Assembly (NCBI RefSeq): GCF_018080005.1
Contig: NZ_CP073015.1
Span: 992,001-1,056,000 of the forward strand
Reading direction: 5' to 3'
Source of the DNA: Flavobacterium sp. CS20
Lineage (GTDB): Bacteria; Bacteroidota; Bacteroidia; Flavobacteriales; Flavobacteriaceae
Length of the DNA stretch: 64,000 nucleotides
In this document: positions 1 through 64,000 of the stretch, in pieces
Layout of the letters: each line of letters begins with the position of its first letter
Numbering within the stretch: the first letter of the stretch is position 1
Translations under genes and position numbers: made by a program
The notes under the pieces: model-generated
What the model was told of the DNA's origin: nothing
What the model saw: the letters and a program-made list of their open reading frames with translations, nothing else
The model's database searches: none

Positions 1-199
1 GTTCAGAATGACAAGGGAATGTCATTCCGACGATCGGTTGTCATTCCGACGGTAGGAGGAATCTTTTTTCACGTATTGGGGTTCGGTTCACTGAGAGATT
101 CTTCACTCCGCGAGCTCCGTTCAGAATGACAAGGGAGGTTCGGTTCACTGGGAGATTCCTCGTCACTGCGTTTGCCTCGGAATGACAGGGGAGGTTTGT
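1..199. repeat. dispersed 'tcattccga/cggaatgaca' intergenic repeat cluster
   Basis: No gene is visible. The stretch is built from variants of one short repeat: 'cagaatgacaaggga' occurs twice (near 4 and 122), 'tgtcattccgacg' occurs twice in a row near 20 and 39, 'gttcggttcactg' occurs twice, and a longer copy ends 'cctcggaatgaca' just before the neighbouring peptidase gene. Sense and antisense forms alternate, so the transcript could fold. A related sequence lies at 35084-35162. Repeats of this look are widespread between genes in Bacteroidota and other phyla. The function is unknown to me. Confidence 0.6.
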
Positions 200-1273
200 T
201 TAATTTTTAAAATAACTAAAATCATCACCTTCTTTAATGTTAAGTAAAGAATGGTAAATGAGTTCAATCACGGCTTCTACATCTTTTTGATGTACCATTT
301 CTACCGTAGTATGCATGTATCTTAAAGGTAAAGAAATTAAAGCTGAAGCTACACCGCCATTACTGTAAGCAAAGGCATCGGTATCTGTACCAGTCATTCG
401 GCTTGTCGCCATGCGTTGAAATGGAATGTTATTTTTTTCAGCCGTTTCAATCAACAATTCTCTTAAGTTATTTTGAACTGCCGGAGCATAACTGATCACT
501 GGATTATCACCTATCTTGGTTAATCCTTCTTTCTTTTTATCAATCATAGGGGTTGTGGTGTCATGACACACATCGGTAACAATAGCCACGTTGGGTTTGA
601 TGTTTTGAGTAATCATTTCAGCACCGCGTAAACCTATTTCTTCTTGAACCGAATTGGTGATATAAAGACCAAAAGGAAGTTCAATTTTGTTTTCTTTTAG
701 TTTTTTAGCTACTTCAACTATCATAAATCCGCCCATGCGGTTATCTAAACCTCTACACACAAATTTATCTTTGTTAAGTACAAAAAATTCATCGGGATAA
801 GTAATCACACAACCTACATGAACGCCAAGTTTTTCTACTTCTTCCTTATTAGAACAGCCTACATCAATACAAATGTTATCAAGTTGTGGTGCTTTTTCGT
901 TAGATTTATCTCGGGTGTGAATTGCAGGCCAACCAAAAACACCTTTAACTATACCGTTTTTTGTATGGATATTAACACGTTTTGAAGTCGCTATTTGATG
1001 GTCGCTACCGCCATTTCTGATGACGTAAATCAAACCTTCATCGGTTATATAGTTGACATACCAAGAAATTTCGTCAGCATGACCTTCTATAACAACTTTG
1101 TATTTGGCTTCTGGATTGATTACACCAACAGCTGTGCCATAAATATCTGTGATAAACTCATCGACATAAGGTTTTAAATACTCCATCCAAAGTTTTTGTC
1201 CTTCAGACTCATAACCAGTTGGAGATGCGTTGTTTAAGTATTGTTCTAAAAATTCAAGTGATTTTTTATTCAT
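200..1273 (-). CDS. M42 family metallopeptidase (CelM/FrvX-like aminopeptidase)
   Basis: A cytosolic zinc aminopeptidase that trims N-terminal residues from peptides. The 357-aa length is usual for the M42 family. Metal ligands expected for M42 are visible in order: H65 and D67 in EGHADEIS, the Asp in CRGLDNRMGG, the Glu pair in QEEIGLRGAEM, the Asp in TDVCHD, and the His in RYMHTTVEM. There is no signal peptide, in keeping with a soluble protein. The gene is divergent from the DUF4294 gene at 1367. The start is the first ATG of the frame and gives a normal N-terminus (MNKKSLEFLEQYL). The stop lies right against the repeat cluster at 1-199, which may act as its 3' end structure. Confidence 0.93.
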   Translation of the reverse strand: MNKKSLEFLEQYLNNASPTGYESEGQKLWMEYLKPYVDEFITDIYGTAVGVINPEAKYKVVIEGHADEISWYVNYITDEGLIYVIRNGGSDHQIATSKRVNIHTKNGIVKGVFGWPAIHTRDKSNEKAPQLDNICIDVGCSNKEEVEKLGVHVGCVITYPDEFFVLNKDKFVCRGLDNRMGGFMIVEVAKKLKENKIELPFGLYITNSVQEEIGLRGAEMITQNIKPNVAIVTDVCHDTTTPMIDKKKEGLTKIGDNPVISYAPAVQNNLRELLIETAEKNNIPFQRMATSRMTGTDTDAFAYSNGGVASALISLPLRYMHTTVEMVHQKDVEAVIELIYHSLLNIKEGDDFSYFKN

Positions 1274-1333
1274 AAAGTGTAAAATTTTGAGCGAAATTAA
1301 TCAATTTTAAAATACTGACTTCTTATAATAATC

Positions 1334-1341
1334 TATTTTTG
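1334..1341 (+). promoter_or_regulatory. possible -7 box (TATTTTTG) for the DUF4294 gene
   Basis: TATTTTTG matches the Bacteroidota -7 consensus TAnnTTTG and lies 25 bases before the ATG at 1367. The -33 region is not clear, and the match could be chance in AT-rich DNA. Confidence 0.35.
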
Positions 1342-1366
1342 GAATAATTTTTGGTCAACATTAACT

Positions 1367-2068
1367 ATGAAAATTAAATTATTTATCGTTTTGATTTGGT
1401 GTGGTGTTTATCAAGTTATAAATGCACAGGTAGAGGATTACTCACCAACTTCTGCACCTAAAAAAATGATTATTATTGAACGCGACTCTTTAGTGGTTAA
1501 TGAAATCACTTTAGACGAAGTTATAGTGTTTCAACCTTTAAAGTTTGACTCCAAATCTGAAATGCGAAATTATCTGATTTTGAGAAGAAAGACTAGAAAG
1601 GTTTGTACTTATGCTGTTTTGGTCGCTGATAGACTTGAAAAACTCAATGCTAGATTAGAAACATTAGACTCTAAACGAAAAAAAAGACGCTATACTAAAC
1701 GTATTCAAAAGTATATTGAAGGCAAGTTTACCGATCAGTTAAAAAAGCTTACCAAAACTGAAGGACAAATATTGGTTAAACTCATGCACAGACAAACGGG
1801 CATTACTACTTTTGATTTGGTTAAAGAACTAAAAAGTGGATGGCGTGCGTTTTGGTACAATACCACGGCAAGTTTGTTTAATATTTCACTTAAAGAAGAA
1901 TACAATCCTTATGAGGTGAAAGAAGACTACCTTATCGAAGATATTTTGCAACGCTCTTTTAAAGATGGTGTTTTAGAAAAACACGAGCCTGCTTTTGAAA
2001 TTGATTATTTGGATCTCTTAGAGCTATGGCAAAACAACAAATCACATCCCAAAGAAAAAGTTGATTAA
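1367..2068 (+). CDS. DUF4294 family exported protein
   Basis: A 233-aa protein of the DUF4294 family, found in Bacteroidota and of unknown function. Residues 1-20 form a signal peptide (hydrophobic stretch ending in NAQ). The mature part is basic and helical: a central region with many Lys/Arg (LDSKRKKRRYTKRIQKY) and then the conserved-looking stretch QTGITTFDLVKELKSGWRAFWYNT. It probably acts in the periplasm. It is divergent from the M42 peptidase. Family assignment is from recalled sequence pattern; no catalytic residues are evident. Confidence 0.8.
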   Translation: MKIKLFIVLIWCGVYQVINAQVEDYSPTSAPKKMIIIERDSLVVNEITLDEVIVFQPLKFDSKSEMRNYLILRRKTRKVCTYAVLVADRLEKLNARLETLDSKRKKRRYTKRIQKYIEGKFTDQLKKLTKTEGQILVKLMHRQTGITTFDLVKELKSGWRAFWYNTTASLFNISLKEEYNPYEVKEDYLIEDILQRSFKDGVLEKHEPAFEIDYLDLLELWQNNKSHPKEKVD

Positions 2069-2123
2069 TGATATATAAAAAAATATTGTAGTAATAAAAA
2101 AAAATATAACTAAGCAAATTCAA

Positions 2124-3251
2124 TCAAAACAAACCTTCAAATAGATTAGAGATATCGTCTCTTATACTTGAATTAACACCTGCAAGAAGGGCAACCGATA
2201 TTAATAGCCCAGCCATAGCAGAACCAAAATCTTTTAGCACAAGATTGAAAGCTTTCTTCTTATGTTTATTGCCTTTTTTCTTTCTAGCAAAACTTATAGC
2301 AATTTCTCGCCCACCGATAATACCTAAAAATATCCAAGTCGTACTCATTGGAATATTTGAGATAAATAGCTTATAAATTAATAAAATAACATAAGAAAAA
2401 TCAACCAAGGTAGCCGCTCTTACGTCTGATATTCTAGCTTTTTCACTCACTATTTGTTGAATTTTATCACCCCTAAAATAAAACAGCAACCCAAGTCCTA
2501 TAAAAATGGTTGCAGAAAAGATTATAAATTGATAAAACTCTAGCTGTCTAGGTAAAAACACTGCAATATTTGCACCATCTTGCATAATCCAAACCGACCA
2601 TAACGACCCACTTACAGCCCATTGCACATATGTCCAAGCTTTGTTATATTGCCTAGATTTAAAACGCTTTCTGATAAAGTCATAAGCTAAATTCCAAATT
2701 AAAAAAGATAAAATAAAGGCTAAAATATAGCCAGTCCAACTTTTATAAACTATTGAAGTTATGCCTGAAGATGAAGCACTAAACACACTCAACAATAAAA
2801 ATGTAGTTGAAACGGGCATTCTCAACCTTGTCAAAATCAGAAGAACTAATGGTGCTATAATTTGAAAAAACGAAAACTCTTTAGGATGCGGAAACATAAG
2901 TCCACCGTCTTCATTTGTAACTTGTAGGCGTTGATAACTTACATCGCCATCATAATAAAAAAAACTAAAACAAACTGTAGCTAAAAATATGATCCCGATA
3001 AACAACCAAAGATACCACCATTTCTTGTCTGAATTACTTTCTATAAACGTCCCAATGGTTTGAATACTATCGTTGGCTACGGCAGCGTAAGCGACAAACA
3101 TGAAACCTATCCACATCGCAATTTGCCAGTTGTAAGCTGTAGAAGCACCAGCTAAAATAAAACCAACAATAACAATAATAATAAAAGTTTTTTCTTCTAT
3201 AAAAATATCAAAAAGCCGAAAATTTGGTCTTGTTTTATAATTCTTCCCCAT
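2124..3251 (-). CDS. PiT-like (inorganic phosphate transporter-related) multi-pass membrane protein
   Basis: An integral membrane protein of about 375 aa with roughly ten hydrophobic segments. Two motifs resemble the PiT sodium/phosphate permease family: AANDSIQTIGTF near the N-terminus (compare the PiT GANDVANAFGT motif) and RMPVSTTFLLLS in the middle (compare PiT GLPVSTTH). The second-half counterpart near ISNIPMSTTWIFLG looks like the internal duplicate expected in PiT proteins. I therefore call it a divergent PiT relative; the substrate is not certain. The frame can be read from a TTG at 3272, but the ATG at 3251 gives MGKNYKTRPNF and is preferred. Basic C-terminal loop residues (RKKKGNKHKKK) are presumably cytosolic. 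Confidence 0.65.
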   Translation of the reverse strand: MGKNYKTRPNFRLFDIFIEEKTFIIIVIVGFILAGASTAYNWQIAMWIGFMFVAYAAVANDSIQTIGTFIESNSDKKWWYLWLFIGIIFLATVCFSFFYYDGDVSYQRLQVTNEDGGLMFPHPKEFSFFQIIAPLVLLILTRLRMPVSTTFLLLSVFSASSSGITSIVYKSWTGYILAFILSFLIWNLAYDFIRKRFKSRQYNKAWTYVQWAVSGSLWSVWIMQDGANIAVFLPRQLEFYQFIIFSATIFIGLGLLFYFRGDKIQQIVSEKARISDVRAATLVDFSYVILLIYKLFISNIPMSTTWIFLGIIGGREIAISFARKKKGNKHKKKAFNLVLKDFGSAMAGLLISVALLAGVNSSIRDDISNLFEGLF

Positions 3252-3319
3252 GATTATTGAATGACATCGCAAATCTAAGTTGACAGAATGTATTTAATGT
3301 TTCTAAAACGTTAAGAAAT

Positions 3320-5083
3320 TTACCAATCAAATTGATAGGATAAACCGCCAAGAACTTGCAGACCTTGCACTTTGAAATTTCGCCACTGCTCATAATTGTC
3401 ATCAAGTAAGTTTTGTCCAGAAACAAAAAATCCGAGACGTTCTGAAAATTGGTATTCAACACCAAAATTTAAATCCACAAAACTATCAACGGTTTCAGAA
3501 ACTAAGCCAATGCCATCAAAGGGTAAAATTGCATATTGCAGACTCTTACGCTCACCAACAAAAAACAGTGTAGAGTGCAAATACCACTTCTCGCCTATTT
3601 GATAATTGGCATTGACATCAACTTTAAATTCTGGAAGATAAGTTGCTTCAGGTAAATTATCAACTGAGTAATTAAAATAATGTGCTGAAAGTCCAACATT
3701 AAAGTCATCAAATGCGGCGTAGTTGACTTCTGCATTTATGCCAAGAGTTGACAAGTCGTCATAGGCTAATCCAAATGAATTAGAATATTCATAATTATTG
3801 GTTGGCATGAATGGAGCAAAACCATACACATCGAGGTTTTCTATAAAAAAAGCATAGTCGTTTTCTTGTTTATAAGAGACTTTAAAGTTATAGCTTAAGC
3901 TTCCTGTTTTTCCATTTAAACCAGCAAAACCTGTATAGGCATTATCTGTAGGTTGTAAGGATAAAGTTGGCGATACAAATGGGTTTTGGTTGACAATACT
4001 TCTGTAAGGATTCTGACTTAAATCACCGTCAGCACCAGCATAAAACATAAGTTCGTCTGTAAATTTGTAAGAGGCTTTAATTTTAGGATAGACAAAAAAT
4101 TCAGTGTCACTGAGTTCTGTGTCGTTTAAAACTGTGGCTTTAAGACCTAAATCAAGGTTGATATCACCAAACTCAAACTGCATTGAAGGTTGGACAGTCG
4201 CCGTAAAAAATCCATAATCAATTCCTTGCTGAGGATCATTAAAAGATTGGTCAAAACTTCCTGATAGGTAATCTAACTTTACACCCAAATCTAATGTTTT
4301 TTCAGTTATATAGAATTGAAAATCGCTTGTCAGAGTAATTTGATTTTCTGAAGAATCGTAATCGTCTGAAAAATTTTGAAGATTTAATTTCACATTTTTC
4401 AGAAAACTATCTTCAAACTCTAATTGTCCATAAGCTTTTAAACCCAAGTAGGTTTGCAAAGGATCAATAGCTGAAATATCTGTATCAAATAGTTGTATGC
4501 TATTGGGTAAAACATTGAGATTTTGTTCATCTATACCGTACCAGTTATATCTTTTATAATCAACACCAATACCAGCATCCCACCTAAAATAGCGTTCAGC
4601 TGATTCTAAATTCAAATCTAAATTTGTATCTAAAAAATCATCATCTAAGAGCACATCTTCAATGCCACCAGAAGACGAAAAATGCTCAAACTCTATGTTT
4701 AATTTTTTATAGCGGTTAAGCATCAAACTGCCATAAAATTGACCTAAGATGTTGGTGAAATTACCTGCACCTAAACGGGCATAATTTTGATAATTATAAG
4801 GCAAAGCTTGTGGTTTTATAGAGCTAGCAGTTCCTTTAACGGGTGTGAAAGTAGAAGCAACAGGAACCGAAAAAATACTGTATTTTACATCTTTTTGACT
4901 CTTTGAGATCGAATCTGATACTGAGGGTTTAGATTTTATTTTAAAAGCATCGTTTAGGGTTGGAGAATATTGTTTAATTATTATTAATTTTTCAGCTTTA
5001 ATAGTATCGTTTCTTCTTTGAGAAAACATTATATAACTGTTAAAAATAAAAACTAATGTTATAAAAAGACTGCTGAATTTCAT
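3320..5083 (-). CDS. TonB-dependent receptor-like outer membrane beta-barrel protein
   Basis: A 587-aa outer membrane protein. Residues 1-22 are a signal peptide (ends MFSQ). After a short linker the protein is all alternating hydrophobic/polar beta strands. It ends in an aromatic outer-membrane insertion signal (GGLSYQFDW). A barrel stretch near the end (FSERLGFFVSGQNLLDDNYE) is typical of TonB-dependent receptors and FadL-like barrels. No separate plug domain or TonB box is evident, so it is shorter than SusC-type receptors. It probably forms a channel or scaffold in the outer membrane; the substrate is unknown. Confidence 0.7.
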   Translation of the reverse strand: MKFSSLFITLVFIFNSYIMFSQRRNDTIKAEKLIIIKQYSPTLNDAFKIKSKPSVSDSISKSQKDVKYSIFSVPVASTFTPVKGTASSIKPQALPYNYQNYARLGAGNFTNILGQFYGSLMLNRYKKLNIEFEHFSSSGGIEDVLLDDDFLDTNLDLNLESAERYFRWDAGIGVDYKRYNWYGIDEQNLNVLPNSIQLFDTDISAIDPLQTYLGLKAYGQLEFEDSFLKNVKLNLQNFSDDYDSSENQITLTSDFQFYITEKTLDLGVKLDYLSGSFDQSFNDPQQGIDYGFFTATVQPSMQFEFGDINLDLGLKATVLNDTELSDTEFFVYPKIKASYKFTDELMFYAGADGDLSQNPYRSIVNQNPFVSPTLSLQPTDNAYTGFAGLNGKTGSLSYNFKVSYKQENDYAFFIENLDVYGFAPFMPTNNYEYSNSFGLAYDDLSTLGINAEVNYAAFDDFNVGLSAHYFNYSVDNLPEATYLPEFKVDVNANYQIGEKWYLHSTLFFVGERKSLQYAILPFDGIGLVSETVDSFVDLNFGVEYQFSERLGFFVSGQNLLDDNYEQWRNFKVQGLQVLGGLSYQFDW

Positions 5084-5161
5084 AGGTTAAATTTTGCAAT
5101 ACAAATATCGCCGATTTGATGTAATACATAACTAAAGAAAGCTCAAAATATTTTAATGTTA

Positions 5162-5551
5162 TCAACTTTTTAAAATATCCTTAAAATTAGGTTTAAAGTA
5201 ATTTGATCCTTTTAAGACCTTACCATCTTCTCTGTAGATTGGTTTACCGTTCTTGCCTAGCTTACTCATGTTGCTTTTTTGTATTTCGTCAAAAATGGCT
5301 TCAATTTTATCTTGCATCCCATGTTCTATAATCGTGCCACAAAGAATGTATAGCATATCTCCCAAAGCATCTGCCACCTCAACTAAGTCGCCTTTTTCTG
5401 CAACTTCAAGATATTCTTCATTTTCTTCTTTCATCAAATCAAATCGAAGCTTGTTTTTTTGATGACCTAATGAAGCCGTAGGTTTAAATTTTATACCAAG
5501 TCCAAATGCTTTATGAAATTTTGCTACCGCTTGAAGTGGTTTTTGAATCAT
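5162..5551 (-). CDS. MazG-like nucleoside triphosphate pyrophosphohydrolase
   Basis: A 129-aa all-alpha NTP pyrophosphohydrolase. The metal-binding acidic pattern of the superfamily is visible: KEENEEYLE near residues 41-49, then DLVEVADALGDMLYI (E and D in the second helix pair). A lid-like C-terminal segment with KLGKNGKPIYREDGKVLKG follows, which is typical of the PRA-PH/MazG-like flavobacterial homologues. It probably hydrolyses a non-canonical or damaged NTP to the monophosphate and pyrophosphate in the cytosol. It stands between an outer membrane protein gene and a divergent small membrane protein gene, with no operon partner. Confidence 0.85.
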   Translation of the reverse strand: MIQKPLQAVAKFHKAFGLGIKFKPTASLGHQKNKLRFDLMKEENEEYLEVAEKGDLVEVADALGDMLYILCGTIIEHGMQDKIEAIFDEIQKSNMSKLGKNGKPIYREDGKVLKGSNYFKPNFKDILKS

Positions 5552-5714
5552 ATATTTTATTTTAGTTGATTTGTAACAATTATTTATCTATTACAAATAT
5601 AGAATTTTCATAATTAGATCTTCTAAACGATTTTGATTTTTTATTGTAAATCATTTTATATCAATTATTTATCAAATTTACGACATGTTATCGATTTTCA
5701 AGCTTTGAAAAGCT

Positions 5715-5722
5715 TACTTTTG
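5715..5722 (+). promoter_or_regulatory. possible -7 box (TACTTTTG) upstream of the 62-aa membrane protein and CYTH gene
   Basis: TACTTTTG fits TAnnTTTG and ends 18 bases before the ATG at 5741. A T-rich patch (ttttc) lies at about the right distance upstream. It would serve the two-gene unit 5741-6378. Confidence 0.35.
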
Positions 5723-5740
5723 AAATATATATTTTGAGAA

Positions 5741-5929
5741 ATGTTTTCAACGGGACAGTGGATTTTTGCGCTGTTTTTTGTCGTGGCTTTTGTGGTTTTG
5801 ATGCTTTTTAGTTACAAAAAGGATAAGGTTTTACACAAAAAATATTACAAAGGCAGTTTTTATATTCTACTTGGATTTTTGGACTTTGTGCTGATTTTAT
5901 TTTTGATGAAATTTTTTCTGAAGTCCTAA
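5741..5929 (+). CDS. small membrane protein, two predicted TM helices
   Basis: A 62-aa peptide with two hydrophobic segments (residues about 6-25 and 41-60) separated by a basic loop (YKKDKVLHKKYYKG), so both ends should face the same side of the inner membrane. It ends 2 bases before the CYTH gene and is probably co-transcribed with it. No known family is recognised. Confidence 0.7.
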   Translation: MFSTGQWIFALFFVVAFVVLMLFSYKKDKVLHKKYYKGSFYILLGFLDFVLILFLMKFFLKS

Positions 5930-5931
5930 AT

Positions 5932-6378
5932 ATGCAAACGGAAATTGAACGCAAGTTTTTAGTGAAATCTGATGCTTTTAAAAAAGAAGCTCATAAATCT
6001 TATACCATTCGGCAAGGTTTTTTAAATCGCGATCCTGAGCGAACCGTCAGAATTAGAGTTAAAGACAACAAAGGCTTCATAACCGTAAAAGGCATTTCTT
6101 CTCAAAACGGTTTGTCTCGCTTAGAATGGGAAAAAGAAATTGATGTAAAAGATGCTCAAGACTTGCTCCAACTTTGTGAAATGCCTATCATTCACAAAAC
6201 CCGTTATGAGATTGCTATTGATAATCACACTTTTGAAGTTGATGAGTTTCATGCTAAGCATAATGGCTTGGTCATTGCAGAAATTGAACTTCCACACGAG
6301 AATGAAAACTTCCCTAAACCCAACTGGTTAGGACAAGAAGTTACGGGCAACAAGGCTTATTATAATTCTCAGCTTTAA
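5932..6378 (+). CDS. CYTH domain triphosphatase/class IV adenylate cyclase-like protein
   Basis: A 148-aa CYTH-domain protein. The defining N-terminal motif EIERKFLV is at residues 3-10, and it is followed by the alternating acidic/basic tunnel residues (RTVRIRVKDNKGFITVKG, then EWEKEI and KTRYEI, FEVDEF, EIELP). CYTH proteins bind triphosphate groups in a metal-dependent beta tunnel and hydrolyse tripolyphosphate, thiamine triphosphate or similar. Length fits the short bacterial NeuTTM/YgiF-like type without a CHAD domain. It is cytosolic and coupled to the small membrane protein just upstream. Confidence 0.9.
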   Translation: MQTEIERKFLVKSDAFKKEAHKSYTIRQGFLNRDPERTVRIRVKDNKGFITVKGISSQNGLSRLEWEKEIDVKDAQDLLQLCEMPIIHKTRYEIAIDNHTFEVDEFHAKHNGLVIAEIELPHENENFPKPNWLGQEVTGNKAYYNSQL

Positions 6379-6435
6379 GATTGATTATTAAACACAAGCC
6401 TTCAACTTTATTTGTGAATTTATAGCTTTTTTTGT

Positions 6436-6812
6436 TACGAATGCACTATTATTTTTATTCAAGAATTGTTTTTTATGAAGCCACGAATGCACTAATGTTG
6501 GTTTTTTGAGCCACGAATGCACTAATGAATTTTTTTTAAATGCCACGAATGCACTAATGTTGGTTTTTATGAAGCCACGAATGCACTAATGTTGGTTTTT
6601 ATGAAGCCACGAATGCACTAATGAATTTTTTTTAAATGCCACGAATGCACTAATGTTGGTTTTTATGAAGCCACGAATGCACTAATGAATTTTTTTTAAA
6701 TGCCACGAATGCACTAATGATTTTTTTTTAAATGCCACGAATGCACTAATGTTGTTTTTTATGAAGCCACGAATGCACTAATATTGTTTTTTTGAGCCAC
6801 GAATGTGCTGAT
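6436..6812. repeat. tandem array of 'ccacgaatgcactaatg' units
   Basis: Twelve copies of a 17-18 base unit: a degenerate first copy near 6436, ten close copies at about 32-base spacing from 6481 to 6782, and a diverged last copy (ccacgaatgtgctgatg) near 6797. Spacers alternate between two types, 'ttggtttttatgaag' and 'aattttttttaaatg', which shows duplication of pairs of units. The spacers are low complexity and shared, unlike CRISPR spacers. There is no gene in this 480-base gap. It separates convergent genes (CYTH and a small membrane protein), so a 3' end role is possible. Confidence 0.85.
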
Positions 6813-6861
6813 GATTTAAAAAAAACATTCAACAGAATAAAATTGGTAATCTCAAAATTTT

Positions 6862-7047
6862 CTAAACTCTACCTTTTAAGGCATCGAACACCCAGGCAAT
6901 AGCAAAAAAACCAATGCCAACTGTCGCGAAACCCCAACCAGCAACGTCTTCATATTTGAAAGCACCAAGACCGATGAGACCTAAACCTACAATTATCATG
7001 ATTAAAGTCGCCCAACCTAAAACGGTATTTTTATTCATCATTGCCAT
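6862..7047 (-). CDS. CAL67264-like small membrane protein
   Basis: A 61-aa peptide with two hydrophobic helices (residues about 9-30 and 37-55) and a C-terminal DALKGRV. It resembles the small flavobacterial membrane protein family named after CAL67264, as I recall it. Function is unknown. A start at Met4 (MNKNTV) is equally likely, since the first three codons read Met-Ala-Met-Met. It lies convergent to the CYTH gene, across the tandem repeat. Confidence 0.75.
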   Translation of the reverse strand: MAMMNKNTVLGWATLIMIIVGLGLIGLGAFKYEDVAGWGFATVGIGFFAIAWVFDALKGRV

Positions 7048-7133
7048 ATACTAATTGTGTTTTATATCAATTTAATGTTAAGCAAATGTAAGGATAATAT
7101 TTAATATTTTTTACTATTAGGATTTTTACCTGA

Positions 7134-7427
7134 CTAACTTAAAACTATTTTTTTAATCAATTGTTGCCCTAAACTTTCATTTAAATTTTTGATAATTTGA
7201 GATTTACCATAGCTTAACTCTTCACGCAAAACGGCGGAAGATAATCTGACAAATAAGGTGTTTCTATCGAGATGGATTTTGGTGGTATATTTGTCTATAG
7301 CTGGTCCCATTTGGTCTTTCCAAGCACGTTGAACTTCAATTTGGTTTAAACCATTGTTGAGTCCTTTTTTATCAGTGAATATTTTTAAGAGTTCACTTAG
7401 TTTCTTGGTGTTGTATTCGTTGTCCAT
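7134..7427 (-). CDS. DUF721 (DciA-like) domain protein
   Basis: A 97-aa protein of the DUF721 family. Characteristic stretches are AWKDQMGPAIDKYT and LFVRLSSAVLREELSYGKSQIIKNLNE. The family includes DciA, which helps load the replicative helicase in many bacteria; in Bacteroidota the proteins are short, as here. It lies 5 bases downstream of a lipoprotein gene and shares a reading direction with recF, a frequent neighbour of DUF721 genes, so a replication/repair role is plausible. Confidence 0.85.
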   Translation of the reverse strand: MDNEYNTKKLSELLKIFTDKKGLNNGLNQIEVQRAWKDQMGPAIDKYTTKIHLDRNTLFVRLSSAVLREELSYGKSQIIKNLNESLGQQLIKKIVLS

Positions 7428-7432
7428 AATAA

Positions 7433-7855
7433 TTACTCGGTGATGTTTATGGGTTTAAATCTTTTGTAAGTGTAGAGAAAGTCTTTCTCATTTTTTATGA
7501 GCATCAAACTGTCATTAAGGCTTAAAATGGTTTCTTTCCAAGTGTCGTAAGGCGTTTTGTATTGAAGTTTTAAACTGTCGTTTTCGTTGATGATTTTAAA
7601 TTCTTCTAAGGCTTTTGTGGTTTTGTAGTTGCCGTTTAGGTCGGGTTTTAGTTTTTTTCGAAAACCCAAACTGTCTTTAATTTCAAAATAATCAACTTGT
7701 GTGTTGATGCTGTAAATGATATTTTTACCATAAGGGTTTTGGGCTTGAACAATTTCCCAATAACCGTTCAAGTGTTTTAATTCAACCGAATTTTTCTCTT
7801 TTTGACAAGAGGTTAACAGAAAAGATAAAACAAAAATTATTTTAAAGACTTTCAT
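7433..7855 (-). CDS. lipocalin-like lipoprotein
   Basis: About 140 aa. A lipoprotein signal is clear: hydrophobic stretch, then LLTSC with the Cys near residue 18 from Met3. The remainder ([15 protein letters not shown]..., beta strands) looks like the lipocalin-like domain family found in Bacteroidota. It should be anchored in the membrane facing the periplasm. The frame can start two codons earlier (7861), where it overlaps the end of recF by 20 bases; translational coupling to recF is likely. Confidence 0.72.
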
Positions 7856-8951
7856 AAGCAAATTTAAATTGGTTTAAGTTAATCATTTTATATTGCTTGG
7901 CGTGAGCTTTGACTACGTTTTCGGTTCTTTCGGGATGTGTATCGCTGATAAACATTTGTCCTAAATCTTGTTGAGTAACCATGTTGACAATATGCTTGAC
8001 ACGGTTTTCGTCCAATTTATCAAAAATATCGTCTAAAAGCAAGATTGGATTTAAACCTTGACTGCCTTTTAAATAGTCGTATTTGGCAAATTTTAGGGCA
8101 ACGAGATATGATTTTTGCTGTCCTTGTGAGCCAAATTTTTTAACGGGATAATTTTTGATATCAAACAATAAATCGTCTTTATGCGTACCAACGCTGGTGT
8201 ATTGCAATGCCATATCTTTTTGTAGATGCTTTTCAAATAAATCTTGAAAAGATCGCTCGTGCAATTGACTTTTGTAAGTGATTTGAATAGGCTCGTCTTT
8301 TTGGCAAATCTCTTGGTAACGCTGGGTTAAAATGGTTTCAAAATCTTTGATAAATTGATTTCGAGCATCATAAATATATTGCCCTAAATCTTGCATTTGT
8401 TCGTTATAAACCGTCAAAGTAGTGTTGTCAAAGGTACGATTGGTCGCAAAATATTTTAATAAAGCGTTGCGTTGAGATAAAATCTTATTGTATTTAATAA
8501 GTTTGTTTAAGTAAACTTTATCGACTTGAGAAATCACACTATCCATAAATTTTCGTCGCACATCACTGCCTTCTAAAATCAAATCTCTATCGGTTGGCGA
8601 AACAATCACAACGGGGATAAATCCGATATGTTCACTCAATTTATCATAAGCTTTGGCGTTGCGTTTTACAATTTTTTTATCTCCTTTTTTAAAAGAGACA
8701 ATAATGTTTTCAGTTTTGGATTGACGTTCAAATTGACCATCAATGACAAAAAAATCTTGACCGTGCTGAATATTTTGACTGGTGATCGGGTTGAAATAAC
8801 TCTTGGTATAAGCCAAATGATAAATACTATCTAAAATATTGGTTTTGCCTTTGCCGTTTTCGCCAACAATGCAGTTGATTTTTGAATCAAATTTATATTC
8901 GAATGCCTCAAAATTTTTATAATGAAGTAAAGACAAAGATTTTAAAATCAT
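7842..8951 (-). CDS. recF: DNA replication and repair protein RecF
   Basis: A 369-aa SMC-like ATPase that binds DNA gaps and helps load RecA through RecFOR. Walker A is GENGKGKTN near residues 31-39, preceded by INCIVGE. The ABC signature region is [17 protein letters not shown], and Walker B is [16 protein letters not shown]. Length and motif spacing are normal for RecF. The order recF, lipoprotein, DUF721 forms a probable operon. The N-terminal [15 protein letters not shown] is the usual family start. Confidence 0.95.
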
Positions 8952-9343
8952 AGAAATTAGAAATGTTTATAATTATTCAAAACTACAAATTATAGTTTAT
9001 TAGGTCTATGAAATAAATCAATTATAAATATTAATTTTTTTTTAAAAAGTCATGAAAAGTATAAAGACTGTAAAAGCACTTAAAACATCGGATGAGCTTC
9101 ACGAAAACCAAACCAATATTTAGCTATATCAGGTAGGTTATATGATTATCAAATCAAGGCCTAACATATGCTAAAGATAATGCAACAAATACTATCAAAA
9201 ACAAGTGTTTTGGTTGAAAAAAGCATTTGAATTGACCTATTCTTGCTTAGCCTAAACATAACCGAACTCACGCATTTATCAAATTTTTAATTGATTAGAG
9301 TCATTTTTTATCACCAATAAAACCTATTTTATTCAAAGCTTTG
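8952..9343. other. intergenic gap without a recognisable gene
   Basis: About 390 bases between recF and the MBL/rhodanese gene. Only very short reading frames occur, for example a 23-codon frame from the ATG near 9052 (MKSIKTVKALKTSDELHENQ). It could be the debris of a lost gene, but I could not match it to a family. Confidence 0.4.
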
Positions 9344-9351
9344 TAAATTTG
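9344..9351 (+). promoter_or_regulatory. -7 box (TAAATTTG) for the MBL/rhodanese gene
   Basis: TAAATTTG matches TAnnTTTG and lies 18 bases before the ATG at 9369. A T-run at about 9325-9331 lies near the -33 distance. Confidence 0.45.
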
Positions 9352-9368
9352 TAGTAAAATTTTTTAAA

Positions 9369-10714
9369 ATGCACATTGAACAATTTAAAGATTATAGTCT
9401 TTCTCATTATTCTTATGCAATAGTTTGTGGAGATTTGATTGCCTTGGTGGATCCGAGTAGAAATCCACTACCCTACTACAAATTTGCAGAGCAGACAAGG
9501 CTAAAATTGTAGCAGTTATAGAAACTCATCCCCATGCTGATTTTGTAAGTAGCCATTTACAAATTCACAAGGAAACAGGTGCTATAATATACGTTAGTAA
9601 ATTTTTAAACGCAGATTATCCTCATGAAACTTTTGATGATGACGATGAATTTAATTTAAATCACGTTAATTTTTCAGCAATCAATACGCCAGGACATTCG
9701 CCAGATAGTATTTGTGTTCTCACTAAAGATACACAGACGCATAAGCAAGTTTTGTTTTCAGGTGACACTTTATTTGTTGGCAATGTAGGACGCCCCGACC
9801 TCAGAGAAAATTCAGGTGATATGAAAGCCACTAGAATTTCCTTGGCTAAAGATATGTATCACAGCATTCAAAATAAATTTAATCCGTTAGATGATGACGT
9901 TATTGTATATCCAGCTCATGGTGCTGGAAGCTTGTGTGGAAAAAATATGAGCAACAAACCTTATACCACCTTAGGTAACGAACGTATTACTAATTGGGCT
10001 TTTAAAAAACAAACAAAAGAACATTTTGTAGAAGAATTATTATCTGATCAACCTTTTGTGCCAAGTTATTTTGGTTTTAATGTTGAATTAAACAAAGCTG
10101 GAGCTGATGATTTTATGAAAAATGTGTGGTCTATACCGCTTCGTTTAAAAGTGAATCGTATAGAAGATGATGCTTTAGTTGTTGATGTGCGAAATGAAGA
10201 TGTTTTTAAATCAGGTCATTTACCTAACAGTGTCAACATCATGGCACGTAGCGAAAATGATAAATTTGAGACTTGGTTAGGCTCAGTAATAGAACCCAAC
10301 GAAAAATTTCACATTGTAATCCAAAGTGTTGAAAACTATCAAAATATTTTAGAGCGAGTAGCAAAAATTGGATATGAAAGTCAGATTCTATCTGTTGTGA
10401 CTTTAGATGATAAAAATCTTAAAAAAGACCTGAATTTAGACCTTGATCACTTCAAGTCAAACACTGATAAATATACAGTTATTGATATCAGAAATGAAAG
10501 CGAAACAAAACAAGGAATGATTTTTGAAAATGCACTACATTATCCGCTTGACAAGCTAAGAGCATCTGCACAAGACATTGCCACAGACAAACCTATTGTA
10601 GTTCATTGTCTTGCTGGCTACAGAAGTGCTACTGGTTATACCATATTAAACAAAGCAAAACCAAATGCAGAAGTTTATGATTTAAGCTTTGCCATCGAAG
10701 AATTTAAATCATAA
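9369..10714 (+). pseudogene. MBL-fold hydrolase with two rhodanese domains, frameshifted near 9490
   Basis: The frame starts at ATG 9369 (MHIEQFKDYSLSHYSYAI) and reads to about residue 41 (PLPYYKFAE), then hits a stop. The family sequence continues in another frame from about 9491 (ADKAKIVAVIETHPHADFVSSH, split here by the frame change) to 10714. One base is missing in 'gcaga|gcagac'; restoring it gives 449 codons, a normal length. The second part has the metallo-beta-lactamase motifs (THPHADF, TPGHSPDS, FSGDTLFVGNVGR, PAHGAGS), a first rhodanese-like domain (VVDVRNEDVFKSGH) and a second with the active Cys (VVHCLAGYRS). Intact relatives are persulfide dioxygenase or sulfurtransferase-like. 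It may be a recent pseudogene or carry a sequencing error. Confidence 0.85.
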
Positions 10715-11150
10715 GCCATACAAAATGTTAAATTGAATATTTTAATCATCCTTGTTGAAATCAATCTGAGAAAAGATTTAAAATGGATTAATCAATTTGT
10801 TGGAACTCAAATAATCAAGCCTATTTTTGTATAAGAAAATTGAGATTGCCGTTATGCTTACCAATGGTTTTAAAAAAACGCAAAAAGTTTGAATTTATAT
10901 ATCAAGCAATTTAAATCGATTTTAAAAACATCTAAAAACAAAAACATTTTTTAACATCTATTTTCAAAATATAATATTGGGAAAAAATTAAAGAATGGCT
11001 CAATATTGCTGAATGAAACCAATTAACCATAAAATATAAAACAGTTTAAACCGTTAAGAATAAAAATACTGATTATAAAATTTTGTATTTTTTTTTGGTT
11101 TTAGACGCAACTATTCTATCTTTTTTAACTCTATTGAGTAAAACCAAACT
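10715..11150. other. AT-rich intergenic gap, nothing recognised
   Basis: About 435 bases of AT-rich sequence after the MBL gene. No reading frame of note and no clear hairpin terminator. Confidence 0.4.
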
Positions 11151-11309
11151 ATGTATTGGATAATAATTTTATCAATTTTACTTCTCATCAATGCAATTTT
11201 ACTTAAATTTAGTTGCAATAATTGTTCACAAAGTACTTGTAAAAAACCAAAATTTAATATGCCAGAAAAAAATGAGTATATTTCTCAACCTGTTATGGCA
11301 GATAAATAG
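11151..11309 (+). CDS. possible 52-aa single-pass membrane peptide
   Basis: An ATG-to-TAG frame of 52 codons. Residues 2-18 are strongly hydrophobic (YWIIILSILLLINAILL), followed by a Cys-rich patch (CNNCSQSTC) and a polar tail ending ISQPVMADK. The arrangement looks like a real small exported or membrane peptide, but no family is recognised and the surrounding DNA is gene-poor. Confidence 0.35.
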   Translation: MYWIIILSILLLINAILLKFSCNNCSQSTCKKPKFNMPEKNEYISQPVMADK

Positions 11310-11595
11310 ATAATTCTTCAAATTTTTCGGTTTATAATTATAAAGAATTAAAAAAGCACTTGATAAATTTTTCTTCAAGTAGTATATTTCTAAACAAATT
11401 TTTAGATTGTGTATAATCAAAGGCATCTTTGATATAAACATTGATAATGCTTTTTTTATAAAGTCTTTCTGCTGAAGTTTGATGGTATGAATGTAAATTT
11501 GAATAAAAATTAAATATTTTACTGCAATTCATTTTTAGTTCAGACCTGATAAAGTTAAAGAAACCTAAACATCAATCCAACTCGACTAAAGCTAT
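11310..11595. other. gene-poor interval, weak minus-strand frame only
   Basis: A 64-codon minus-strand frame (11338-11532) with no recognisable family is the only frame of any length. I see no support for calling it a gene. Confidence 0.3.
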
Positions 11596-11603
11596 TATAT
11601 TTG
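11596..11603 (+). promoter_or_regulatory. -7 box (TATATTTG) for the PIG-L gene
   Basis: TATATTTG fits TAnnTTTG and ends 15 bases before the ATG at 11618. No good -33 TTTG is visible. Confidence 0.4.
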
Positions 11604-11617
11604 AAACTAAAAATTTT

Positions 11618-14109
11618 ATGCAAATACGGTTTTGGTTTCTTCTGTTGTGTTGTCATTTTTCATTTCTTTCAGCTCAGTCGCCATCTAAACCAAACGCTGT
11701 AGAAATTTATAGAGACTTAAAAGGTCTAAACTTTCTCGGCACAGTTCTTTACGTTGCCGCACATCCTGACGATGAAAATACCAGATTAATCTCTTATTTT
11801 TCTAATAAAGTTCACGCTCAAACTTATTATCTCGCACTTACACGTGGCGACGGCGGTCAAAATCTTTTAGGCTCTGACTTAAAAGAAGCTTTGGGACTTA
11901 TCCGCACGCAAGAGTTGCTCAAAGCACGTTCCATTGATGGCGGTCAACAACGCTTTACTCGAGCCATTGATTTTGGCTATTCTAAATCGCCAGAAGAAAC
12001 ACTCAATATCTGGAATAAAGACAGCATACTTCACGATATGGTTTGGACGATAAGAAACATAAAACCCGATGTTATAATCAACCGTTTCGACCACCGCACT
12101 CCAGGCACGACGCATGGTCATCATACGGCTTCTGCTATGTTGAGTTTAGAAGCTTTTGATTTGGCAAAGCAGATTCAAATCAATTTAAAAACCAATTAAA
12201 ATCTACTCAAACTTGGCAAGCCAAACGTTTGTTTTTTAACTCCTCATGGCGGTTTTATGGCAGTCAAAAAGCTTTTAAAAAAGCTGATAAATCTAATCTA
12301 ATGTCTTTTGATATTGGCGAATATTATCCTGATTTGGGATTGTCTAATTCTGAAATTGTCGCTCTTAGCCGAAGTCAACACAAATCACAAGCGTTTGGCA
12401 ACACGCCAAGACGCGGAGAACAATTAGAATATCTCGAGATCATCAAAGGTGATTTGCCTGATAATCAAAATATTTTTGAAGGCGTTGATACGTCATGGAA
12501 TCGCGTTAAAGGTGGCTAACCTATACAACAACTTGTTGAAAAGATTATCGCTAATTACGATTTTTCTAAACCTTTCCAAAGCGTGCCAGATTTAGTCAAA
12601 GCGTATCAGTTTATTCAAAACTTAGACAATGAACACTGGAAACGCATTAAAACTCAGCAAATCAAATCCATTATCAAGGCTTGTCTTGGTTTATATATTG
12701 AAAGTATCAGCGAAAATGCTTATGCAAACTCAAATGAAAATATTAAAGTCAATACAGAAATTATCAACCGTAGTCCAATTGATGTCAAACTCTTAGATAT
12801 TAAAATGGATTCAGAGAGTTTGTTTTCAAACAAAACAACATTAAAAAACAATCAAGCGGTTTACAAGACTTTTAATGTCGATATTGACAATAAAAACACT
12901 TTACCCTATTGGCTAAATTTACCACCAAAAAAAGGACTTTATCAAGTTACAAACCCCAATTTAATAGGTTTGCCCGAAACACCAAATCCTTATCAGTTGA
13001 AGTATAATCTTGAAATAGAAAACACAGATATTACTTTTTATTCTGATGTGGTTTATAAATACAATGATCCCATTAATGGAGAAGTATTTGAAAATTTTGA
13101 AATTCTGCCAAAAATATCTATTAAACCTTTAAAAGAAGTAGCGATTTTCAAAAATGGAAATTCAAATAATTTTAGAGTTCAAATAAAATCTTACACCAAA
13201 TCTTTTAATGGTAAAGTAAGTTTAGATTTACCAAAATCTTGGAAAGTTGAACCTCAATATTATGATGTCAAATTGACTGAATTAGATGAAACTAAAACTT
13301 TTGATTTTAAAATCACACCGCCTAAAAACACTGAAAAAGTTGATGCTAAAATTCTAGTTCAATCTAATGACGAAACGTTTTCTAAACACGTTAAAACTTT
13401 AGAATACAATCATATTCCCAAACAAGTTTATGCACAGGAAGCCAAAAGTGCTTTGGTCAACATCAAAATCAATCCAGGTGTAAAAAATATCGGATACATC
13501 AAAGGTGCTGGCGACAAGATTCCAGATAATCTAAAAAGCCTTGGTTACAATGTTGAAATGATTGATTTAAAAAAGATTTACATGCCTGAAAATTTAAAAC
13601 ATTTTGACGCCATCATTTTAGGCATCAGAGCTTTTGATACCGAAGAACAGCTTATCACAAAAAATGAAATTTTATTTGATTATGTCAAGCAAGGCGGAAC
13701 TCTAATCACGCAATACACCACAACCTATGGTTTATTGACTGATAAAATTTCACCCTTAAAATTAAATTTATCTCGAAACAGAGTGACTGACGAAACAGCT
13801 GAAGTTCAGTTTATTGATAAAAATCATAAAGTGCTGAATTACCCCAATCAAATCACAGCAGAAGACTTTGACGGTTGGGTTCAAGAGCGTGGTTTATATT
13901 TTCCAGACCAATGGGACAAAGCTTTTCAACCCATTTTAAAAATTCAAGACTACGACGACAAGCCGACAAAAGGTAGTTTAATTGTTGCTCAATATGGTGA
14001 TGGTTACTATATTTACACGGGTTTAAGTCTTTTTAGACAATTGCCCGCAGGTGTTCCAGGTGCGTTCAGATTATTATCTAATTTGCTATCAATCAACTCT
14101 AATGAATAA
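11618..14109 (+). pseudogene. PIG-L family deacetylase, broken by one frameshift and one in-frame stop
   Basis: The first part (from ATG 11618) has a signal peptide ending LSAQ and the LmbE/PIG-L zinc motif AAHPDDEN, plus the second ligand region THGHHTASA. It is thus a secreted zinc-dependent N-acetylglucosamine-type deacetylase. The frame breaks at 12166-12168, where 'ggcaaagc' should read with one more A; the family sequence resumes as QAKRLFFNSSWRFYG. A TAA at 12517-12519 then stops the frame after NRVKGG, and the same frame continues to 14109 with an all-beta region and a glutamine-amidotransferase-like C-terminal domain (FDAIILGIRAFDTEEQL). The restored protein would be about 830 aa, normal for the flavobacterial family. 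It is followed by a tiny ORF and a symporter gene. Confidence 0.88.
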
Positions 14110-14209
14110 GCCCAAGTCATATCGGTGGAAACGGTTTTATACCATTGTTTTAGTGGCTAATCTTGTTTACATTCTTTTGATGTATTGGCTGATGACCGCT
14201 TTAAACTAA
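14102..14209 (+). CDS. 35-aa single-TM peptide between PIG-L and symporter genes
   Basis: A 35-codon frame (start MNKPKSYRWKRF, then a hydrophobic helix TIVLVANLVYILLMYWLM). It overlaps the 3' end of the PIG-L gene by 8 bases and ends 3 bases before the symporter ATG. The tight overlap on both sides and the basic-then-hydrophobic layout support translation. It may be an accessory subunit of the symporter, in the manner of small single-TM partners of transporters; this is inference. Confidence 0.6.
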   Translation: MNKPKSYRWKRFYTIVLVANLVYILLMYWLMTALN

Positions 14210-14212
14210 AGT

Positions 14213-15892
14213 ATGCATTATATAGATATCATTGTGATGGTTGTCAGTATTGCTTTTATAGTGATATATGGCACATATAAAACCAAAAAAAGCCAAAACG
14301 TTCAAGACTATATAAAAAGTGATAATGATGCCCGTTGGTGGACCGTTGGAATATCAGTAATGACCACACAAGCCGATGCTATTACTTTTTTATCTACGCC
14401 TGGTCAAGCCTATGATGATGGAATGGGTTTTGTTCAGTTTTACTTTGGTTTGCCTATTGCGATGGTGATTATTTGTATGTTTTTTATTCCTATCTATCAT
14501 CGATTAAAAGTTTACACCGCTTATGAATATCTCGAAAGCCGTTTTGACAAAAAAACACGAACGCTCACAGCTTTGCTCTTTCTAACACAACGAGGACTTT
14601 CGGCTGGTATAACCATTTTTGCCCCAGCTATTATTCTTTCAGCCGTTTTGGGTTGGGATTTATTTACGCTCAATATCATCATCGGGATTTTGGTGATTAT
14701 TTATACCGTTTCAGGTGGCACACGGGCAGTTAGCGTTACTCAAAAACAACAGATGGCTGTGATTTTTTCTGGAATGATCATTGCTTTTTTTGTGATTTTA
14801 AGTTATCTACCAGAAAACATCAATTTTAATAATGCCTTAGAAATTGCTTCCTCGAGTGGCAAAATGGAAATCTTAAATTTTGATTTTGATTTCAATCAAC
14901 GTTACACCGTTTGGAGTGGATTGATCGGTGGAACTTTTTTGGCACTCTCCTATTTTGGCACAGACCAAAGTCAAGTTCAACGGTATTTAACCGCCAAATC
15001 GGTTAAGCAAAGTCAGATTGGAATGCTGTTTAATGCCTTGCTTAAAGTGCCGATGCAGTTTTTTATTCTACTGGTTGGTATTATGGTTTTTGTCTTTTAT
15101 CAATTCAATACCGCACCGCTCAATTTTAATCCTGTCGCCGAAAATGCGGTTAATGAAAGTGAATACAAAACCGATTATCAACATATCAACAACAAGTTAG
15201 AGCAAAATTTTGAGCATAAAAAATCGCTTTTTGCACAAATGAATTCTAAAGATATTACAGATGCTCAATTTGAAAATCTTAAAACTCAACTGGCTCAAGC
15301 CAATGTTAACGAAAAAGAATTAAGAGAAAATGCTAAAGCTGTCATTAAGCAAGCAAATGATACTGTAGAAACCAATGACACAGATTATGTTTTTATCCAT
15401 TTCATACTCAACAATTTACCGCGTGGTTTGATTGGTTTGCTTTTAGTCGCCATTCTCTCAGCGGCGATGTCTTCAACAGCCTCTGAATTAAACGCTTTAG
15501 CCTCAACCACGGCGATAGACTTGTATAAAAGAAATGTCAAAACAACTAAAACCGATATGCATTTTGTGAATATTTCAAAGCTTTTTACATTACTTTGGGG
15601 CATTATTGCTATTACTGTGGCTTGTCTTGCCCCGTTGTTTGACAACTTAATTGAATTAGTCAACATTATAGGTTCTATATTTTATGGCAATGTTTTGGGT
15701 ATTTTTCTCTTGGCATTTTTCATCAAATATGTCAAATCCGTAGCGACTTTTTGGGCAGCGATTATCACTCAAATCATTGTGATTGTTGGATATTATTTTG
15801 ACATTATGCCATATTTATGGCTAAATTTGTTTGGTTGTGCATTGGTAATCGGCATCGCTTTAGCTATTCAAACTCTAAACCGAAAATTATGA
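14213..15892 (+). CDS. sodium:solute symporter (SSS family)
   Basis: A 559-aa inner membrane transporter with about 13-14 TM helices. The SSS family features are visible: an early TM1 ending VIYGTYKTKK, the TM2 region TTQADAITFLSTPGQAYDDG, the sodium-solute signature region GGTFLALSYFGTDQSQVQRYLTA, and AILSAAMSSTASELNALAS in a later helix. A polar insertion at about residues 320-385 (NAVNESEY...KAVIKQAND), rich in Lys/Glu/Gln, lies in a loop and is probably coiled coil. The neighbours (PIG-L deacetylase, Gfo/Idh oxidoreductase) suggest a sugar or amino-sugar substrate. Confidence 0.92.
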   Translation: MHYIDIIVMVVSIAFIVIYGTYKTKKSQNVQDYIKSDNDARWWTVGISVMTTQADAITFLSTPGQAYDDGMGFVQFYFGLPIAMVIICMFFIPIYHRLKVYTAYEYLESRFDKKTRTLTALLFLTQRGLSAGITIFAPAIILSAVLGWDLFTLNIIIGILVIIYTVSGGTRAVSVTQKQQMAVIFSGMIIAFFVILSYLPENINFNNALEIASSSGKMEILNFDFDFNQRYTVWSGLIGGTFLALSYFGTDQSQVQRYLTAKSVKQSQIGMLFNALLKVPMQFFILLVGIMVFVFYQFNTAPLNFNPVAENAVNESEYKTDYQHINNKLEQNFEHKKSLFAQMNSKDITDAQFENLKTQLAQANVNEKELRENAKAVIKQANDTVETNDTDYVFIHFILNNLPRGLIGLLLVAILSAAMSSTASELNALASTTAIDLYKRNVKTTKTDMHFVNISKLFTLLWGIIAITVACLAPLFDNLIELVNIIGSIFYGNVLGIFLLAFFIKYVKSVATFWAAIITQIIVIVGYYFDIMPYLWLNLFGCALVIGIALAIQTLNRKL

Positions 15893-16860
15893 AAACTTAT
15901 AAATGGGGCATTTTAGGCTTAGGAAAAATTGCTCATAAATTTGCAAATGACCTACAAACGGTTAAAAATGCAGAACTTTACGCCGTAGGTTCACGCACAC
16001 AAAACAAAGCTGACGAATTTGCCACAAAGCACAAAGCCTCAAAAGCCTATGGCAGCTATGAACAATTGATTAAAGACCCCGATATTGACGTGGTTTATAT
16101 TGCCACACCACATGTTTTTCACAAAGCCAATACTATTGCCGTTTTAAAATCAGGCAAAGCCGTATTGTGTGAAAAAGCTTTTGCGATGAATCACAATGAA
16201 GTTGAAGACATGATTCGCACGGCTCAAGACAACCACGTGTTTTTGATGGAAGCTTTATGGACTAATTTTATGCCGACGATTAAAACCATAAAAGAATTTC
16301 AAGATAAAAAGACTTACGGAAACATTAAAAATATTCAAGCTGAGTTTTGTTTTAAAGCCCCTTTTGACCCAAATAAACGTTTATTTAATCCCAAATTAGG
16401 CGGTGGATCTTTGTTGGATATTGGGATTTATCCTGTTTATTTGGCTTTAAAACTCCTCGGAAAACCAAACCATATTTCAGCAGAAAGCAAACTATCAACT
16501 ACTGGTGTCGATTTAGAAACTAAAATAGTTTTTGAATACAACAATAATGTAAAAGCTGACTTGTTTTGCAGTTTTGATCAAACGAGAGAAAATTTTGCTT
16601 TCATTGAATTTGAAAAAGCAAAAATAAAATTAGGACCGCGTTTTCACGAAACCGATAAGCTCAGTATCGTAACAAATGATAAAACAATAGATAGAGATTT
16701 CAACTATCAAGCCAAAGGCTATCATTTTGAAATTGCCCACGTTCAAGAGTGTTTAGAGCAAGGCTTCACCGAAAGTCCGTTGATGCCTTTTGAGTTTTCT
16801 TTAGAACTCATAAAAACTTTAGATAAAATCAGAGCGATTGTTGGGTTGGAATATGAATGA
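15889..16860 (+). CDS. Gfo/Idh/MocA family oxidoreductase
   Basis: About 323 aa. An N-terminal Rossmann fold binds NAD(P) (WGILGLGKIAHKFANDL), followed by the conserved CEKAFAMNHNEV motif (equivalent of the family EKP motif) and the C-terminal beta-sheet domain (GGGSLLDIGIYPVYLA). It oxidises or reduces a sugar or related polyol in the cytosol. The ATG at 15889 overlaps the symporter stop (ATGA), so the frame's longer reading from 15817 is not the true start. The overlap means translational coupling with the symporter, so it probably acts on the imported substrate. Confidence 0.9.
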   Translation: MKTYKWGILGLGKIAHKFANDLQTVKNAELYAVGSRTQNKADEFATKHKASKAYGSYEQLIKDPDIDVVYIATPHVFHKANTIAVLKSGKAVLCEKAFAMNHNEVEDMIRTAQDNHVFLMEALWTNFMPTIKTIKEFQDKKTYGNIKNIQAEFCFKAPFDPNKRLFNPKLGGGSLLDIGIYPVYLALKLLGKPNHISAESKLSTTGVDLETKIVFEYNNNVKADLFCSFDQTRENFAFIEFEKAKIKLGPRFHETDKLSIVTNDKTIDRDFNYQAKGYHFEIAHVQECLEQGFTESPLMPFEFSLELIKTLDKIRAIVGLEYE

Positions 16861-16912
16861 TAAATGACACATCTCAATCAGATGATTTATCAATTGAAGT
16901 AAATTAATTCTT

Positions 16913-18073
16913 TTAATCTTTAGAAATCACTTTTATCCAATTTTTAACCTGTTCTGCCATTTGACGAGCCACATCTATATCTTTATCAACTATAGTGATA
17001 TGCCCCATTTTGCGAAATGGTCGGGTTTGAGTTTTACCGTAAATGTGTGGAACGACGCCTTTTAATGCTAAAATCTTGTCGATATTTTTATAATAAACAT
17101 CACCTTCATGGTTTTCATCGCCTACAAGATTGACCATAACCGCTCCAACTTTAGAGTCGGTATTTCCGAGTGGCAAGTCTAAAATAGCTCTAAGATGTTG
17201 CTCAAATTGATTGGTATAAGCACCTTCAATACTATAATGTCCTGAATTATGCGGTCGTGGTGCAACTTCGTTAACTAAAATTTTATCCTCTTGAGTTTGA
17301 AATAATTCAACCGACAGCAAACCTACGTGTTGAAAAGCATTAGAAACTTTCCTCGCAACTTCCTGAGCTTGATTTGAAACCTCATCACTTATTCTTGCAG
17401 GGCAAATCACATACTCTACTTGATTAGCCGTTGGATGAAATTCCATTTCAACTACTGGATAAGTTTTGATTTCACCGCTTACTGAGCGTGCAACAATGAC
17501 TGCTAATTCATTTTTAAAATTGATTTTTTGCTCTAACAAACAAGGTGTGTCGGGCAAAGCTTTGATGTCTTCTCTATTTTTTAAAATACTCACGCCTCGA
17601 CCGTCATAACCACCAGTACGGCTTTTCCAAACGATTGGTAATTGAAACTTATCATTTTTGTAATCTTCTTCAATTTCAGATTGAGTTTGATAGCATTTAA
17701 AAGGTGAAGTTGGGATTTTATTTTGCTGATAAAATTCTTTTTGAATGCCTTTATCTCGAATTAATTTCAAAGTTTTAGCTGATGGATAAACTTTTTTGCC
17801 TTGATTTTCAAGCGTTTCTAAAGCATCAACATTTACATTTTCTATTTCAATGGTTAAAACATCAACATCTTTTGCGAAATTTAAAACCGTATCATAATTC
17901 ATCAAATCACCTACAACAAATTCGTTGCAAGCTATTTTACAAGGTGCTTCACTGCTTGGGTCTAATACTTTGGTTTGGATATCAAATTTTCGCGTTTCAT
18001 ACAATAACATTTTGCCAAGTTGACCGCCACCAAGGATACCGAGTTTAAAGTTTGAAGAAAAGTAGTCAGGCAT
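16913..18073 (-). CDS. purK: 5-(carboxyamino)imidazole ribonucleotide synthase
   Basis: A 386-aa ATP-grasp enzyme that carboxylates AIR with bicarbonate and ATP in purine synthesis. The N-terminal LGILGGGQLGKMLL is the family signature. The ATP-grasp core contains VWKSRTGGYDGRGV and ELAVIVARS, and the metal site lies in LLSVELFQTQEDKILVNEVAPRPHNSGHYSIE. Length is normal. purE is not adjacent here. It is convergent with the oxidoreductase gene at 15889. Confidence 0.95.
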   Translation of the reverse strand: MPDYFSSNFKLGILGGGQLGKMLLYETRKFDIQTKVLDPSSEAPCKIACNEFVVGDLMNYDTVLNFAKDVDVLTIEIENVNVDALETLENQGKKVYPSAKTLKLIRDKGIQKEFYQQNKIPTSPFKCYQTQSEIEEDYKNDKFQLPIVWKSRTGGYDGRGVSILKNREDIKALPDTPCLLEQKINFKNELAVIVARSVSGEIKTYPVVEMEFHPTANQVEYVICPARISDEVSNQAQEVARKVSNAFQHVGLLSVELFQTQEDKILVNEVAPRPHNSGHYSIEGAYTNQFEQHLRAILDLPLGNTDSKVGAVMVNLVGDENHEGDVYYKNIDKILALKGVVPHIYGKTQTRPFRKMGHITIVDKDIDVARQMAEQVKNWIKVISKD

Positions 18074-18190
18074 TTAAATATTGAATTTGGGTTATAAAAG
18101 GTGTTATGCCAACATCTTGATACAATACCGACCTTACCGTCTATATCACTTGATGTGACGCTTTTTTATCGGGTTTCAATTTATAATTAT

Positions 18191-20602
18191 TTAATACAGT
18201 TCAGGGTATTTTTCAGGTTTAAACTCATGCATTATGGCGTAAACTTTTTCAAAAATATCTTCAGTTGAAGGTTTTGAAAAATAGTCGCCATCTGTGCCAT
18301 AAGCTGGGCGATGAGCGTAAGATGTTAATGTTTGTGGTTGACTATCTAAGTAGCGATATGCGTTTTGTTTTTCAATAATATTTTGCAAAATGTAAGATGA
18401 TGCACCACCTGGAACATCTTCGTCAATGACCAATAAACGATTAGTTTTTTGAACACTTTTCACGATGTCGTGGTTTAAGTCAAACGGTAACAAGGATTGC
18501 ACATCAATTATTTCAGCATCAATGTCAACTTCTTGTAATTCTTTAGCGACTTGTTGCACAAGTCTGAGCGTTGAGCCATAAGATACTAAAGTGATGTCTT
18601 GTCCTTCTTTTAATGTTTCTACAACGCCAACAGGGGTTTTAAATTCACCGAGGTTTGTTGGCATTTTTTCTTTAAGTCGGTAACCATTCAGGCATTCTAT
18701 AATTAAAGCAGGTTCATCGCTTTCTAAAATGGTGTTGTAAAATCCAGAAGCTTGTGTCATATTTCGAGGCACGAGAACGTTTATACCTCTGACAAGGTTC
18801 AAAATACCGCCCATTGGCGAACCACTGTGCCAAATTCCTTCTAAGCGATGACCGCGTGTTCTTACAATCAATGGTGCTTTTTGTTTGCCTTTAGAGCGAT
18901 AATGGATGGTTGCTAAATCATCACTCATAGTTTGTATGGCGTAGAGCAAATAATCTAAATATTGAATTTCAGCAATGGGACGTAAACCTCTCAATGCCAG
19001 ACCAATACCTTGACCCAAAATAGTAGCTTCGCGGATGCCTGTATCAGAAACACGAATTTTTCCGTATTTTTTTTGAAGTCCTTCAAGACCTTGATTGACA
19101 TCGCCAATTTCTCCAGAATCTTCACCAAAAACCAAAGCTTCTGGAATGGTTTCAAATATTTTATCAAAATTATCTCGTAAAATTATTCTTCCATCAACTT
19201 CTTTGGCATCATCGTCATATTCAGGTGTGATTGCTTCAATATTAGTTGCTCTCCATTGAGACTGACTATATAAGTGGCTACTGTAATCGGGTTTAACTTC
19301 ATTAGAAAAGTTTTCAATCCATTGGATAAGCTCATCTTTAGCTTGAAACTGCTCGTGTCTTATATATCGTAAAACTTTTCTTGCTGAAGCGATTACAATA
19401 GATTTTAAAGGTTCGTCATTAGATTTTAATTTGTCTATGATAGGTTTTATAAATGAAGAATTTTCAGAGGATTTTACAACCTTATTTAGAATAGATATCA
19501 GTTCTTGGCTTGCTGTTTTTGCTCTTTCGCCAAAAGCTTTCCATGCGGCTTGTTTACCTTTTCTGACTTCGCTTTTGATATCTTTTTCTAGCTCATTCAA
19601 ATCCTCTTCAGTAGCGATGCCATTTGAAATCATCCATTGTCTCATTTGGGCATTACAATCGTATTCACGCTCCCATTTCAATCGTTCTTCAGACTTATAA
19701 CGTTCGTGTGAACCCGAAGTAGAATGCCCTTGAGGTTGAGTTAATTCAACGACATGAATTAGAACAGGGACATGCTGTTCTCTGGCTATGGTTTCGGCTT
19801 TTTGATAAGTCTCAATCAATTCTACATAATCCCAACCTTTAACCACTAAAATTTCATAGCCATTGGTATCTTCTTCTTTTTGAAAACCTTTGAGAATTTC
19901 AGAGATATTTTCTTTAGTGGTTTGATGTTTGGCATGCACAGAAATTCCATAATCGTCATCCCAAACACTTATGACCATTGGCACTTGCATCACGCCAGCG
20001 GCATTAAAAGTTTCCCAAAATAAGCCTTCGCTGGTACTGGCATTTCCAATGGTTCCCCAAGCAATTTCGTTGCCTTTAACTGAAAATTTATCAGCATTTA
20101 TGTTTTTTACGGCACGATAGACTTGAGAGGCTTGAGCCAACCCAAGCAATCGTGGCATTTGTCCAGCAGTTGGTGAAATATCAGGGCTTGAATTTTTTTG
20201 TTTTGTAAGGTTTTTCCATGCACCATTTTCATCTAAACTGTGACTCATAAAATGACCGCCCATTTGCCGTCCACCAGACATAGGCTCTTGTTTGATATCT
20301 GTATTGGCATACAAACCAGCAAAAAACTCTTGGATAGTCAAGTCTCCAATGACCATCATAAAAGTTTGGTCGCGATAATAACCTGAGCGCCAATCTCCGT
20401 TTTTGAAAGCCTTAGCCCAAGCAATTTGTGGTACTTCTTTGCCATCGCCAAAAATCCCAAATTTAGCTTTGCCTGTAAGCACCTCTCTTCGCCCTAATAG
20501 ACTGCATTCTCTACTGGTTACAGCAATTTTATAATCTTCTAAAACTTGTTTTTGAAAGTCTTCAAATGATAATGAACTATCTTGTTGTAAAGTATTCTCC
20601 AT
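18191..20602 (-). CDS. fused E1 alpha/beta subunit of a 2-oxoacid (branched-chain type) dehydrogenase complex
   Basis: An 803-aa fusion. Residues about 60-350 are the alpha part with the thiamine diphosphate region (ISPTAGQMPRLLGLAQA, then GNASTSEGLFWETFNAAGVMQVPMVISVWDDDYGIS). Residues about 470-800 are the beta part (VFGEDSGEIGDVNQGLEGLQKKYG, EIQYLDYLLYA, HSGSPMGG, the C-terminal transketolase domain from TLVSYGSTLRLV). It decarboxylates a 2-oxoacid and passes the acyl group to E2 lipoyl. Such fusions are common in Bacteroidota. No E2 gene is adjacent. The gene is divergent from the aldose epimerase gene across 245 bases. Confidence 0.92.
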   Translation of the reverse strand: MENTLQQDSSLSFEDFQKQVLEDYKIAVTSRECSLLGRREVLTGKAKFGIFGDGKEVPQIAWAKAFKNGDWRSGYYRDQTFMMVIGDLTIQEFFAGLYANTDIKQEPMSGGRQMGGHFMSHSLDENGAWKNLTKQKNSSPDISPTAGQMPRLLGLAQASQVYRAVKNINADKFSVKGNEIAWGTIGNASTSEGLFWETFNAAGVMQVPMVISVWDDDYGISVHAKHQTTKENISEILKGFQKEEDTNGYEILVVKGWDYVELIETYQKAETIAREQHVPVLIHVVELTQPQGHSTSGSHERYKSEERLKWEREYDCNAQMRQWMISNGIATEEDLNELEKDIKSEVRKGKQAAWKAFGERAKTASQELISILNKVVKSSENSSFIKPIIDKLKSNDEPLKSIVIASARKVLRYIRHEQFQAKDELIQWIENFSNEVKPDYSSHLYSQSQWRATNIEAITPEYDDDAKEVDGRIILRDNFDKIFETIPEALVFGEDSGEIGDVNQGLEGLQKKYGKIRVSDTGIREATILGQGIGLALRGLRPIAEIQYLDYLLYAIQTMSDDLATIHYRSKGKQKAPLIVRTRGHRLEGIWHSGSPMGGILNLVRGINVLVPRNMTQASGFYNTILESDEPALIIECLNGYRLKEKMPTNLGEFKTPVGVVETLKEGQDITLVSYGSTLRLVQQVAKELQEVDIDAEIIDVQSLLPFDLNHDIVKSVQKTNRLLVIDEDVPGGASSYILQNIIEKQNAYRYLDSQPQTLTSYAHRPAYGTDGDYFSKPSTEDIFEKVYAIMHEFKPEKYPELY

Positions 20603-20846
20603 AACATAAAATATTACAACAAATATACAAAATTTAAAAATATAGGATATTCAATAAAAGGGTTTTTATACTAAATAATTATTAAAATATAATTGATAAA
20701 CAAGCTGTTTATTGACATTTTATTATTATATAAACTAACCTTTATCGAAGAAGTGAAACTTAAATTTAATTAATATTATATTTACATTTTGAGTTATAAA
20801 AATATAGCCTTTTAAGGAAAAACAATTAACCATAAAATTCGTAGCA

Positions 20847-21728
20847 TTGAATCGAATAGAAAAAAATGACAGATTAATAGAGTTGATTCACGCTCATAAC
20901 CACAAAGCCGTTATAAGTTTAGATAATGAAGGTGGAAGACTTAAATCTTTAATTTTTGATAACAAACAGATAATCAGTGATTTAAAAAACAATACTTACG
21001 AGCAAAGTTTTGCATCGGCTATTTTGTTTCCGTTTGCTAATAGAATAAAAAACGGGGTTTATAGTTTTAATCATACTACTTATAATTTGACTTGTAATGA
21101 GATTGATAAAAACAATGCTATTCATGGATTGGTTTTTAACAAAAAGTTTGAATTAGTCAACACAAAAACAACTGATAAAACAGTAGAAGCCCAACTGGAA
21201 TATATAGAAAATCATCCTCCCAAGGCTTATCCTTTTTCTTTTAAAATTATGCTAACTTACACATTATCAAAACACAGACTTTTGTTAAAAGTCAATATTA
21301 AAAATACAGGATCTACAGATTTGCCTTTTACTTTAGGTTGGCATCCATATTTTTGTATAAAAAATTTTGATAAAGCTCTATTAAAATTTAATTCTAATCA
21401 AATTGTATTGACTGACAGTAAAATGATACCTACAAAAATTTTAGAGCAAAAAATAGAACAACCTTTTTTTCTTAAAAACAAACAACTTGATGATTGTTTT
21501 ATTTTAAACAATAACAAAATTGAATTTGATAATGGAAGTCATAAAATTTATATTAAAACGTCTTCAGATTTAAAATTTTTTCAAATCTATACTCCGCCAA
21601 ATGAAAGCAAAATAGCTTTGGAACCCATGACAGGATTTTCAGATAGTTTTAATCATAAAAAAGGGTTGAAAATTCTAAAACCAAACACTTCAACAGAGGA
21701 AATATGGTCGGTTGAAATGTTTAAATAA
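20847..21728 (+). CDS. aldose 1-epimerase
   Basis: A 293-aa galactose-mutarotase-like beta protein. The expected active-site residues are present: the His in NNAIHGLVF, the His in GWHPYF, and the catalytic Glu in ALEPMTGFSD. It interconverts alpha and beta anomers of an aldose in the cytosol. The start is a TTG (TTG AAT CGA ATA GAA): no in-frame ATG lies upstream after the preceding stop, and the next Met is far inside the fold. Monocistronic. Confidence 0.88.
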   Translation: MNRIEKNDRLIELIHAHNHKAVISLDNEGGRLKSLIFDNKQIISDLKNNTYEQSFASAILFPFANRIKNGVYSFNHTTYNLTCNEIDKNNAIHGLVFNKKFELVNTKTTDKTVEAQLEYIENHPPKAYPFSFKIMLTYTLSKHRLLLKVNIKNTGSTDLPFTLGWHPYFCIKNFDKALLKFNSNQIVLTDSKMIPTKILEQKIEQPFFLKNKQLDDCFILNNNKIEFDNGSHKIYIKTSSDLKFFQIYTPPNESKIALEPMTGFSDSFNHKKGLKILKPNTSTEEIWSVEMFK

Positions 21729-21900
21729 CCTGAAATCGGGTAAAAAAAGTTAAATTGAAACCACATCAATGACAAGTATAATTTCAATATAGATTCTAAT
21801 TTCGATACTCAGATTTTTAGGGATTCATCATATGACTTCAAAAAATCAATCAACTTGAAGACAATATAAGATTAACTCAAACTCACTTGAAATACAAACA

Positions 21901-23028
21901 TCAATACACCAAAAATTGATACAACTTCGCCTCTATTCCGCCATTAAAAACTTTGATAGGTTTTGAGCCTTTAAGATTCAAATACCGAGGTGCATCTTCA
22001 TCTGTAGTGATAAAACACACCTTTGTGTTTTTGTAATTTTCTCTTAGAACTTGCCCTAAAGTTTTGTAAAACAACTCAGGGTTGACATCTAATCGGTTGC
22101 CGTACGGAGGATTGAACAACATATGCAAAGACCGTTCACCTCCTTTTGAAGTTGAAAAAAAGTCATCGTGATGAATGCTGATAAACTCACTCAAGTTGGC
22201 TTTATCAACATTATCTTGGGCTTTTCTCACAGCAGAAGGTGCTTTATCAATCCCTTTAATTTTAAAATGAAACGGTCTGATTTTTTTTAAAACCGAATTC
22301 ATAATCACTTCATACAAATCTTCATCCCAATCTTGCCAATGCATAAATCCAAAGCTTCTCCGATTAAGATTTGGTGGAATTTGGCAAGCTATCATTGCGG
22401 CTTCAATCAAAATAGTACCGCTACCACACATAGGATCCATAAAATCAGATTGACCGTCCCAACCCGAATGCAACAATAATCCAGCAGCCAAAACTTCATT
22501 TATTGGGGCTATATTTGTCGCTGTTCGATAACCGCGTTTAAACAATTTATCGCCTGAGCTATCTAAGCTAAGAGTACAAGTATTTTTGTTGATGTGCACA
22601 TTAAAAATCATCTGTGGATTATCAGTAGAAACATCAGGGCGTTTTCCAGTTTTATTTCTAAAAAAATCTACAATAGCATCTTTAGTACGCAAGCCTACAA
22701 ACTGTGAGTTGTTAAATATTGACTGATGAGTCGTAGCAGACACCATAAAAGTTTTGTCAACCGCCATAACAGTTGACCAATTGAATTCATACAATCTGTG
22801 ATAAAATTCGTCTTCGGTGTGAAATTTAAAAGATTTTATTGGCTTTAAAATGCTCAAGGCTGTTCTCAAACTGAGATCTGCTTTATACATAAAACCCTTG
22901 TCTCCCACAAAACTTACATTTCTTATGCCAGGTTTAATATCCATGGCACCGAGTTTCAAGAGTTCTCGTTCGAGTAAAGGCTCAAATCCAAAAAGGGTTG
23001 TTGCCAACATTTTAAAGTTATTGCTCAT
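21901..23028 (-). CDS. THUMP-domain 23S rRNA guanine methyltransferase (RlmL-type)
   Basis: A 375-aa SAM-dependent RNA methyltransferase. The N-terminal region (TTLFGFEPLLERELLKLGA, KADLSLRTALSILKPI) is the THUMP/ferredoxin-like part. The C-terminal Rossmann domain has motif I DPMCGSGTILIEAAMIA, an acidic ribose-binding loop (IKGIDKAPSAVRKA) and the catalytic motif NPPYGNRL. It probably methylates N2 of a guanine in 23S rRNA. It is divergent from the methyltransferase gene at 23071 with only 42 bases between the starts. Confidence 0.9.
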   Translation of the reverse strand: MSNNFKMLATTLFGFEPLLERELLKLGAMDIKPGIRNVSFVGDKGFMYKADLSLRTALSILKPIKSFKFHTEDEFYHRLYEFNWSTVMAVDKTFMVSATTHQSIFNNSQFVGLRTKDAIVDFFRNKTGKRPDVSTDNPQMIFNVHINKNTCTLSLDSSGDKLFKRGYRTATNIAPINEVLAAGLLLHSGWDGQSDFMDPMCGSGTILIEAAMIACQIPPNLNRRSFGFMHWQDWDEDLYEVIMNSVLKKIRPFHFKIKGIDKAPSAVRKAQDNVDKANLSEFISIHHDDFFSTSKGGERSLHMLFNPPYGNRLDVNPELFYKTLGQVLRENYKNTKVCFITTDEDAPRYLNLKGSKPIKVFNGGIEAKLYQFLVY

Positions 23029-23056
23029 AATTTTATTTTACGAAACAAAAATAGGC

Positions 23057-23064
23057 TAATTTTG
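23057..23064 (+). promoter_or_regulatory. -7 box (TAATTTTG) very near the 23071 start
   Basis: TAATTTTG fits TAnnTTTG and ends only 6 bases before the ATG at 23071. If used, the mRNA would be leaderless or nearly so. Confidence 0.45.
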
Positions 23065-23070
23065 TAGTCT

Positions 23071-23805
23071 ATGAAACAAACAGAGTCTAAATGGTATGCG
23101 ACATGGTTCGACACACCGTATTATCATATTTTATATAAAAACAGAGACGACAAAGAAGCTCAAAACTTTATGCTTCAACTGACTGATTTTCTCAAACTAA
23201 AACCACAATCTCATATTTTAGATGTGGCTTGTGGACGTGGACGTCACTCCATTTATTTGAATAAAATAGGCTATCGAGTTACAGGGATTGACTTGTCTCA
23301 AAACAACATAGATTATGCAAAAAAGTTTGAAACCGATGGTTTGCATTTTGAACGCCATGATATGTGCCAACCTATGGGAAAAACTTATGATGCGGTATTT
23401 AATCTCTTTACAAGTTTTGGTTATTTTGAAAAAGACGATTACAACATCAACGCCATAAAAGCTATGAAAGCTAATATGAAGCCTGATGCCTTCGGTGTTA
23501 TAGATTTTTTGAATGTGCATCATACTTTAAAACATTTAAAAAAATATGATGCCAAAACCATTGATGGCATTGATTTTAAAATTCATAAATGGATTGACAA
23601 AGGCTATATTCTTAAACACATACAATTTGAAGTTGACAATCAAAAGCACGATTACACTGAGCGATTAAAATGTATTGATCTAAAGCTGTTTAAATCTTAT
23701 TTTAAAGTCGCTAATTTGAATATCAAACATGTGTTTGGGAATTATAATTTAGAAGATTTTGATGCTGAAACTTCAGAACGTTTAATTTTGGTTTTTAATC
23801 AATGA
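23071..23805 (+). CDS. class I SAM-dependent methyltransferase
   Basis: A 244-aa soluble methyltransferase with motif I ILDVACGRGRHSIYL, motif II VTGIDLSQNNIDYAK and a motif IV-like segment AVFNLFTSFGYF. The TSFGYF element is typical of a common bacterial small-molecule methyltransferase group; the substrate is unknown. Its stop overlaps the start of the ZIP transporter (ATGATG), so the two are coupled. Confidence 0.88.
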   Translation: MKQTESKWYATWFDTPYYHILYKNRDDKEAQNFMLQLTDFLKLKPQSHILDVACGRGRHSIYLNKIGYRVTGIDLSQNNIDYAKKFETDGLHFERHDMCQPMGKTYDAVFNLFTSFGYFEKDDYNINAIKAMKANMKPDAFGVIDFLNVHHTLKHLKKYDAKTIDGIDFKIHKWIDKGYILKHIQFEVDNQKHDYTERLKCIDLKLFKSYFKVANLNIKHVFGNYNLEDFDAETSERLILVFNQ

Positions 23806-24482
23806 TGAGTTTGTACCTTCCTATTATTGCTGTATTTTTAGGATTTTTGATAGCTTTAAAAATCAAAGCCCATTCAAAATATCTCGATCTACTACTTGCC
23901 TTTAGCGGTGGATTTTTACTATCAGTTACTGTGGTAAGTCTTTTACCCGAAATTTACTATCAGCAAGAAGGCATAATAGGTTTTTTTATTTTATTTGGAA
24001 TAGTATTGCAATTGGTTTTAGAGTTTTTTTCCAAAGGTGCAGAGCATGGTCATGTACATTTCCAACCAAAAGAGAATACATTTCCAATATTGCTTTTTAT
24101 AAGTTTATCTATTCACTCTTTTTTTGAAGGTTTTCCAACACATACGCATCCAGATTTATTAATTGGCATTTTGGTTCATAAAATACCTGTTGCCATTATT
24201 GTGAGTAGTTTTTTATTGAATTCTGATTTATCAAAAACCAAATTGATTGTTTTTTTAACTCTGTTTTCTTTGATGACACCTCTCGGTAGTCTTGTTCATA
24301 TCATTTTTGAAAACGAATTGGGTCAAGTAAAAATTTGGGTTGAAGCCGTTGTGGTAGGAATCCTACTCCACATTGCCTCTACCATTTTGTTTGAAACCTC
24401 TAAAGATCACCAGTTTAACTTTAAGAAGTTTATTAGTATATTGATTGGTATGGGACTTGCGGTTACGCAGTCGCTGTTTTGA
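23802..24482 (+). CDS. ZIP family metal transporter
   Basis: A 226-aa inner membrane protein with about 7-8 TM helices. The ZIP signature is present: HSFFEGFPTH in one helix (His and Glu metal ligands) and VHKIPVAIIVSSFLL in the next. A His-rich loop (GAEHGHVHF) precedes it, as expected for a zinc/iron ZIP. It probably imports a divalent metal. It overlaps the upstream methyltransferase by 4 bases. REP-like repeats start 10 bases after its stop. Confidence 0.9.
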   Translation: MMSLYLPIIAVFLGFLIALKIKAHSKYLDLLLAFSGGFLLSVTVVSLLPEIYYQQEGIIGFFILFGIVLQLVLEFFSKGAEHGHVHFQPKENTFPILLFISLSIHSFFEGFPTHTHPDLLIGILVHKIPVAIIVSSFLLNSDLSKTKLIVFLTLFSLMTPLGSLVHIIFENELGQVKIWVEAVVVGILLHIASTILFETSKDHQFNFKKFISILIGMGLAVTQSLF

Positions 24483-24487
24483 TGTTT

Positions 24488-24778
24488 ACTTGTGCTGAAA
24501 CAAGTTCAGCATGACATGTGGGTTTGGATTTAGGTGTCGTGATACTGAAACGAGTTCAGCATGACATGTGGCTTTGGATTTAGGTGTCGTGATACTGAAA
24601 CAAGTTCAGCAGGACGTGGATGGAGAGATGCTGAAACGAGTTCAGCATGACATACTGAAACAAGTTCAGCATGACATACTGAAACGAGTTCAGCAGGACA
24701 TATTGAAACGAGTTCAGCATGACATACTGAAATGAGTTCAGCATGACATACTGAAACGAGTTCAGCATGACAGTACTA
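24488..24778. repeat. REP-like palindrome array, left of the GIY-YIG gene (9 copies)
   Basis: Nine copies of a palindrome of the form TGCTGAA-acaag-TTCAGCA followed by TGACA. The first copies have a 51-base period (palindrome plus 'tgtgggtttggatttaggtgtcgtgata'); later copies have a 24-base period. Variants change a/g in the loop and t/g after TTCAGCA. Read on the minus strand the array gives meaningless peptide repeats (LNSFQYVM...), which I do not treat as a protein. The same unit forms the array at 25159-25470. Confidence 0.9.
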
Positions 24779-24804
24779 CTGTCACCCTGAATTTATTTCA
24801 GGGT
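24779..24804. repeat. palindrome ACCCTGAA-ttta-TTTCAGGGT forming the GIY-YIG 3' end
   Basis: A near-perfect hairpin related to the arrayed REP palindrome (shared CTGAA/TTCAG core). It contains the stop codon and the last six sense codons of the GIY-YIG gene on the minus strand. An identical hairpin lies at 25482-25506, so the two bracket the whole unit. Confidence 0.85.
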
Positions 24805-25120
24805 CTTGGTCTTGGTCTTGGTCTAAAGGTTTCCACAAATCTTTCCATTCTGGATTGGTGCTTTCAATCAAATTAATTTTCCACTGCCTATGCCAGCGTT
24901 TTAATTGCTTTTCACGTTTTATTGCGTCATTGACATATTGAAATTCTTCTAAATGCACTAATTTATTCAGGTTATACCTTGCAAGAAACTTAGAACCTTT
25001 ACCAGCTACATGTCTTTCCATTCTATCGTCAATACCTCCTGTAACGCCAATATATAGCGTCCCTTTGGGCTTGTTTGTTATGATATATACCCAATACCTA
25101 TGTATAAGTCGCTTAGGCAC
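24782..25120 (-). CDS. GIY-YIG nuclease family protein, embedded in REP arrays
   Basis: A 112-aa single-domain GIY-YIG endonuclease (UPF0213/YhbQ-like size). The signature is WVYIITN...GTLYIGVTGGIDDRMERH (split here), with the tyrosines, the downstream Arg in DDRMERH, and the acidic residue in NDAIKREKQLKRWHR typical of the family. It would cut DNA. The C-terminus DQDQDQDPEINSG is encoded partly by a short 'ggtctt' repeat and partly by the REP-type hairpin, so the gene has been extended into, or evolved with, the repeats. Nine palindromes lie on one side and eight on the other. A role in spreading or processing the palindromes is inference. Confidence 0.88.
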   Translation of the reverse strand: MPKRLIHRYWVYIITNKPKGTLYIGVTGGIDDRMERHVAGKGSKFLARYNLNKLVHLEEFQYVNDAIKREKQLKRWHRQWKINLIESTNPEWKDLWKPLDQDQDQDPEINSG

Positions 25121-25158
25121 TTATGATGAAAATTATGATTTAAGCAAAGGTAATAAAA

Positions 25159-25470
25159 GATGCTGAAACAAGTTCAGCATGACATGTGGGTTTGGATTTA
25201 GGTGTCGTGATACTGAAACAAGTTCAGCATGACATGTGGGTTTGGATTTAGGTGTCGTGATACTGAAACAAGTTCAGCATGACATGTGGGTTTGGATTTA
25301 GGTGTCGTGATACTGAAACAAGTTCAGCATGACATGTGGGTTTGGATTTAGGTGTCGTGATACTGAAACGAGTTCAGCAGGATGTGGATGGAGAGATGCT
25401 GAAACAAGTTCAGCATGACATATTGAAACGAGTTCAGCATGACATATTGAAACGAGTTCAGCATGACAGT
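25159..25470. repeat. REP-like palindrome array, right of the GIY-YIG gene (8 copies)
   Basis: Eight copies of the same palindrome (TGCTGAAACAAGTTCAGCA and variants). Four nearly identical 51-base units run from about 25162, then one with 'ggatgtggatggagaga', then three 24-base units. The order (51-base units first, then the 'ggatg' unit, then short units) mirrors the left array, which suggests that one array is a copy of the other. Confidence 0.9.
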
Positions 25471-25481
25471 AGAAAACTACT

Positions 25482-25506
25482 GTCACCCTGAATTTATTTC
25501 AGGGTC
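25482..25506. repeat. second copy of the CCCTGAA/TTCAGGG hairpin
   Basis: Identical in sequence and orientation to the hairpin at 24779-24804. It ends 6 bases before the stop of the DksA-like gene and could serve as its terminator. Confidence 0.8.
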
Positions 25507-25511
25507 AGGCT

Positions 25512-25913
25512 TTAATTCTGACGGTTTTTAGCTTCGATGCTGAGCGTTGCGTGTGGAACTAATTTTAATCTTTCTTTCTGGATTAATTTTCCTGTCACAC
25601 GGCAAATACCATAAGATTTATTTTCTATTCTTACTAAAGCATTTTTTAAATCTCTGATAAATTTTTCTTGACGAATAGCCAATTGCGAGTTAGCTTCTTT
25701 ACTTAGCGTATTACTGCCGTCGTCAAAAGATTTAAAAGTTGGTGCGGTATCTTCTGTATCATTTGCACTGCCATTTTTGTAAGCATCAATATAAATATTG
25801 AGTTGCTTTTCGGCGTTTTTTATTTTGTTTTCTATCAGTTCTTTAAACTCTAATAGTTCAGCATCTGAATACCGTTCGGGTTGTTTTGTTGTTGTTGTTG
25901 TTGTTGTTGTCAT
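25512..25913 (-). CDS. TraR/DksA family transcriptional regulator
   Basis: A 133-aa DksA/TraR-like protein: an acidic coiled-coil region (DAELLEFKELIENKIKNAEKQL...), then FDDGSNTLSKEANSQLAIRQEKFIRDLKNALVRIENKSYGICRVTGKLI (shown in part by family recall) and KLVPHATLSIEAK. The zinc finger is reduced: only one Cys remains in the YGICRVTGKLI loop, as in many Bacteroidota homologues. It binds RNA polymerase through the secondary channel. The first 9 codons are Met plus eight ACA (Thr) repeats, a trinucleotide microsatellite; a homologous start farther in is not available as ATG. It follows ileS closely, a conserved order in this phylum, where lspA usually comes next; here the REP/GIY-YIG unit follows instead. 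Confidence 0.88.
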   Translation of the reverse strand: MTTTTTTTTKQPERYSDAELLEFKELIENKIKNAEKQLNIYIDAYKNGSANDTEDTAPTFKSFDDGSNTLSKEANSQLAIRQEKFIRDLKNALVRIENKSYGICRVTGKLIQKERLKLVPHATLSIEAKNRQN

Positions 25914-25915
25914 TC

Positions 25916-28900
25916 TTATATCTTTTTTAAAGTTATAACGGTATGTACATCATCAAATTCAATTTCTCTACCGTTTTCGATTTGGTTTGCGAAAGTAATG
26001 TTTTTAGTTAAAGTTTCTCTCTTGATATACGTTAAATTTTCTTCCACAGCTTTTACGATATTGTTATCTTTTTGTATGCTGATTTCAATATGGTCAGTAA
26101 CATTCAAATCAGAATCTTTACGCAAATTTTGAATTCTGTTGACCAGTTCTCTGGCAATGCCTTCATTTTTAAGCTTGTCATCAATATGAATATCTAAAGC
26201 TACTGTAATGTTGTTTTGAGAAGCCACTAACCAACCTTCAATATCTTCAGAAGTAATTTCAACTTCATCAATGCTTAGCACTTCAGGTTTGCCATTTATT
26301 TCAACTTCTATTTGGCCGTCTTTTTCAATTTTAGCAATATCAGCTTTTGTAAATTTATTTATAGCTTTAACCGCAAATTTCATATTCTTTCCAAATTTTG
26401 GGTATAAAACCTTGAAGTTTGGCTTCACGCTTTTAATTAATAAATCAGAAGTATCATCAATAAATTCGATGGTTTTGACATTGACTTCAGACTTGATCAA
26501 GTCAGCAACAGCTTCGACATCAGCTTTAAAATCTTGGTCTAAAACAGGTATCATTATGCGTTGCAAAGGCTGTCTGACTTTTATTTTCTCTTTTTTTCGC
26601 AAGGATAAAACCAAAGAAGAAATGACTTGAGCTGTATGCATTTTATCCTCTAAAGATTTATTGATAAAACCAGTATTTGATTTCGGAAAATCTGCTAAGT
26701 GAACGCTTTCTGGAACGTCTTTATTTAAAACAGAAGTCAAATCTTGATACAATCTATCGGCAAAAAATGGTGCTACAGGGGCAATTAACTTTGAAATATC
26801 TAATAAACATTGAAAAAGGGTTTGGTAGGCAGAAATTTTATCCTGCTCGTAATCGCCTTTCCAAAAACGTCTTCTGCTTAATCTCACATACCAATTCGAT
26901 AAATTTTCTTGCACAAAATCAGATATGGCTCGTGTAGCTTTAGTGGGTTCATAATCGGCATAAAACGCATCTACATCTTGAATTAGGGTATGTAATTCTG
27001 ACAAAATCCAACGGTCTATTTCTGGGCGTTGCTCAAGTGGAACATCATTTTCTTTATATTGAAAATTATCAATATTAGCATATAAAGTAAAAAACGAATA
27101 CGTGTTGTATAGCGTACCGAAAAATTTACGTTGCACTTCTCCAATACCATTCAGGTCAAACTTCAAGTTATCCCAAGGGTTGGCATTACTTATCATATAC
27201 CAACGAGTAGCATCTGGTCCGTAAGTTTTTAAAGTTTCAAAAGGATCAACCGCATTGCCGAGACGTTTGGACATCTTTTGACCGTTTTTATCTAAAACCA
27301 ATCCATTTGAAACCACGTTTTTATAAGCCACATCTTCAAAAACCATAGTAGCTATAGCGTGAAGTGTGTAAAACCAGCCTCGGGTTTGGTCAACGCCTTC
27401 TGCTATGAAATCGGCACTAAAGCCCCCTTGCCCCCTAAGGGGGGATTTTATAAGTGCTTCTTCGATTTTGTCTATGACAAGATCTATTTTACCAAGCACT
27501 TCTTCATTTGTAAATCTAATGACGTTGTAACCAAAATTCTCTTTTAAGAATTTACTTCTAAACTCATCATTTTCTCTAATCTTTGGATCGTTATGGTATC
27601 CACCATCAACTTCTACTATCAATTTTTTATCCAGACAAACAAAATCAGCGATATATTCGTCAATGACATGTTCTCTTCTGAATTTATAACCCCCGAGTTT
27701 CTTTCCTTTTAAACATTCCCATAACACTTCTTCAGCTTGTGTAGGATTATTTTTTCTGCTTTTAGCTTTTTCTTTTAATAAATGATAAGAAGACTTTCTC
27801 GCTGTCTGATATCCAGGAGAATCAGAAAGTCCACCCTCGGGGGATTTAGGGGGCTTCTCGAATGGATAATGCCATTGTGCATAAGGCATTGAACCTGAAT
27901 CAAACCAAACATCAATCAAATCGGCTTCACGTTTCATCGGCTGACCTTGGTTTGAAACTAAGATAATGTCATCCACAATGTTTTTATGGATATCGATATC
28001 GGTATAATTTTCATCTGAAAAGTCATCGATTTTAAAATCTGCAAAAGGATTTTCAGACATAAAACCTGCTTTAACTGATTTATTGATTTCTTGTTTTAAA
28101 GTTGATATAGAGTCAATAATTTTTTCTTCTTTTCCATCTTCAGTTCGCCAGATTGGTAGTGGAATCCCCCAATAACGTGAACGCGATAAATTCCAGTCAT
28201 TGGCATTTGCTAACCAATTACCAAATCGCCCTTCACCTGTTGACTTTGGTTTCCAATTGATGGTTTTGTTGAGCTCTACCATTTTGTCTTTAAACTCCGT
28301 AACTTTGATAAACCAAGAATCTAATGGATAGTATAAAATAGGTTTATCTGTTCGCCAGCAGTTGGGATATGAGTGAACATATTTTTCAACTTTAAAGGCT
28401 TTGTTTTCTTCTTTAAGTTTAATGGCCAATTCAACATCTACTGATTTTTCAGGAGCTTTACCGTCTTCATAATATTCATTTTTAACATATTTCCCTGCAA
28501 ATTCACCCATTTCAGGTCTAAATTTACCTTTCAAATCGACTAAAGGCACGAGGTTATCATTGTCGTCTTTTACAAGCAGTCCAGGCACTTCAGGCTGAGC
28601 TTGTTTAGCCACCAAGGCATCGTCAGCACCAAAAGTCGGTGCGGTGTGGACAATACCTGTTCCATCTTCAGTAGTAACGAAATCTCCAGCGATAACTCTA
28701 AAAGCGTTTTCTGGGTTATGGAAAGGTTTGGCGTAAGGCAAAAGTTGTTCATACCTGATTTCTAATAAATCTTCGCCTTTACAATTTGCAATAATTTGAT
28801 AGGGTATCTTTTTATCTTCTTTGGTATAATTCTTTAAATCATCTGCATTTTCAACTTCAAAGTATTTTTTTGAAAATTGATTATTCACAAGATCTTTAGC

Positions 28901-29791
28901 TAGAACAACATAAATAGGCTCAAAAGTGTATTGATTATAAGTTGCCACAAGAACATAATCTATTTTTTTACCAACAGTTAATGCCGTATTACTTGGCAAA
29001 GTCCACGGTGTGGTTGTCCAAGCGAGAAAATGTGCCCAAGCCCCATCTAAATCTTCCCCAAAGGGTAAGACTTTTAAACCGAAGGCTTTAGCAACTGAGT
29101 TAACAGCAGTTCCCCCTTCGGGGGTTAGGGGGCTTTTTATCGGGCTCTTAAACTGTGCTGTAACCGTAGTATCAGAAACGTCTTGATAAGTCCCAGGCTG
29201 GTTAAGTTCGTGAGAGCTTAGTCCTGTTCCGGCTTTTGGAGAATAGGGTTGTATAGTATAACCTTTGTAAATCAAGCCTTTTTTATAGATCTGAGCCAAT
29301 AACCACCAAACGCTTTCCATATATTTTGGCGTGTAAGTGATGTATGGATTGTTCATATCTACCCAATAGCCCATCTTTTTGGTCAAGTCGTTCCAAACAT
29401 CGGTGTAACGCATGACGGTTTTTTTACAAGCGACGTTGTAATCTTCTACCGAAATCTTATTTCCAATATCTTCTTTAGTAATGCCGAGTTCTTTTTCTAC
29501 GCTCAATTCTACGGGCAAGCCGTGTGTATCCCAACCAGCTTTTCGGTCAACGCGATAGCCTTTTTGGGTTTTGTAACGGCAAAAAATATCTTTAATGGTT
29601 CTTGCCATAACGTGGTGAATCCCTGGTAAGCCATTGGCTGACGGATACCCTTCAAAAAAAATAAAAGGTTTATCTTCTGGCTTTTGTTCAACACTTTTTT
29701 TAAAAACTTCGTGTTTTTGCCAATAATCTAAGATTTCATCGGCGGTTTCAACCAAGTTTAAGCCTTGATATTCTGGAAAGCTTTTGCCCAT
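25916..29791 (-). CDS. ileS: isoleucine-tRNA ligase with two in-frame insertions
   Basis: A 1291-aa class Ia synthetase charging tRNA-Ile. The HIGH-type motif is PGIHHVMAR near residues 55-63, the editing domain contains HFLAWTTTPWTLPSNTA, and the KMSKR motif is at residues 839-843. Homologues are usually about 1130-1150 aa. The excess is explained by two inserts. Residues about 219-251 come from a small palindrome-ended element just before the editing-domain motif. Residues 646-791 are a complete DUF559 endonuclease-like domain between FDSGSMPYAQWHYPFE and ADFIAEGVDQTRGW. Both inserts keep the frame and the rest is intact, so the enzyme is presumably functional. I see no intein splice residues. 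The TraR/DksA gene follows after 2 bases. Confidence 0.95.
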   Translation of the reverse strand: MGKSFPEYQGLNLVETADEILDYWQKHEVFKKSVEQKPEDKPFIFFEGYPSANGLPGIHHVMARTIKDIFCRYKTQKGYRVDRKAGWDTHGLPVELSVEKELGITKEDIGNKISVEDYNVACKKTVMRYTDVWNDLTKKMGYWVDMNNPYITYTPKYMESVWWLLAQIYKKGLIYKGYTIQPYSPKAGTGLSSHELNQPGTYQDVSDTTVTAQFKSPIKSPLTPEGGTAVNSVAKAFGLKVLPFGEDLDGAWAHFLAWTTTPWTLPSNTALTVGKKIDYVLVATYNQYTFEPIYVVLAKDLVNNQFSKKYFEVENADDLKNYTKEDKKIPYQIIANCKGEDLLEIRYEQLLPYAKPFHNPENAFRVIAGDFVTTEDGTGIVHTAPTFGADDALVAKQAQPEVPGLLVKDDNDNLVPLVDLKGKFRPEMGEFAGKYVKNEYYEDGKAPEKSVDVELAIKLKEENKAFKVEKYVHSYPNCWRTDKPILYYPLDSWFIKVTEFKDKMVELNKTINWKPKSTGEGRFGNWLANANDWNLSRSRYWGIPLPIWRTEDGKEEKIIDSISTLKQEINKSVKAGFMSENPFADFKIDDFSDENYTDIDIHKNIVDDIILVSNQGQPMKREADLIDVWFDSGSMPYAQWHYPFEKPPKSPEGGLSDSPGYQTARKSSYHLLKEKAKSRKNNPTQAEEVLWECLKGKKLGGYKFRREHVIDEYIADFVCLDKKLIVEVDGGYHNDPKIRENDEFRSKFLKENFGYNVIRFTNEEVLGKIDLVIDKIEEALIKSPLRGQGGFSADFIAEGVDQTRGWFYTLHAIATMVFEDVAYKNVVSNGLVLDKNGQKMSKRLGNAVDPFETLKTYGPDATRWYMISNANPWDNLKFDLNGIGEVQRKFFGTLYNTYSFFTLYANIDNFQYKENDVPLEQRPEIDRWILSELHTLIQDVDAFYADYEPTKATRAISDFVQENLSNWYVRLSRRRFWKGDYEQDKISAYQTLFQCLLDISKLIAPVAPFFADRLYQDLTSVLNKDVPESVHLADFPKSNTGFINKSLEDKMHTAQVISSLVLSLRKKEKIKVRQPLQRIMIPVLDQDFKADVEAVADLIKSEVNVKTIEFIDDTSDLLIKSVKPNFKVLYPKFGKNMKFAVKAINKFTKADIAKIEKDGQIEVEINGKPEVLSIDEVEITSEDIEGWLVASQNNITVALDIHIDDKLKNEGIARELVNRIQNLRKDSDLNVTDHIEISIQKDNNIVKAVEENLTYIKRETLTKNITFANQIENGREIEFDDVHTVITLKKI
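27420..27856 (-). mobile_element. DUF559 nuclease-bearing element with terminal inverted repeats, inside ileS
   Basis: A 437-base insertion read in the ileS frame (residues 646-791). The ends are imperfect inverted repeats of about 26 bases: AAGCCCCCTTGCCCCCTAAG at 27420 onward, and on the other strand AAGCCCCCTAAATCCCCCGA from 27856 inward. Each end is itself a C-run/G-run palindrome. Between them lies a full DUF559 (PD-(D/E)XK, Vsr-like) domain: NPTQAEEVLWECL, LGGYKFRREHVID, YIADFVC with D716, LIVEVDGGYH with E727 and D729, and VIRFTNEEVL. No Met occurs inside the insert, so the nuclease is made only as part of IleRS unless it uses a non-ATG start. A mobile selfish element is the likeliest explanation. 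Confidence 0.85.
29039..29135. mobile_element. mini palindrome-ended element without nuclease, inside ileS
   Basis: About 97 bases, read in frame as residues 219-251 of IleRS (SPIKSPLTPEGGTAV...GEDLDGAW). The right end is 'cccccttcgggggttaggggg' in form (29112-29132) and the left end is 'agccccatctaaatcttccc' (29039-29058) followed by 'caaaggg'. Both outer ends read AGCCCC inward from opposite strands. The C-run/G-run style matches the ends of the DUF559 element 1.3 kb away, so this looks like a non-autonomous relative, in the manner of a MITE. Confidence 0.7.
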
Positions 29792-29937
29792 AATATTGTT
29801 TTATTCTTAAAGTTTGCGAAATTAATGAAATTATACCAAAATAAACTTGATTATGATAGAATTGATTGACTTTGAGTTTATCGTAATTTTAAACTTCAAC
29901 TAAAGTAATTAAGGTTATTTTCTTAGAAAATTAAGCT

Positions 29938-29945
29938 TATTTTTG
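29938..29945 (+). promoter_or_regulatory. -7 box (TATTTTTG) before the SulP pseudogene
   Basis: TATTTTTG fits TAnnTTTG and lies 24 bases before the ATG at 29969. Confidence 0.35.
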
Positions 29946-29968
29946 CCGGCTTAATTTTTAAGCAATTT

Positions 29969-31173
29969 ATGAGAGAATATTTACACCTTTTTGATTTTCA
30001 ACAGAAAGTAAACTACAAAACCGAAGTGTTGTCGGGATTAACAGTAGCTTTGGCTTTGGTGCCTGAAGCTGTGGCTTTTGCTCTTATTGTTGGCTTATAT
30101 CTCCATTAACAGGTTTATACGCTGCTTTTGTGATGGGATTGGTCACTACTATTTTTGGTGGTCGTCCAGGTATGATTTCTGGTGCTACTGGTGCTATTGC
30201 TGTTGTCATTGTAGCTTTAGCAAAACCCATGGTGTGGAATACATTTTTGCAACTGTAATATTAGCTGGAATCATTCAGTTTTTAGCAGGTTTACTTAAAC
30301 TCGGTAAACTTATGCGATTAGTACCACACCCAGTTATATTTGGATTTGTAAACGGTTTGGCTGTGATCATTTTTATGTCACAGCTCAATCAATTTAAAGA
30401 TGCTAATGGCAATTGGCTTACAGGTGAATCGCTTTATATTATTTTAGGTTTGGTCTTATTAACGATGCTTATTATTTGGGGATTACCGAAGCTAACTAAA
30501 GTCATTCCCGCATCATTAGTGGCAATTCTTGTTGTGTTTGGCATAGTTTTACTTTTTGGTATAGACACTAAAACCGTTTATGTTATTGGTCTTCGTCTTA
30601 TTTGGATCAAATTTAATTGAGCAACTTCCAATGGTCGCTTTAACTGGTCTGATGATTATGGTAGCTGTTGGAACTTTTGAATGGGCAAGTTTGCGAACCT
30701 TTAATAAATTTCTTGTTTCTGATATTGTAGTCATGGTTTTGGTTACCTTGGTTACTGTATTTTTGCATAATTTAGCACTTGCCGTTGTAGTCGGGGTTAT
30801 CATTGCGGCTTTGGTTTTTGCATGGGATAACGCTAAACGCATCAGAGCTCGTAAATATATAGATGATGATGGGGTGAAACATTATGAAATTTATGGGCTG
30901 TTATTTTTTGGTTCGACTTCTGCGTTCAATTCTAAGTTTGATATCAAGAATGATCCTGATGAAGTGATGATAGATTTCACAGAAAGCCGAGTAGCCGATA
31001 TGTCGGCCATTGAAGCATTGAATAAACTCACCGAACGTTATCATAAATACGGCAAAAAAGTGTATATCCGAAATTTATCAAGTAGTAGTCATCGTAAGCT
31101 CATCAAAGCCGATAAAATCATCAATGTGAATATAGTTGGTGAACCACGTGAGCCATCTGTGGTTGAGAACTGA
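29969..31173 (+). pseudogene. SulP family anion transporter, decayed
   Basis: Starts MREYLHLFDFQQKVNYKTEVLSG (in part). Frame lesions: two extra bases in 'ggcttatatctcc' near 30096 (family text would be [12 protein letters not shown]), and one missing A in 'gcaaaacccatgg' near 30229. After DTKTV near 30575 the sequence jumps to [20 protein letters not shown] in another frame; in intact homologues about 110 residues lie between these, so roughly 330 bases are deleted, removing several TM helices. The C-terminal STAS domain remains (FFGSTSAFNSKF, VADMSAIEALNKLTERY). With the deletion it cannot be repaired by correcting read errors, so this is a true pseudogene. Confidence 0.9.
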
Positions 31174-31341
31174 TCAATGATTTTTGATTTAGGATTTTTG
31201 ATATTTGATTTCATTTTTCGATATTTAGCCTCAGTTTTTAAATTTCTTTTAAATATCTCAAATCTTCAAACTCATACCAAAAATACCAAGAGATTGTACC
31301 GATTCGGGGAACTTTAAACTCATAAACTAAATTTTAAACCC

Positions 31342-31791
31342 ATGAAACTCATCAAAGAATTTAAAGAATTTGCAGTCAAAGGCAATATGATAGATATGGC
31401 TATCGGTATCATTATCGGTATGGCTTTCAATAAAGTGGTTGACGTTTTAGTCAAACAAATTATTCTTCCGCCTTTATCACTATTGACAAGTGGTATAAAT
31501 TTTAGCAACAAAAAAATAATTTTAAGAGAAGCTGTCACAAACAGTGAAAACACAAAAATCATTGACGAGGTAAGCATTGCTTATGGAACGCTGATAGAAG
31601 TTATATTAAACTTTATTATTATTGGTTTTGTTATGTTTATTGTTGTCAAAATGATGAATCGTTTACGACAAAAATCTGAAAATGAAAAGGATAAAACCGT
31701 TATCACGCCAAAAAATATTGAGTCGCTTTCTGATTTAAAACAGCTCATAAAAGAGCAAAATGAATTATTAAAGTCTAAATCTAAGCCTTAG
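31342..31791 (+). CDS. mscL: large-conductance mechanosensitive channel
   Basis: A 149-aa MscL. The N-terminal amphipathic helix and pore helix are clear (KEFKEFAVKGNMIDMAIGIIIGMAFNKVV in part), and the second TM helix is LNFIIIGFVMFIVVKMMN, followed by a charged C-terminal helix (LSDLKQLIKEQNELLKSKSK). It forms the homopentameric emergency channel of the inner membrane that opens on hypo-osmotic shock. Slightly longer than average because of the loop and the tail. Monocistronic. Confidence 0.95.
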   Translation: MKLIKEFKEFAVKGNMIDMAIGIIIGMAFNKVVDVLVKQIILPPLSLLTSGINFSNKKIILREAVTNSENTKIIDEVSIAYGTLIEVILNFIIIGFVMFIVVKMMNRLRQKSENEKDKTVITPKNIESLSDLKQLIKEQNELLKSKSKP

Positions 31792-31803
31792 AGGTTATTA
31801 AAA

Positions 31804-32508
31804 TCAATCCTGAAGAGCAAACACTTTTTTGAGTAAATCTGTGGTTCTTGAGTTAAAGTCGTTTCGGATTTTGGCTTCTTCAACTGCTATCATTGTAAAC
31901 ACGCCTTCGAGTGCTTGTTGAGTTACATATTCAGTTAAATTAGGCTCTACGTCTTCAGTTAAAGGTAAAGTGTTGTATTTATTAATGGCTGTTGACCAAA
32001 TTTGATCAGCCCCAACTTTGCCTAAGGATTGCTCAACTTGGGGATAAAATTTTTGGTAAAGCTCGTCTTCCGTTTTTTGCTGAAGATATTGAGTTGCCGC
32101 TTGGTCGTTACCCATCAGTATATTTTTAGCATCTTGAAAAGTCATCTGCTTGACAGCATTTACAAATATTGGTGTGGCTTCATTCACGGCATCTTCGGTC
32201 GCACGATTCATCAATTTTAAACCCTCGTCGGCTAAATTTCCCAAACCGACTTTTCTCAGTGTGTTATCCACTTTTTGAAGTTCTTCGGGCAGTAAAATTT
32301 TAACCATTTCATTTTTGTAAAACCCATCTTCAGACGTCAATTTTGTAACTTGATGATCGATACCGTTTTGCAAAGCTTGTTTTAAAGCTGTCGCAATTTG
32401 AGATTCACTAATCTGTGTATTTTCATCCAAAACTTTATCGGCTACACTTTGTAATTCGGCACAAGATAGTATTGACAAAACACAAATAAATACTAATATT
32501 TTTTTCAT
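31804..32508 (-). CDS. DUF4197 domain lipoprotein
   Basis: A 234-aa protein with a lipoprotein signal (LSILSC, Cys16), followed by a DUF4197 domain that is almost all helix (ESQIATALKQALQNGIDHQV, YKNEMVKILLPEELQ, TQYLQQKTEDELYQKFYP, EGVFTMIAVEEAKIR). Family function is unknown; it should sit in the envelope facing the periplasm. The start overlaps the stop of the DUF192 gene by 4 bases, so it belongs to the lgt-DUF192-DUF4197 unit. Confidence 0.85.
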   Translation of the reverse strand: MKKILVFICVLSILSCAELQSVADKVLDENTQISESQIATALKQALQNGIDHQVTKLTSEDGFYKNEMVKILLPEELQKVDNTLRKVGLGNLADEGLKLMNRATEDAVNEATPIFVNAVKQMTFQDAKNILMGNDQAATQYLQQKTEDELYQKFYPQVEQSLGKVGADQIWSTAINKYNTLPLTEDVEPNLTEYVTQQALEGVFTMIAVEEAKIRNDFNSRTTDLLKKVFALQD

Positions 32509-32990
32509 TGTTTTAGAGTTTTAAAATCTATGGTTATGCTATCGTTTATCTTAAATTCATCTACAAATCCCGCATTGACTTCCAATACATATTGAGCAGG
32601 TTGTTCTTCAGGAATCGGAGTTTCATCATAAGGTTGAGCATTTTTATTGATTTCAACAATCTGTTTATCAGCATTGATATAAATCAAGTCTAAAGGAATT
32701 TGGGTGTTTTTCATATAAAATGTTGGTCGAGGACGTTCGTTATTATAAACAAACAACATCCCTTGATTCATTTCCATAGAAGACCTGTGCATCAAACCTG
32801 TTTGTTGTTCGTAGTCACTTTCTACCAACTCAATATCTATAGTTTTAATCGTATCATTTTTTTTCAGAAAATAGAGTTCTCCTTCTTTTTCAAAGGTGAT
32901 TTTAATAGGTTTTACCGATTTAGGCTTTTCATTTTTACAAGCAAAAACTAAGAGTAAAACGAATAAAATATTAAGCTTGAATATTTTCAT
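32505..32990 (-). CDS. DUF192 family lipoprotein
   Basis: A 161-aa protein with a lipobox-like signal (LLLVFAC, Cys18). The DUF192 domain shows the conserved pattern: ESDYEQQTGLMHRSSMEMNQGMLFVY, then MKNTQIPLDLIYINAD and QYVLEVNAGFVDEFKI. Function is unknown, probably periplasmic. It overlaps lgt by 20 bases and the DUF4197 gene by 4, so all three are co-translated. Being next to lgt, which lipidates such proteins, is a suggestive but unproven link. Confidence 0.88.
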   Translation of the reverse strand: MKIFKLNILFVLLLVFACKNEKPKSVKPIKITFEKEGELYFLKKNDTIKTIDIELVESDYEQQTGLMHRSSMEMNQGMLFVYNNERPRPTFYMKNTQIPLDLIYINADKQIVEINKNAQPYDETPIPEEQPAQYVLEVNAGFVDEFKINDSITIDFKTLKQ

Positions 32991-33807
32991 TAGATTTGGC
33001 TTTAAGTTGACTCACATACATTATCACAATACCAATTACTATCAAAGGTAAACTCAAAAGTTGCCCTGTATTAAACATCCAATCGGCACGTTCGGCAACT
33101 TGTGGCTCTTTTGAGAATTCAACGATAAATCGAATAGACCACAATAATGTAAAGAAAATCCCAAACAGCATACCTATTTTTTTTGAAATATTAGTTTTCC
33201 AATACAAATAGTATAGAAAGAAAAAAAGTAATAGATAGCAGCCAGATTCATACAATTGTGAAGGATGGCGAGCAAAATCTTCGCCGAGTTTTTTAAAAAC
33301 CACACCATAATCAGAATGAGTAGGTTTACCAATAATTTCAGAATTTAAAAAATTACCTATTCTTACAAAAACGCCACCAAAGGAAACAGGAATAACAATG
33401 CGATCTAAGACCCAAAAAATATTTTTTTGAAGCACTTTTTTTGAATAAAAATACATGGCGATAAATATTCCTATTGTCGCACCGTGACTGGCTAAACCCG
33501 CAAAGCCTGTAAACTTAAAAGTCGGCACAAATTGAAACGGTAAGAATACAGACAAAAAATCTTGGGCAAATAATTCAGGCTGATAAAAAATCACATGACC
33601 TAACCTTGCACCCAATAATGTGCCAACGACGGTATAAATCAAAACTTTGTCTAATTTATCCATTGACAAACCCTCGCGTTTATAAATAGCTTTCATTAAA
33701 TACCATCCAGAAATAAAAGCTACGAGAAACATCAAGCTGTAAAATCGAATCGTAAAAAAACCTAAGTCAATACCAATAGGCGGATCCCAAATAATGGAAT
33801 GAAACAT
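32971..33807 (-). CDS. lgt: prolipoprotein diacylglyceryl transferase
   Basis: A 278-aa inner membrane enzyme that transfers diacylglycerol from phosphatidylglycerol to the lipobox Cys. About seven TM helices. Family residues are visible: GARLGHVIFYQP, GLASHGATIGIFIA (the catalytic His region), RIGNFLNSEIIGKPT (the Lgt signature) and RHPSQLYES. Length and start (MFHSIIWDPPIGIDLG) are typical. First gene of the lgt-DUF192-DUF4197 operon. Confidence 0.95.
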   Translation of the reverse strand: MFHSIIWDPPIGIDLGFFTIRFYSLMFLVAFISGWYLMKAIYKREGLSMDKLDKVLIYTVVGTLLGARLGHVIFYQPELFAQDFLSVFLPFQFVPTFKFTGFAGLASHGATIGIFIAMYFYSKKVLQKNIFWVLDRIVIPVSFGGVFVRIGNFLNSEIIGKPTHSDYGVVFKKLGEDFARHPSQLYESGCYLLLFFFLYYLYWKTNISKKIGMLFGIFFTLLWSIRFIVEFSKEPQVAERADWMFNTGQLLSLPLIVIGIVIMYVSQLKAKSNENIQA

Positions 33808-34182
33808 ATTTTTTTATTTTTGACAAATATATTATTTAATTGTATGAATTAACGACAGTTCGGTTTAAAGTTTAAACTTTTTAAGCCATTAAATTGAGTG
33901 ATTTTTCAAAGTAAAACGAAGAATCTCAAAGCTTCGGAAGTATTGAAATTAGGCTTTAGTCTAAAAACTTATCTGCTATCAAAACAATATGTCATTTAGT
34001 ATATGGACTTTCTTATTTACATAATTTTATAAGTTAATCTCACGTTGAATTAAGCTTTGATATTTCAATTTCTGAACAATACGATTCAAAAGATGTTTTT
34101 TAGTTCTTGAAAGAAATGTTAAATCTGGTTTTGAAATTTTAAACTCTCTACATTTTACATAAATTGTATAAAAATTATAATT
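33808..34182. other. intergenic gap between divergent genes
   Basis: About 375 AT-rich bases between lgt and the alpha/beta hydrolase gene. I see no gene, no strong repeat and no clear promoter box. Confidence 0.4.
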
Positions 34183-35022
34183 ATGGGATATATCAAAACA
34201 AATTCTAAAGAAAACAGTAACAGTATAGATCTTTATTATGAAGATTATGGCTCAGGACAACCTATAGTTCTAATTCATGGTTGGCCTTTAAGCCATCGCA
34301 TGTGGGATACTCAGATTGAAACTTTGGTCAATGCTGGGTTTAGAGTTATAGTGTATGACCGAAGGGGTTTTGGGCAAAGTTCAAAACCTTTTTCAGGATA
34401 CGATTATAATACCCTAGCCTGCGATTTAAAAGACTTGATTGTTCAACTTAAGCTAAAAAATATCATATTAGTTGGATTTTCTATGGGTGGTGGCGAAGTT
34501 GCCCGTTATATTGGTAGATATGGTTCAGAGGCTGTAGATAAAGCTATTTTAATCAGTGCCGTAACTCCTTTTTTAAAAGAAACAAAGGACAATCCCGATG
34601 CTGTTGATGTTTCTGTTTTTGAAAGCATGAAAAAAGGAATAGAAAAAGACCGTGCTGGATTTTTTCAAGATTTTGGTAAAAACTTTGTCAACTTTGAAAA
34701 ACTTCAAGATAAAATTAGTGAAGCACAAATTCAACTCAATTGGAATATAGCCATGCAAGCTTCAAGAAAAGCCACTTTAGACTGTGTAGATGCTTTCGGA
34801 ATGACCGATTTTAGAGATGATTTAAAAGCTTTTGATGTTCCAACTTTAATAATTCACGGAGATAATGATGAAATTGTCCCCTTTGAAGTTTCAGGAAAAA
34901 AGGCACAAGGTATAATTAAAGATGCAAAGCTAAGTTTAATTGAAAATGGTCCACACGGTTTAAGTTTTACACACTCAAAAGAGCTTAATGAAAGTATTTT
35001 AAATTTTATTAAAAAAACGTGA
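34183..35022 (+). CDS. alpha/beta hydrolase (chloroperoxidase/haloperoxidase-like)
   Basis: A 279-aa cytosolic alpha/beta hydrolase. The oxyanion region is IHGWPLSHRMWD, the nucleophile elbow is GFSMGGGEV (Ser), the acid lies in IIHGDNDEIVPFE (Asp) and the His is in ENGPHGLSFTH. The GWPLSHRMWD and SMGGGEVARY motifs are typical of the non-haem haloperoxidase group; the physiological substrate is probably an ester. Monocistronic, with a strong terminator 230 bases downstream shared with the convergent adhesin gene. Confidence 0.92.
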   Translation: MGYIKTNSKENSNSIDLYYEDYGSGQPIVLIHGWPLSHRMWDTQIETLVNAGFRVIVYDRRGFGQSSKPFSGYDYNTLACDLKDLIVQLKLKNIILVGFSMGGGEVARYIGRYGSEAVDKAILISAVTPFLKETKDNPDAVDVSVFESMKKGIEKDRAGFFQDFGKNFVNFEKLQDKISEAQIQLNWNIAMQASRKATLDCVDAFGMTDFRDDLKAFDVPTLIIHGDNDEIVPFEVSGKKAQGIIKDAKLSLIENGPHGLSFTHSKELNESILNFIKKT

Positions 35023-35083
35023 GTTCGATTTATTGAAAGCTGTAAATCAGATGATTATATCTTTTTGTAAGCAAATTTTGTCA

Positions 35084-35162
35084 TTTCGAACGAAGAATGA
35101 GGAGAAATCTCATCCTACTGAGATGTCTCGTCGCTCATGCTTCGCTCTGTCAACGTGACAAA
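35084..35162. repeat. dispersed 'gagatgtctcgtcgctcatgc' type repeat
   Basis: Contains 'gtcatttcgaacgaagaatga', 'gagaaatctcatcctac' and 'gctcatgcttcgctctgtca', ending 'acgtgacaaatga'. The outer parts (gtcatttcg / cgtgacaaa) and the inner gagaaatctc/gagatgtctc parts give hairpin potential. Same class as the cluster at 1-199. Confidence 0.5.
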
Positions 35163-35254
35163 TGATTAAATATCTGTATTTAATATGAATATATTTTATT
35201 GGAATTTATATCGAACTCCCGTTGAAGTAAGTATTAGTCTTCCCTTTTAACTCC

Positions 35255-35287
35255 AAAAAAAACCAGCTGTAATAAGCTGGTTTTTTT
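35255..35287. terminator. bidirectional intrinsic terminator
   Basis: Stem CCAGCT/AGCTGG with loop gtaata, flanked by eight A on the left and seven T on the right. It works in both directions: for the alpha/beta hydrolase (+) and for the adhesin gene (-), whose stop is at 35312. Confidence 0.85.
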
Positions 35288-35311
35288 ATAATTTTTATTA
35301 AAGAAACTAAC

Positions 35312-38300
35312 TTATCGTTTCAACGTAAAATGTGATTTAAAAGTGCTTGGACTACCTGTTGTAGGTTCTATAAACTCTACTCTAAACCAATAATCCTGTG
35401 ATGGCATGGCTTTGCCGTTAAATGTTCCGTCCCAACCTATTCCGCCAGGACTGAGTTGTTTGAGCAATTTGCCATAGCGGTCAAATATATAAATTTTTGC
35501 GTTAGGTTGATTAGATAATCCTGTGATATTCCATGTTTCGTTAAAACCATCTTGATTGGGTGTGAAAAATGGTGGGAAATCTATCGTTGCAAAACTCACT
35601 TGTTGCTCTCCACAACCGCCTTCTTCTCTGCCTCTTATTATATGTGTGCCTGGGGTTACAGCGTTAAATACCAAGGTGGTTTGTCCTGGCTCTAAACTAA
35701 TCCATTCTCCATCATCTAACTGGAATTCAAAATTACCATTACCAACTATATTGCTGACCTCTACCACATAACTTTGACTAAATGATGCCGATAACACTGT
35801 GACTTCAAAACTCGGTGGATTGCTCTCTATGATTTCTGCACTGCTTGTGCCTACACAACCTGTGGCGTTGTTGGTTACAGTCACGGTGTAAACGCCTGGC
35901 TGATCTGCTTCTATACTCGGTGTGGTATCTGGCAATGCTGTGCCTTCAAAAGTCCATTCAAAACTGAAGTTTGCACTGTCTAATCCTGTATCGATTATTG
36001 GTGGTGAGTCTGCATTCTCTATCAATTCACCGTCTTGTCCTATACAAACTATCGCACCATCAAATCCACTGATATCTACATTGGGTAAGGCATTGACTAT
36101 GATATCAAAACTTAAAAACGACTCGACTCACACAAGGTTTGCGTATTGACCACTTCGGCTATGATTGTCTGTGGCGTTTGACTGGTTTGATAATTCGTTG
36201 GGTCGTCTATTGGTGTGGCATTATTAAAGTTCATCATGCCTTCATAATACACTACCATTGTATTGGCTGGTGAACTTGGATTAACCGCTACATCTTGTTG
36301 GGTTAAATCTATCGTGGCTACACCAGATGCACCTACGGCATCGGCACAAACCACAATGTCATCTGGGTTGGTATTGGCTATAGCTGGTCTTGGCTGGATT
36401 TGCATTTCTACTTGACCGATTCCTGCCGTATTAAAACAGTCTGTTGTGGTGTTTTCTACTCGTATAAATAATATTTCTCCATCGCTAGCTTGATAGCCTG
36501 CTGATATTTCATTCACTCCATCTTCGGCATCTTGCTCCGTTAAGTGATAGCTCACTGTAAAATCTTCTATGCTTTGACCTGGCGTGATATTGGGGTCTAA
36601 AAGTGGGATGATGACATCACTGCTGCCATTCGTTAAATCCCAAAGGTTGTCCGTGATGTCCTGAGTCGAAAATATGGTTGCTACACCTGGATTGGTATCG
36701 TCGTCCTCACACAAAGTGTAAGCAAAAGGATTGCCATTTGGATTGAGCACTGGAGCACGATGCACCACAATCTCAAAGGGAACAATCACAAAACAGAAGT
36801 TACCCGCAACGGCATTGTCCACCCTCGCATAAATGATTTGTGTATTGGTCGGATTGCCATTGGCATCGGTTTCGTTTAAACTGGGATCATTCACGTAAGC
36901 ATCGGGTGTGGTGATTAGGTCTGCAGCATCTTCATTTTCTGCACCACTTTCGTTGAGATAATAACTGATACTGACATTTTCTGATCCAGCTATCAGGTTC
37001 CCGCTTTGGGTTAAATCAAATGGTTCTGCGGCTACACCATCATTGTTATCATCGCAGGCTTCTAATCTCAGAGCATCGGGGTCGGTCTCACTTGGACTTG
37101 GCAATGGCAACACGCTGATGGTCATAATTACCGTATCAAAGCATTGATTTTCTGTAGCTGTATCAACGACTTTGATGAAAATACTTTGCGGTTGACTCGT
37201 GTTGGTATAGTCCGTCGGATCAGTTATCGGGTTGTCATTGTCTAAATCGGCTTGACTTTCATAATAGGTGAATTGTAAGTTGGCTGGAACTACCGTTTGT
37301 CCGACTATCTCTGCCTCTTTGACCGTTAAATCAAAACTGATCTGTGGAAATGGATTTTGATTAGCATCATCATCACAAACTTCTAACACACTTGGTGCGG
37401 TAATGGCTGGTAATGGCTCTACCGTTAGTGTAAAACTATTATTGGTATCATCTGTAAAGTCAAATAAGTCAACACAGCCTGTTGCCGTATTTTCTATACG
37501 CACATATATAATCTGTGGGTTGGTGATATTGGTGTAATTACTCGGTACGGCTATGGCATTGATGCCATCCTCGGCGTCTTGTTGGGTCTCGTGATAGGTG
37601 ATTTGTATGTTTGTCGGGTCTTGATTGCCGAGAGCTTCTGGAGTGTTTTGGGTTAAATCAAAACTCGCAAAGCCATTTGCAGTCTCATCATCACAGCGTG
37701 TTAAGTCTTCTAAGTTTTGTATTTCTGGACTGGGGATTACTATTAAATCTAATGGACGTGTATCATAACAACCTGTACCATCATCGCCGTTTGGTCCTGT
37801 GTTTTCCGCTCTGACATAAAGGGTTTGTTGGTTGGGGTTGTTTGTTCCAAAAGGCTGTGTGGTATCAATAGGATTGACTCCTAAGTCGGCATCGGCTTGG
37901 GTCAAGTGAAAAGTAATTGTTACCTCAGGTTCATTGTTTAGAATATCTGCAATAGCGGCATCTAAATCAAATTCTGCAAAGCCGTCATTGTCGGGGTCAC
38001 AAACCTCTAAAGGTTCTAAAGTCGGAGCCAAACTCGGTACAGGATTAACCACCAAAGTTAAAGTGGTAAAGTCTTCGCAACCTGTTGTCTGACTGGTTAC
38101 CTTCACCTCTATCGTTTGGGGATTTATGAGGTTGACATAACTGTCTATTGGTGTTATCGGGTTGTTATTGGTTAAATCAGTTGGGGTTTCAAAAAACTCT
38201 ACGTTTAGCTCATTATTGCCTTGGGTGATTTCATCTATCTTATCATTCAAATCAAAGGTGGCGATTTCATCGCTTAAATCTCCGCCTGTTTCATCATCAC

Positions 38301-41300
38301 AAACGGCTAAGGGTTCGGGGTTGATAATCTCTGGTAATGGCAAGACTTCTATATCAAAAGACTCGATATTATAGCAATTTTGGGCATTGCTCGTGTCGGT
38401 TACCCGCACCCAAATGGTTTGTGGGCTACTCGTGTTTTGATAGTTCGTCGGTTGGGCTATTTCATTTTGATCAGTCTCGGCATCAGTTTCATTCAAGTGG
38501 TATGTGATATCTAAGTTTGTTGGGTCTAAACTGCCTAAGACTTCGGGCTCTATTTGTGTTAAATCAAAAAATAAAAAGCCGTCTGTATTGTCATCGCATA
38601 CCGATAGAGGATCTTCTATTGGTGTCAGTATTGGGCTATCGACTACTTGCAACTCAAAACTGCTGACCAAGCTACAACTGTTGTTGATGTCTTCGGTTCT
38701 AAAATAGATTGTTTGAACACTTTCTACCACATTAGAATAAGGCGAACTCAAGGCTCCAACGTTATTTTCGGCATCTGATTGGGTTAAATGATAACTGACT
38801 TGAACATCAGGGTTGGCTAAACTTATTACATCGTCTTGACTGCTTAAATCAAAGTTGTTGAAAAAGCCGTCGTTGTCATCATCGCATTCTACGATGTTTG
38901 GTGGGGTTAGGTTCACTGGGGCAGAATCGGTTACCGATATCTCAAAACTCGCTATTTCAAAACAGTTTGTTGGATCGCCAATGTTCTGCACTCTCACCCA
39001 TATGGTCTGTGGGTTGCTGGTGTTAGGGTAAGCCGTGGGATCTGGAATGGGGTTTGACCCGCCGTTGGCGTCGGCTTGGGTTTCGTGGTAACTCACAGAA
39101 TGCGTCGTGGTGTCTTGGTTAGGTCCTAGTACCACAAAATTGTTTTCTGTAAGGTTGAAAGTGGCTGTACCTGTGCCGCTACCGTCGTCGCATAAACCTA
39201 AATCGTCGGGTTGTAATATCTCTACATCAAAGATTTGAATGGTAAAACTGTCGGTAGAAAAACAATCTGAGCTGTTGATGTTTTCTGCTCTGATAAATAT
39301 CGTTTCTTGATTGTTTGCAGGTTGGTAGTTGGCAGGATCTGGTATGGGATTGTCTCCTATATCGGCTTCGGCTTGGGTGTTGTGATAGGTGAGTTGGGTT
39401 TCTGCTGGGTTTGATATGCCTAAACTACTCACATTGTTTTCGGTTAAATCAAAAGTTTGGGTTAGGGTGAAATCGCCGCATTGTGTTAAGTCTTCAGGGG
39501 GTGTTTGAATGTCTGGAGATAAAATTGCTTCTATTTGAAAGGAATTAACAGCAAAACAAGGTTGAGTGATTGGGTTTTCAACATTTACATAAATTGTGAA
39601 CACTCCAGGGGTTGAAACTTCATAATTACTTGGAATTTGAATGGCATTTGCAGTATTATTATTGTTGGCATCGGACTGACTGTCATAATAAAATACATTA
39701 AAATTATTGGGATCTTGACCATTTAAAGCTTCGTTATCATTAATTGTAAGATCAAAGCTGGCAGGTTGACCATTAGGAATACATTCTGTAATGTCTGTAA
39801 AGTTAGAACCCACTGAAACTCCATCTTGAACAAGTATGAATGATGTAATCGTAAAACAATTAGGATTTAGGATATTTTGAACTCTAACAAATATTTCTTC
39901 ATTTTGTTGTGTTGCTTGATAATTTAACGGGTTTGGAATAGCTTGAACTGGATTACCTTCTTCAGCAAAACTTAAATCAGTATAATATAAAATTTCAAAC
40001 TCAGTAGGATTGTTTACGCCGAGAGCATTGAGATCAACTTCTGTTAAGTCAAAAAATGAAGAACACTCAATCAACTGTTGAACTGGCGTCGTTACTACTG
40101 GGTTTTCAAAAAAGTTAACCGTAATTTCATCAACAATCTGCGTGTTTGGTCCAGAGACCGAGACCTGATAAGTGCCACCAGGCTGAGTGATATCAATTGA
40201 GCTTCCAGTTTCTCCGTGAGTACATCAAAATTTCCTGTATTAGTATTTAGAAGAGCCCATTCAAAAGTATCACCACCGGGAACGTTGGTAAAAACAGTTA
40301 CCGTTTCATCTTCACAAGCATCAATATCATCACCGAGAATTGAACATGAGGTAGTACCAGCGCCAGGGTCATTTTCATTAGTTTGTTCAAAGCTTATAAA
40401 TCCTTGATTTTGACTAAAATTGGTAATGACGATAATGTAAAACTCTCCCGCTTGGGCATTAGGAATTCCCATATTTTCTATAGCTCACGCTGAATAACTA
40501 CAACCGTCTAAGGGATTACCATTAGGCAAATCTGGAACCTCAGTCGAAGAATTTAAGTTATCGCAATTACCTGAAGCGCTACTGAATGGTCCCCAAATTT
40601 TAAAATCGACATCTAATCCATTCCCATTAAAATCTTGACTTGTATTTTGTTCTAAGAAAAATTCAATGTCGCCAGATTGTTCTATTTGAACAAAAAACCA
40701 TGCTGGAAAAGGTTGTAAATTAAGACAACCATAATCAGGGCCATTCTCGGCTGATGGAATTCCACCACCAGCGTTACTTGAGTTTGGAAAAAAGAAAACT
40801 TCACCACCAGCACAAAAAGGTTGGGCGGTATCGCAAGTAAAACCAGACCTTGAAATGACTTCTACAGGAATGGTTACTGCGTTTTCATTTGAACACCCAA
40901 AATCGTCAATAATATTTACCGTTACGTTGAAATTTCCTAAAGCCGTAAATTCATGTTGAACAATAGGAATCGTTGTAGTTACTGTAGGTGAGCCATCACC
41001 AAAATCCCATACGTATTGTGGATTGGTTCCATTATTAGATGTAAAGTCTGGGTCAATTTCAAATGTTATCGGCAAAAAATTACCGATTTCATAGTTGCCT
41101 GATGTTGTGTTAAATTCAGAAGGCTCAACCTGGACTATATTTGCTGTAGTAACATCACAGGGTTCTCTACACCCAATATTTGCTGACCAGCCAACATTTG
41201 GAAATATGTTTGAAGATTCAAAAACAATGGTTAGACAACCAGTAGGATTAGTATCTGAAGCTGTTACAAAGTTTAATTCTGGATTTGAAGCTAAATCGTT

Positions 41301-41606
41301 TGTAAAAGTTCCAATGAGTTCAGCAGGATCAGCGGTATCGGAGTCGTAAATAGTTAAAAACGTTTGACCATCACCTGAAAGTAAGAATTCTGTAAATTCT
41401 AAAGTTGAAATTAAAGCTGGGTCATCAGGACAAATTGTTATTGTGAAATCCTCACCTGTTCCATAATTATTTGCAAGACCACCAGAATCTAAAAAAACAC
41501 CACTACACTGGTTAAATGTGCCATCTTGCATTAAGATATCTTGGGCTGAAATGTTATAAACAGATAATATAAAAAGAAGGCTATACAGTATTTTATTAAT
41601 CGACAT
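35312..41606 (-). pseudogene. giant secreted modular adhesin with T9SS type B sorting domain, interrupted
   Basis: Begins with a signal peptide (ends ISAQ), then a CUB-like region (TFLTIYDSDTADPAELIGTF), a PKD domain (YVWDFGDGSPTV), and about 13 modules of roughly 100 aa. Each module has a CDDxxDG...FDLT start, an I.YH.TQADA segment and an NPQTIYVRV segment. A further Ig/PKD-like domain and the gliding-motility-type C-terminal sorting domain follow (FFTPNQDGFNETWNI to FTLKR). It would be exported by type IX secretion to the surface, perhaps for adhesion. Lesions: in-frame TGA at 40485-40487, one base missing near 40213, and a frame change near 36115-36125. The restored length is about 2,100 aa. 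The frames between lesions are perfectly open, so damage is recent or due to assembly. Confidence 0.88.
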
Positions 41607-41975
41607 ATATGTTAAGTATTAATATAATTTTAAATATTTTTCGAAAATAGTAAATTTTAAACTATATAAGATAATTATTATTTACTTAAATTTTGTTTTT
41701 AAAGCTAACCAATGGCATTATTTAATCGTTTTTTGAATTTTTAGAATTGGAATTGTGCAATTATATCAGTATTTTAAGGTATTGTTTATTTTTTTATTAA
41801 ATTTAAAAAATTTTTATGGGTTTGTTTCAATTGATGTTGTGACTTACTGTGGCGAAGCCGTGTTTAAATTTTATTGAAACTTTCTTGTATTAGAAATTAT
41901 TCAAGTTTTACATTTTACGTAAACCTATAATAATCAGCTATTTAAATAAAATTAAAATAATTCAGGTAAATAGAA
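41607..41975. other. AT-rich gap between the adhesin and recombinase genes
   Basis: About 370 bases between divergently transcribed genes. No gene or convincing attachment site is seen; this would hold both promoters. Confidence 0.4.
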
Positions 41976-43757
41976 ATGAGTGAAATTGTATTGAGAAAAA
42001 TATGGCATCGTGGCGACTATAGGATAGCAAGATTTTTTGATAAGCGAGACAATGAAACACGTTTAAAAATGAAGCAGATAGGTGCTCGATTCAGTATAAC
42101 ACATTTGTGCTGGCACCTGCCTTACAACAAAAAAAATTATAACATATTCAAAACAAACTTTAGCAATATAAAGGTAGAAAAGACAAATTCAGCATCACAT
42201 CAAAAACAATCTAAAAATAAAAATAACGATAAGGCAAGCGTTGAAAGACAGCGTAAAAAGTTGCCCATAGTGAAAAATCACGAAAGGTTATCATCATCTG
42301 CATTTACAGTAGATGAATTGACCCATAAATTTCATTCATTTGAGATTGATCATCGTTTAAATCTAAGAGTGTTAGATAGTGTTGGGAAATATTGGGTACT
42401 TAAGATGAATTATGTTCAATCTTATGTCAAGGCCATTAAAAAAGTGAAAGGTGTTCATTGGAATGGTACGCATAAAGTGTATATGGTTTACAGACATCCA
42501 CAGGTTAAGGCAAATGTTGAGAATATTTTTGGCGTACCATTGTTTGGTGAAGATTATTTTAAAAAACAAACCTTTGCCAAAGATTTGAGTGTTGAAGTGC
42601 ATAAATATATAGATGATGAACGCTATATTCGGGTAAATTTTTCAGACGATTTCCGATTGGTTGACGTGTTGAGACGTGTAAGCCAAAGTCGTTATAGCAA
42701 GGCTTTGAATGCTTATTTGATTCCAGCAACGCCAAATCATAAGAAGTCTTTAGAACTTTTGCTCAGTGATTTAGAAGTAAAAATACACTATCACGTAGCT
42801 AAGACTTATTTTAAATCAAGCAACAAGATTAATAAAAAGTCAGTTGAATTGACCAAAACCAAGCAGACCTTGTTAGATATGGTTCCCGATTTTGCTAAGC
42901 CTTATGTTGAAGATATGACTAATATGTTGATGGCGGTGAACTACAGTACTTCAACTATTAAAAGTTATACAGGTGCATTTATAAGTTTTTTGCGGGTTAA
43001 TGATTATGCTGATCCTGCTACGTTGAACAGGAAAGTTGTAGTCAAATATTTGTCAAGTTTATCTGAACGCGGTTTAAAATCTGCAAGTGGACATATGATT
43101 GTGAATGCTTTGAAGTTTTATTTTAAAAATGTTTTGGAATGGGACGACACAAAAAGTTGGAATATTCCGAGACCGAAAAAAGAAAAAACTCTACCTGTGG
43201 TTTTGAGTGTTGATGAGTGTCAACGTATTTTTAAAGCCGTAAAGCAACCTAAGCACAAATTGATATTGCTTTTGGCGTATGGTGCTGGACTACGAGTGAG
43301 TGAAATCTGTAATTTAAGATGGCGTGATATAGATTTTGATGCACATAAAATTATGGTTAAATCAGCTAAAGGAAAAAAAGACAGGCAAGTGATGTTGCCA
43401 TATTCTATTGTAGAGTATTTTAAGACTTATGAAGAGTTGTATAAGACAAAAAATTATGTTTTTGAAGGTCAGATAAAAGGAAGACCATATTCTACAGAAA
43501 GTTGTAGAGCTATTATGAAGCGTGCGGTTAAGAAAGCTGGAATCCGTAAAAAGGTGAATATGCATACATTACGTCATTCATTTGCGACACATTTGTTAGA
43601 AGGCGGGACAGACATAAGATATATACAAAAGTTTTTGGACCATAGCAGTATCAAAACGACTACAGTTTATACTCATATTAGTCAAAAAAGCACTAAAAAG
43701 ATAGAAAGTCCATTAGACAAAATGGCAAAAAAGTATAAAAACAAGCCTAAAAATTAA
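41976..43757 (+). CDS. tyrosine recombinase with unusual triple-repeat N-terminus, heading a cassette array
   Basis: A 593-aa site-specific recombinase. The catalytic domain has R440 (GAGLRVSEICNLRW), the KGKKDR beta-hairpin Lys, H530 and R533 (HTLRHSFATHLL), H556 and the nucleophile Y565 (VYTHIS), ending KIESPLD as in XerD/IntI relatives. A core-binding SAM-like domain spans about 305-395. Unlike usual ~300-aa recombinases it has 290 extra residues made of three diverged repeats (about 6-55, 115-172, 195-255) with the pattern hydrophobic strand - helix - 'WN/ry...w.lP'. The IntI-specific insertion between the Lys hairpin and the HxxR box is not seen. The gene ends 31 bases before the first cassette core and is in the same direction as the cassettes, the reverse of most integrons. 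A candidate integrase for the array; this is inference from position. Confidence 0.88.
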   Translation: MSEIVLRKIWHRGDYRIARFFDKRDNETRLKMKQIGARFSITHLCWHLPYNKKNYNIFKTNFSNIKVEKTNSASHQKQSKNKNNDKASVERQRKKLPIVKNHERLSSSAFTVDELTHKFHSFEIDHRLNLRVLDSVGKYWVLKMNYVQSYVKAIKKVKGVHWNGTHKVYMVYRHPQVKANVENIFGVPLFGEDYFKKQTFAKDLSVEVHKYIDDERYIRVNFSDDFRLVDVLRRVSQSRYSKALNAYLIPATPNHKKSLELLLSDLEVKIHYHVAKTYFKSSNKINKKSVELTKTKQTLLDMVPDFAKPYVEDMTNMLMAVNYSTSTIKSYTGAFISFLRVNDYADPATLNRKVVVKYLSSLSERGLKSASGHMIVNALKFYFKNVLEWDDTKSWNIPRPKKEKTLPVVLSVDECQRIFKAVKQPKHKLILLLAYGAGLRVSEICNLRWRDIDFDAHKIMVKSAKGKKDRQVMLPYSIVEYFKTYEELYKTKNYVFEGQIKGRPYSTESCRAIMKRAVKKAGIRKKVNMHTLRHSFATHLLEGGTDIRYIQKFLDHSSIKTTTVYTHISQKSTKKIESPLDKMAKKYKNKPKN

Positions 43758-43767
43758 AAAAGTGGTG

Positions 43768-43775
43768 TATTTTTG
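43768..43775 (+). promoter_or_regulatory. possible array promoter, -7 box TATTTTTG
   Basis: TATTTTTG fits TAnnTTTG and lies in the 31-base gap between the recombinase stop and the first cassette core, pointing into the array. It has the position expected of a cassette promoter (Pc). The -33 element is weak. Confidence 0.35.
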
Positions 43776-43860
43776 TGGATATATACTAGTTGTAAAACAT
43801 TTAAGACCGAAATTTTGTAACATAAGAAAATGAATATCACCTTTTAAAAAAATAAAATTT

Positions 43861-44202
43861 ATGAGAAAATTAATTTTGACTTTGACATTAGCATTGTTCA
43901 CATCAATAGCTTTTGCGACTGAAATTACCGCTACGGTTATGTTTGAAAACTTAACGGACAAGGAATTAAAATCGGGAGAATTCACAATTATTGACCTGAA
44001 CAGAAAAATTGAGGTTTCTAAAGCAGAAAATTTTAAAATTACTTTGCCAGAAAAAGGGAAATATCAATTCAGTTTTGTGTCTGACGACTTTACTGCTTAT
44101 ACTTTTTATCCAACACGAATTAATAAAAGGAAAAACACAATCACAGTTCGATTAATGGAAAAAAAGAATTCAAGAACGGTAAAATTTATTCTTTCCCGAT
44201 GA
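43861..44202 (+). CDS. small exported protein of unknown function (cassette 1, copy 1)
   Basis: A 113-aa protein with a signal peptide (residues 1-19, ending IAFA) and a small beta-rich mature part with many Lys/Thr (ENLTDKELKSGEFTIIDLNRK, KGKYQFSFVSDDFTAYTF). It looks like a periplasmic carboxypeptidase-regulatory or transthyretin-like sandwich domain, but I cannot assign it. Its stop overlaps the next ATG by 4 bases (ATGA), so the two genes of the cassette are coupled. An identical gene is at 53083. Confidence 0.75.
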   Translation: MRKLILTLTLALFTSIAFATEITATVMFENLTDKELKSGEFTIIDLNRKIEVSKAENFKITLPEKGKYQFSFVSDDFTAYTFYPTRINKRKNTITVRLMEKKNSRTVKFILSR

Positions 44203-44480
44203 ATTTAGAAACTGACTTGACTGATGAGCAAATCGAGCAACGAATTGAAAATGGAACTCTGAATTTCATAATGCACGGAATTGATAGTTCTATACCAAAA
44301 GAATATGTTGAGTTCAAAGAAAAATATGGAATCGGACTGATAAAAGAGAATTGTGTAATTGACCCTTTGTCTTTCAAAAAAGCAACTGAAAATAATCAAA
44401 TGATTTTCGACTTTTTAAATAAAAAATACGGAACTGATTGGCTGAACGAATTGAAAACAAAACCATTCGGAATAAAATAA
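44199..44480 (+). CDS. 93-aa soluble protein of unknown function (cassette 1, copy 1)
   Basis: A small acidic protein without signal peptide (MNLETDLTDEQIEQRIENG..., ...DFLNKKYGTDWLNELKTKPFGIK). Features such as VEFKEKYGIGLIKENCVIDP resemble small cassette-borne hypothetical proteins of Bacteroidota. Function unknown. It ends 4 bases before the R'' box of the attC-like site, so the cassette is compact. The identical copy is at 53421. Confidence 0.75.
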   Translation: MNLETDLTDEQIEQRIENGTLNFIMHGIDSSIPKEYVEFKEKYGIGLIKENCVIDPLSFKKATENNQMIFDFLNKKYGTDWLNELKTKPFGIK

Positions 44481-44484
44481 AAAC

Positions 44485-44674
44485 GTTTTACAACAAAGGC
44501 TATAAGTAATGCGAGATTATGAGCAAAATTCAATGGTTTTGGCATTTTTTTCGCTCACAATTTATATATTTATTGATTGAAATTTATAAATTAAAAATTG
44601 TTCGCTTGGGTCGGTGCTGAATTGAAAGGTTTTGTCTTTTTTGGCTCGCACTACTCATAGCCCAAACGTTGCCA
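44485..44674 (+). other. attC-like site 1
   Basis: R'' GTTTTACAAC at 44485-44494 and R' core GTTGCCA at 44668-44674. The inner arms GGCTATAAGTAATGCGAG and CTCGCACTACTCATAGCC pair with only two mismatches. At about 190 bases it is longer than most attC sites (57-141), and the AT-rich centre can fold further. R'' is fully complementary to the core at 43789. Confidence 0.8.
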
Positions 44675-44761
44675 GTAATTTGAAAAAAAACTTTTCGCCT
44701 TCATATAATAATTTTTGCGAATTGACCTTTCCAACGATTATTAACAATTAAATAATATTTT

Positions 44762-45343
44762 ATGAAAAAATTATTACAAATAGCTTTCTTCTTTATAATT
44801 TTTATTTCGTGTTATGCGCAAAAGAATATTTCAATTAATTTTAGTATCGAAAATAAAGAAAGCTTAAACAAATATCTTAATGAAAATAACGTAACTATTG
44901 AAGAAAACGACCTATTTTCTATTAAGAGTTTTAATAGTTTCGCTCACCTGAATAATGATGACAAACTTCAAGTACCCGAAATATTATTCTTTAATTCTAA
45001 GGGATTTTTAGTTAAAAACAGGTTTAATGATAATGAATGTTCACAAGTAATTAATGAAATTGAAAAAATAGACTCTTTGAAATTTAATAAAAATATTACA
45101 ATAAATGATTGGTTAAAACACATCTCGCCTTTAAATAATGATATTACTGAAAATGGAAGTATTTACATTATAATAAATTGGGCAAAATTTATTGACAAAT
45201 TTAATGAACAATCATTCGAATGGTATAAGGAATTAAAGAATCAAGATTCAAATTTAAAAGTTAACTGTATTTTATTAAATTTAGATATACAAGAAAAATG
45301 GAACTTAACAGAAAAACAGAAAAAAGCATTAAATATTGAATAA
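44762..45343 (+). CDS. exported protein of unknown function (cassette 2)
   Basis: A 193-aa protein with a signal peptide (hydrophobic run then FISCYAQ; the Cys could be lipidated but the -3 residue is atypical). The mature part has a layout that could be thioredoxin-like (VPEILFFNSKGFLVKNRF, NGSIYIIINWAKFI) with no CxxC. Function unknown. It is the only gene of an 809-base cassette and ends 4 bases before the attC R'' box. Confidence 0.72.
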   Translation: MKKLLQIAFFFIIFISCYAQKNISINFSIENKESLNKYLNENNVTIEENDLFSIKSFNSFAHLNNDDKLQVPEILFFNSKGFLVKNRFNDNECSQVINEIEKIDSLKFNKNITINDWLKHISPLNNDITENGSIYIIINWAKFIDKFNEQSFEWYKELKNQDSNLKVNCILLNLDIQEKWNLTEKQKKALNIE

Positions 45344-45347
45344 AAAC

Positions 45348-45483
45348 TACTGGCAACAATGTATAACCGCAATTACGGCGGATCTGACTACGTCCGAATC
45401 CACTCGGAATTGCTAACGTCAGTGCTTAACCGAAAATCATTAACTTTAATCCCGTAACTGACGGTTATACGAGACCGTTAGCC
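45348..45483 (+). other. attC-like site 2
   Basis: R'' TACTGGCAAC at 45348-45357 matches, in reverse complement, the 10-base start GTTGCCAGTA of its cassette at 44668. Inner arms GTATAACCG and CGGTTATAC pair perfectly. R' core is GTTAGCC at 45477. Length 136 bases, within the known attC range. Confidence 0.85.
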
Positions 45484-45508
45484 ACAAGCTGAAAAAAGCC
45501 GACCGCAC

Positions 45509-45572
45509 AAACAGCACATTTGGTTTTTTCCCGACACAAATGCCAACCACTAAAAAACCAAAAGAGCTGTTT
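45509..45572. repeat. structured hairpin A at the left end of cassette 3
   Basis: Arms at 45509-45529 and 45552-45572 pair at 19 of 21 positions. The two mismatches are in the centre (ACA opposite TCT) next to a conserved CATTTG/CAAAAGAG context. It is followed by 'cttgcccacactctgacaaa'. A relative with different stem sequence but the same mismatch lies at 52787-52844. Confidence 0.65.
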
Positions 45573-45622
45573 CTTGCCCACACTCTGACAAAAATAACTA
45601 CTACCTGCCAATACAAAATTAT

Positions 45623-45652
45623 ATTGAATTTCAATAATTAAATGTATCTTTG
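45623..45652 (+). promoter_or_regulatory. promoter of the cassette 3 genes (TTG...TATCTTTG)
   Basis: A good Bacteroidota promoter: TTG at 45623 and TATCTTTG (TAnnTTTG) at 45645-45652, 19-20 bases apart. The -7 box overlaps the first ATG of the longest XRE reading frame (45642), so translation must begin later, at 45660 or 45687. An own promoter inside a cassette is unusual for integrons. Confidence 0.6.
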
Positions 45653-45659
45653 TGCCATT

Positions 45660-45884
45660 ATGTCGAAAAGTAAAGACTCTGAACCAATGAATCGAATTAA
45701 AAAGGTTTTAAAGGAACAAGGAAGAACTCAAACTTGGCTTGCTGAAAAAATTGGAAAAAGCTATGTAGTGGTTACAAACTATTGCAACAATAACACACAG
45801 CCAAGTATTCAAGTCTTAACTGAAATTTCACAGGTATTGGATGTTGACATAAGAGAGTTATTGGTTTCTACAAAAGACAATTAA
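45660..45884 (+). CDS. XRE family helix-turn-helix regulator
   Basis: A small DNA-binding protein of the Cro/CI type: NRIKKVLKEQGRTQTWLAEKIGKSY is helix 1-2, VVTNYCNNNTQPSIQVLTEISQVLDVDIRELL the rest of the fold (quoted in pieces). The frame is open from 45642, but the promoter -7 box covers that ATG. The ATG at 45660 would give a nearly leaderless mRNA and the ATG at 45687 (MNRIKKV) a short leader; the latter is the usual N-terminus of this family. It ends 3 bases before the TrlF-like gene and probably controls the whole defence-like cassette, as C proteins do for restriction systems. Confidence 0.85.
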   Translation: MSKSKDSEPMNRIKKVLKEQGRTQTWLAEKIGKSYVVVTNYCNNNTQPSIQVLTEISQVLDVDIRELLVSTKDN

Positions 45885-45887
45885 CAA

Positions 45888-48521
45888 ATGGAAAAAGAAT
45901 TTAAAATATTTGAAAACGGAAGCACTTGGTTAAGGGCTGACTTCCATTTGCACACAAAAGCCGACAAAGAATTTAACTATCAAGGAGAAGACAACTCTTT
46001 CGTAACCGATTATGTAAGTCAATTAAGTCAAGAAAATGTTGGAATTGCTGCAATAACCAACCACAATAAATTTGACTTCAATGAATATAAAGCCCTTGCA
46101 AAAAAAGCAAGAAAACAAGAAATATATGTATTGCCGGGAGTTGAATTATCAGTAAATGACGGAGCAAACGGAATCCACTGTCTTGTTATTTTCAATCCTG
46201 TTGAATGGCTTGAAAATGGTACAGACTACATCAATCAATTTATAACCCAAACATTTGCAGGAAAGCATAATTACGAAAACGAAAATGGTCGCTCTAATGA
46301 TAATCTGATTGAAACAATCAAAAAATTAAATGCTTTTGAGAAAGACTATTTCATTATAATGGCTCACATTGAGCAAAAAAGCGGTTTTTATAATGAGTTG
46401 GATGGAGGGCGAATCCAAGAATTAAGTAACAATCCTTTATTCCGTAAAGCCGTTCTTGGATTTCAAAAGGTTAGAACAAGAGATGTTATTGACAAGTTAA
46501 ACCTATGGCTTGACAATAACCTACCTGCTTTTGTCGAGGGTTCAGATGCTAAAAATATTGAAGGAGTTGGAACAGGAAATTGTGTCAACGACATTACTCA
46601 AAAAACATACCTTAAAATTGGAGCATTCAATTTTGAAGCGATTAAATATACTCTGTTGGATAAGCAATTCAGACAAGAGAAAGAAACAACCAATCCAGTT
46701 AATGGCTACATAAAATCCATCAGTTTTAAAGGCGGAAAATTAGATGGTTCAACACTTCACCTAAACCATTCTATGAACAACTTGATTGGTATTAGAGGAA
46801 GCGGAAAATCTTCAATTTTAGAAGCCATCAGGTATGCTTTGGATATTGATTTGAACCGAAATCAAAATGTTGATTTTGAATATAAAACTAATTTGGTCAA
46901 TGCTTTATTGGGAAGTGGTGGAAAAATAACATCTGTTTTGGTTGATGACCAAGGTAATGAATATAATGCTGAAAAAATTCTTGGAGACAGAACAAACATA
47001 TATAAAAACGGAGAATTGCAACTTGGTTTAAAACCCAATGCCATTGTAAAGAAGCCGATATATTTTGGTCAAAAAGACCTTTCCCAAATAGGCGATTCTC
47101 TTTCAACTGAATATCTAATAAGCAAATTGATTGGTGACCGATTATTAACTAAAAAACGTGAAATAGAAGAGAAAAATCAGGACGTTTTAAAGCTTATCGG
47201 AGAACTCAAAAAAATAGATACCAAAGTCGGAAGAAAAGCAGATATAGAAGCCAAACAAGCTGAACTGAAATTAAAAATTCAGGTTTTCAAAGAAAAAGAA
47301 ATTGACAAAAAACTCGAAAAACAAATATCTTTTGACAAGGACAGCAATTTTATCAAACGACTTGAAAAATTTGAGCAACGAGTAATTGACGGACTAAACG
47401 AATATGTAAGTGAGTATGAAGATAGTTTCCAAAGTTTCAAAGCATATTCGTCCAAAGAAAACACTAACGACATTGATGTTATAACACAACACTTTGAAGT
47501 ATTTGAAAACCTTTTCCGTGAAGCCAAATCCCTTTCATCAAAATTGGGTGCAGAAAATTTAAAGCTTCAAAAAATGCATCAAGATTTCAATGTGAAATAT
47601 GAAGCCCTAAAAGAAGAATTTTCAAAAATCAAAAGGGAAATTAATTTGCCCAACATTGAGGCGGACGATTATGTAAAGTATACTAAAGAGCTTGACCTTA
47701 CAAAAGCTCAATTATCCGAATTGAATAAACTATCGAACAAGAAAAAAGAGATAGAGACCCAATTGAAACAAACATTGGTCTCATTACAAAATTTGTGGCA
47801 CAACGAGTTTGAAATTGTACAAGAGGAAATCAAAAAAGTTAATGACGACCAAGATGCAATCAAAATAGCGGTTGACTTCAAAGGGAATAAGCAAGATTTT
47901 AAATCGTACTTAAAAGAGAACTTGAGAGGTAGTAATTTAAGGGATAACAACATTCAAGCAATCGTAGATAATTATAACGATTTGATTTCTGTTTATGAGG
48001 ATTTGAACCAACCCAAAACCAAAATTTCCGAAAATCTTTCTGATGTACAACTAAACACATTTAGAGAATATTTCAACAGCAATATAGAGGCGTTTTTAAC
48101 TTACCGAATACCTGATAAGTTTGACATTATTTATCGTGGACGACCATTGAACGAACATTCTTTGGGGCAAAGAGCTTCGGCATTGATTATATTCTTATTG
48201 ACACTAAAAGAAAGTGATTTAATTATCATTGACCAACCAGAAGATGATTTGGACAACCAAACCATTTACAATGATGTGATTAAAGTATTGAAAGAATTAA
48301 AAAATTCTTCTCAATTCATTTTTGCTACCCACAATCCGAACATTCCTGTTCTTGGTGATTGCGAGCAAGTCATTTCGTGTAAATATGATGCCAACAGCAT
48401 ACAAATAAATCTTGGAAGCATTGATAATCAATTTATCAGAAATGAAATTGTAAACATTATGGAAGGCGGTCAAGAAGCATTTAACAACAGAAAAAGAATT
48501 TACGAATTATGGACGCATTAG
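45888..48521 (+). CDS. TrlF-type PHP domain/SMC-like AAA ATPase
   Basis: An 877-aa protein. Residues about 14-230 are a PHP-type phosphoesterase domain (WLRADFHLHTKADKEF with H20 and H22, AAITNHNKFD, LPGVELSV, MAHIEQKSGF). Walker A is GIRGSGKSSILEAIRY near residue 300. A long charged region (about 420-680) is coiled coil. Toward the C-terminus come the signature region GQRASALIIFLLTL and the Walker B IIIDQPEDDLDNQTI, then FATHNPNIPVLGD. This combination is the TrlF-like family, related to SMC/RecN/RecF ATPases, and is found in defence regions. It likely senses or cleaves nucleic acid. Placed between the regulator and the AlbA-type gene, which overlaps its stop. Confidence 0.85.
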   Translation: MEKEFKIFENGSTWLRADFHLHTKADKEFNYQGEDNSFVTDYVSQLSQENVGIAAITNHNKFDFNEYKALAKKARKQEIYVLPGVELSVNDGANGIHCLVIFNPVEWLENGTDYINQFITQTFAGKHNYENENGRSNDNLIETIKKLNAFEKDYFIIMAHIEQKSGFYNELDGGRIQELSNNPLFRKAVLGFQKVRTRDVIDKLNLWLDNNLPAFVEGSDAKNIEGVGTGNCVNDITQKTYLKIGAFNFEAIKYTLLDKQFRQEKETTNPVNGYIKSISFKGGKLDGSTLHLNHSMNNLIGIRGSGKSSILEAIRYALDIDLNRNQNVDFEYKTNLVNALLGSGGKITSVLVDDQGNEYNAEKILGDRTNIYKNGELQLGLKPNAIVKKPIYFGQKDLSQIGDSLSTEYLISKLIGDRLLTKKREIEEKNQDVLKLIGELKKIDTKVGRKADIEAKQAELKLKIQVFKEKEIDKKLEKQISFDKDSNFIKRLEKFEQRVIDGLNEYVSEYEDSFQSFKAYSSKENTNDIDVITQHFEVFENLFREAKSLSSKLGAENLKLQKMHQDFNVKYEALKEEFSKIKREINLPNIEADDYVKYTKELDLTKAQLSELNKLSNKKKEIETQLKQTLVSLQNLWHNEFEIVQEEIKKVNDDQDAIKIAVDFKGNKQDFKSYLKENLRGSNLRDNNIQAIVDNYNDLISVYEDLNQPKTKISENLSDVQLNTFREYFNSNIEAFLTYRIPDKFDIIYRGRPLNEHSLGQRASALIIFLLTLKESDLIIIDQPEDDLDNQTIYNDVIKVLKELKNSSQFIFATHNPNIPVLGDCEQVISCKYDANSIQINLGSIDNQFIRNEIVNIMEGGQEAFNNRKRIYELWTH

Positions 48522-49663
48522 AATTATTGGATTTAATCCAAATGGGTGAATCGAGCAAGGTTCAATTTAAAATTCGGGTAAACAATGCCAACTCAATTGG
48601 TGCGGAAATGGTAGCCTTTTCAAACACAAAAGGTGGAATGATTATCGTTGGAGTTGATGATAAAACAAAGTAAATAAACGGACTTTCTTTTGAAGAACTG
48701 CAAAGCACAAATGAGCTTTTGGCAAATGCAAGATCCAACAACATAAAAGCACCTATATACATCTATACCGAAACAGTAAAAGTAGAAGAACAAAATCTAA
48801 TTGTTGCCCACATTTCAGAAGGAACAAGCAAACCGCATATGGACAATAATGGAATAATTTGGGTAAAAAACGGCTCTGACAAAAGAAAAGTAGTTGCCAA
48901 AGAAGAAATTGCCCGATTGCTTCAAAGTAGCGGAAACCTTTTTGCAGATGAAACAACAGTAACAGGAACAACAGTTAATGATATTGACGAAGAATATTTT
49001 CAAAAATTCATACTTGCAAAAACCAAGAAAACAATTGATGAATTAGGGCAATCAACCTCTACTATTCTTTCTAATCTTGGAATGTTGAAAGACGGAAAAA
49101 TTAGTCTTGGAGGTTTGCTTCTATTTGGGAAAAATCCTCAACAATTTAGACCAACGTTCACGGTACAATGTGTTTCCGTGGTTGGAAATAATATCAGTAC
49201 AAATGAATTTCGGGACAAAGAAGAACCTTTTACAGGAAACCTAAAAGAATTGTATGATAAAACTCTTTCTTTCATCACACGAAACCTAAAAAAACTGCAA
49301 AAAAGTGATGGTTTCAATTCTCAATCTGAATTGGAAATTCCTATTGAAACAATTGAAGAATTACTTGTGAACGCATTAATACACAGAGATTATTTTATTT
49401 CATCAAGTATTAAAGTATTCATCTTTGATAATCGAATAGAAATAATAAGCCCAGGAAAACTTCCTAATACACTAACTATTGACAACATTAAGATCGGAAC
49501 TTCCATACCAAGAAATCCGATACTTTTTACTAATGCAAGATATGTTCTTCCTTTTGTGGGAGTTGGTAGTGGCATCCCGAGAGCCTTTGAGAATTCACCT
49601 GATTTGGAATTGATAAATGACACAGACAGAGAACTATTTATTTCTGTGATTAAACGACCTTGA
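48509..49663 (+). pseudogene. AlbA_2-type ATP-binding protein, interrupted by an in-frame stop
   Basis: The true start is ATG 48509 (MDALELLDLIQMGESSKVQFK in part), overlapping the TrlF stop. The Schlafen/AlbA_2 domain covers residues 1-125 (GAEMVAFSNTKGGMIIVGVDD), followed by a RecG-like ATP-binding C-terminal part (EELLVNALIHRDYF, IEIISPGKLPNTLT, GVGSGIPRAFE). TAA at 48671-48673 (after DDKTK) stops the frame, where homologues continue as K/G-INGLSFEEL; the same frame goes on to 49663. Reinitiation at ATG 48719 would give 314 aa lacking the first 70. Either one base is wrong or the gene is recently disabled. Confidence 0.82.
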
Positions 49664-49666
49664 TAA

Positions 49667-52600
49667 ATGCCGATATTTCAGAAATCAGTCATACAAAAAC
49701 ACCTTAAAAATCTTGATAAAGAAAAGGTAGAACAGGCATTTGAAACATTCCGAAAAAATTATAGTCCTTCCAAAATTGAGCAAATAAAAACGCTCAAAGA
49801 AGAAGAGTATCAGGACGGATTTTTACGTGAAATATTTGTTGATGTTCTTGGCTACACGCTTCGACCAGATGAAAATTACAATTTACAAAGAGAGTTCAAA
49901 AACCAAACAGACGGAAAAAAAGCTGATGGAGCAATTTTAAAAGATGAAAATGCCATTGCGGTAATTGAATTAAAATCTACTTCTACCAAAGACTTAACAA
50001 AAATTACCCAACAAGCTTTTAATTATAAAAACAATCAACCAGAGTGTAAATACATAATAACCTCTAATTTTCAAAAACTTCGGTTTTACATAGACTACTC
50101 TACCGAATTTGAGGAATTTGACTTGTTTTTTCTTGACAGAGAACGATTTGAGCTACTTTACTTAATTCTACATAAAGAAAGTATTTTTTCAAATCTTCCA
50201 ATACAACTTAAAAAAGAAACGCAGTTTCACGAAAAAGAAATTTCGGAAGAACTTTACAAAGACTATTCGCATTTCAAAGATAAATTGTTTCACAATTTAA
50301 TTGCAAATCATCCAGACAATGATAAGTTGTTGCTTTTCAAAAAATCGCAAAAACTTTTAGACCGTTTTCTATTTATTCTTTTTGCAGAAGATAGCGGATT
50401 ATTGCCACCAAATTCGATTTCAAGAATCATCAAGCGTTTTGACATCTTAAAAGAAGAGGATGCTTACAAACCGATTTACGAAATTTTCAAGCAGTATTTC
50501 GGATATATGAATATTGGGCGACCAGGCAAAAAAGAATCCGACAATATTCCTGCATACAATGGTGGCTTATTTTACGAAGATTTATTGCTCAACAACCTAA
50601 ACATTGATGATGAAATTTTAATTAACGATTTAAAGAAACTATCAACCTACGATTTCAATACAGAAGTTGATGTAAATATTCTTGGTCATATTTTTGAACA
50701 TTCACTAAACGAAATCGAAGAAGTTACAGCAGAAATTGAAGGTACAGTTTCCGATCAAAAAAGAACAAAAAGAAAAAAAGATGGTGTTTTTTACACGCCA
50801 AAATATATCACTACTTACATTGTTGCCAACACTATTGGTAAACTTTGCATTGACAAAAGAAAAGAACTCGATATTGAAGAAATTGAATATGATGATTCGT
50901 TTCTAAAAAAAGATAAGACGTTAACAGTAAAAGGAAAAAAACTTTTCACAACGTTGACCGACTATAAAAATTGGTTGACAAATTTAAAAATTATTGACCC
51001 AGCTTGTGGTAGTGGAGCCTTTTTAAATCAAGCGTTAAACTTCCTAATCGAAGAACACGAAAAAATAGACGACATCATTGCTGACCTGACAAATTCACCT
51101 TTACGCCTTTTTGATACCGACAAAAACATACTTGAAAATAACCTTTTTGGTGTAGACATCAACGAAGAAAGTGTTGAAATTGCTCAATTATTGACCCAGC
51201 TTGTGGTAGTGGAGCCTTCGCACAGCTAAAAAAGACCGCAAACTTTCTAAATTGAACAATAATATTAAATGCGGAAACTCACTTTTAGCATCAGAATTTG
51301 ATTGGCATAAAGAGTTTCCAGAGATTATGAAAAATGGCGGTTTTGATGTTGTTATTGGAAATCCACCTTATATTAAAGAATACACAAACCGACAAGCTTT
51401 TGACGGTTTACACGACCATCCTTGTTATCAAGGTAAAATGGATTTATGGTATTTCTTTGGTGCTTTGGCTTTGGACATTATCAAAAAAGACTACGGTTTA
51501 ATTGGTTATATAGCACCAAATAATTGGATAACAAATGACGGAGCATCAAAATTCAGAGATTATGTAATTGAAAAAGGTAAAATTACAGAGTTTATAGATT
51601 TTAGCGATTTTAAGGTTTTCGATTCTGCAGGTATCCAAACTATGATTTACATTATGAAAAGAACGGACGATAATGAAAATTATGGTCTTGCCTTTTCCAA
51701 AGTTCTAAACAGCAAAATAAAACACGAAGATACACAACGTTTTTTGGAGAAAATAGTTGATGACAAATACGAATATTTTACTTCTACCATTGAGAAAAAG
51801 GAATTAGCAGGAAAGCCTATCAATTTTATCAATGGAGACCTTAACTTGATAATAGATAAAATATTATCAAAGAAAAACTTCAATTTAAAATCTGAAGAAA
51901 TTGCTTCGGGAATTGATTTATTACAAGATTTCGTAAACAAAAAGCATAAAGAAACTCTTGAAGATGTTGAAATAGGAGATGGTATTTTCAATTTAAGTCA
52001 ATCTGAATATGATGATTTAAACTTATCTGAAAAAGAAAAGGAATTGGTAAAACCTTTCTACACGACAAGCGAGCTTCTTCAATATTACGGAAATCCTAAA
52101 AATAAACTTTGGATAATCTATACGGATTCAAGTTTTAAAGAAGAGGAGAAAATACTTCCGTACCCAAATATTAAAAAACATTTGGATAGATTTTTAGATG
52201 TCTTTACATCTGTCAATAAGCCATATGGATTACACCGTTCAAGAGACGAAAAGTATTTTAAAGGAGAAAAGATTTTTTCATTACGAAAATGTTCCGTTCG
52301 TCCGAGATTTACATACACCGATTTTGATGCCTATGTGAATAGAACTTTTATGATTATCAAGACCGATAGAATAAACCAAAAGTATTTGACAGGGATTCTA
52401 AACTCAAATTTGATGGCATTTTGGTTAAAGTACAAAGGTAAAATGCAAGGAAACAATTATCAAATTGACAAAACGCCTTTAGAAAATTTACCTTTACAAA
52501 ATCCAAGTACTGAAATTCAAGAAAAAATTGCTGATTTAGTAACAAGTATTATCTCAAATACTCAAAAGAAATCTGACTACCAAGAATTGTTAGAAAAAGC

Positions 52601-52763
52601 AAAAACGGATAATAATTTTGACCGAGAAATACAATTAACCAAAGCTTTAGAAGAAATAACATTGGAATTGGGAAATGCCGAAAGTAAAATCAATTCGATT
52701 ATGTATGAGCTTTACGAAATTGAACCAACTGAAATTGCAACGATTGAGAAAAATATAAAATGA
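49667..52763 (+). pseudogene. Eco57I-like type IIG restriction-modification enzyme, interrupted at 51188-51230
   Basis: A fused nuclease-methyltransferase. The N-terminal PD-(D/E)XK part has ADGAILKDENAIAVIELKS (Asp and ExK). The N6-adenine methyltransferase has motif I IIDPACGSGAFLN near residue 445 and motif IV DVVIGNPPYIKEY in the second part. A TaqI-like target recognition region follows (PRFTYTDFDAYVNRTFMI, NNYQIDKTPLENLPL). The frame breaks where bases 51188-51218 are an exact copy of 50991-51021 (the motif I DNA), placed out of frame and replacing the expected short LxLWLRTA-like segment. The second part opens again at about 51240 (MNNNIKCGNSLL). It lies 3 bases after the AlbA-type gene. 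Not functional as read, unless the junction is an assembly error. Confidence 0.85.
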
Positions 52764-52786
52764 ATGAAATAGCCAACGCTTAAAGC

Positions 52787-52844
52787 CATACACATTTGCA
52801 ATTCGCACAAGCCAACACCACACCCAAAATTGCAAAAGAGTATG
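52787..52844. repeat. structured hairpin B at the right end of cassette 3
   Basis: Arms at 52787-52803 and 52828-52844 pair at 15 of 17 positions. The two mismatches are again ACA opposite TCT beside CATTTG/CAAAAGAG. It is followed by 'tctttgccaacactgacaaa'. Compared with hairpin A the outer and inner stem bases differ but still pair, that is, they covary. Confidence 0.65.
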
Positions 52845-52884
52845 TCTTTGCCAACACTGACAAACAAACTGAAAAATAAAGCCA

Positions 52885-53017
52885 GTGGCTAACAATGTAT
52901 ATAAAAAATAGCGGTCAAAGTGCTAAAAGGAAAGTATAAACATAAAACAAAGGTCTGTGATAAACCGAAAAGTTAGTGCGTAAAATCCGCTACTTTTCAT
53001 ATACGAGACCGTTGTAA
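52885..53017 (+). other. attC-like site 3
   Basis: R'' GTGGCTAAC at 52885-52893 is complementary to the cassette 3 start GTTAGCCAC at 45477, 7.5 kb away. Inner arms GTATAT...ATAGCGG and CCGCTA...CATATAC pair. R' core GTTGTAA at 53011. Length 133 bases. Confidence 0.85.
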
Positions 53018-53082
53018 AACATTTAAGACCGAAATTTTGTAACATAAGAAAATGAATATCACCTTTTAAAAAAATAAAATTT

Positions 53083-53424
53083 ATGAGAAAATTAATTTTG
53101 ACTTTGACATTAGCATTGTTCACATCAATAGCTTTTGCGACTGAAATTACCGCTACGGTTATGTTTGAAAACTTAACGGACAAGGAATTAAAATCGGGAG
53201 AATTCACAATTATTGACCTGAACAGAAAAATTGAGGTTTCTAAAGCAGAAAATTTTAAAATTACTTTGCCAGAAAAAGGGAAATATCAATTCAGTTTTGT
53301 GTCTGACGACTTTACTGCTTATACTTTTTATCCAACACGAATTAATAAAAGGAAAAACACAATCACAGTTCGATTAATGGAAAAAAAGAATTCAAGAACG
53401 GTAAAATTTATTCTTTCCCGATGA
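53083..53424 (+). CDS. small exported protein of unknown function (cassette 4, copy 2)
   Basis: Identical in sequence to the 113-aa gene at 43861. It keeps the signal peptide and the 4-base overlap with the following gene. Two intact, identical copies suggest recent duplication or selection for both. Confidence 0.75.
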   Translation: MRKLILTLTLALFTSIAFATEITATVMFENLTDKELKSGEFTIIDLNRKIEVSKAENFKITLPEKGKYQFSFVSDDFTAYTFYPTRINKRKNTITVRLMEKKNSRTVKFILSR

Positions 53425-53702
53425 ATTTAGAAACTGACTTGACTGATGAGCAAATCGAGCAACGAATTGAAAATGGAACTCTGAATTTCATAATGCACGG
53501 AATTGATAGTTCTATACCAAAAGAATATGTTGAGTTCAAAGAAAAATATGGAATCGGACTGATAAAAGAGAATTGTGTAATTGACCCTTTGTCTTTCAAA
53601 AAAGCAACTGAAAATAATCAAATGATTTTCGACTTTTTAAATAAAAAATACGGAACTGATTGGCTGAACGAATTGAAAACAAAACCATTCGGAATAAAAT
53701 AA
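53421..53702 (+). CDS. 93-aa soluble protein of unknown function (cassette 4, copy 2)
   Basis: Identical to the gene at 44199. It ends 4 bases before the R'' box of attC-like site 4. Confidence 0.75.
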   Translation: MNLETDLTDEQIEQRIENGTLNFIMHGIDSSIPKEYVEFKEKYGIGLIKENCVIDPLSFKKATENNQMIFDFLNKKYGTDWLNELKTKPFGIK

Positions 53703-53706
53703 AAAC

Positions 53707-53896
53707 GTTTTACAACAAAGGCTATAAGTAATGCGAGATTATGAGCAAAATTCAATGGTTTTGGCATTTTTTTCGCTCACAATTTATATATTTATTGATT
53801 GAAATTTATAAATTAAAAATTGTTCGCTTGGGTCGGTGCTGAATTGAAAGGTTTTGTCTTTTTTGGCTCGCACTACTCATAGCCCAAACGTTAGTC
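53707..53896 (+). other. attC-like site 4
   Basis: Same sequence as site 1 up to the GTT; R'' GTTTTACAAC at 53707. R' core here is GTTAGTC at 53890. Confidence 0.8.
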
Positions 53897-53925
53897 GCAA
53901 CCTAAAAAAACGAACAACTTATCAG

Positions 53926-54759
53926 ATGAACAAACTATTCCACATATTCAGAGTTGACGAAGAAGAAGCAAAAAAGATTTCTGGACAACCTGACGAACCC
54001 CACAATCACGAGTTTGAAGAGTTATTAATTGGCATTGAAGGTGAATTGGAGCATTTCATTGATTTTAACACTACCAAAATCCAATCTCCTTTTGTGAGTT
54101 TCGTAACCAAAGGAAAAGCACACAGAGTAGTTCCAAAGCTACATAATGGCAAATGCGATATTTGGGCAATTCGTTTTAAAAGCGAATTTATTCCAGAAAC
54201 CACATTTCAACTCTATTCGTTTTATCACACTCAAGCAAATTTAGAACTTGAAAAAGGACATTGTTTTCAGAGACTGGTTACCCTTTGTGAGATGATTTAT
54301 GCCGAAACACAACAAGACACAACAGACCTTTCCATAATAAGGCAACTATTGGGTGTCCTGTTCACGATGATAGAAGCCGAACGAAAAAAGTTAGAACCAC
54401 AAGACGAGCCTATTCAAAAAACGCAACATATATCCTTCGGAAACTTCCTGACGATTCTTGAAGAAAATTACCGAAGACCATTTGGTGTGGAATTCTATGC
54501 GGAAAAACTTTTTATGTCGTCAAGGAATTTGAACATCATCTGCCAAAATATTTTAGCACAGAGTGTTTCAGAAATAATCGAAACCCGAAAATTAATTGAA
54601 GCTAAAAACCTATTGATCTCTACAGAAAAAACCATATCTGAAATAGCTTATGAATTGGGCTACAATGAGAATTCTTATTTTTCTAACGTCTTTAAAAAAA
54701 AGGCAGGTCAATCGCCAGGTAAGTTCCGTGAAGAGATGAAAAATAGGTTAATTTCCTAA
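53926..54759 (+). CDS. AraC family transcriptional regulator (cassette 5)
   Basis: About 277 aa. An N-terminal cupin-like effector domain (EPHNHEFEELLIGIEGELEHFID) and a C-terminal AraC HTH pair (FYAEKLFMSSRNLNIICQN, ISEIAYELGYNENSYFSNVFKKKAGQSPGKFRE, in pieces). It would activate or repress neighbouring genes, probably the YceI pair and the genes after it. The frame is open from 53854, but that start would lie inside the attC arm; ATG 53926 (MNKLFHIFRVDEEE) gives the family N-terminus and lies 36 bases after the core. Confidence 0.9.
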   Translation: MNKLFHIFRVDEEEAKKISGQPDEPHNHEFEELLIGIEGELEHFIDFNTTKIQSPFVSFVTKGKAHRVVPKLHNGKCDIWAIRFKSEFIPETTFQLYSFYHTQANLELEKGHCFQRLVTLCEMIYAETQQDTTDLSIIRQLLGVLFTMIEAERKKLEPQDEPIQKTQHISFGNFLTILEENYRRPFGVEFYAEKLFMSSRNLNIICQNILAQSVSEIIETRKLIEAKNLLISTEKTISEIAYELGYNENSYFSNVFKKKAGQSPGKFREEMKNRLIS

Positions 54760-54855
54760 ATCTACACTCCTCTTACCGAAAAGTGTAATTTGCTTCATCG
54801 TAAGTGCTACTATCTTTGTAAACAAATATTATTAACAATTAAATTTTATATGATT

Positions 54856-55389
54856 ATGAAAAAAGTACTGATTTTATTAGCAATTACATTTTTGAATGTA
54901 AACGTATTCGCACAAGCAAACTGGAAGGTAGACCCTTACCATTCGTCCTTAAATTTCAATATTTCACATTCCGGAATTAGTATCGTGAATGGGAAATTTA
55001 TGGAATATACCGGAAACCTTACTACAAATGGGGAAGCTTTAGAAGGGGCAAATGTTGATTTTACTGTTAAAGTAACAAGTATCAATACCAATGTAGAAGA
55101 CAGGGACAACCACTTGAGAAGTGCTGATTTTTTTGAAGTTGAAAAATATCCAGAAATGACTTTTAAAAGCACGAAAATCTTAGCTACTGGAAAACCTGAT
55201 CAGTATTTATTATATGGCGACCTAACCATAAAAGATGTAACCAAACCCGTGATTTTTGATGTGTACTATGGCGGAACTGCCAAAAGTGACCAGGGCGAAA
55301 AATTAGGATTGAAAGCCAAAACCACCATTAACAGATTTGACTACAATATTAATTATGATCCTACCGCAGAGGTATTGGCAAAGATGTAA
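54856..55389 (+). CDS. YceI family periplasmic protein
   Basis: About 177 aa from ATG 54856 (an ATG at 54850 is also possible). Signal peptide ends VFAQ. The YceI lipocalin-like barrel shows WKVDPYHSSLNFNISHSGIS, then RDNHLRSADFFEVEKYPEMTF and GDLTIKDVTKPVIFDVYYGG. Such proteins bind polyisoprenoid or similar lipids in the periplasm. It follows the AraC gene by about 95 bases and precedes a cytosolic-type paralogue. Confidence 0.9.
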   Translation: MKKVLILLAITFLNVNVFAQANWKVDPYHSSLNFNISHSGISIVNGKFMEYTGNLTTNGEALEGANVDFTVKVTSINTNVEDRDNHLRSADFFEVEKYPEMTFKSTKILATGKPDQYLLYGDLTIKDVTKPVIFDVYYGGTAKSDQGEKLGLKAKTTINRFDYNINYDPTAEVLAKM

Positions 55390-55465
55390 ACATAGTGGTG
55401 CACTTACAGTTTGCCAAGCAGTAATACGTTTAAAAATTATCCAATAACATTAAAAATATAAGAAA

Positions 55466-55990
55466 ATGGAAACAACAAAATGGGCAATAGACCCAACACA
55501 CAGCGAAATTACATTTAAAGTAAAACACCTGATGATTTCTAACGTAAAAGGAGAATTTAAAACCTTTCAAGGAACCATAGATGGCGAAGATTTTACAAAA
55601 GCAACCATTTCGGCAAACATTGATGCAAGTTCTATATCAACGAACAATGATGATCGAGACACGCATCTAAAAAGCCCCGACTTCTTTGAAGTTGAAAAAT
55701 ATCCGGAAATTACATTTGTGAGCAAATCCATTAAAAAAGTAGATGATGATGAATACCAATTAGTAGGTGACCTTACAATTAAAGGTACTACAAAAGAAAT
55801 CACACTAGATACCGAGTTTGGAGGTTATATGAAAGACCCTTACGGAAACGAGAAAGCAGGTTTTTCCATAAATGGTAAACTGAACCGAAAAGACTTTGAC
55901 TTTAATTGGAATGCCGCCCTCGAAGCCGGAGGTGTAATGGTTGGAAATGAGATAAAAATTAATGCAGAAGTTCAATTTGTAAAACAATAA
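55466..55990 (+). CDS. YceI family protein without signal peptide
   Basis: A 174-aa YceI domain (METTKWAIDPTHSEITFKVKHLMISNVKGEF in part; DRDTHLKSPDFFEVEKYPEITF; GDLTIKGTTKEITLDTEFGG). No signal peptide, so it stays in the cytosol unlike its upstream neighbour; the two are diverged paralogues. It ends 2 bases before the oxidoreductase start and is probably in one operon with it. Confidence 0.9.
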   Translation: METTKWAIDPTHSEITFKVKHLMISNVKGEFKTFQGTIDGEDFTKATISANIDASSISTNNDDRDTHLKSPDFFEVEKYPEITFVSKSIKKVDDDEYQLVGDLTIKGTTKEITLDTEFGGYMKDPYGNEKAGFSINGKLNRKDFDFNWNAALEAGGVMVGNEIKINAEVQFVKQ

Positions 55991-55992
55991 GT

Positions 55993-56837
55993 CATGAAAA
56001 TAGGAATAACAGGTGCTACAGGCCAACTGGGCCAATTAGTATCAAAAGCTAAAAGACAAGAATCCCGATGCCAAATTAGTGGCACTCGTGCGAAATCCCG
56101 ATAAGGCAAAACCTTTAGGTATAGAGGCCAAAGCTTTCGATTATGAACAACCAGAAGCTTTACCAAAGGCTTTAGAGGACATAGATCGTTTGGTTTTTAT
56201 ATCGGGAAGCGAGATAGGTAAACGTGAAACCCAACATAAAAATGTAATCAATGCGGCAAAACAAGCTCAAGTTAAGCAAATTGCCTACACCAGCTTGTCG
56301 CACGCCGATACGTCGTCAATGATATTAGCTCCAGAACACCTTGCTACCGAAAAAATGTCGCAAGACTCGGGCATTCCGCACACGATTTTACGTAATGGAT
56401 GGTACACCGAAAATTATACTGCGGGATTAAAGCAAGCAGTAGAGCAAGGTGCTATAATTGGTAGTGCGGGAGATGGAAAAATTTCATCAGCAACACGTGA
56501 AGACTATGCCGAAGCTATAGCCGAAACCATCATAAACGATGACCATACAGGCAAAACGTATGAATTGGCTGGTGATCAAACCTTCACCATGCAGGATTTG
56601 GTCGCCGAAGTGAGCAAACAAACGGGTAAAAACATCGAATTTGTGAACCTTCCAGAAGCAGAATATGCACAAAAGCTACAGGAAATTGGATTACCTGAAG
56701 GGATGGCTAAAGCGTTTGCGAGTTTAGATTATAGCGCTTCTAAAAACGATTTGCATGATGAAAGTGGCGAACTCGCCCGTTTAATTAACCGTCCCACTAC
56801 TTCTTTATCACAGGCGGTTAAAACTGGATTGAATTAA
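55993..56837 (+). pseudogene. NmrA-like NAD(P)-dependent oxidoreductase (quinone reductase type), frameshifted near 56044
   Basis: Starts MKIGITGATGQLGQLVSK with the dinucleotide-binding GATGQLG. The frame is lost because of one extra A in 'tcaaaagctaaaag' near 56044; removing it gives SKLKDKNPDAKLVALVRNP and the open frame to 56837. The rest is a normal atypical SDR of the QOR2 type (ILRNGWYTENY, YELAGDQTFTMQDLV). About 280 aa when repaired. Reinitiation at ATG 56079 would lack the cofactor loop. Homopolymer error or recent mutation cannot be told apart. Confidence 0.85.
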
Positions 56838-56933
56838 ATTTTAAAATTACGGCAATAGAAACATAGAATCTATTGCCGGTTTTATTCTTTATTCAACACA
56901 ATTGGTTATTAGAATACGAATAGATTATTAATT

Positions 56934-57074
56934 GATCCTAGTCCACTATTGCAACGCTATAATAGGTCTGAAGAAGTGGTCAATACGGTTTGTTAAATAG
57001 CCAGTCCAATTTCTTCAGCTACCAATGGCGAAATATTGCAGATGAAAGGAGGTATTATTGATATTGTAATATAA
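56934..57074 (+). pseudogene. C-terminal remnant of a classical SDR oxidoreductase
   Basis: A 46-codon fragment reading DPSPLLQRYNRSEEVVNTVC, then TAA (56994-56996), then IASPISSATNGEILQMKGG to a stop at 57072-57074. The piece A-SPISSATNGE...GG is the typical end of short-chain dehydrogenases. The bulk of that gene is missing. It marks a deletion scar between the NmrA-like gene and the chimeric ORF. Confidence 0.6.
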
Positions 57075-57083
57075 ATATAGAAG

Positions 57084-57467
57084 ATGAAGGTTATTCCAGG
57101 ACATACATGTCGTGTAATTAAGAAAACTCAACTAACAAAAAATATGCTTCGCATAGATTTTGAAATTTCGCAATCTAATTCGGCTATTGTATTCAAACCA
57201 GGTTGCTATGTAAAGTTACACCTCCTCGTGACTAACCGAAAAAAGCCTAAAGTGCGCACTTATACTTTAAAAAATTACGATGAGGTCAATAAAATTCTCA
57301 CTATAGATTTTGCATTGCACCAACCCGCCGGCATAGCAACAAACTGGGCAATGTGTGCTTGGGCTATTGAACTGAACGCTTTATTCTTGTTTGGCGCTGT
57401 GGGGCTAATTTTTACGGGAGCAGGAAAATATTCAATTGATTATCGGTTGGGTAAAAAAACGGCCTAA
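57084..57467 (+). pseudogene. chimeric ORF: siderophore-interacting FAD-binding N-terminus joined to DoxX C-terminus
   Basis: An open 127-aa frame made of two unrelated families. Residues 1 to about 92 are the start of a siderophore-interacting protein/FAD-binding reductase (CRVIKKTQLTKNMLRIDFEI, KVRTYTLKNYDEVNKILTID, HQPAGIATNWA). From about residue 93 the text is the end of a DoxX family membrane protein (ELNALFLFGAVGLIFTGAGKYSIDY). A deletion that fused two genes in frame explains it best. The product is unlikely to keep either function, but the frame is open, so it may be made. Confidence 0.75.
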
Positions 57468-57487
57468 TCTAATTTTTTGCAAAGCAA

Positions 57488-58375
57488 ATGAATAGAAAGC
57501 AATTTTTAAAATCAATAGCTTTATTGCCCTTAATACCTTACAGTATGACATTAAAAGATTTAAACAAAATGACCTCAACAATGAGTAACACAGGTAAAAT
57601 GCCTGTGCTTTTCTTAGGTCATGGCGACCCTATGAATGCCATTGAAGAAAACGAATTTGTTTCGGCATTCAGAAAATTAGGTCAAGAAATTATAAGACCA
57701 AATGCGATTCTTTGTATTTCAGCACATTGGGAAACTAAAGGAACATTTGTAACAGCAATGCAAAATCCACCAACCATTCACGATTTTGGTGGTTTTCCAC
57801 AAGCATTGTTTGACGTTCAATACCCAGCAAAAGGAAGCCCAGAATTGGCGGAAGAAACCAAAAGTATTATTACCAAAACAGAAGTTGGATTAAACGATAA
57901 ATGGGGGCTTGACCATGGAGCTTGGAGCGTAATCAAACATTTATATCCAAATGCCGATATTCCGGTCATACAAATGAGCATTGATTATTCGAAACCGGCA
58001 AGGTATCATTACGAATTGGCTCAAGAGCTAAATAGCCTTCGCCATAAAGGCGTTTTAATTATTGGAAGCGGTAATATGGTGCACAACCTGCGTAGGGTGT
58101 CCTGGAACAAGCTAAACGAAGAATTTGCTTTCGATTGGGCTACCGAAGCCAACGAAAAAATGAAAAGCCATATTTTAAGTGGAGACCATCAAAAACTTAT
58201 CGACTTTAAATCGCAAGGAAAAGCATTTGATTTAGCCATCCCAACACCTGAGCATTATTTGCCTTTACTTTATACCTTGGCATTGAAAGAAGAAAATGAA
58301 AAGGTAACATTGTTTAACGACAAATCTGTTGGAGGTTCATTGTCAATGACTTCTTTAAAAATAGAACCTAATTGA
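57488..58375 (+). CDS. 4,5-DOPA-type extradiol dioxygenase (YgiD-like)
   Basis: A 295-aa class III extradiol dioxygenase. Expected metal/active-site residues are seen: the His in LFLGHGDPM, the His in ISAHWETKG, and the His in DHGAWSVIKHLYP and PTPEHYLPLLY. The family cleaves a catechol ring, for example of L-DOPA. The N-terminal RKQFLKSIALLPLIPY stretch looks like a weak Tat-like or hydrophobic leader, so a shorter start (MTSTMSNTGKMPV) is possible. It follows the chimeric ORF by about 20 bases. The group II intron ends 14 bases after its stop, on the other strand. Confidence 0.9.
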   Translation: MNRKQFLKSIALLPLIPYSMTLKDLNKMTSTMSNTGKMPVLFLGHGDPMNAIEENEFVSAFRKLGQEIIRPNAILCISAHWETKGTFVTAMQNPPTIHDFGGFPQALFDVQYPAKGSPELAEETKSIITKTEVGLNDKWGLDHGAWSVIKHLYPNADIPVIQMSIDYSKPARYHYELAQELNSLRHKGVLIIGSGNMVHNLRRVSWNKLNEEFAFDWATEANEKMKSHILSGDHQKLIDFKSQGKAFDLAIPTPEHYLPLLYTLALKEENEKVTLFNDKSVGGSLSMTSLKIEPN

Positions 58376-58388
58376 TGAGCATAGAAAA

Positions 58389-60383
58389 GTCGAGTAGGTA
58401 AAGGGGAATCTCACCCCTAAACCTCTCACAGAACCGTACGTGATAGTCTCCCATCATACGGCTCTTCTTAACAAGTCTATGGCGTAAAACCGTATTGCCA
58501 ATGCACAAACAGATTAGGATAATGCTTTGCAGTTTCCTGTAACCATTTGTAGGCAAAAAACCAGTGTTTACGCCTAAATCTCCGATATTTGTTGCGTACC
58601 CATTTTGCCAGACGCATATTCAAGAAACGAAATACATAGTGTAATTCACTCATTCTTACTTTGCCGTAATAATTAATCCAACCTCGTACTTTTTCTGCTA
58701 TTATGCCTGCCAAATCTGGCAGGCGTAAATGAACCATACGATGAAGTTTCATCTTAAACAAAGTTTGATTGATGCGTTTCTGTCGTTTACGACTGATTGA
58801 CGGTGTAAATCCCAAATGAAAGTTCCCAAAATAGCCCTTTACCATTCTTGGCTTAAATGTAAATCCAAGAAAATCGAATGTTACATAATGAACCTTAAAT
58901 GGTGGATGCTTCTTTTGGTTGCGTTTGCAATAAACGATATTGCTCTTGCCGTCTTTTATCTGCAATTTGCACTGTTTAAATCGGGCTTTTACCGCTTCCA
59001 ACGTCCGCAAGGCTTGTTTAAAATTATCGCAATGGATGATAATATCATCAGCATAGCGCTCAAACTTTACTTCCGGGTGGTTGTTCTCAATCCACTTATC
59101 AAAAACAACATGCAAGAAAATGTTTGCCAGTAATGGGCTAATAACACCTCCTTGTGGTGTGCCTTTGTCTCGTGAATGAATACTACCGTCTTTCTTTTGA
59201 ATTGGAGCCTTTAACCAACGTGCTACATACAAGTGAATATGCTTTTCTTTGGTAAAATGTCCTAATGCTTTAAGCATTAAGTCATGGTCTATCTCATCAA
59301 AAAAACTCTTGATATCCAAATCTATCACCCAATCCATTTTCATGCAGTTTTCCCTGCATTGCTTTATGGCTTGATGCGCTGATTTGTTTGGTCGATAGCC
59401 AAAAGAATCTTTACTAAACTGTTTATCTACAATCTGTTCTAATTCTTCTCTTATTACCATTTGAGCCGTTCGGTCTTACTGTTGGAATGCCAAGCTTCCT
59501 GATTCGACCGTCTTCTTTGGGTATTTCTACCTCGCGCATTAGTGCTGGAAAATAACTACCATCGCTAACCTATTCCATACAGGATATAAGTATTTCATAG
59601 GACGTGAATGTACTTCTTACTGACAAATTATCAACACCTGAGTTTACCTTTGTTACTCTTTACCTTTTTAAAGGCATCCCATACCTGTCGCTTTAATATC
59701 GGTTGCGACTTTTGTTTCTCTTTGAAAATCATCCTAAAAAAATCTTTAGTTGTAATACAATTTAAAACTGTTAAGTCAGTCCCTTCGCTCCATTTCCATT
59801 ACAGAAACTTCATCACTACTACAGACTAATCCGCCACTAATTAACAGTATCGCTACTTTCTACCTTGCCCTTCGGGGTTGTGGTATTTTTGCACTATTAA
59901 TTAGCTTCTTCTCCTGTTCCGTAATTGAGCCGTAAGCAAAGCTCCTGCCCTCTTTATGCCGATTGCCACTTGACCAGAAATAGGTATCATGTCAAGTTCT
60001 GTTCTCGCAAGACCGCCCATCCCTCGATTTTGACAATACTAAAGTTGTTTACGACACTTCTACAAGGGTTCAATCTCGTCTCTTTCAGCTTCTTTACTCC
60101 TACCATAGCAAACTACTCTGAAAACAACACAGGTAGTGCATTTAACCTTATCGCTCAAGACCAACCCGTGAAAGGAAAGCCCCATAAGGCGGTTTGACTG
60201 GTGTGCCTAATCACTCCCAGCCGAGAGACCAATCCTCATCGTACTCTTTACGTGAATCCACCTGAAACAAATGCCAGGGTCGTTTCTAAATACCAATGAG
60301 ACTCTCATCTCAATTACAGTTATGTTACTTGTTTTCAATGAACTTAATCACTATCTTGTATCCCCAAGTAACGCAGGACACAC
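58389..60383 (-). mobile_element. group II intron (bacterial, no endonuclease domain), antisense to the array
   Basis: About 1995 bases. Minus-strand 5' end is GTGTGTCC (60383 inward), which fits the GUGYG start. Domain V is 34 bases at 58431-58464 (minus strand GAGCCGTA ... TACGGTTC with a central bulge), followed by a GC-rich domain VI and the end CTACTCGAC at about 58389. The RT gene lies inside. The 5' boundary falls 4 bases outside the R'' box of attC-like site 5, so the intron sits against the bottom strand of an attC. Group IIC-attC introns known from integrons have just this target preference; class assignment here is inference. Confidence 0.82.
58477..59732 (-). pseudogene. group II intron reverse transcriptase/maturase, frameshifted
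   Basis: The ATG is at 59732 (MIFKEKQKSQPILKRQVWDA in part, AFKKVKSNKG). One extra A near 59646 breaks NKG-NSGVDNLS. The next parts KYLYPVWNRLA and SDGSYFPALMREVEIP lie in different frames, and a further shift follows LGIPTV near 59470. From 59460 a 327-aa open frame holds the RT core (FGYRPNKSAHQAI, DLDIKSFFDEIDHDLM, GTPQGGVISPLLANIFLH, FERYADDIIIHC) and the maturase X domain, ending LFVHWQYGFTP. No HNH endonuclease domain. At least four lesions, so the intron cannot retrotranspose unaided; splicing without the protein is doubtful. Confidence 0.85.
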
Positions 60384-60387
60384 GGCA

Positions 60388-60523
60388 GTGACTAACAACG
60401 TATATAAAAAATAGCGGTTCAATAATCGCTTAATCAAAAGAAAATGAATAAATTAAAGGTCACCTATAATCCGAAAAGTTAGTGCATAAAATCCGCTACT
60501 TTTCATATACAAAAACGTTAGTC
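60388..60523 (+). other. attC-like site 5
   Basis: R'' GTGACTAAC at 60388-60396, inner arms GTATATAAAAAATAGCGGT and ATCCGCTACTTTTCATATAC pairing, R' core GTTAGTC at 60517. The sequence is close to site 3, which suggests the two share recent ancestry. The intron boundary lies at 60383/60384. Confidence 0.82.
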
Positions 60524-60557
60524 GCAAGGTTATAAAGACATACAACACAAACACAAT

Positions 60558-60947
60558 ATGAAAAGTATTGACGCTTACATTTATATTATCATTAGTCTAC
60601 TTGGAGTAGCATATCCTATATTATTACAAGTTGTAGCCCGACTTGATGAAAAGTATGAATCAGAGCAAATTGTGAAACTTTTTAATAAGGAATGGGAAGG
60701 CAATGCTTTTCAATATTCATTGTATTCATCTCTAGTCTTAGTAGTTATATGGTCTTTAAAAATTCCACCTATATTTCAATTAAATGGGCTCTTAGGCTTT
60801 TTAATAGAGAATTCAGCCGACATTCTAATTGGATTAAATACGATTTTACTTGTGATATTCTTTTTTTTGTATGTGCGAAAAGTGTTGATTTATTATACTC
60901 AGACAGACCTTATTTCTTACCTAATCAAAAGGCACTATGAAGGATAA
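60558..60947 (+). CDS. membrane protein of unknown function (cassette 6, gene 1)
   Basis: A 129-aa protein with three hydrophobic segments (residues about 5-24, 50-67, 88-110) and a tail of mixed charge (QTDLISYLIKRHYEG). The start follows the cassette core by 41 bases. It overlaps gene 2 by 11 bases, so the two form one unit. No family recognised. The pair may be a membrane effector plus a cytosolic sensor, as in several cassette-borne defence systems, but nothing in the sequence proves it. Confidence 0.72.
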   Translation: MKSIDAYIYIIISLLGVAYPILLQVVARLDEKYESEQIVKLFNKEWEGNAFQYSLYSSLVLVVIWSLKIPPIFQLNGLLGFLIENSADILIGLNTILLVIFFFLYVRKVLIYYTQTDLISYLIKRHYEG

Positions 60948-62832
60948 CCCTGATTTAAAATATTTTTCTGTACTTTCTGATTTATTGTTGAAATCAATTA
61001 GAAATCAGCAGACTAATGTTTCTAAAACTCTTTCCGACTTTTTTTATGGTGCATTTAGACAAGTAAGAGAGCAATCTAAAAACAAACCAGTTGTGTATCC
61101 AGTCATTTATTACGAAGTTGTGTATAAAGCAATTGAAGAGTTGGCTATTCTTAAAGAAAAAAGAAATTACCTATTAGAGCATAGAACTGCAGGTGAAATT
61201 TGGCTTCTTGGAGAATTACAAGATTCTGAAATTTCAGAAGAAACATATTCTTGGATGTGGCGAAATTTACTTCTTGCAATTCGCTACAAGCAAGACGATT
61301 TAATTATGAATCATTGGGAAACCTGCCATCAATATTACAATTATAGTCTTCAATATATCCACGAAGAATACGATTACACTTCAGGAAATTTTCAGGTAAG
61401 CAACAAAGAAATAGTTGAGAAAAGAATAAATGAAAGATTGAGATTTATTGAGTTTCATTATGCATTAGGTGGTTTATTGACATACAAGGAGCGTTATGCT
61501 TGTTTAAAACGTATTTTCAATTACACTCAAAGTGAACCCCCTAAATATGAATTGCTCCCTGAGTCTATGTATGAAATATTTAAGTTTTATGCTGACATAA
61601 GAGACCCTTATGAAAGAAAATACTCTTGGATTTCTTACAAATACCCCTTTCCCGAGACTAGTGGAATCAGAGCGGATTCAGTAACAAAAAAATGGATTAT
61701 GTCATATATGGCGATTTTGTTTTTAAGACAGTATACCATATATCCATATTTAATAACAATGAAACCGTTAGATTTTCCACCTGTACCAAACACACAAAGT
61801 GAAATAAAACAATGGATTGAAGGTCTTGATTTCTTCAAAAAACTTGTTGCTGACCATTTACAAAATAGTCTTTTGCTAAAAACATTGAATCTTGACTTCA
61901 TTACAAAAGATTGGTGTGCTGAAAACAAAAAAATATATCCAACAGACTTCATTGATGAGTTTAAAGAGATACTTGAAAATGCATACAATATAAACGCTCT
62001 TAACCTCCCTGTAGCAGAAGAAAAGGTTGCTCTATTTGAAAATTCAACTACAAGAATAATTGAAGAAACATTTGAAAAACTTCAACCAATCAATAATAAG
62101 GCAGCAATACAAGATGACAATTCTGATAAGTGGTATGTAAGTGGACAAAGAATGCTTCAGGACAAAGATGCTTTTTCTGTGAATCCAGAAGTGCAAGACA
62201 TTGATTTTGACTCGTTCTTAGCAACTATTGTGTCAAGAAGCATAATTGACGGATTAGGTGAAACATTTTTAAGAAAAACATCACAATCATATTTGCTAAA
62301 GCCTGATGAATTATTTAAAGCAATTGACAATCTAGCAGTTGACGAGAATTATCTGATTGTTACGTTTGGACTTAACTTTGATTACTTCATTAACCATCTA
62401 AAAATTAATGATTTATCAACGACTGAATACAAGAAAATCCAAATTCATTCTTTTAATGGCTCTCATTTAGTGCGTCAGTCTTTGTTTGTGTTAAGAAAGA
62501 GTGACTTGCCAAGTATTTCAACAAAACCAATTGATGAAACAATAATTACAAAGTATTCTTTAAAAAAGATTAGTCAATCATTAAACCTGTTCTCTTCCGT
62601 TATAGATATGAACAATACTAGTGATGATGTTTTCATAGAATACAAAGAGCATAAATCAGACGATGAATTAAGAAAATCAGTTCTTTTGTCAATAATCATA
62701 TCGACAGAACTTAAATGGAAAAAGAATATTAAGGTAATTGAGCTTCGACAATTTTCAGAGTATAGACAGAAAGGAATAGCAAATAAATTAGACGATGTAA
62801 AACCAATTGACGATGAGAAACCCAGCAGCTAA
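60937..62832 (+). CDS. 631-aa soluble protein of unknown function (cassette 6, gene 2)
   Basis: No signal peptide or TM helix. The N-terminal two thirds are helical and rich in Trp/Tyr (EIWLLGELQDSEISEETYSWMW, HWETCHQYYNYSLQYIHEEY, in part), perhaps alpha-solenoid. The C-terminal third is mixed alpha/beta (ENYLIVTFGLNFDYFI, VFIEYKEHKSDDELRKSVLLSIII) and could be an enzyme or binding domain. I recognise no catalytic motif. The stop codon TAA is part of the R'' box (GCAGCTAAC) of attC-like site 6, so the gene and cassette ends coincide. Its co-translation with the small membrane protein argues for a joint task. Confidence 0.75.
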   Translation: MKDNPDLKYFSVLSDLLLKSIRNQQTNVSKTLSDFFYGAFRQVREQSKNKPVVYPVIYYEVVYKAIEELAILKEKRNYLLEHRTAGEIWLLGELQDSEISEETYSWMWRNLLLAIRYKQDDLIMNHWETCHQYYNYSLQYIHEEYDYTSGNFQVSNKEIVEKRINERLRFIEFHYALGGLLTYKERYACLKRIFNYTQSEPPKYELLPESMYEIFKFYADIRDPYERKYSWISYKYPFPETSGIRADSVTKKWIMSYMAILFLRQYTIYPYLITMKPLDFPPVPNTQSEIKQWIEGLDFFKKLVADHLQNSLLLKTLNLDFITKDWCAENKKIYPTDFIDEFKEILENAYNINALNLPVAEEKVALFENSTTRIIEETFEKLQPINNKAAIQDDNSDKWYVSGQRMLQDKDAFSVNPEVQDIDFDSFLATIVSRSIIDGLGETFLRKTSQSYLLKPDELFKAIDNLAVDENYLIVTFGLNFDYFINHLKINDLSTTEYKKIQIHSFNGSHLVRQSLFVLRKSDLPSISTKPIDETIITKYSLKKISQSLNLFSSVIDMNNTSDDVFIEYKEHKSDDELRKSVLLSIIISTELKWKKNIKVIELRQFSEYRQKGIANKLDDVKPIDDEKPSS

Positions 62833-62957
62833 CAGCGTGTATGTGCAATAGCGGGTGAAGTGGTAAATCGAAGGTCTGTGCTTCTAAGAAACTTTGTGCT
62901 AAACGGACAGGAAAGTGCATCTAATCCGCTACTGCACATACACGCGGAACGTTGGTA
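62825..62957 (+). other. attC-like site 6
   Basis: R'' GCAGCTAAC at 62825-62833. Inner arms GCGTGTATGTGCAATAGCGG and CCGCTACTGCACATACACGC pair with one mismatch over 20 bases. R' core GTTGGTA at 62951. R'' pairs only partly with the cassette 6 start GTTAGTCGC, so the cassette start may have been exchanged. Confidence 0.8.
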
Positions 62958-63443
62958 GCAACTACTCCATAATATTTTTAAAATTATAGGCTCACCCATT
63001 TTTTGATAAAGTAAGTTGAAGGATTTTTTTTGGTGGAATTTTTCTAAATCCTAAATGATAGGCATATCACGATGATTGATAACGAATAAAATCTTATCAC
63101 GACGAGAAAATCACAATACGCAACAATAGGCTGATTTGCAATAAAATAGTGAATAAAGAAAACGACAAACGATGCTAAATCAAAAATTAAAGCTAAACGT
63201 CAGCGAAATTTTATAACATCGAAATTATGGGAAATTTGAAACGTGAGTATGAAAAAAAATGGGTGCGAAAGGCTTGGGCATTTTCAGCAAATGTTCTCGC
63301 CTACTCCACCGCTACTACCAACAATGTGTATCATTAATAGCTGTGTTTGGGCAAAATTTTAAGGTTTGTGATTTTTTTCTATCTTTACCAATAAAAACGA
63401 AAATGTGTTGACTTTTTGCACGCCACTAATGATACACTCGCCC
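62951..63443 (+). other. cassette 7, no convincing gene
   Basis: A 493-base cassette from GTTGGTAGCAAC to the next core. Only tiny reading frames occur; a 36-codon frame from 63226 is not kept in the near-identical cassette 8. It is AT-rich with a few self-complementary patches. It could carry a non-coding RNA, a promoter or nothing. Confidence 0.6.
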
Positions 63444-63450
63444 GTTGGTA
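63311..63450 (+). other. attC-like site 7
   Basis: R'' CTACTACCAAC (63312-63322) matches the core GTTGGTAG of its cassette. Inner arms GTGTATCATTAATAG and CACTAATGATACAC pair over at least ten bases. R' core GTTGGTA at 63444. Confidence 0.8.
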
Positions 63451-63937
63451 GCAACTACTCCATAATATTTTTAAAATTATAGGCTCACCCATTTTTTGAT
63501 TAAATAAGTTGAATGGATTTTTTTCGGTGGAATTTTTCAAAATCCTAAATGATAGGCTTATCACGATGATTGATAACGAATAAAATCTCATCACGACGAG
63601 AAAATCACAATCCGAAACAATAGGCTGATTTGCAATAAAATAGCGAATAAAGAAAACGACAAACGATGCTAAATCAAAAACTATGGCTAAGCGTCAACGA
63701 AATGTTATAACATCAAAATTATGGGAAATTTGAAACCTGGGAAAGAAAAAAAATAGGTGCGAGAGGTTTGGGCGTTTTCAGCAAATGTTCTCGCCTACTC
63801 GACCGCTACTACCAACAATGTGTATCATTAATGGCTGTGTTTGGGCAGAATTTTAGGGTTTGAATTTTTTTTCTATCTTTACCAATAAAAACGAAAATGT
63901 GTTGACTTTTTGCACGCCACTAATGATACACTCGCCC
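63444..63937 (+). other. cassette 8, diverged copy of cassette 7
   Basis: A 494-base cassette that matches cassette 7 at roughly nine positions in ten over its whole length, in tandem. Differences are spread evenly and break the short frames, so there is no sign of coding constraint. Confidence 0.75.
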
Positions 63938-63944
63938 GTTAGCA
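63805..63944 (+). other. attC-like site 8
   Basis: R'' CTACTACCAAC (63806-63816), arms as in site 7, R' core GTTAGCA at 63938, which begins a ninth cassette. Confidence 0.8.
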
Positions 63945-64000
63945 CACATTAAAACCAACAAACACATTGTATTTACAATAATTTTTCGTAGTTTCAGCAT
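63938..64000 (+). other. start of cassette 9, cut by the window end
   Basis: Begins GTTAGCACACATTAAAACC and contains 'tttacaataatttttcgtag'. No gene can be judged from 63 bases. Shows that the array continues. Confidence 0.6.

What the first reader, a model, noticed from the sequence alone, without database searches (positions are those of the whole stretch)
43789..64000. Integron-like array with eight attC-like sites in a flavobacterium-type chromosome
Nine GTT cores divide 20 kb into eight complete cassettes. In seven of eight the R'' box near the cassette 3' end is the reverse complement of the core at its 5' end, even when the two are 7.5 kb apart (cassette 3) and even though the core sequence differs between cassettes. 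This is what excision and re-insertion of circular cassettes by folded attC sites must produce, and is hard to get by chance. Inner arms also pair. attC folding and R''/R' rules are known from integrons; their presence here in Bacteroidota DNA with very long and multi-gene cassettes is the new part.
Basis: partly seen in the sequence, partly recalled or inferred. Interest (0 to 1): 0.92.

Follow-up and report, generated by a model that had tools for sequence, protein, structure and literature searches.

The report
Integron-like arrays without canonical integrase
A flavobacterium carries long rows of exchangeable gene packages built like an integron, but the enzyme beside them lacks the part thought to be needed for handling the folded DNA, so an old question about how integrons arose becomes testable.

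Summary
Nine cores bound eight cassettes, each ending in an attC-like hairpin. Over 440 kb of the same genome, R'' matches the cassette's own 5' core at 5 or 6 of 6 positions in 44 of 71 pairs (10,000 shuffles: at most 16). The hairpin covaries at 16 of 18 pairs, its bottom strand folds better at 45 of 59 sites, one cassette recurs at 12 places with core-to-core edges, and 13 of 13 full intron copies sit just past the bottom-strand hairpin.

Its nearest curated family is integron integrase, below cut-off, and it lacks the I2 insertion (92 against 133 residues between motifs). At 23 of 25 loci with such arrays, the first cassette's R'' matches a core within 400 nt of the integrase stop. Model hits occur in 200 of 295 genomes sampled from the class.

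It works like an integron; a feature held to define the integrase is absent. Recombination itself was not tested.

The parts
41976..43757 (+). tyrosine recombinase, 593 aa; catalytic part about residues 314-582; no I2 insertion
   Evidence: Pfam Phage_integrase 3.1e-43; best NCBIfam TIGR02249 integron integrase 227.2 bits, cut-off 265, in two stretches; R440, K465, H530, R533, H556, Y565 are in the invariant columns of 21 relatives; motif spacing 92 aa against 133 in canonical IntIs
41976..42800 (+). N-terminal extension: three beta-beta-alpha-beta-beta-alpha modules (about residues 1-67, 130-190, 203-275)
   Evidence: AlphaFold2 models; weak Foldseek resemblance to XPB (E 0.019) and the SMARCAL1 HARP domain (E 0.29), none at E <= 0.001
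43591..43791 (+). end of the integrase gene plus attI-like site; 12 full copies in the genome (two are integrase gene ends, ten are leader modules)
43758..43791 (+). attI-like site; GATATATACTA then core GTT; holds TATTTTTG (43768-43775), a fit to the Bacteroidota -7 box TAnnTTTG (motif recalled)
   Evidence: same layout after the integrase of relatives; first cassette R'' matches this core 6/6
43790..44668 (+). cassette 1 (attC about 44486-44674)
   Evidence: identical over 880 nt to cassette 4, 0 mismatches
44669..45477 (+). cassette 2 (attC about 45349-45483)
45478..53011 (+). cassette 3, 7.5 kb, several genes: HTH regulator, TrlF-family ATPase, AlbA/HATPase_c_4 protein, type IIG restriction-modification enzyme in two ORFs (attC about 52885-53017)
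53012..53890 (+). cassette 4, copy of cassette 1 (attC about 53708-53896)
53891..60517 (+). cassette 5, 6.6 kb, with AraC-type regulator, DOPA-dioxygenase family protein and a group II intron (attC about 60388-60523)
58387..60383 (-). group II intron on the cassette's bottom strand, 13 nt past the GTT of R''
   Evidence: RF00029 and RF01999; reverse transcriptase TIGR04416 277.9 bits, cut-off 300; 13 full copies in 440 kb, all 13 next to an attC
60518..62951 (+). cassette 6 (attC about 62825-62957)
   Evidence: R'' only 4/6
62952..63444 (+). cassette 7, 493 bp, no ORF of 60 aa in the listing on the + strand; 12 full-length copies in the 440 kb
63445..63938 (+). cassette 8, relative of cassette 7 (attC about 63808-63944)

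Best explanation
This is an integron-like cassette system. The 593-aa recombinase is its integrase. It recognises the bottom strand of each cassette's 3' site folded into an 18-bp hairpin, cuts next to the GTT core, releases the cassette as a circle and puts cassettes in at an attI-like site just past its own gene, from which a promoter reads into the first cassette. The fold, the core-precise mobility of cassettes and the coupling of integrase, attI and array are shown by sequence; the chemistry, the circle and the promoter are inferred. The integrase does this without the I2 insertion of canonical integron integrases; the N-terminal modules may help bind the folded strand in the long form, but a relative without them (G060, 305 aa) also heads an array, so they are not needed by all.
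For: Hairpin with compensatory changes at 16 of 18 pairs in 44 sites; bottom strand more stable at 45 of 59, top at 13, Wilcoxon p 2e-5; R''/own-core match at 44 of 71 pairs against at most 16 in shuffles; a 494-bp cassette in 12 copies, conservation beginning at C/GTT in 12 of 12 and ending at the next GTT in 11 of 12; cassettes 1 and 4 identical over 880 nt with different neighbours; 13 of 13 full intron copies 13 or 14 nt past the R'' GTT on the bottom strand. Integrase linkage: of 20 integrase regions in relatives, 15 have attC arrays downstream on the same strand, 2 have them on the other side, 3 have none; at 23 of 25 loci that have such arrays the first cassette's R'' matches a core within 400 nt of the integrase stop (chance per locus about 5.5%). 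No canonical IntI reaches the cut-off in 60 genomes including the own one. Five stretches round other tyrosine recombinases of the own genome give no attC hit.
Against: No recombination was observed. I2 is reported as necessary for cassette capture (PMC7790495, passages). The window's integrase reads LDH where the 20 aligned relatives read LGH, so this copy may be weakened. Extrahelical bases are mostly absent (7 of 44). 27 of 71 pairs fall under 5/6, and 13 of 59 sites fold better on the top strand. The thermodynamic fold of one window site (52882-53019) does not give the attC hairpin as the minimum.
Confidence: 0.88

Rival explanations
1. The cassettes are real integron cassettes but are moved by a canonical IntI supplied from elsewhere (a plasmid or a past host); the adjacent I2-less recombinase is a bystander.
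For: Clusters of attC without integrase are common and can be used in trans (PMC9668308, passages). Canonical IntIs exist in other classes of the phylum: 105 of 395 sampled genomes over the cut-off.
Against: No IntI over the cut-off in 60 relatives; in the phylum sample only 1 of the 44 listed matching genomes from the own class is over it. The I2-less gene ends 26-135 nt before the first core at the 23 matching loci. Model R1 found one weak hit in seven 19.5-kb regions beside canonical IntIs, so the sites differ.
Confidence: 0.07
2. The hairpins are terminators or ssDNA-transposon ends, and repeats arise by homologous recombination or duplication rather than by site-specific recombination.
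For: Own-genome copies are abundant, which homologous recombination could exploit.
Against: R'' matches the far 5' core of the same cassette across up to 8.5 kb, which terminators or transposon ends do not predict; edges are at the core; the attI-like core next to the integrase matches the first R'' in other genera.
Confidence: 0.03
3. The arrays are relics: once active, now frozen, with the integrase of this strain inactivated by the change in the LGH motif.
For: Window integrase reads LDH; a second copy is truncated (residues 398-593).
Against: Cassettes 1 and 4 are identical over 880 nt, which points to recent copying; the reading frame is open over 593 codons.
Confidence: 0.2

Closest known systems
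Sedentary chromosomal integrons with IntI (integron integrase, TIGR02249)
   Same: Tyrosine recombinase at the head of an array; attI with GTT core; attC with R'' complementary to the cassette's own 5' core; bottom-strand preference; cassettes repeated core-to-core.
   Different: No I2 insertion (91-92 against 133 residues); score below cut-off; invariant G.T pair instead of regular extrahelical bases; integrase gene codirectional with the array at 15 of the 17 regions that have arrays, whereas the two canonical arrays I looked at closely lie on the other side; an N-terminal extension in the long form.
Integron-like subgroup of tyrosine recombinases (PMC8138268)
   Different: The passages I saw do not connect insertion-less members with attC arrays.
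XerA / archaeal Xer recombinases
   Same: 4a8e is the best PDB sequence match (4.5e-45); spacing without insertion.
   Different: No cassette arrays known to me (recalled).
Cassettes whose attC is replaced by attI ('delta-attI-type', PMC12901181)
   Same: The ten leader modules run from a cassette core to an attI core, like attC-ORF-attI cassettes that IntI1 can excise (passages).
   Different: Here the piece carries the end of the integrase gene and is dispersed in one genome.
Group IIC-attC introns
   Same: On the attC bottom strand, opposite to the cassette (PMC7923331 passages).
   Different: Inserted 13-14 nt past the R'' GTT, leaving attC whole, rather than within R'' at TTGT/T.

Membership tests
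Integron (cassette platform) | attC-type site: inverse core complementary to the cassette's 5' core, pairing arms | tested here: met
Integron (cassette platform) | preference of the bottom strand for folding | tested here: met
   45 of 59 bottom, 13 top, 1 tie; mean difference 1.18 kcal/mol
Integron (cassette platform) | extrahelical bases in the attC arm | tested here: not met
   extra base in 7 of 44 aligned sites; invariant G.T pair 44 of 44 instead
Integron (cassette platform) | attI next to the integrase gene, matching the first cassette | tested here: met
   23 of 25 loci that have same-strand arrays
Integron (cassette platform) | cassette promoter in or near attI | tested here: inconclusive
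   TAnnTTTG-like box by eye in the window and in several relatives; not measured, not in all
Integron (cassette platform) | core-precise gain and loss of cassettes | tested here: met
   within one genome: 12 copies, edges at the core. Not tested between strains of one species, as only one genome per species is held
Integron integrase IntI | I2 / additional domain near patch III | tested here: not met
   62 residues of IntI4 face 18 here; spacing 91-92 in 21 of 21 against 133 in 20 of 20 measurable canonical IntIs, 4 unmeasured
Integron integrase IntI | score over the TIGR02249 cut-off | tested here: not met
   227.2 against 265 bits
Integron integrase IntI | catalytic residues of tyrosine recombinases | tested here: met
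   invariant columns
Integron integrase IntI | recombination of folded attC with attI | not testable with these tools
   bench assay needed
Group IIC-attC intron | insertion on the attC bottom strand | tested here: met
   13 of 13 full copies in 440 kb
Group IIC-attC intron | IIC class by RNA and reverse transcriptase | not tested
   Rfam gives group II families only

The most novel reading that the evidence does not exclude
Recombination of folded single-stranded cassette sites does not need I2. A whole lineage of I2-less integrases, sister to canonical IntI in the tree, runs integron-like arrays through the flavobacterial class and beyond it; the common ancestor of both lineages may already have used folded attC sites, and I2 would then be a later refinement of one branch, not the origin of the integron.
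Probability: 0.6. Interest if true: 0.96.

Novelty: new variant of a known kind. Interest (0 to 1): 0.9.

Why it matters
The I2 helix is described as what let integron integrases move from double-strand to single-strand recombination, as necessary for cassette capture and as found in no other protein (PMC7790495, passages). Here are integrases without it at the head of arrays with full attC grammar, in many genera. Either I2 is dispensable or another part does its work; both can be tested with one enzyme and one attC. It also suggests that integron surveys built on canonical IntI undercount: the IntegronFinder 2.0 paper reports for Bacteroidetes proper only In0 earlier and one complete integron in Salinibacter ruber (passages), whereas the model made here has hits in 200 of 295 genomes drawn from the window's class. 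The cassettes carry defence genes of several kilobases.

Tried and rejected
HARP-like domains in the N-terminus as the replacement for I2: the fold resemblance is weak (best XPB E 0.019, HARP E 0.29, none at E <= 0.001), no PDB sequence match, no Pfam match over a cut-off, and a relative without the extension heads an array (L067). Kept only as an idea.

A one-clade test of array-linked I2-less rows plus canonical IntIs was rejected (p 5e-31), because nine other I2-less rows fall among the former. Three of these nine (L160, L162, L167) turned out to have arrays by the arm scan; one (L165) has two model hits; L161 and L163 show no more arm pairs than shuffles; L159, L164 and L166 end on the contig. 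The R''-match count has no shuffle control of its own. The I2-less clade has only 81/85 support.

Correlating the variable 5 bases of the leader copies with neighbouring cores by eye gave nothing. Cassette sharing between species with the 494-bp cassette gave one partial match, so order was not compared between genomes. Ten paper searches listed nothing on I2-less integrases with arrays; the library holds open-licence papers only, so this is no proof of absence in print. The class count scored at most 11 candidates per genome, uses per-genome E-values, and has no control from another phylum; some genomes have a single hit.

Full report
Observation. The window lies at G000:C1:992001-1056000 of a 3,064,238-base single-contig genome; relatives with near integrases bear the titles Mesohalobacter halotolerans, Flavobacteriaceae bacterium 14752, uncultured Psychroflexus and Psychroflexus aestuariivivens. 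Nine GTT cores bound eight cassettes of 493 to 7,534 bp. A scan for pairing arms between AAC and GTT finds these sites and about fifty more in two stretches of the same genome (140 and 300 kb), against 2, 3, 2 and 11 sites in single-base shuffles of the four strands.

The grammar. Each cassette's R'' is the reverse complement of the core at its own far 5' end. With the covariance-model sites and attI-like sites in those stretches, 44 of 71 pairs match at 5 or 6 of 6 variable positions and 31 at 6; shuffles reach at most 16 and 6. Pairs over 4 kb apart: 7 of 14 reach 5/6. Alignment of 44 bottom-strand sites gives an 18-bp hairpin with double-sided changes at 16 of 18 pairs; one pair is G.T in 44 of 44. 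On the top strand that pair is A.C, and the bottom strand folds better at 45 of 59 sites, the top at 13.

Mobility. A 494-bp cassette has 12 full-length copies; conservation begins at C/GTT in all 12 and ends right after the next GTT in 11, with different neighbours outside. Cassettes 1 and 4 are identical over 880 nt. A group II intron has 13 full copies in the 440 kb (97.8-100% identical); read off the printed junctions, 11 lie 13 nt and 2 lie 14 nt past the GTT of R'' on the bottom strand, and each coincides with a model attC hit. A retroelement thus singles out the same strand and place.

The enzyme. The 593-aa recombinase at 41976-43757 ends 31 nt before the first core. Best curated family: integron integrase TIGR02249, 227.2 bits under a cut-off of 265, in two stretches. 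Against the solved integron integrase 2a3v the alignment breaks where 62 residues of the chain face 18 here, which is the I2 region. Arg-to-HxxR spacing is 91-92 in 21 of 21 I2-less proteins and 133 in the 20 canonical IntIs of 24 where the motif was found. The whole-protein model's best PDB neighbours are 2a3v and XerA (pLDDT 79.7, pTM 0.43). The N-terminus holds three beta-beta-alpha-beta-beta-alpha modules with weak likeness to XPB and the HARP domain; shorter relatives have one module or none.

Linkage in other genomes. The integrase has matches in 59 of 100 relatives at E <= 1e-40; ten of 26 same-genus relatives have the long form. The attC model has hits in 44 of 60 relatives at E <= 1e-4, 17 of 30 genera. 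Of 20 integrase regions fetched, 15 carry arrays downstream on the same strand, two on the other side, three none (two of those are under 4.5 kb). A further set adds nine loci with same-strand sites. At 23 of the 25 same-strand loci (window included) the first cassette's R'' matches a core 26-135 nt past the integrase stop at 5/6 or better; the failures are L074 and L135. Chance is about 5.5% per stretch. No IntI passes the cut-off in 60 genomes. In 395 genomes across the phylum 105 pass, but only one of the 44 listed matching genomes of the own class. Model R1 finds one weak hit in seven regions beside canonical IntIs, while the arm scan finds arrays at two of them (13 and 8 sites on the + strand), so the two kinds of attC differ.

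Beyond the class. Three I2-less integrases from other classes (L160, L162, L167) have arrays by the arm scan, not by R1, again downstream with a TTACAGTA/GTT or similar junction in L160 and L167. In the tree canonical IntIs (100/99) are sister to an I2-less clade (81/85), with two own-genome Xer-type proteins and L165_0 outside (99/99). This fits I2 gained on the IntI branch after cassettes, I2 lost, or two origins; the tree does not decide.

Leader modules. The last 166 bp of the integrase gene plus the attI-like site recur as 12 full copies in this genome and one each in four relatives. Two are integrase gene ends (one gene truncated); ten are free modules, nine of which start at a cassette core. 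They look like cassettes whose 3' site is attI, a kind known in class 1 and 2 integrons (PMC12901181, passages), and would plant entry sites and perhaps promoters inside arrays (inferred).

Mechanism, shown and inferred. Shown: fold, covariation, own-core match, core-precise copies, linkage to the integrase and its attI-like core. Inferred: cleavage of the folded bottom strand, circle, replicative resolution as in integrons (recalled), promoter, and that the I2-less enzyme is the actor.

Filing. It works like an integron. As an IntI it fails a defining feature (I2) and the family cut-off, so I do not file the enzyme as IntI; I call the whole an integron-like system with I2-less integrase, a new variant of a known kind.

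Noticed in passing
window 43636-43640 and the 11 other full leader copies: Among 12 copies of 201 bp only 10 positions vary, and five of them are consecutive, inside the codons of the catalytic LGH motif (seven variants). It recalls the 5-base coupling sequences left by conjugative transposons (recalled), or a mutation hot spot.
   Followed up: partly
after cassette cores, for example own genome 68651-68793 and 871932-872232; printed at 11 places besides the reference: A repeated element of about 130 bp (TCCCTCATAGAC to TTAGTCAGAA) with an inverted repeat sits right behind several cassette cores, once as a tandem pair.
   Followed up: partly
window 49667-51229 and 51252-52763: A type IIG restriction-modification enzyme is split into two ORFs; bases of a short repeat (family D14) flank the break.
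   Followed up: no
window 36112-41606, minus strand: Very long repetitive surface-protein-like ORFs in pieces just upstream of the integrase.
   Followed up: no
own genome 892836-893423: A second, truncated integrase copy (residues 398-593, 99% identical) heads another array.
   Followed up: partly
plasmid NZ_CP041688.1 of Chryseobacterium sp. SNU WT5: A 43% relative of the integrase over residues 318-581, annotated 'site-specific tyrosine recombinase/integron integrase' (listing only): the system may also travel on plasmids.
   Followed up: no
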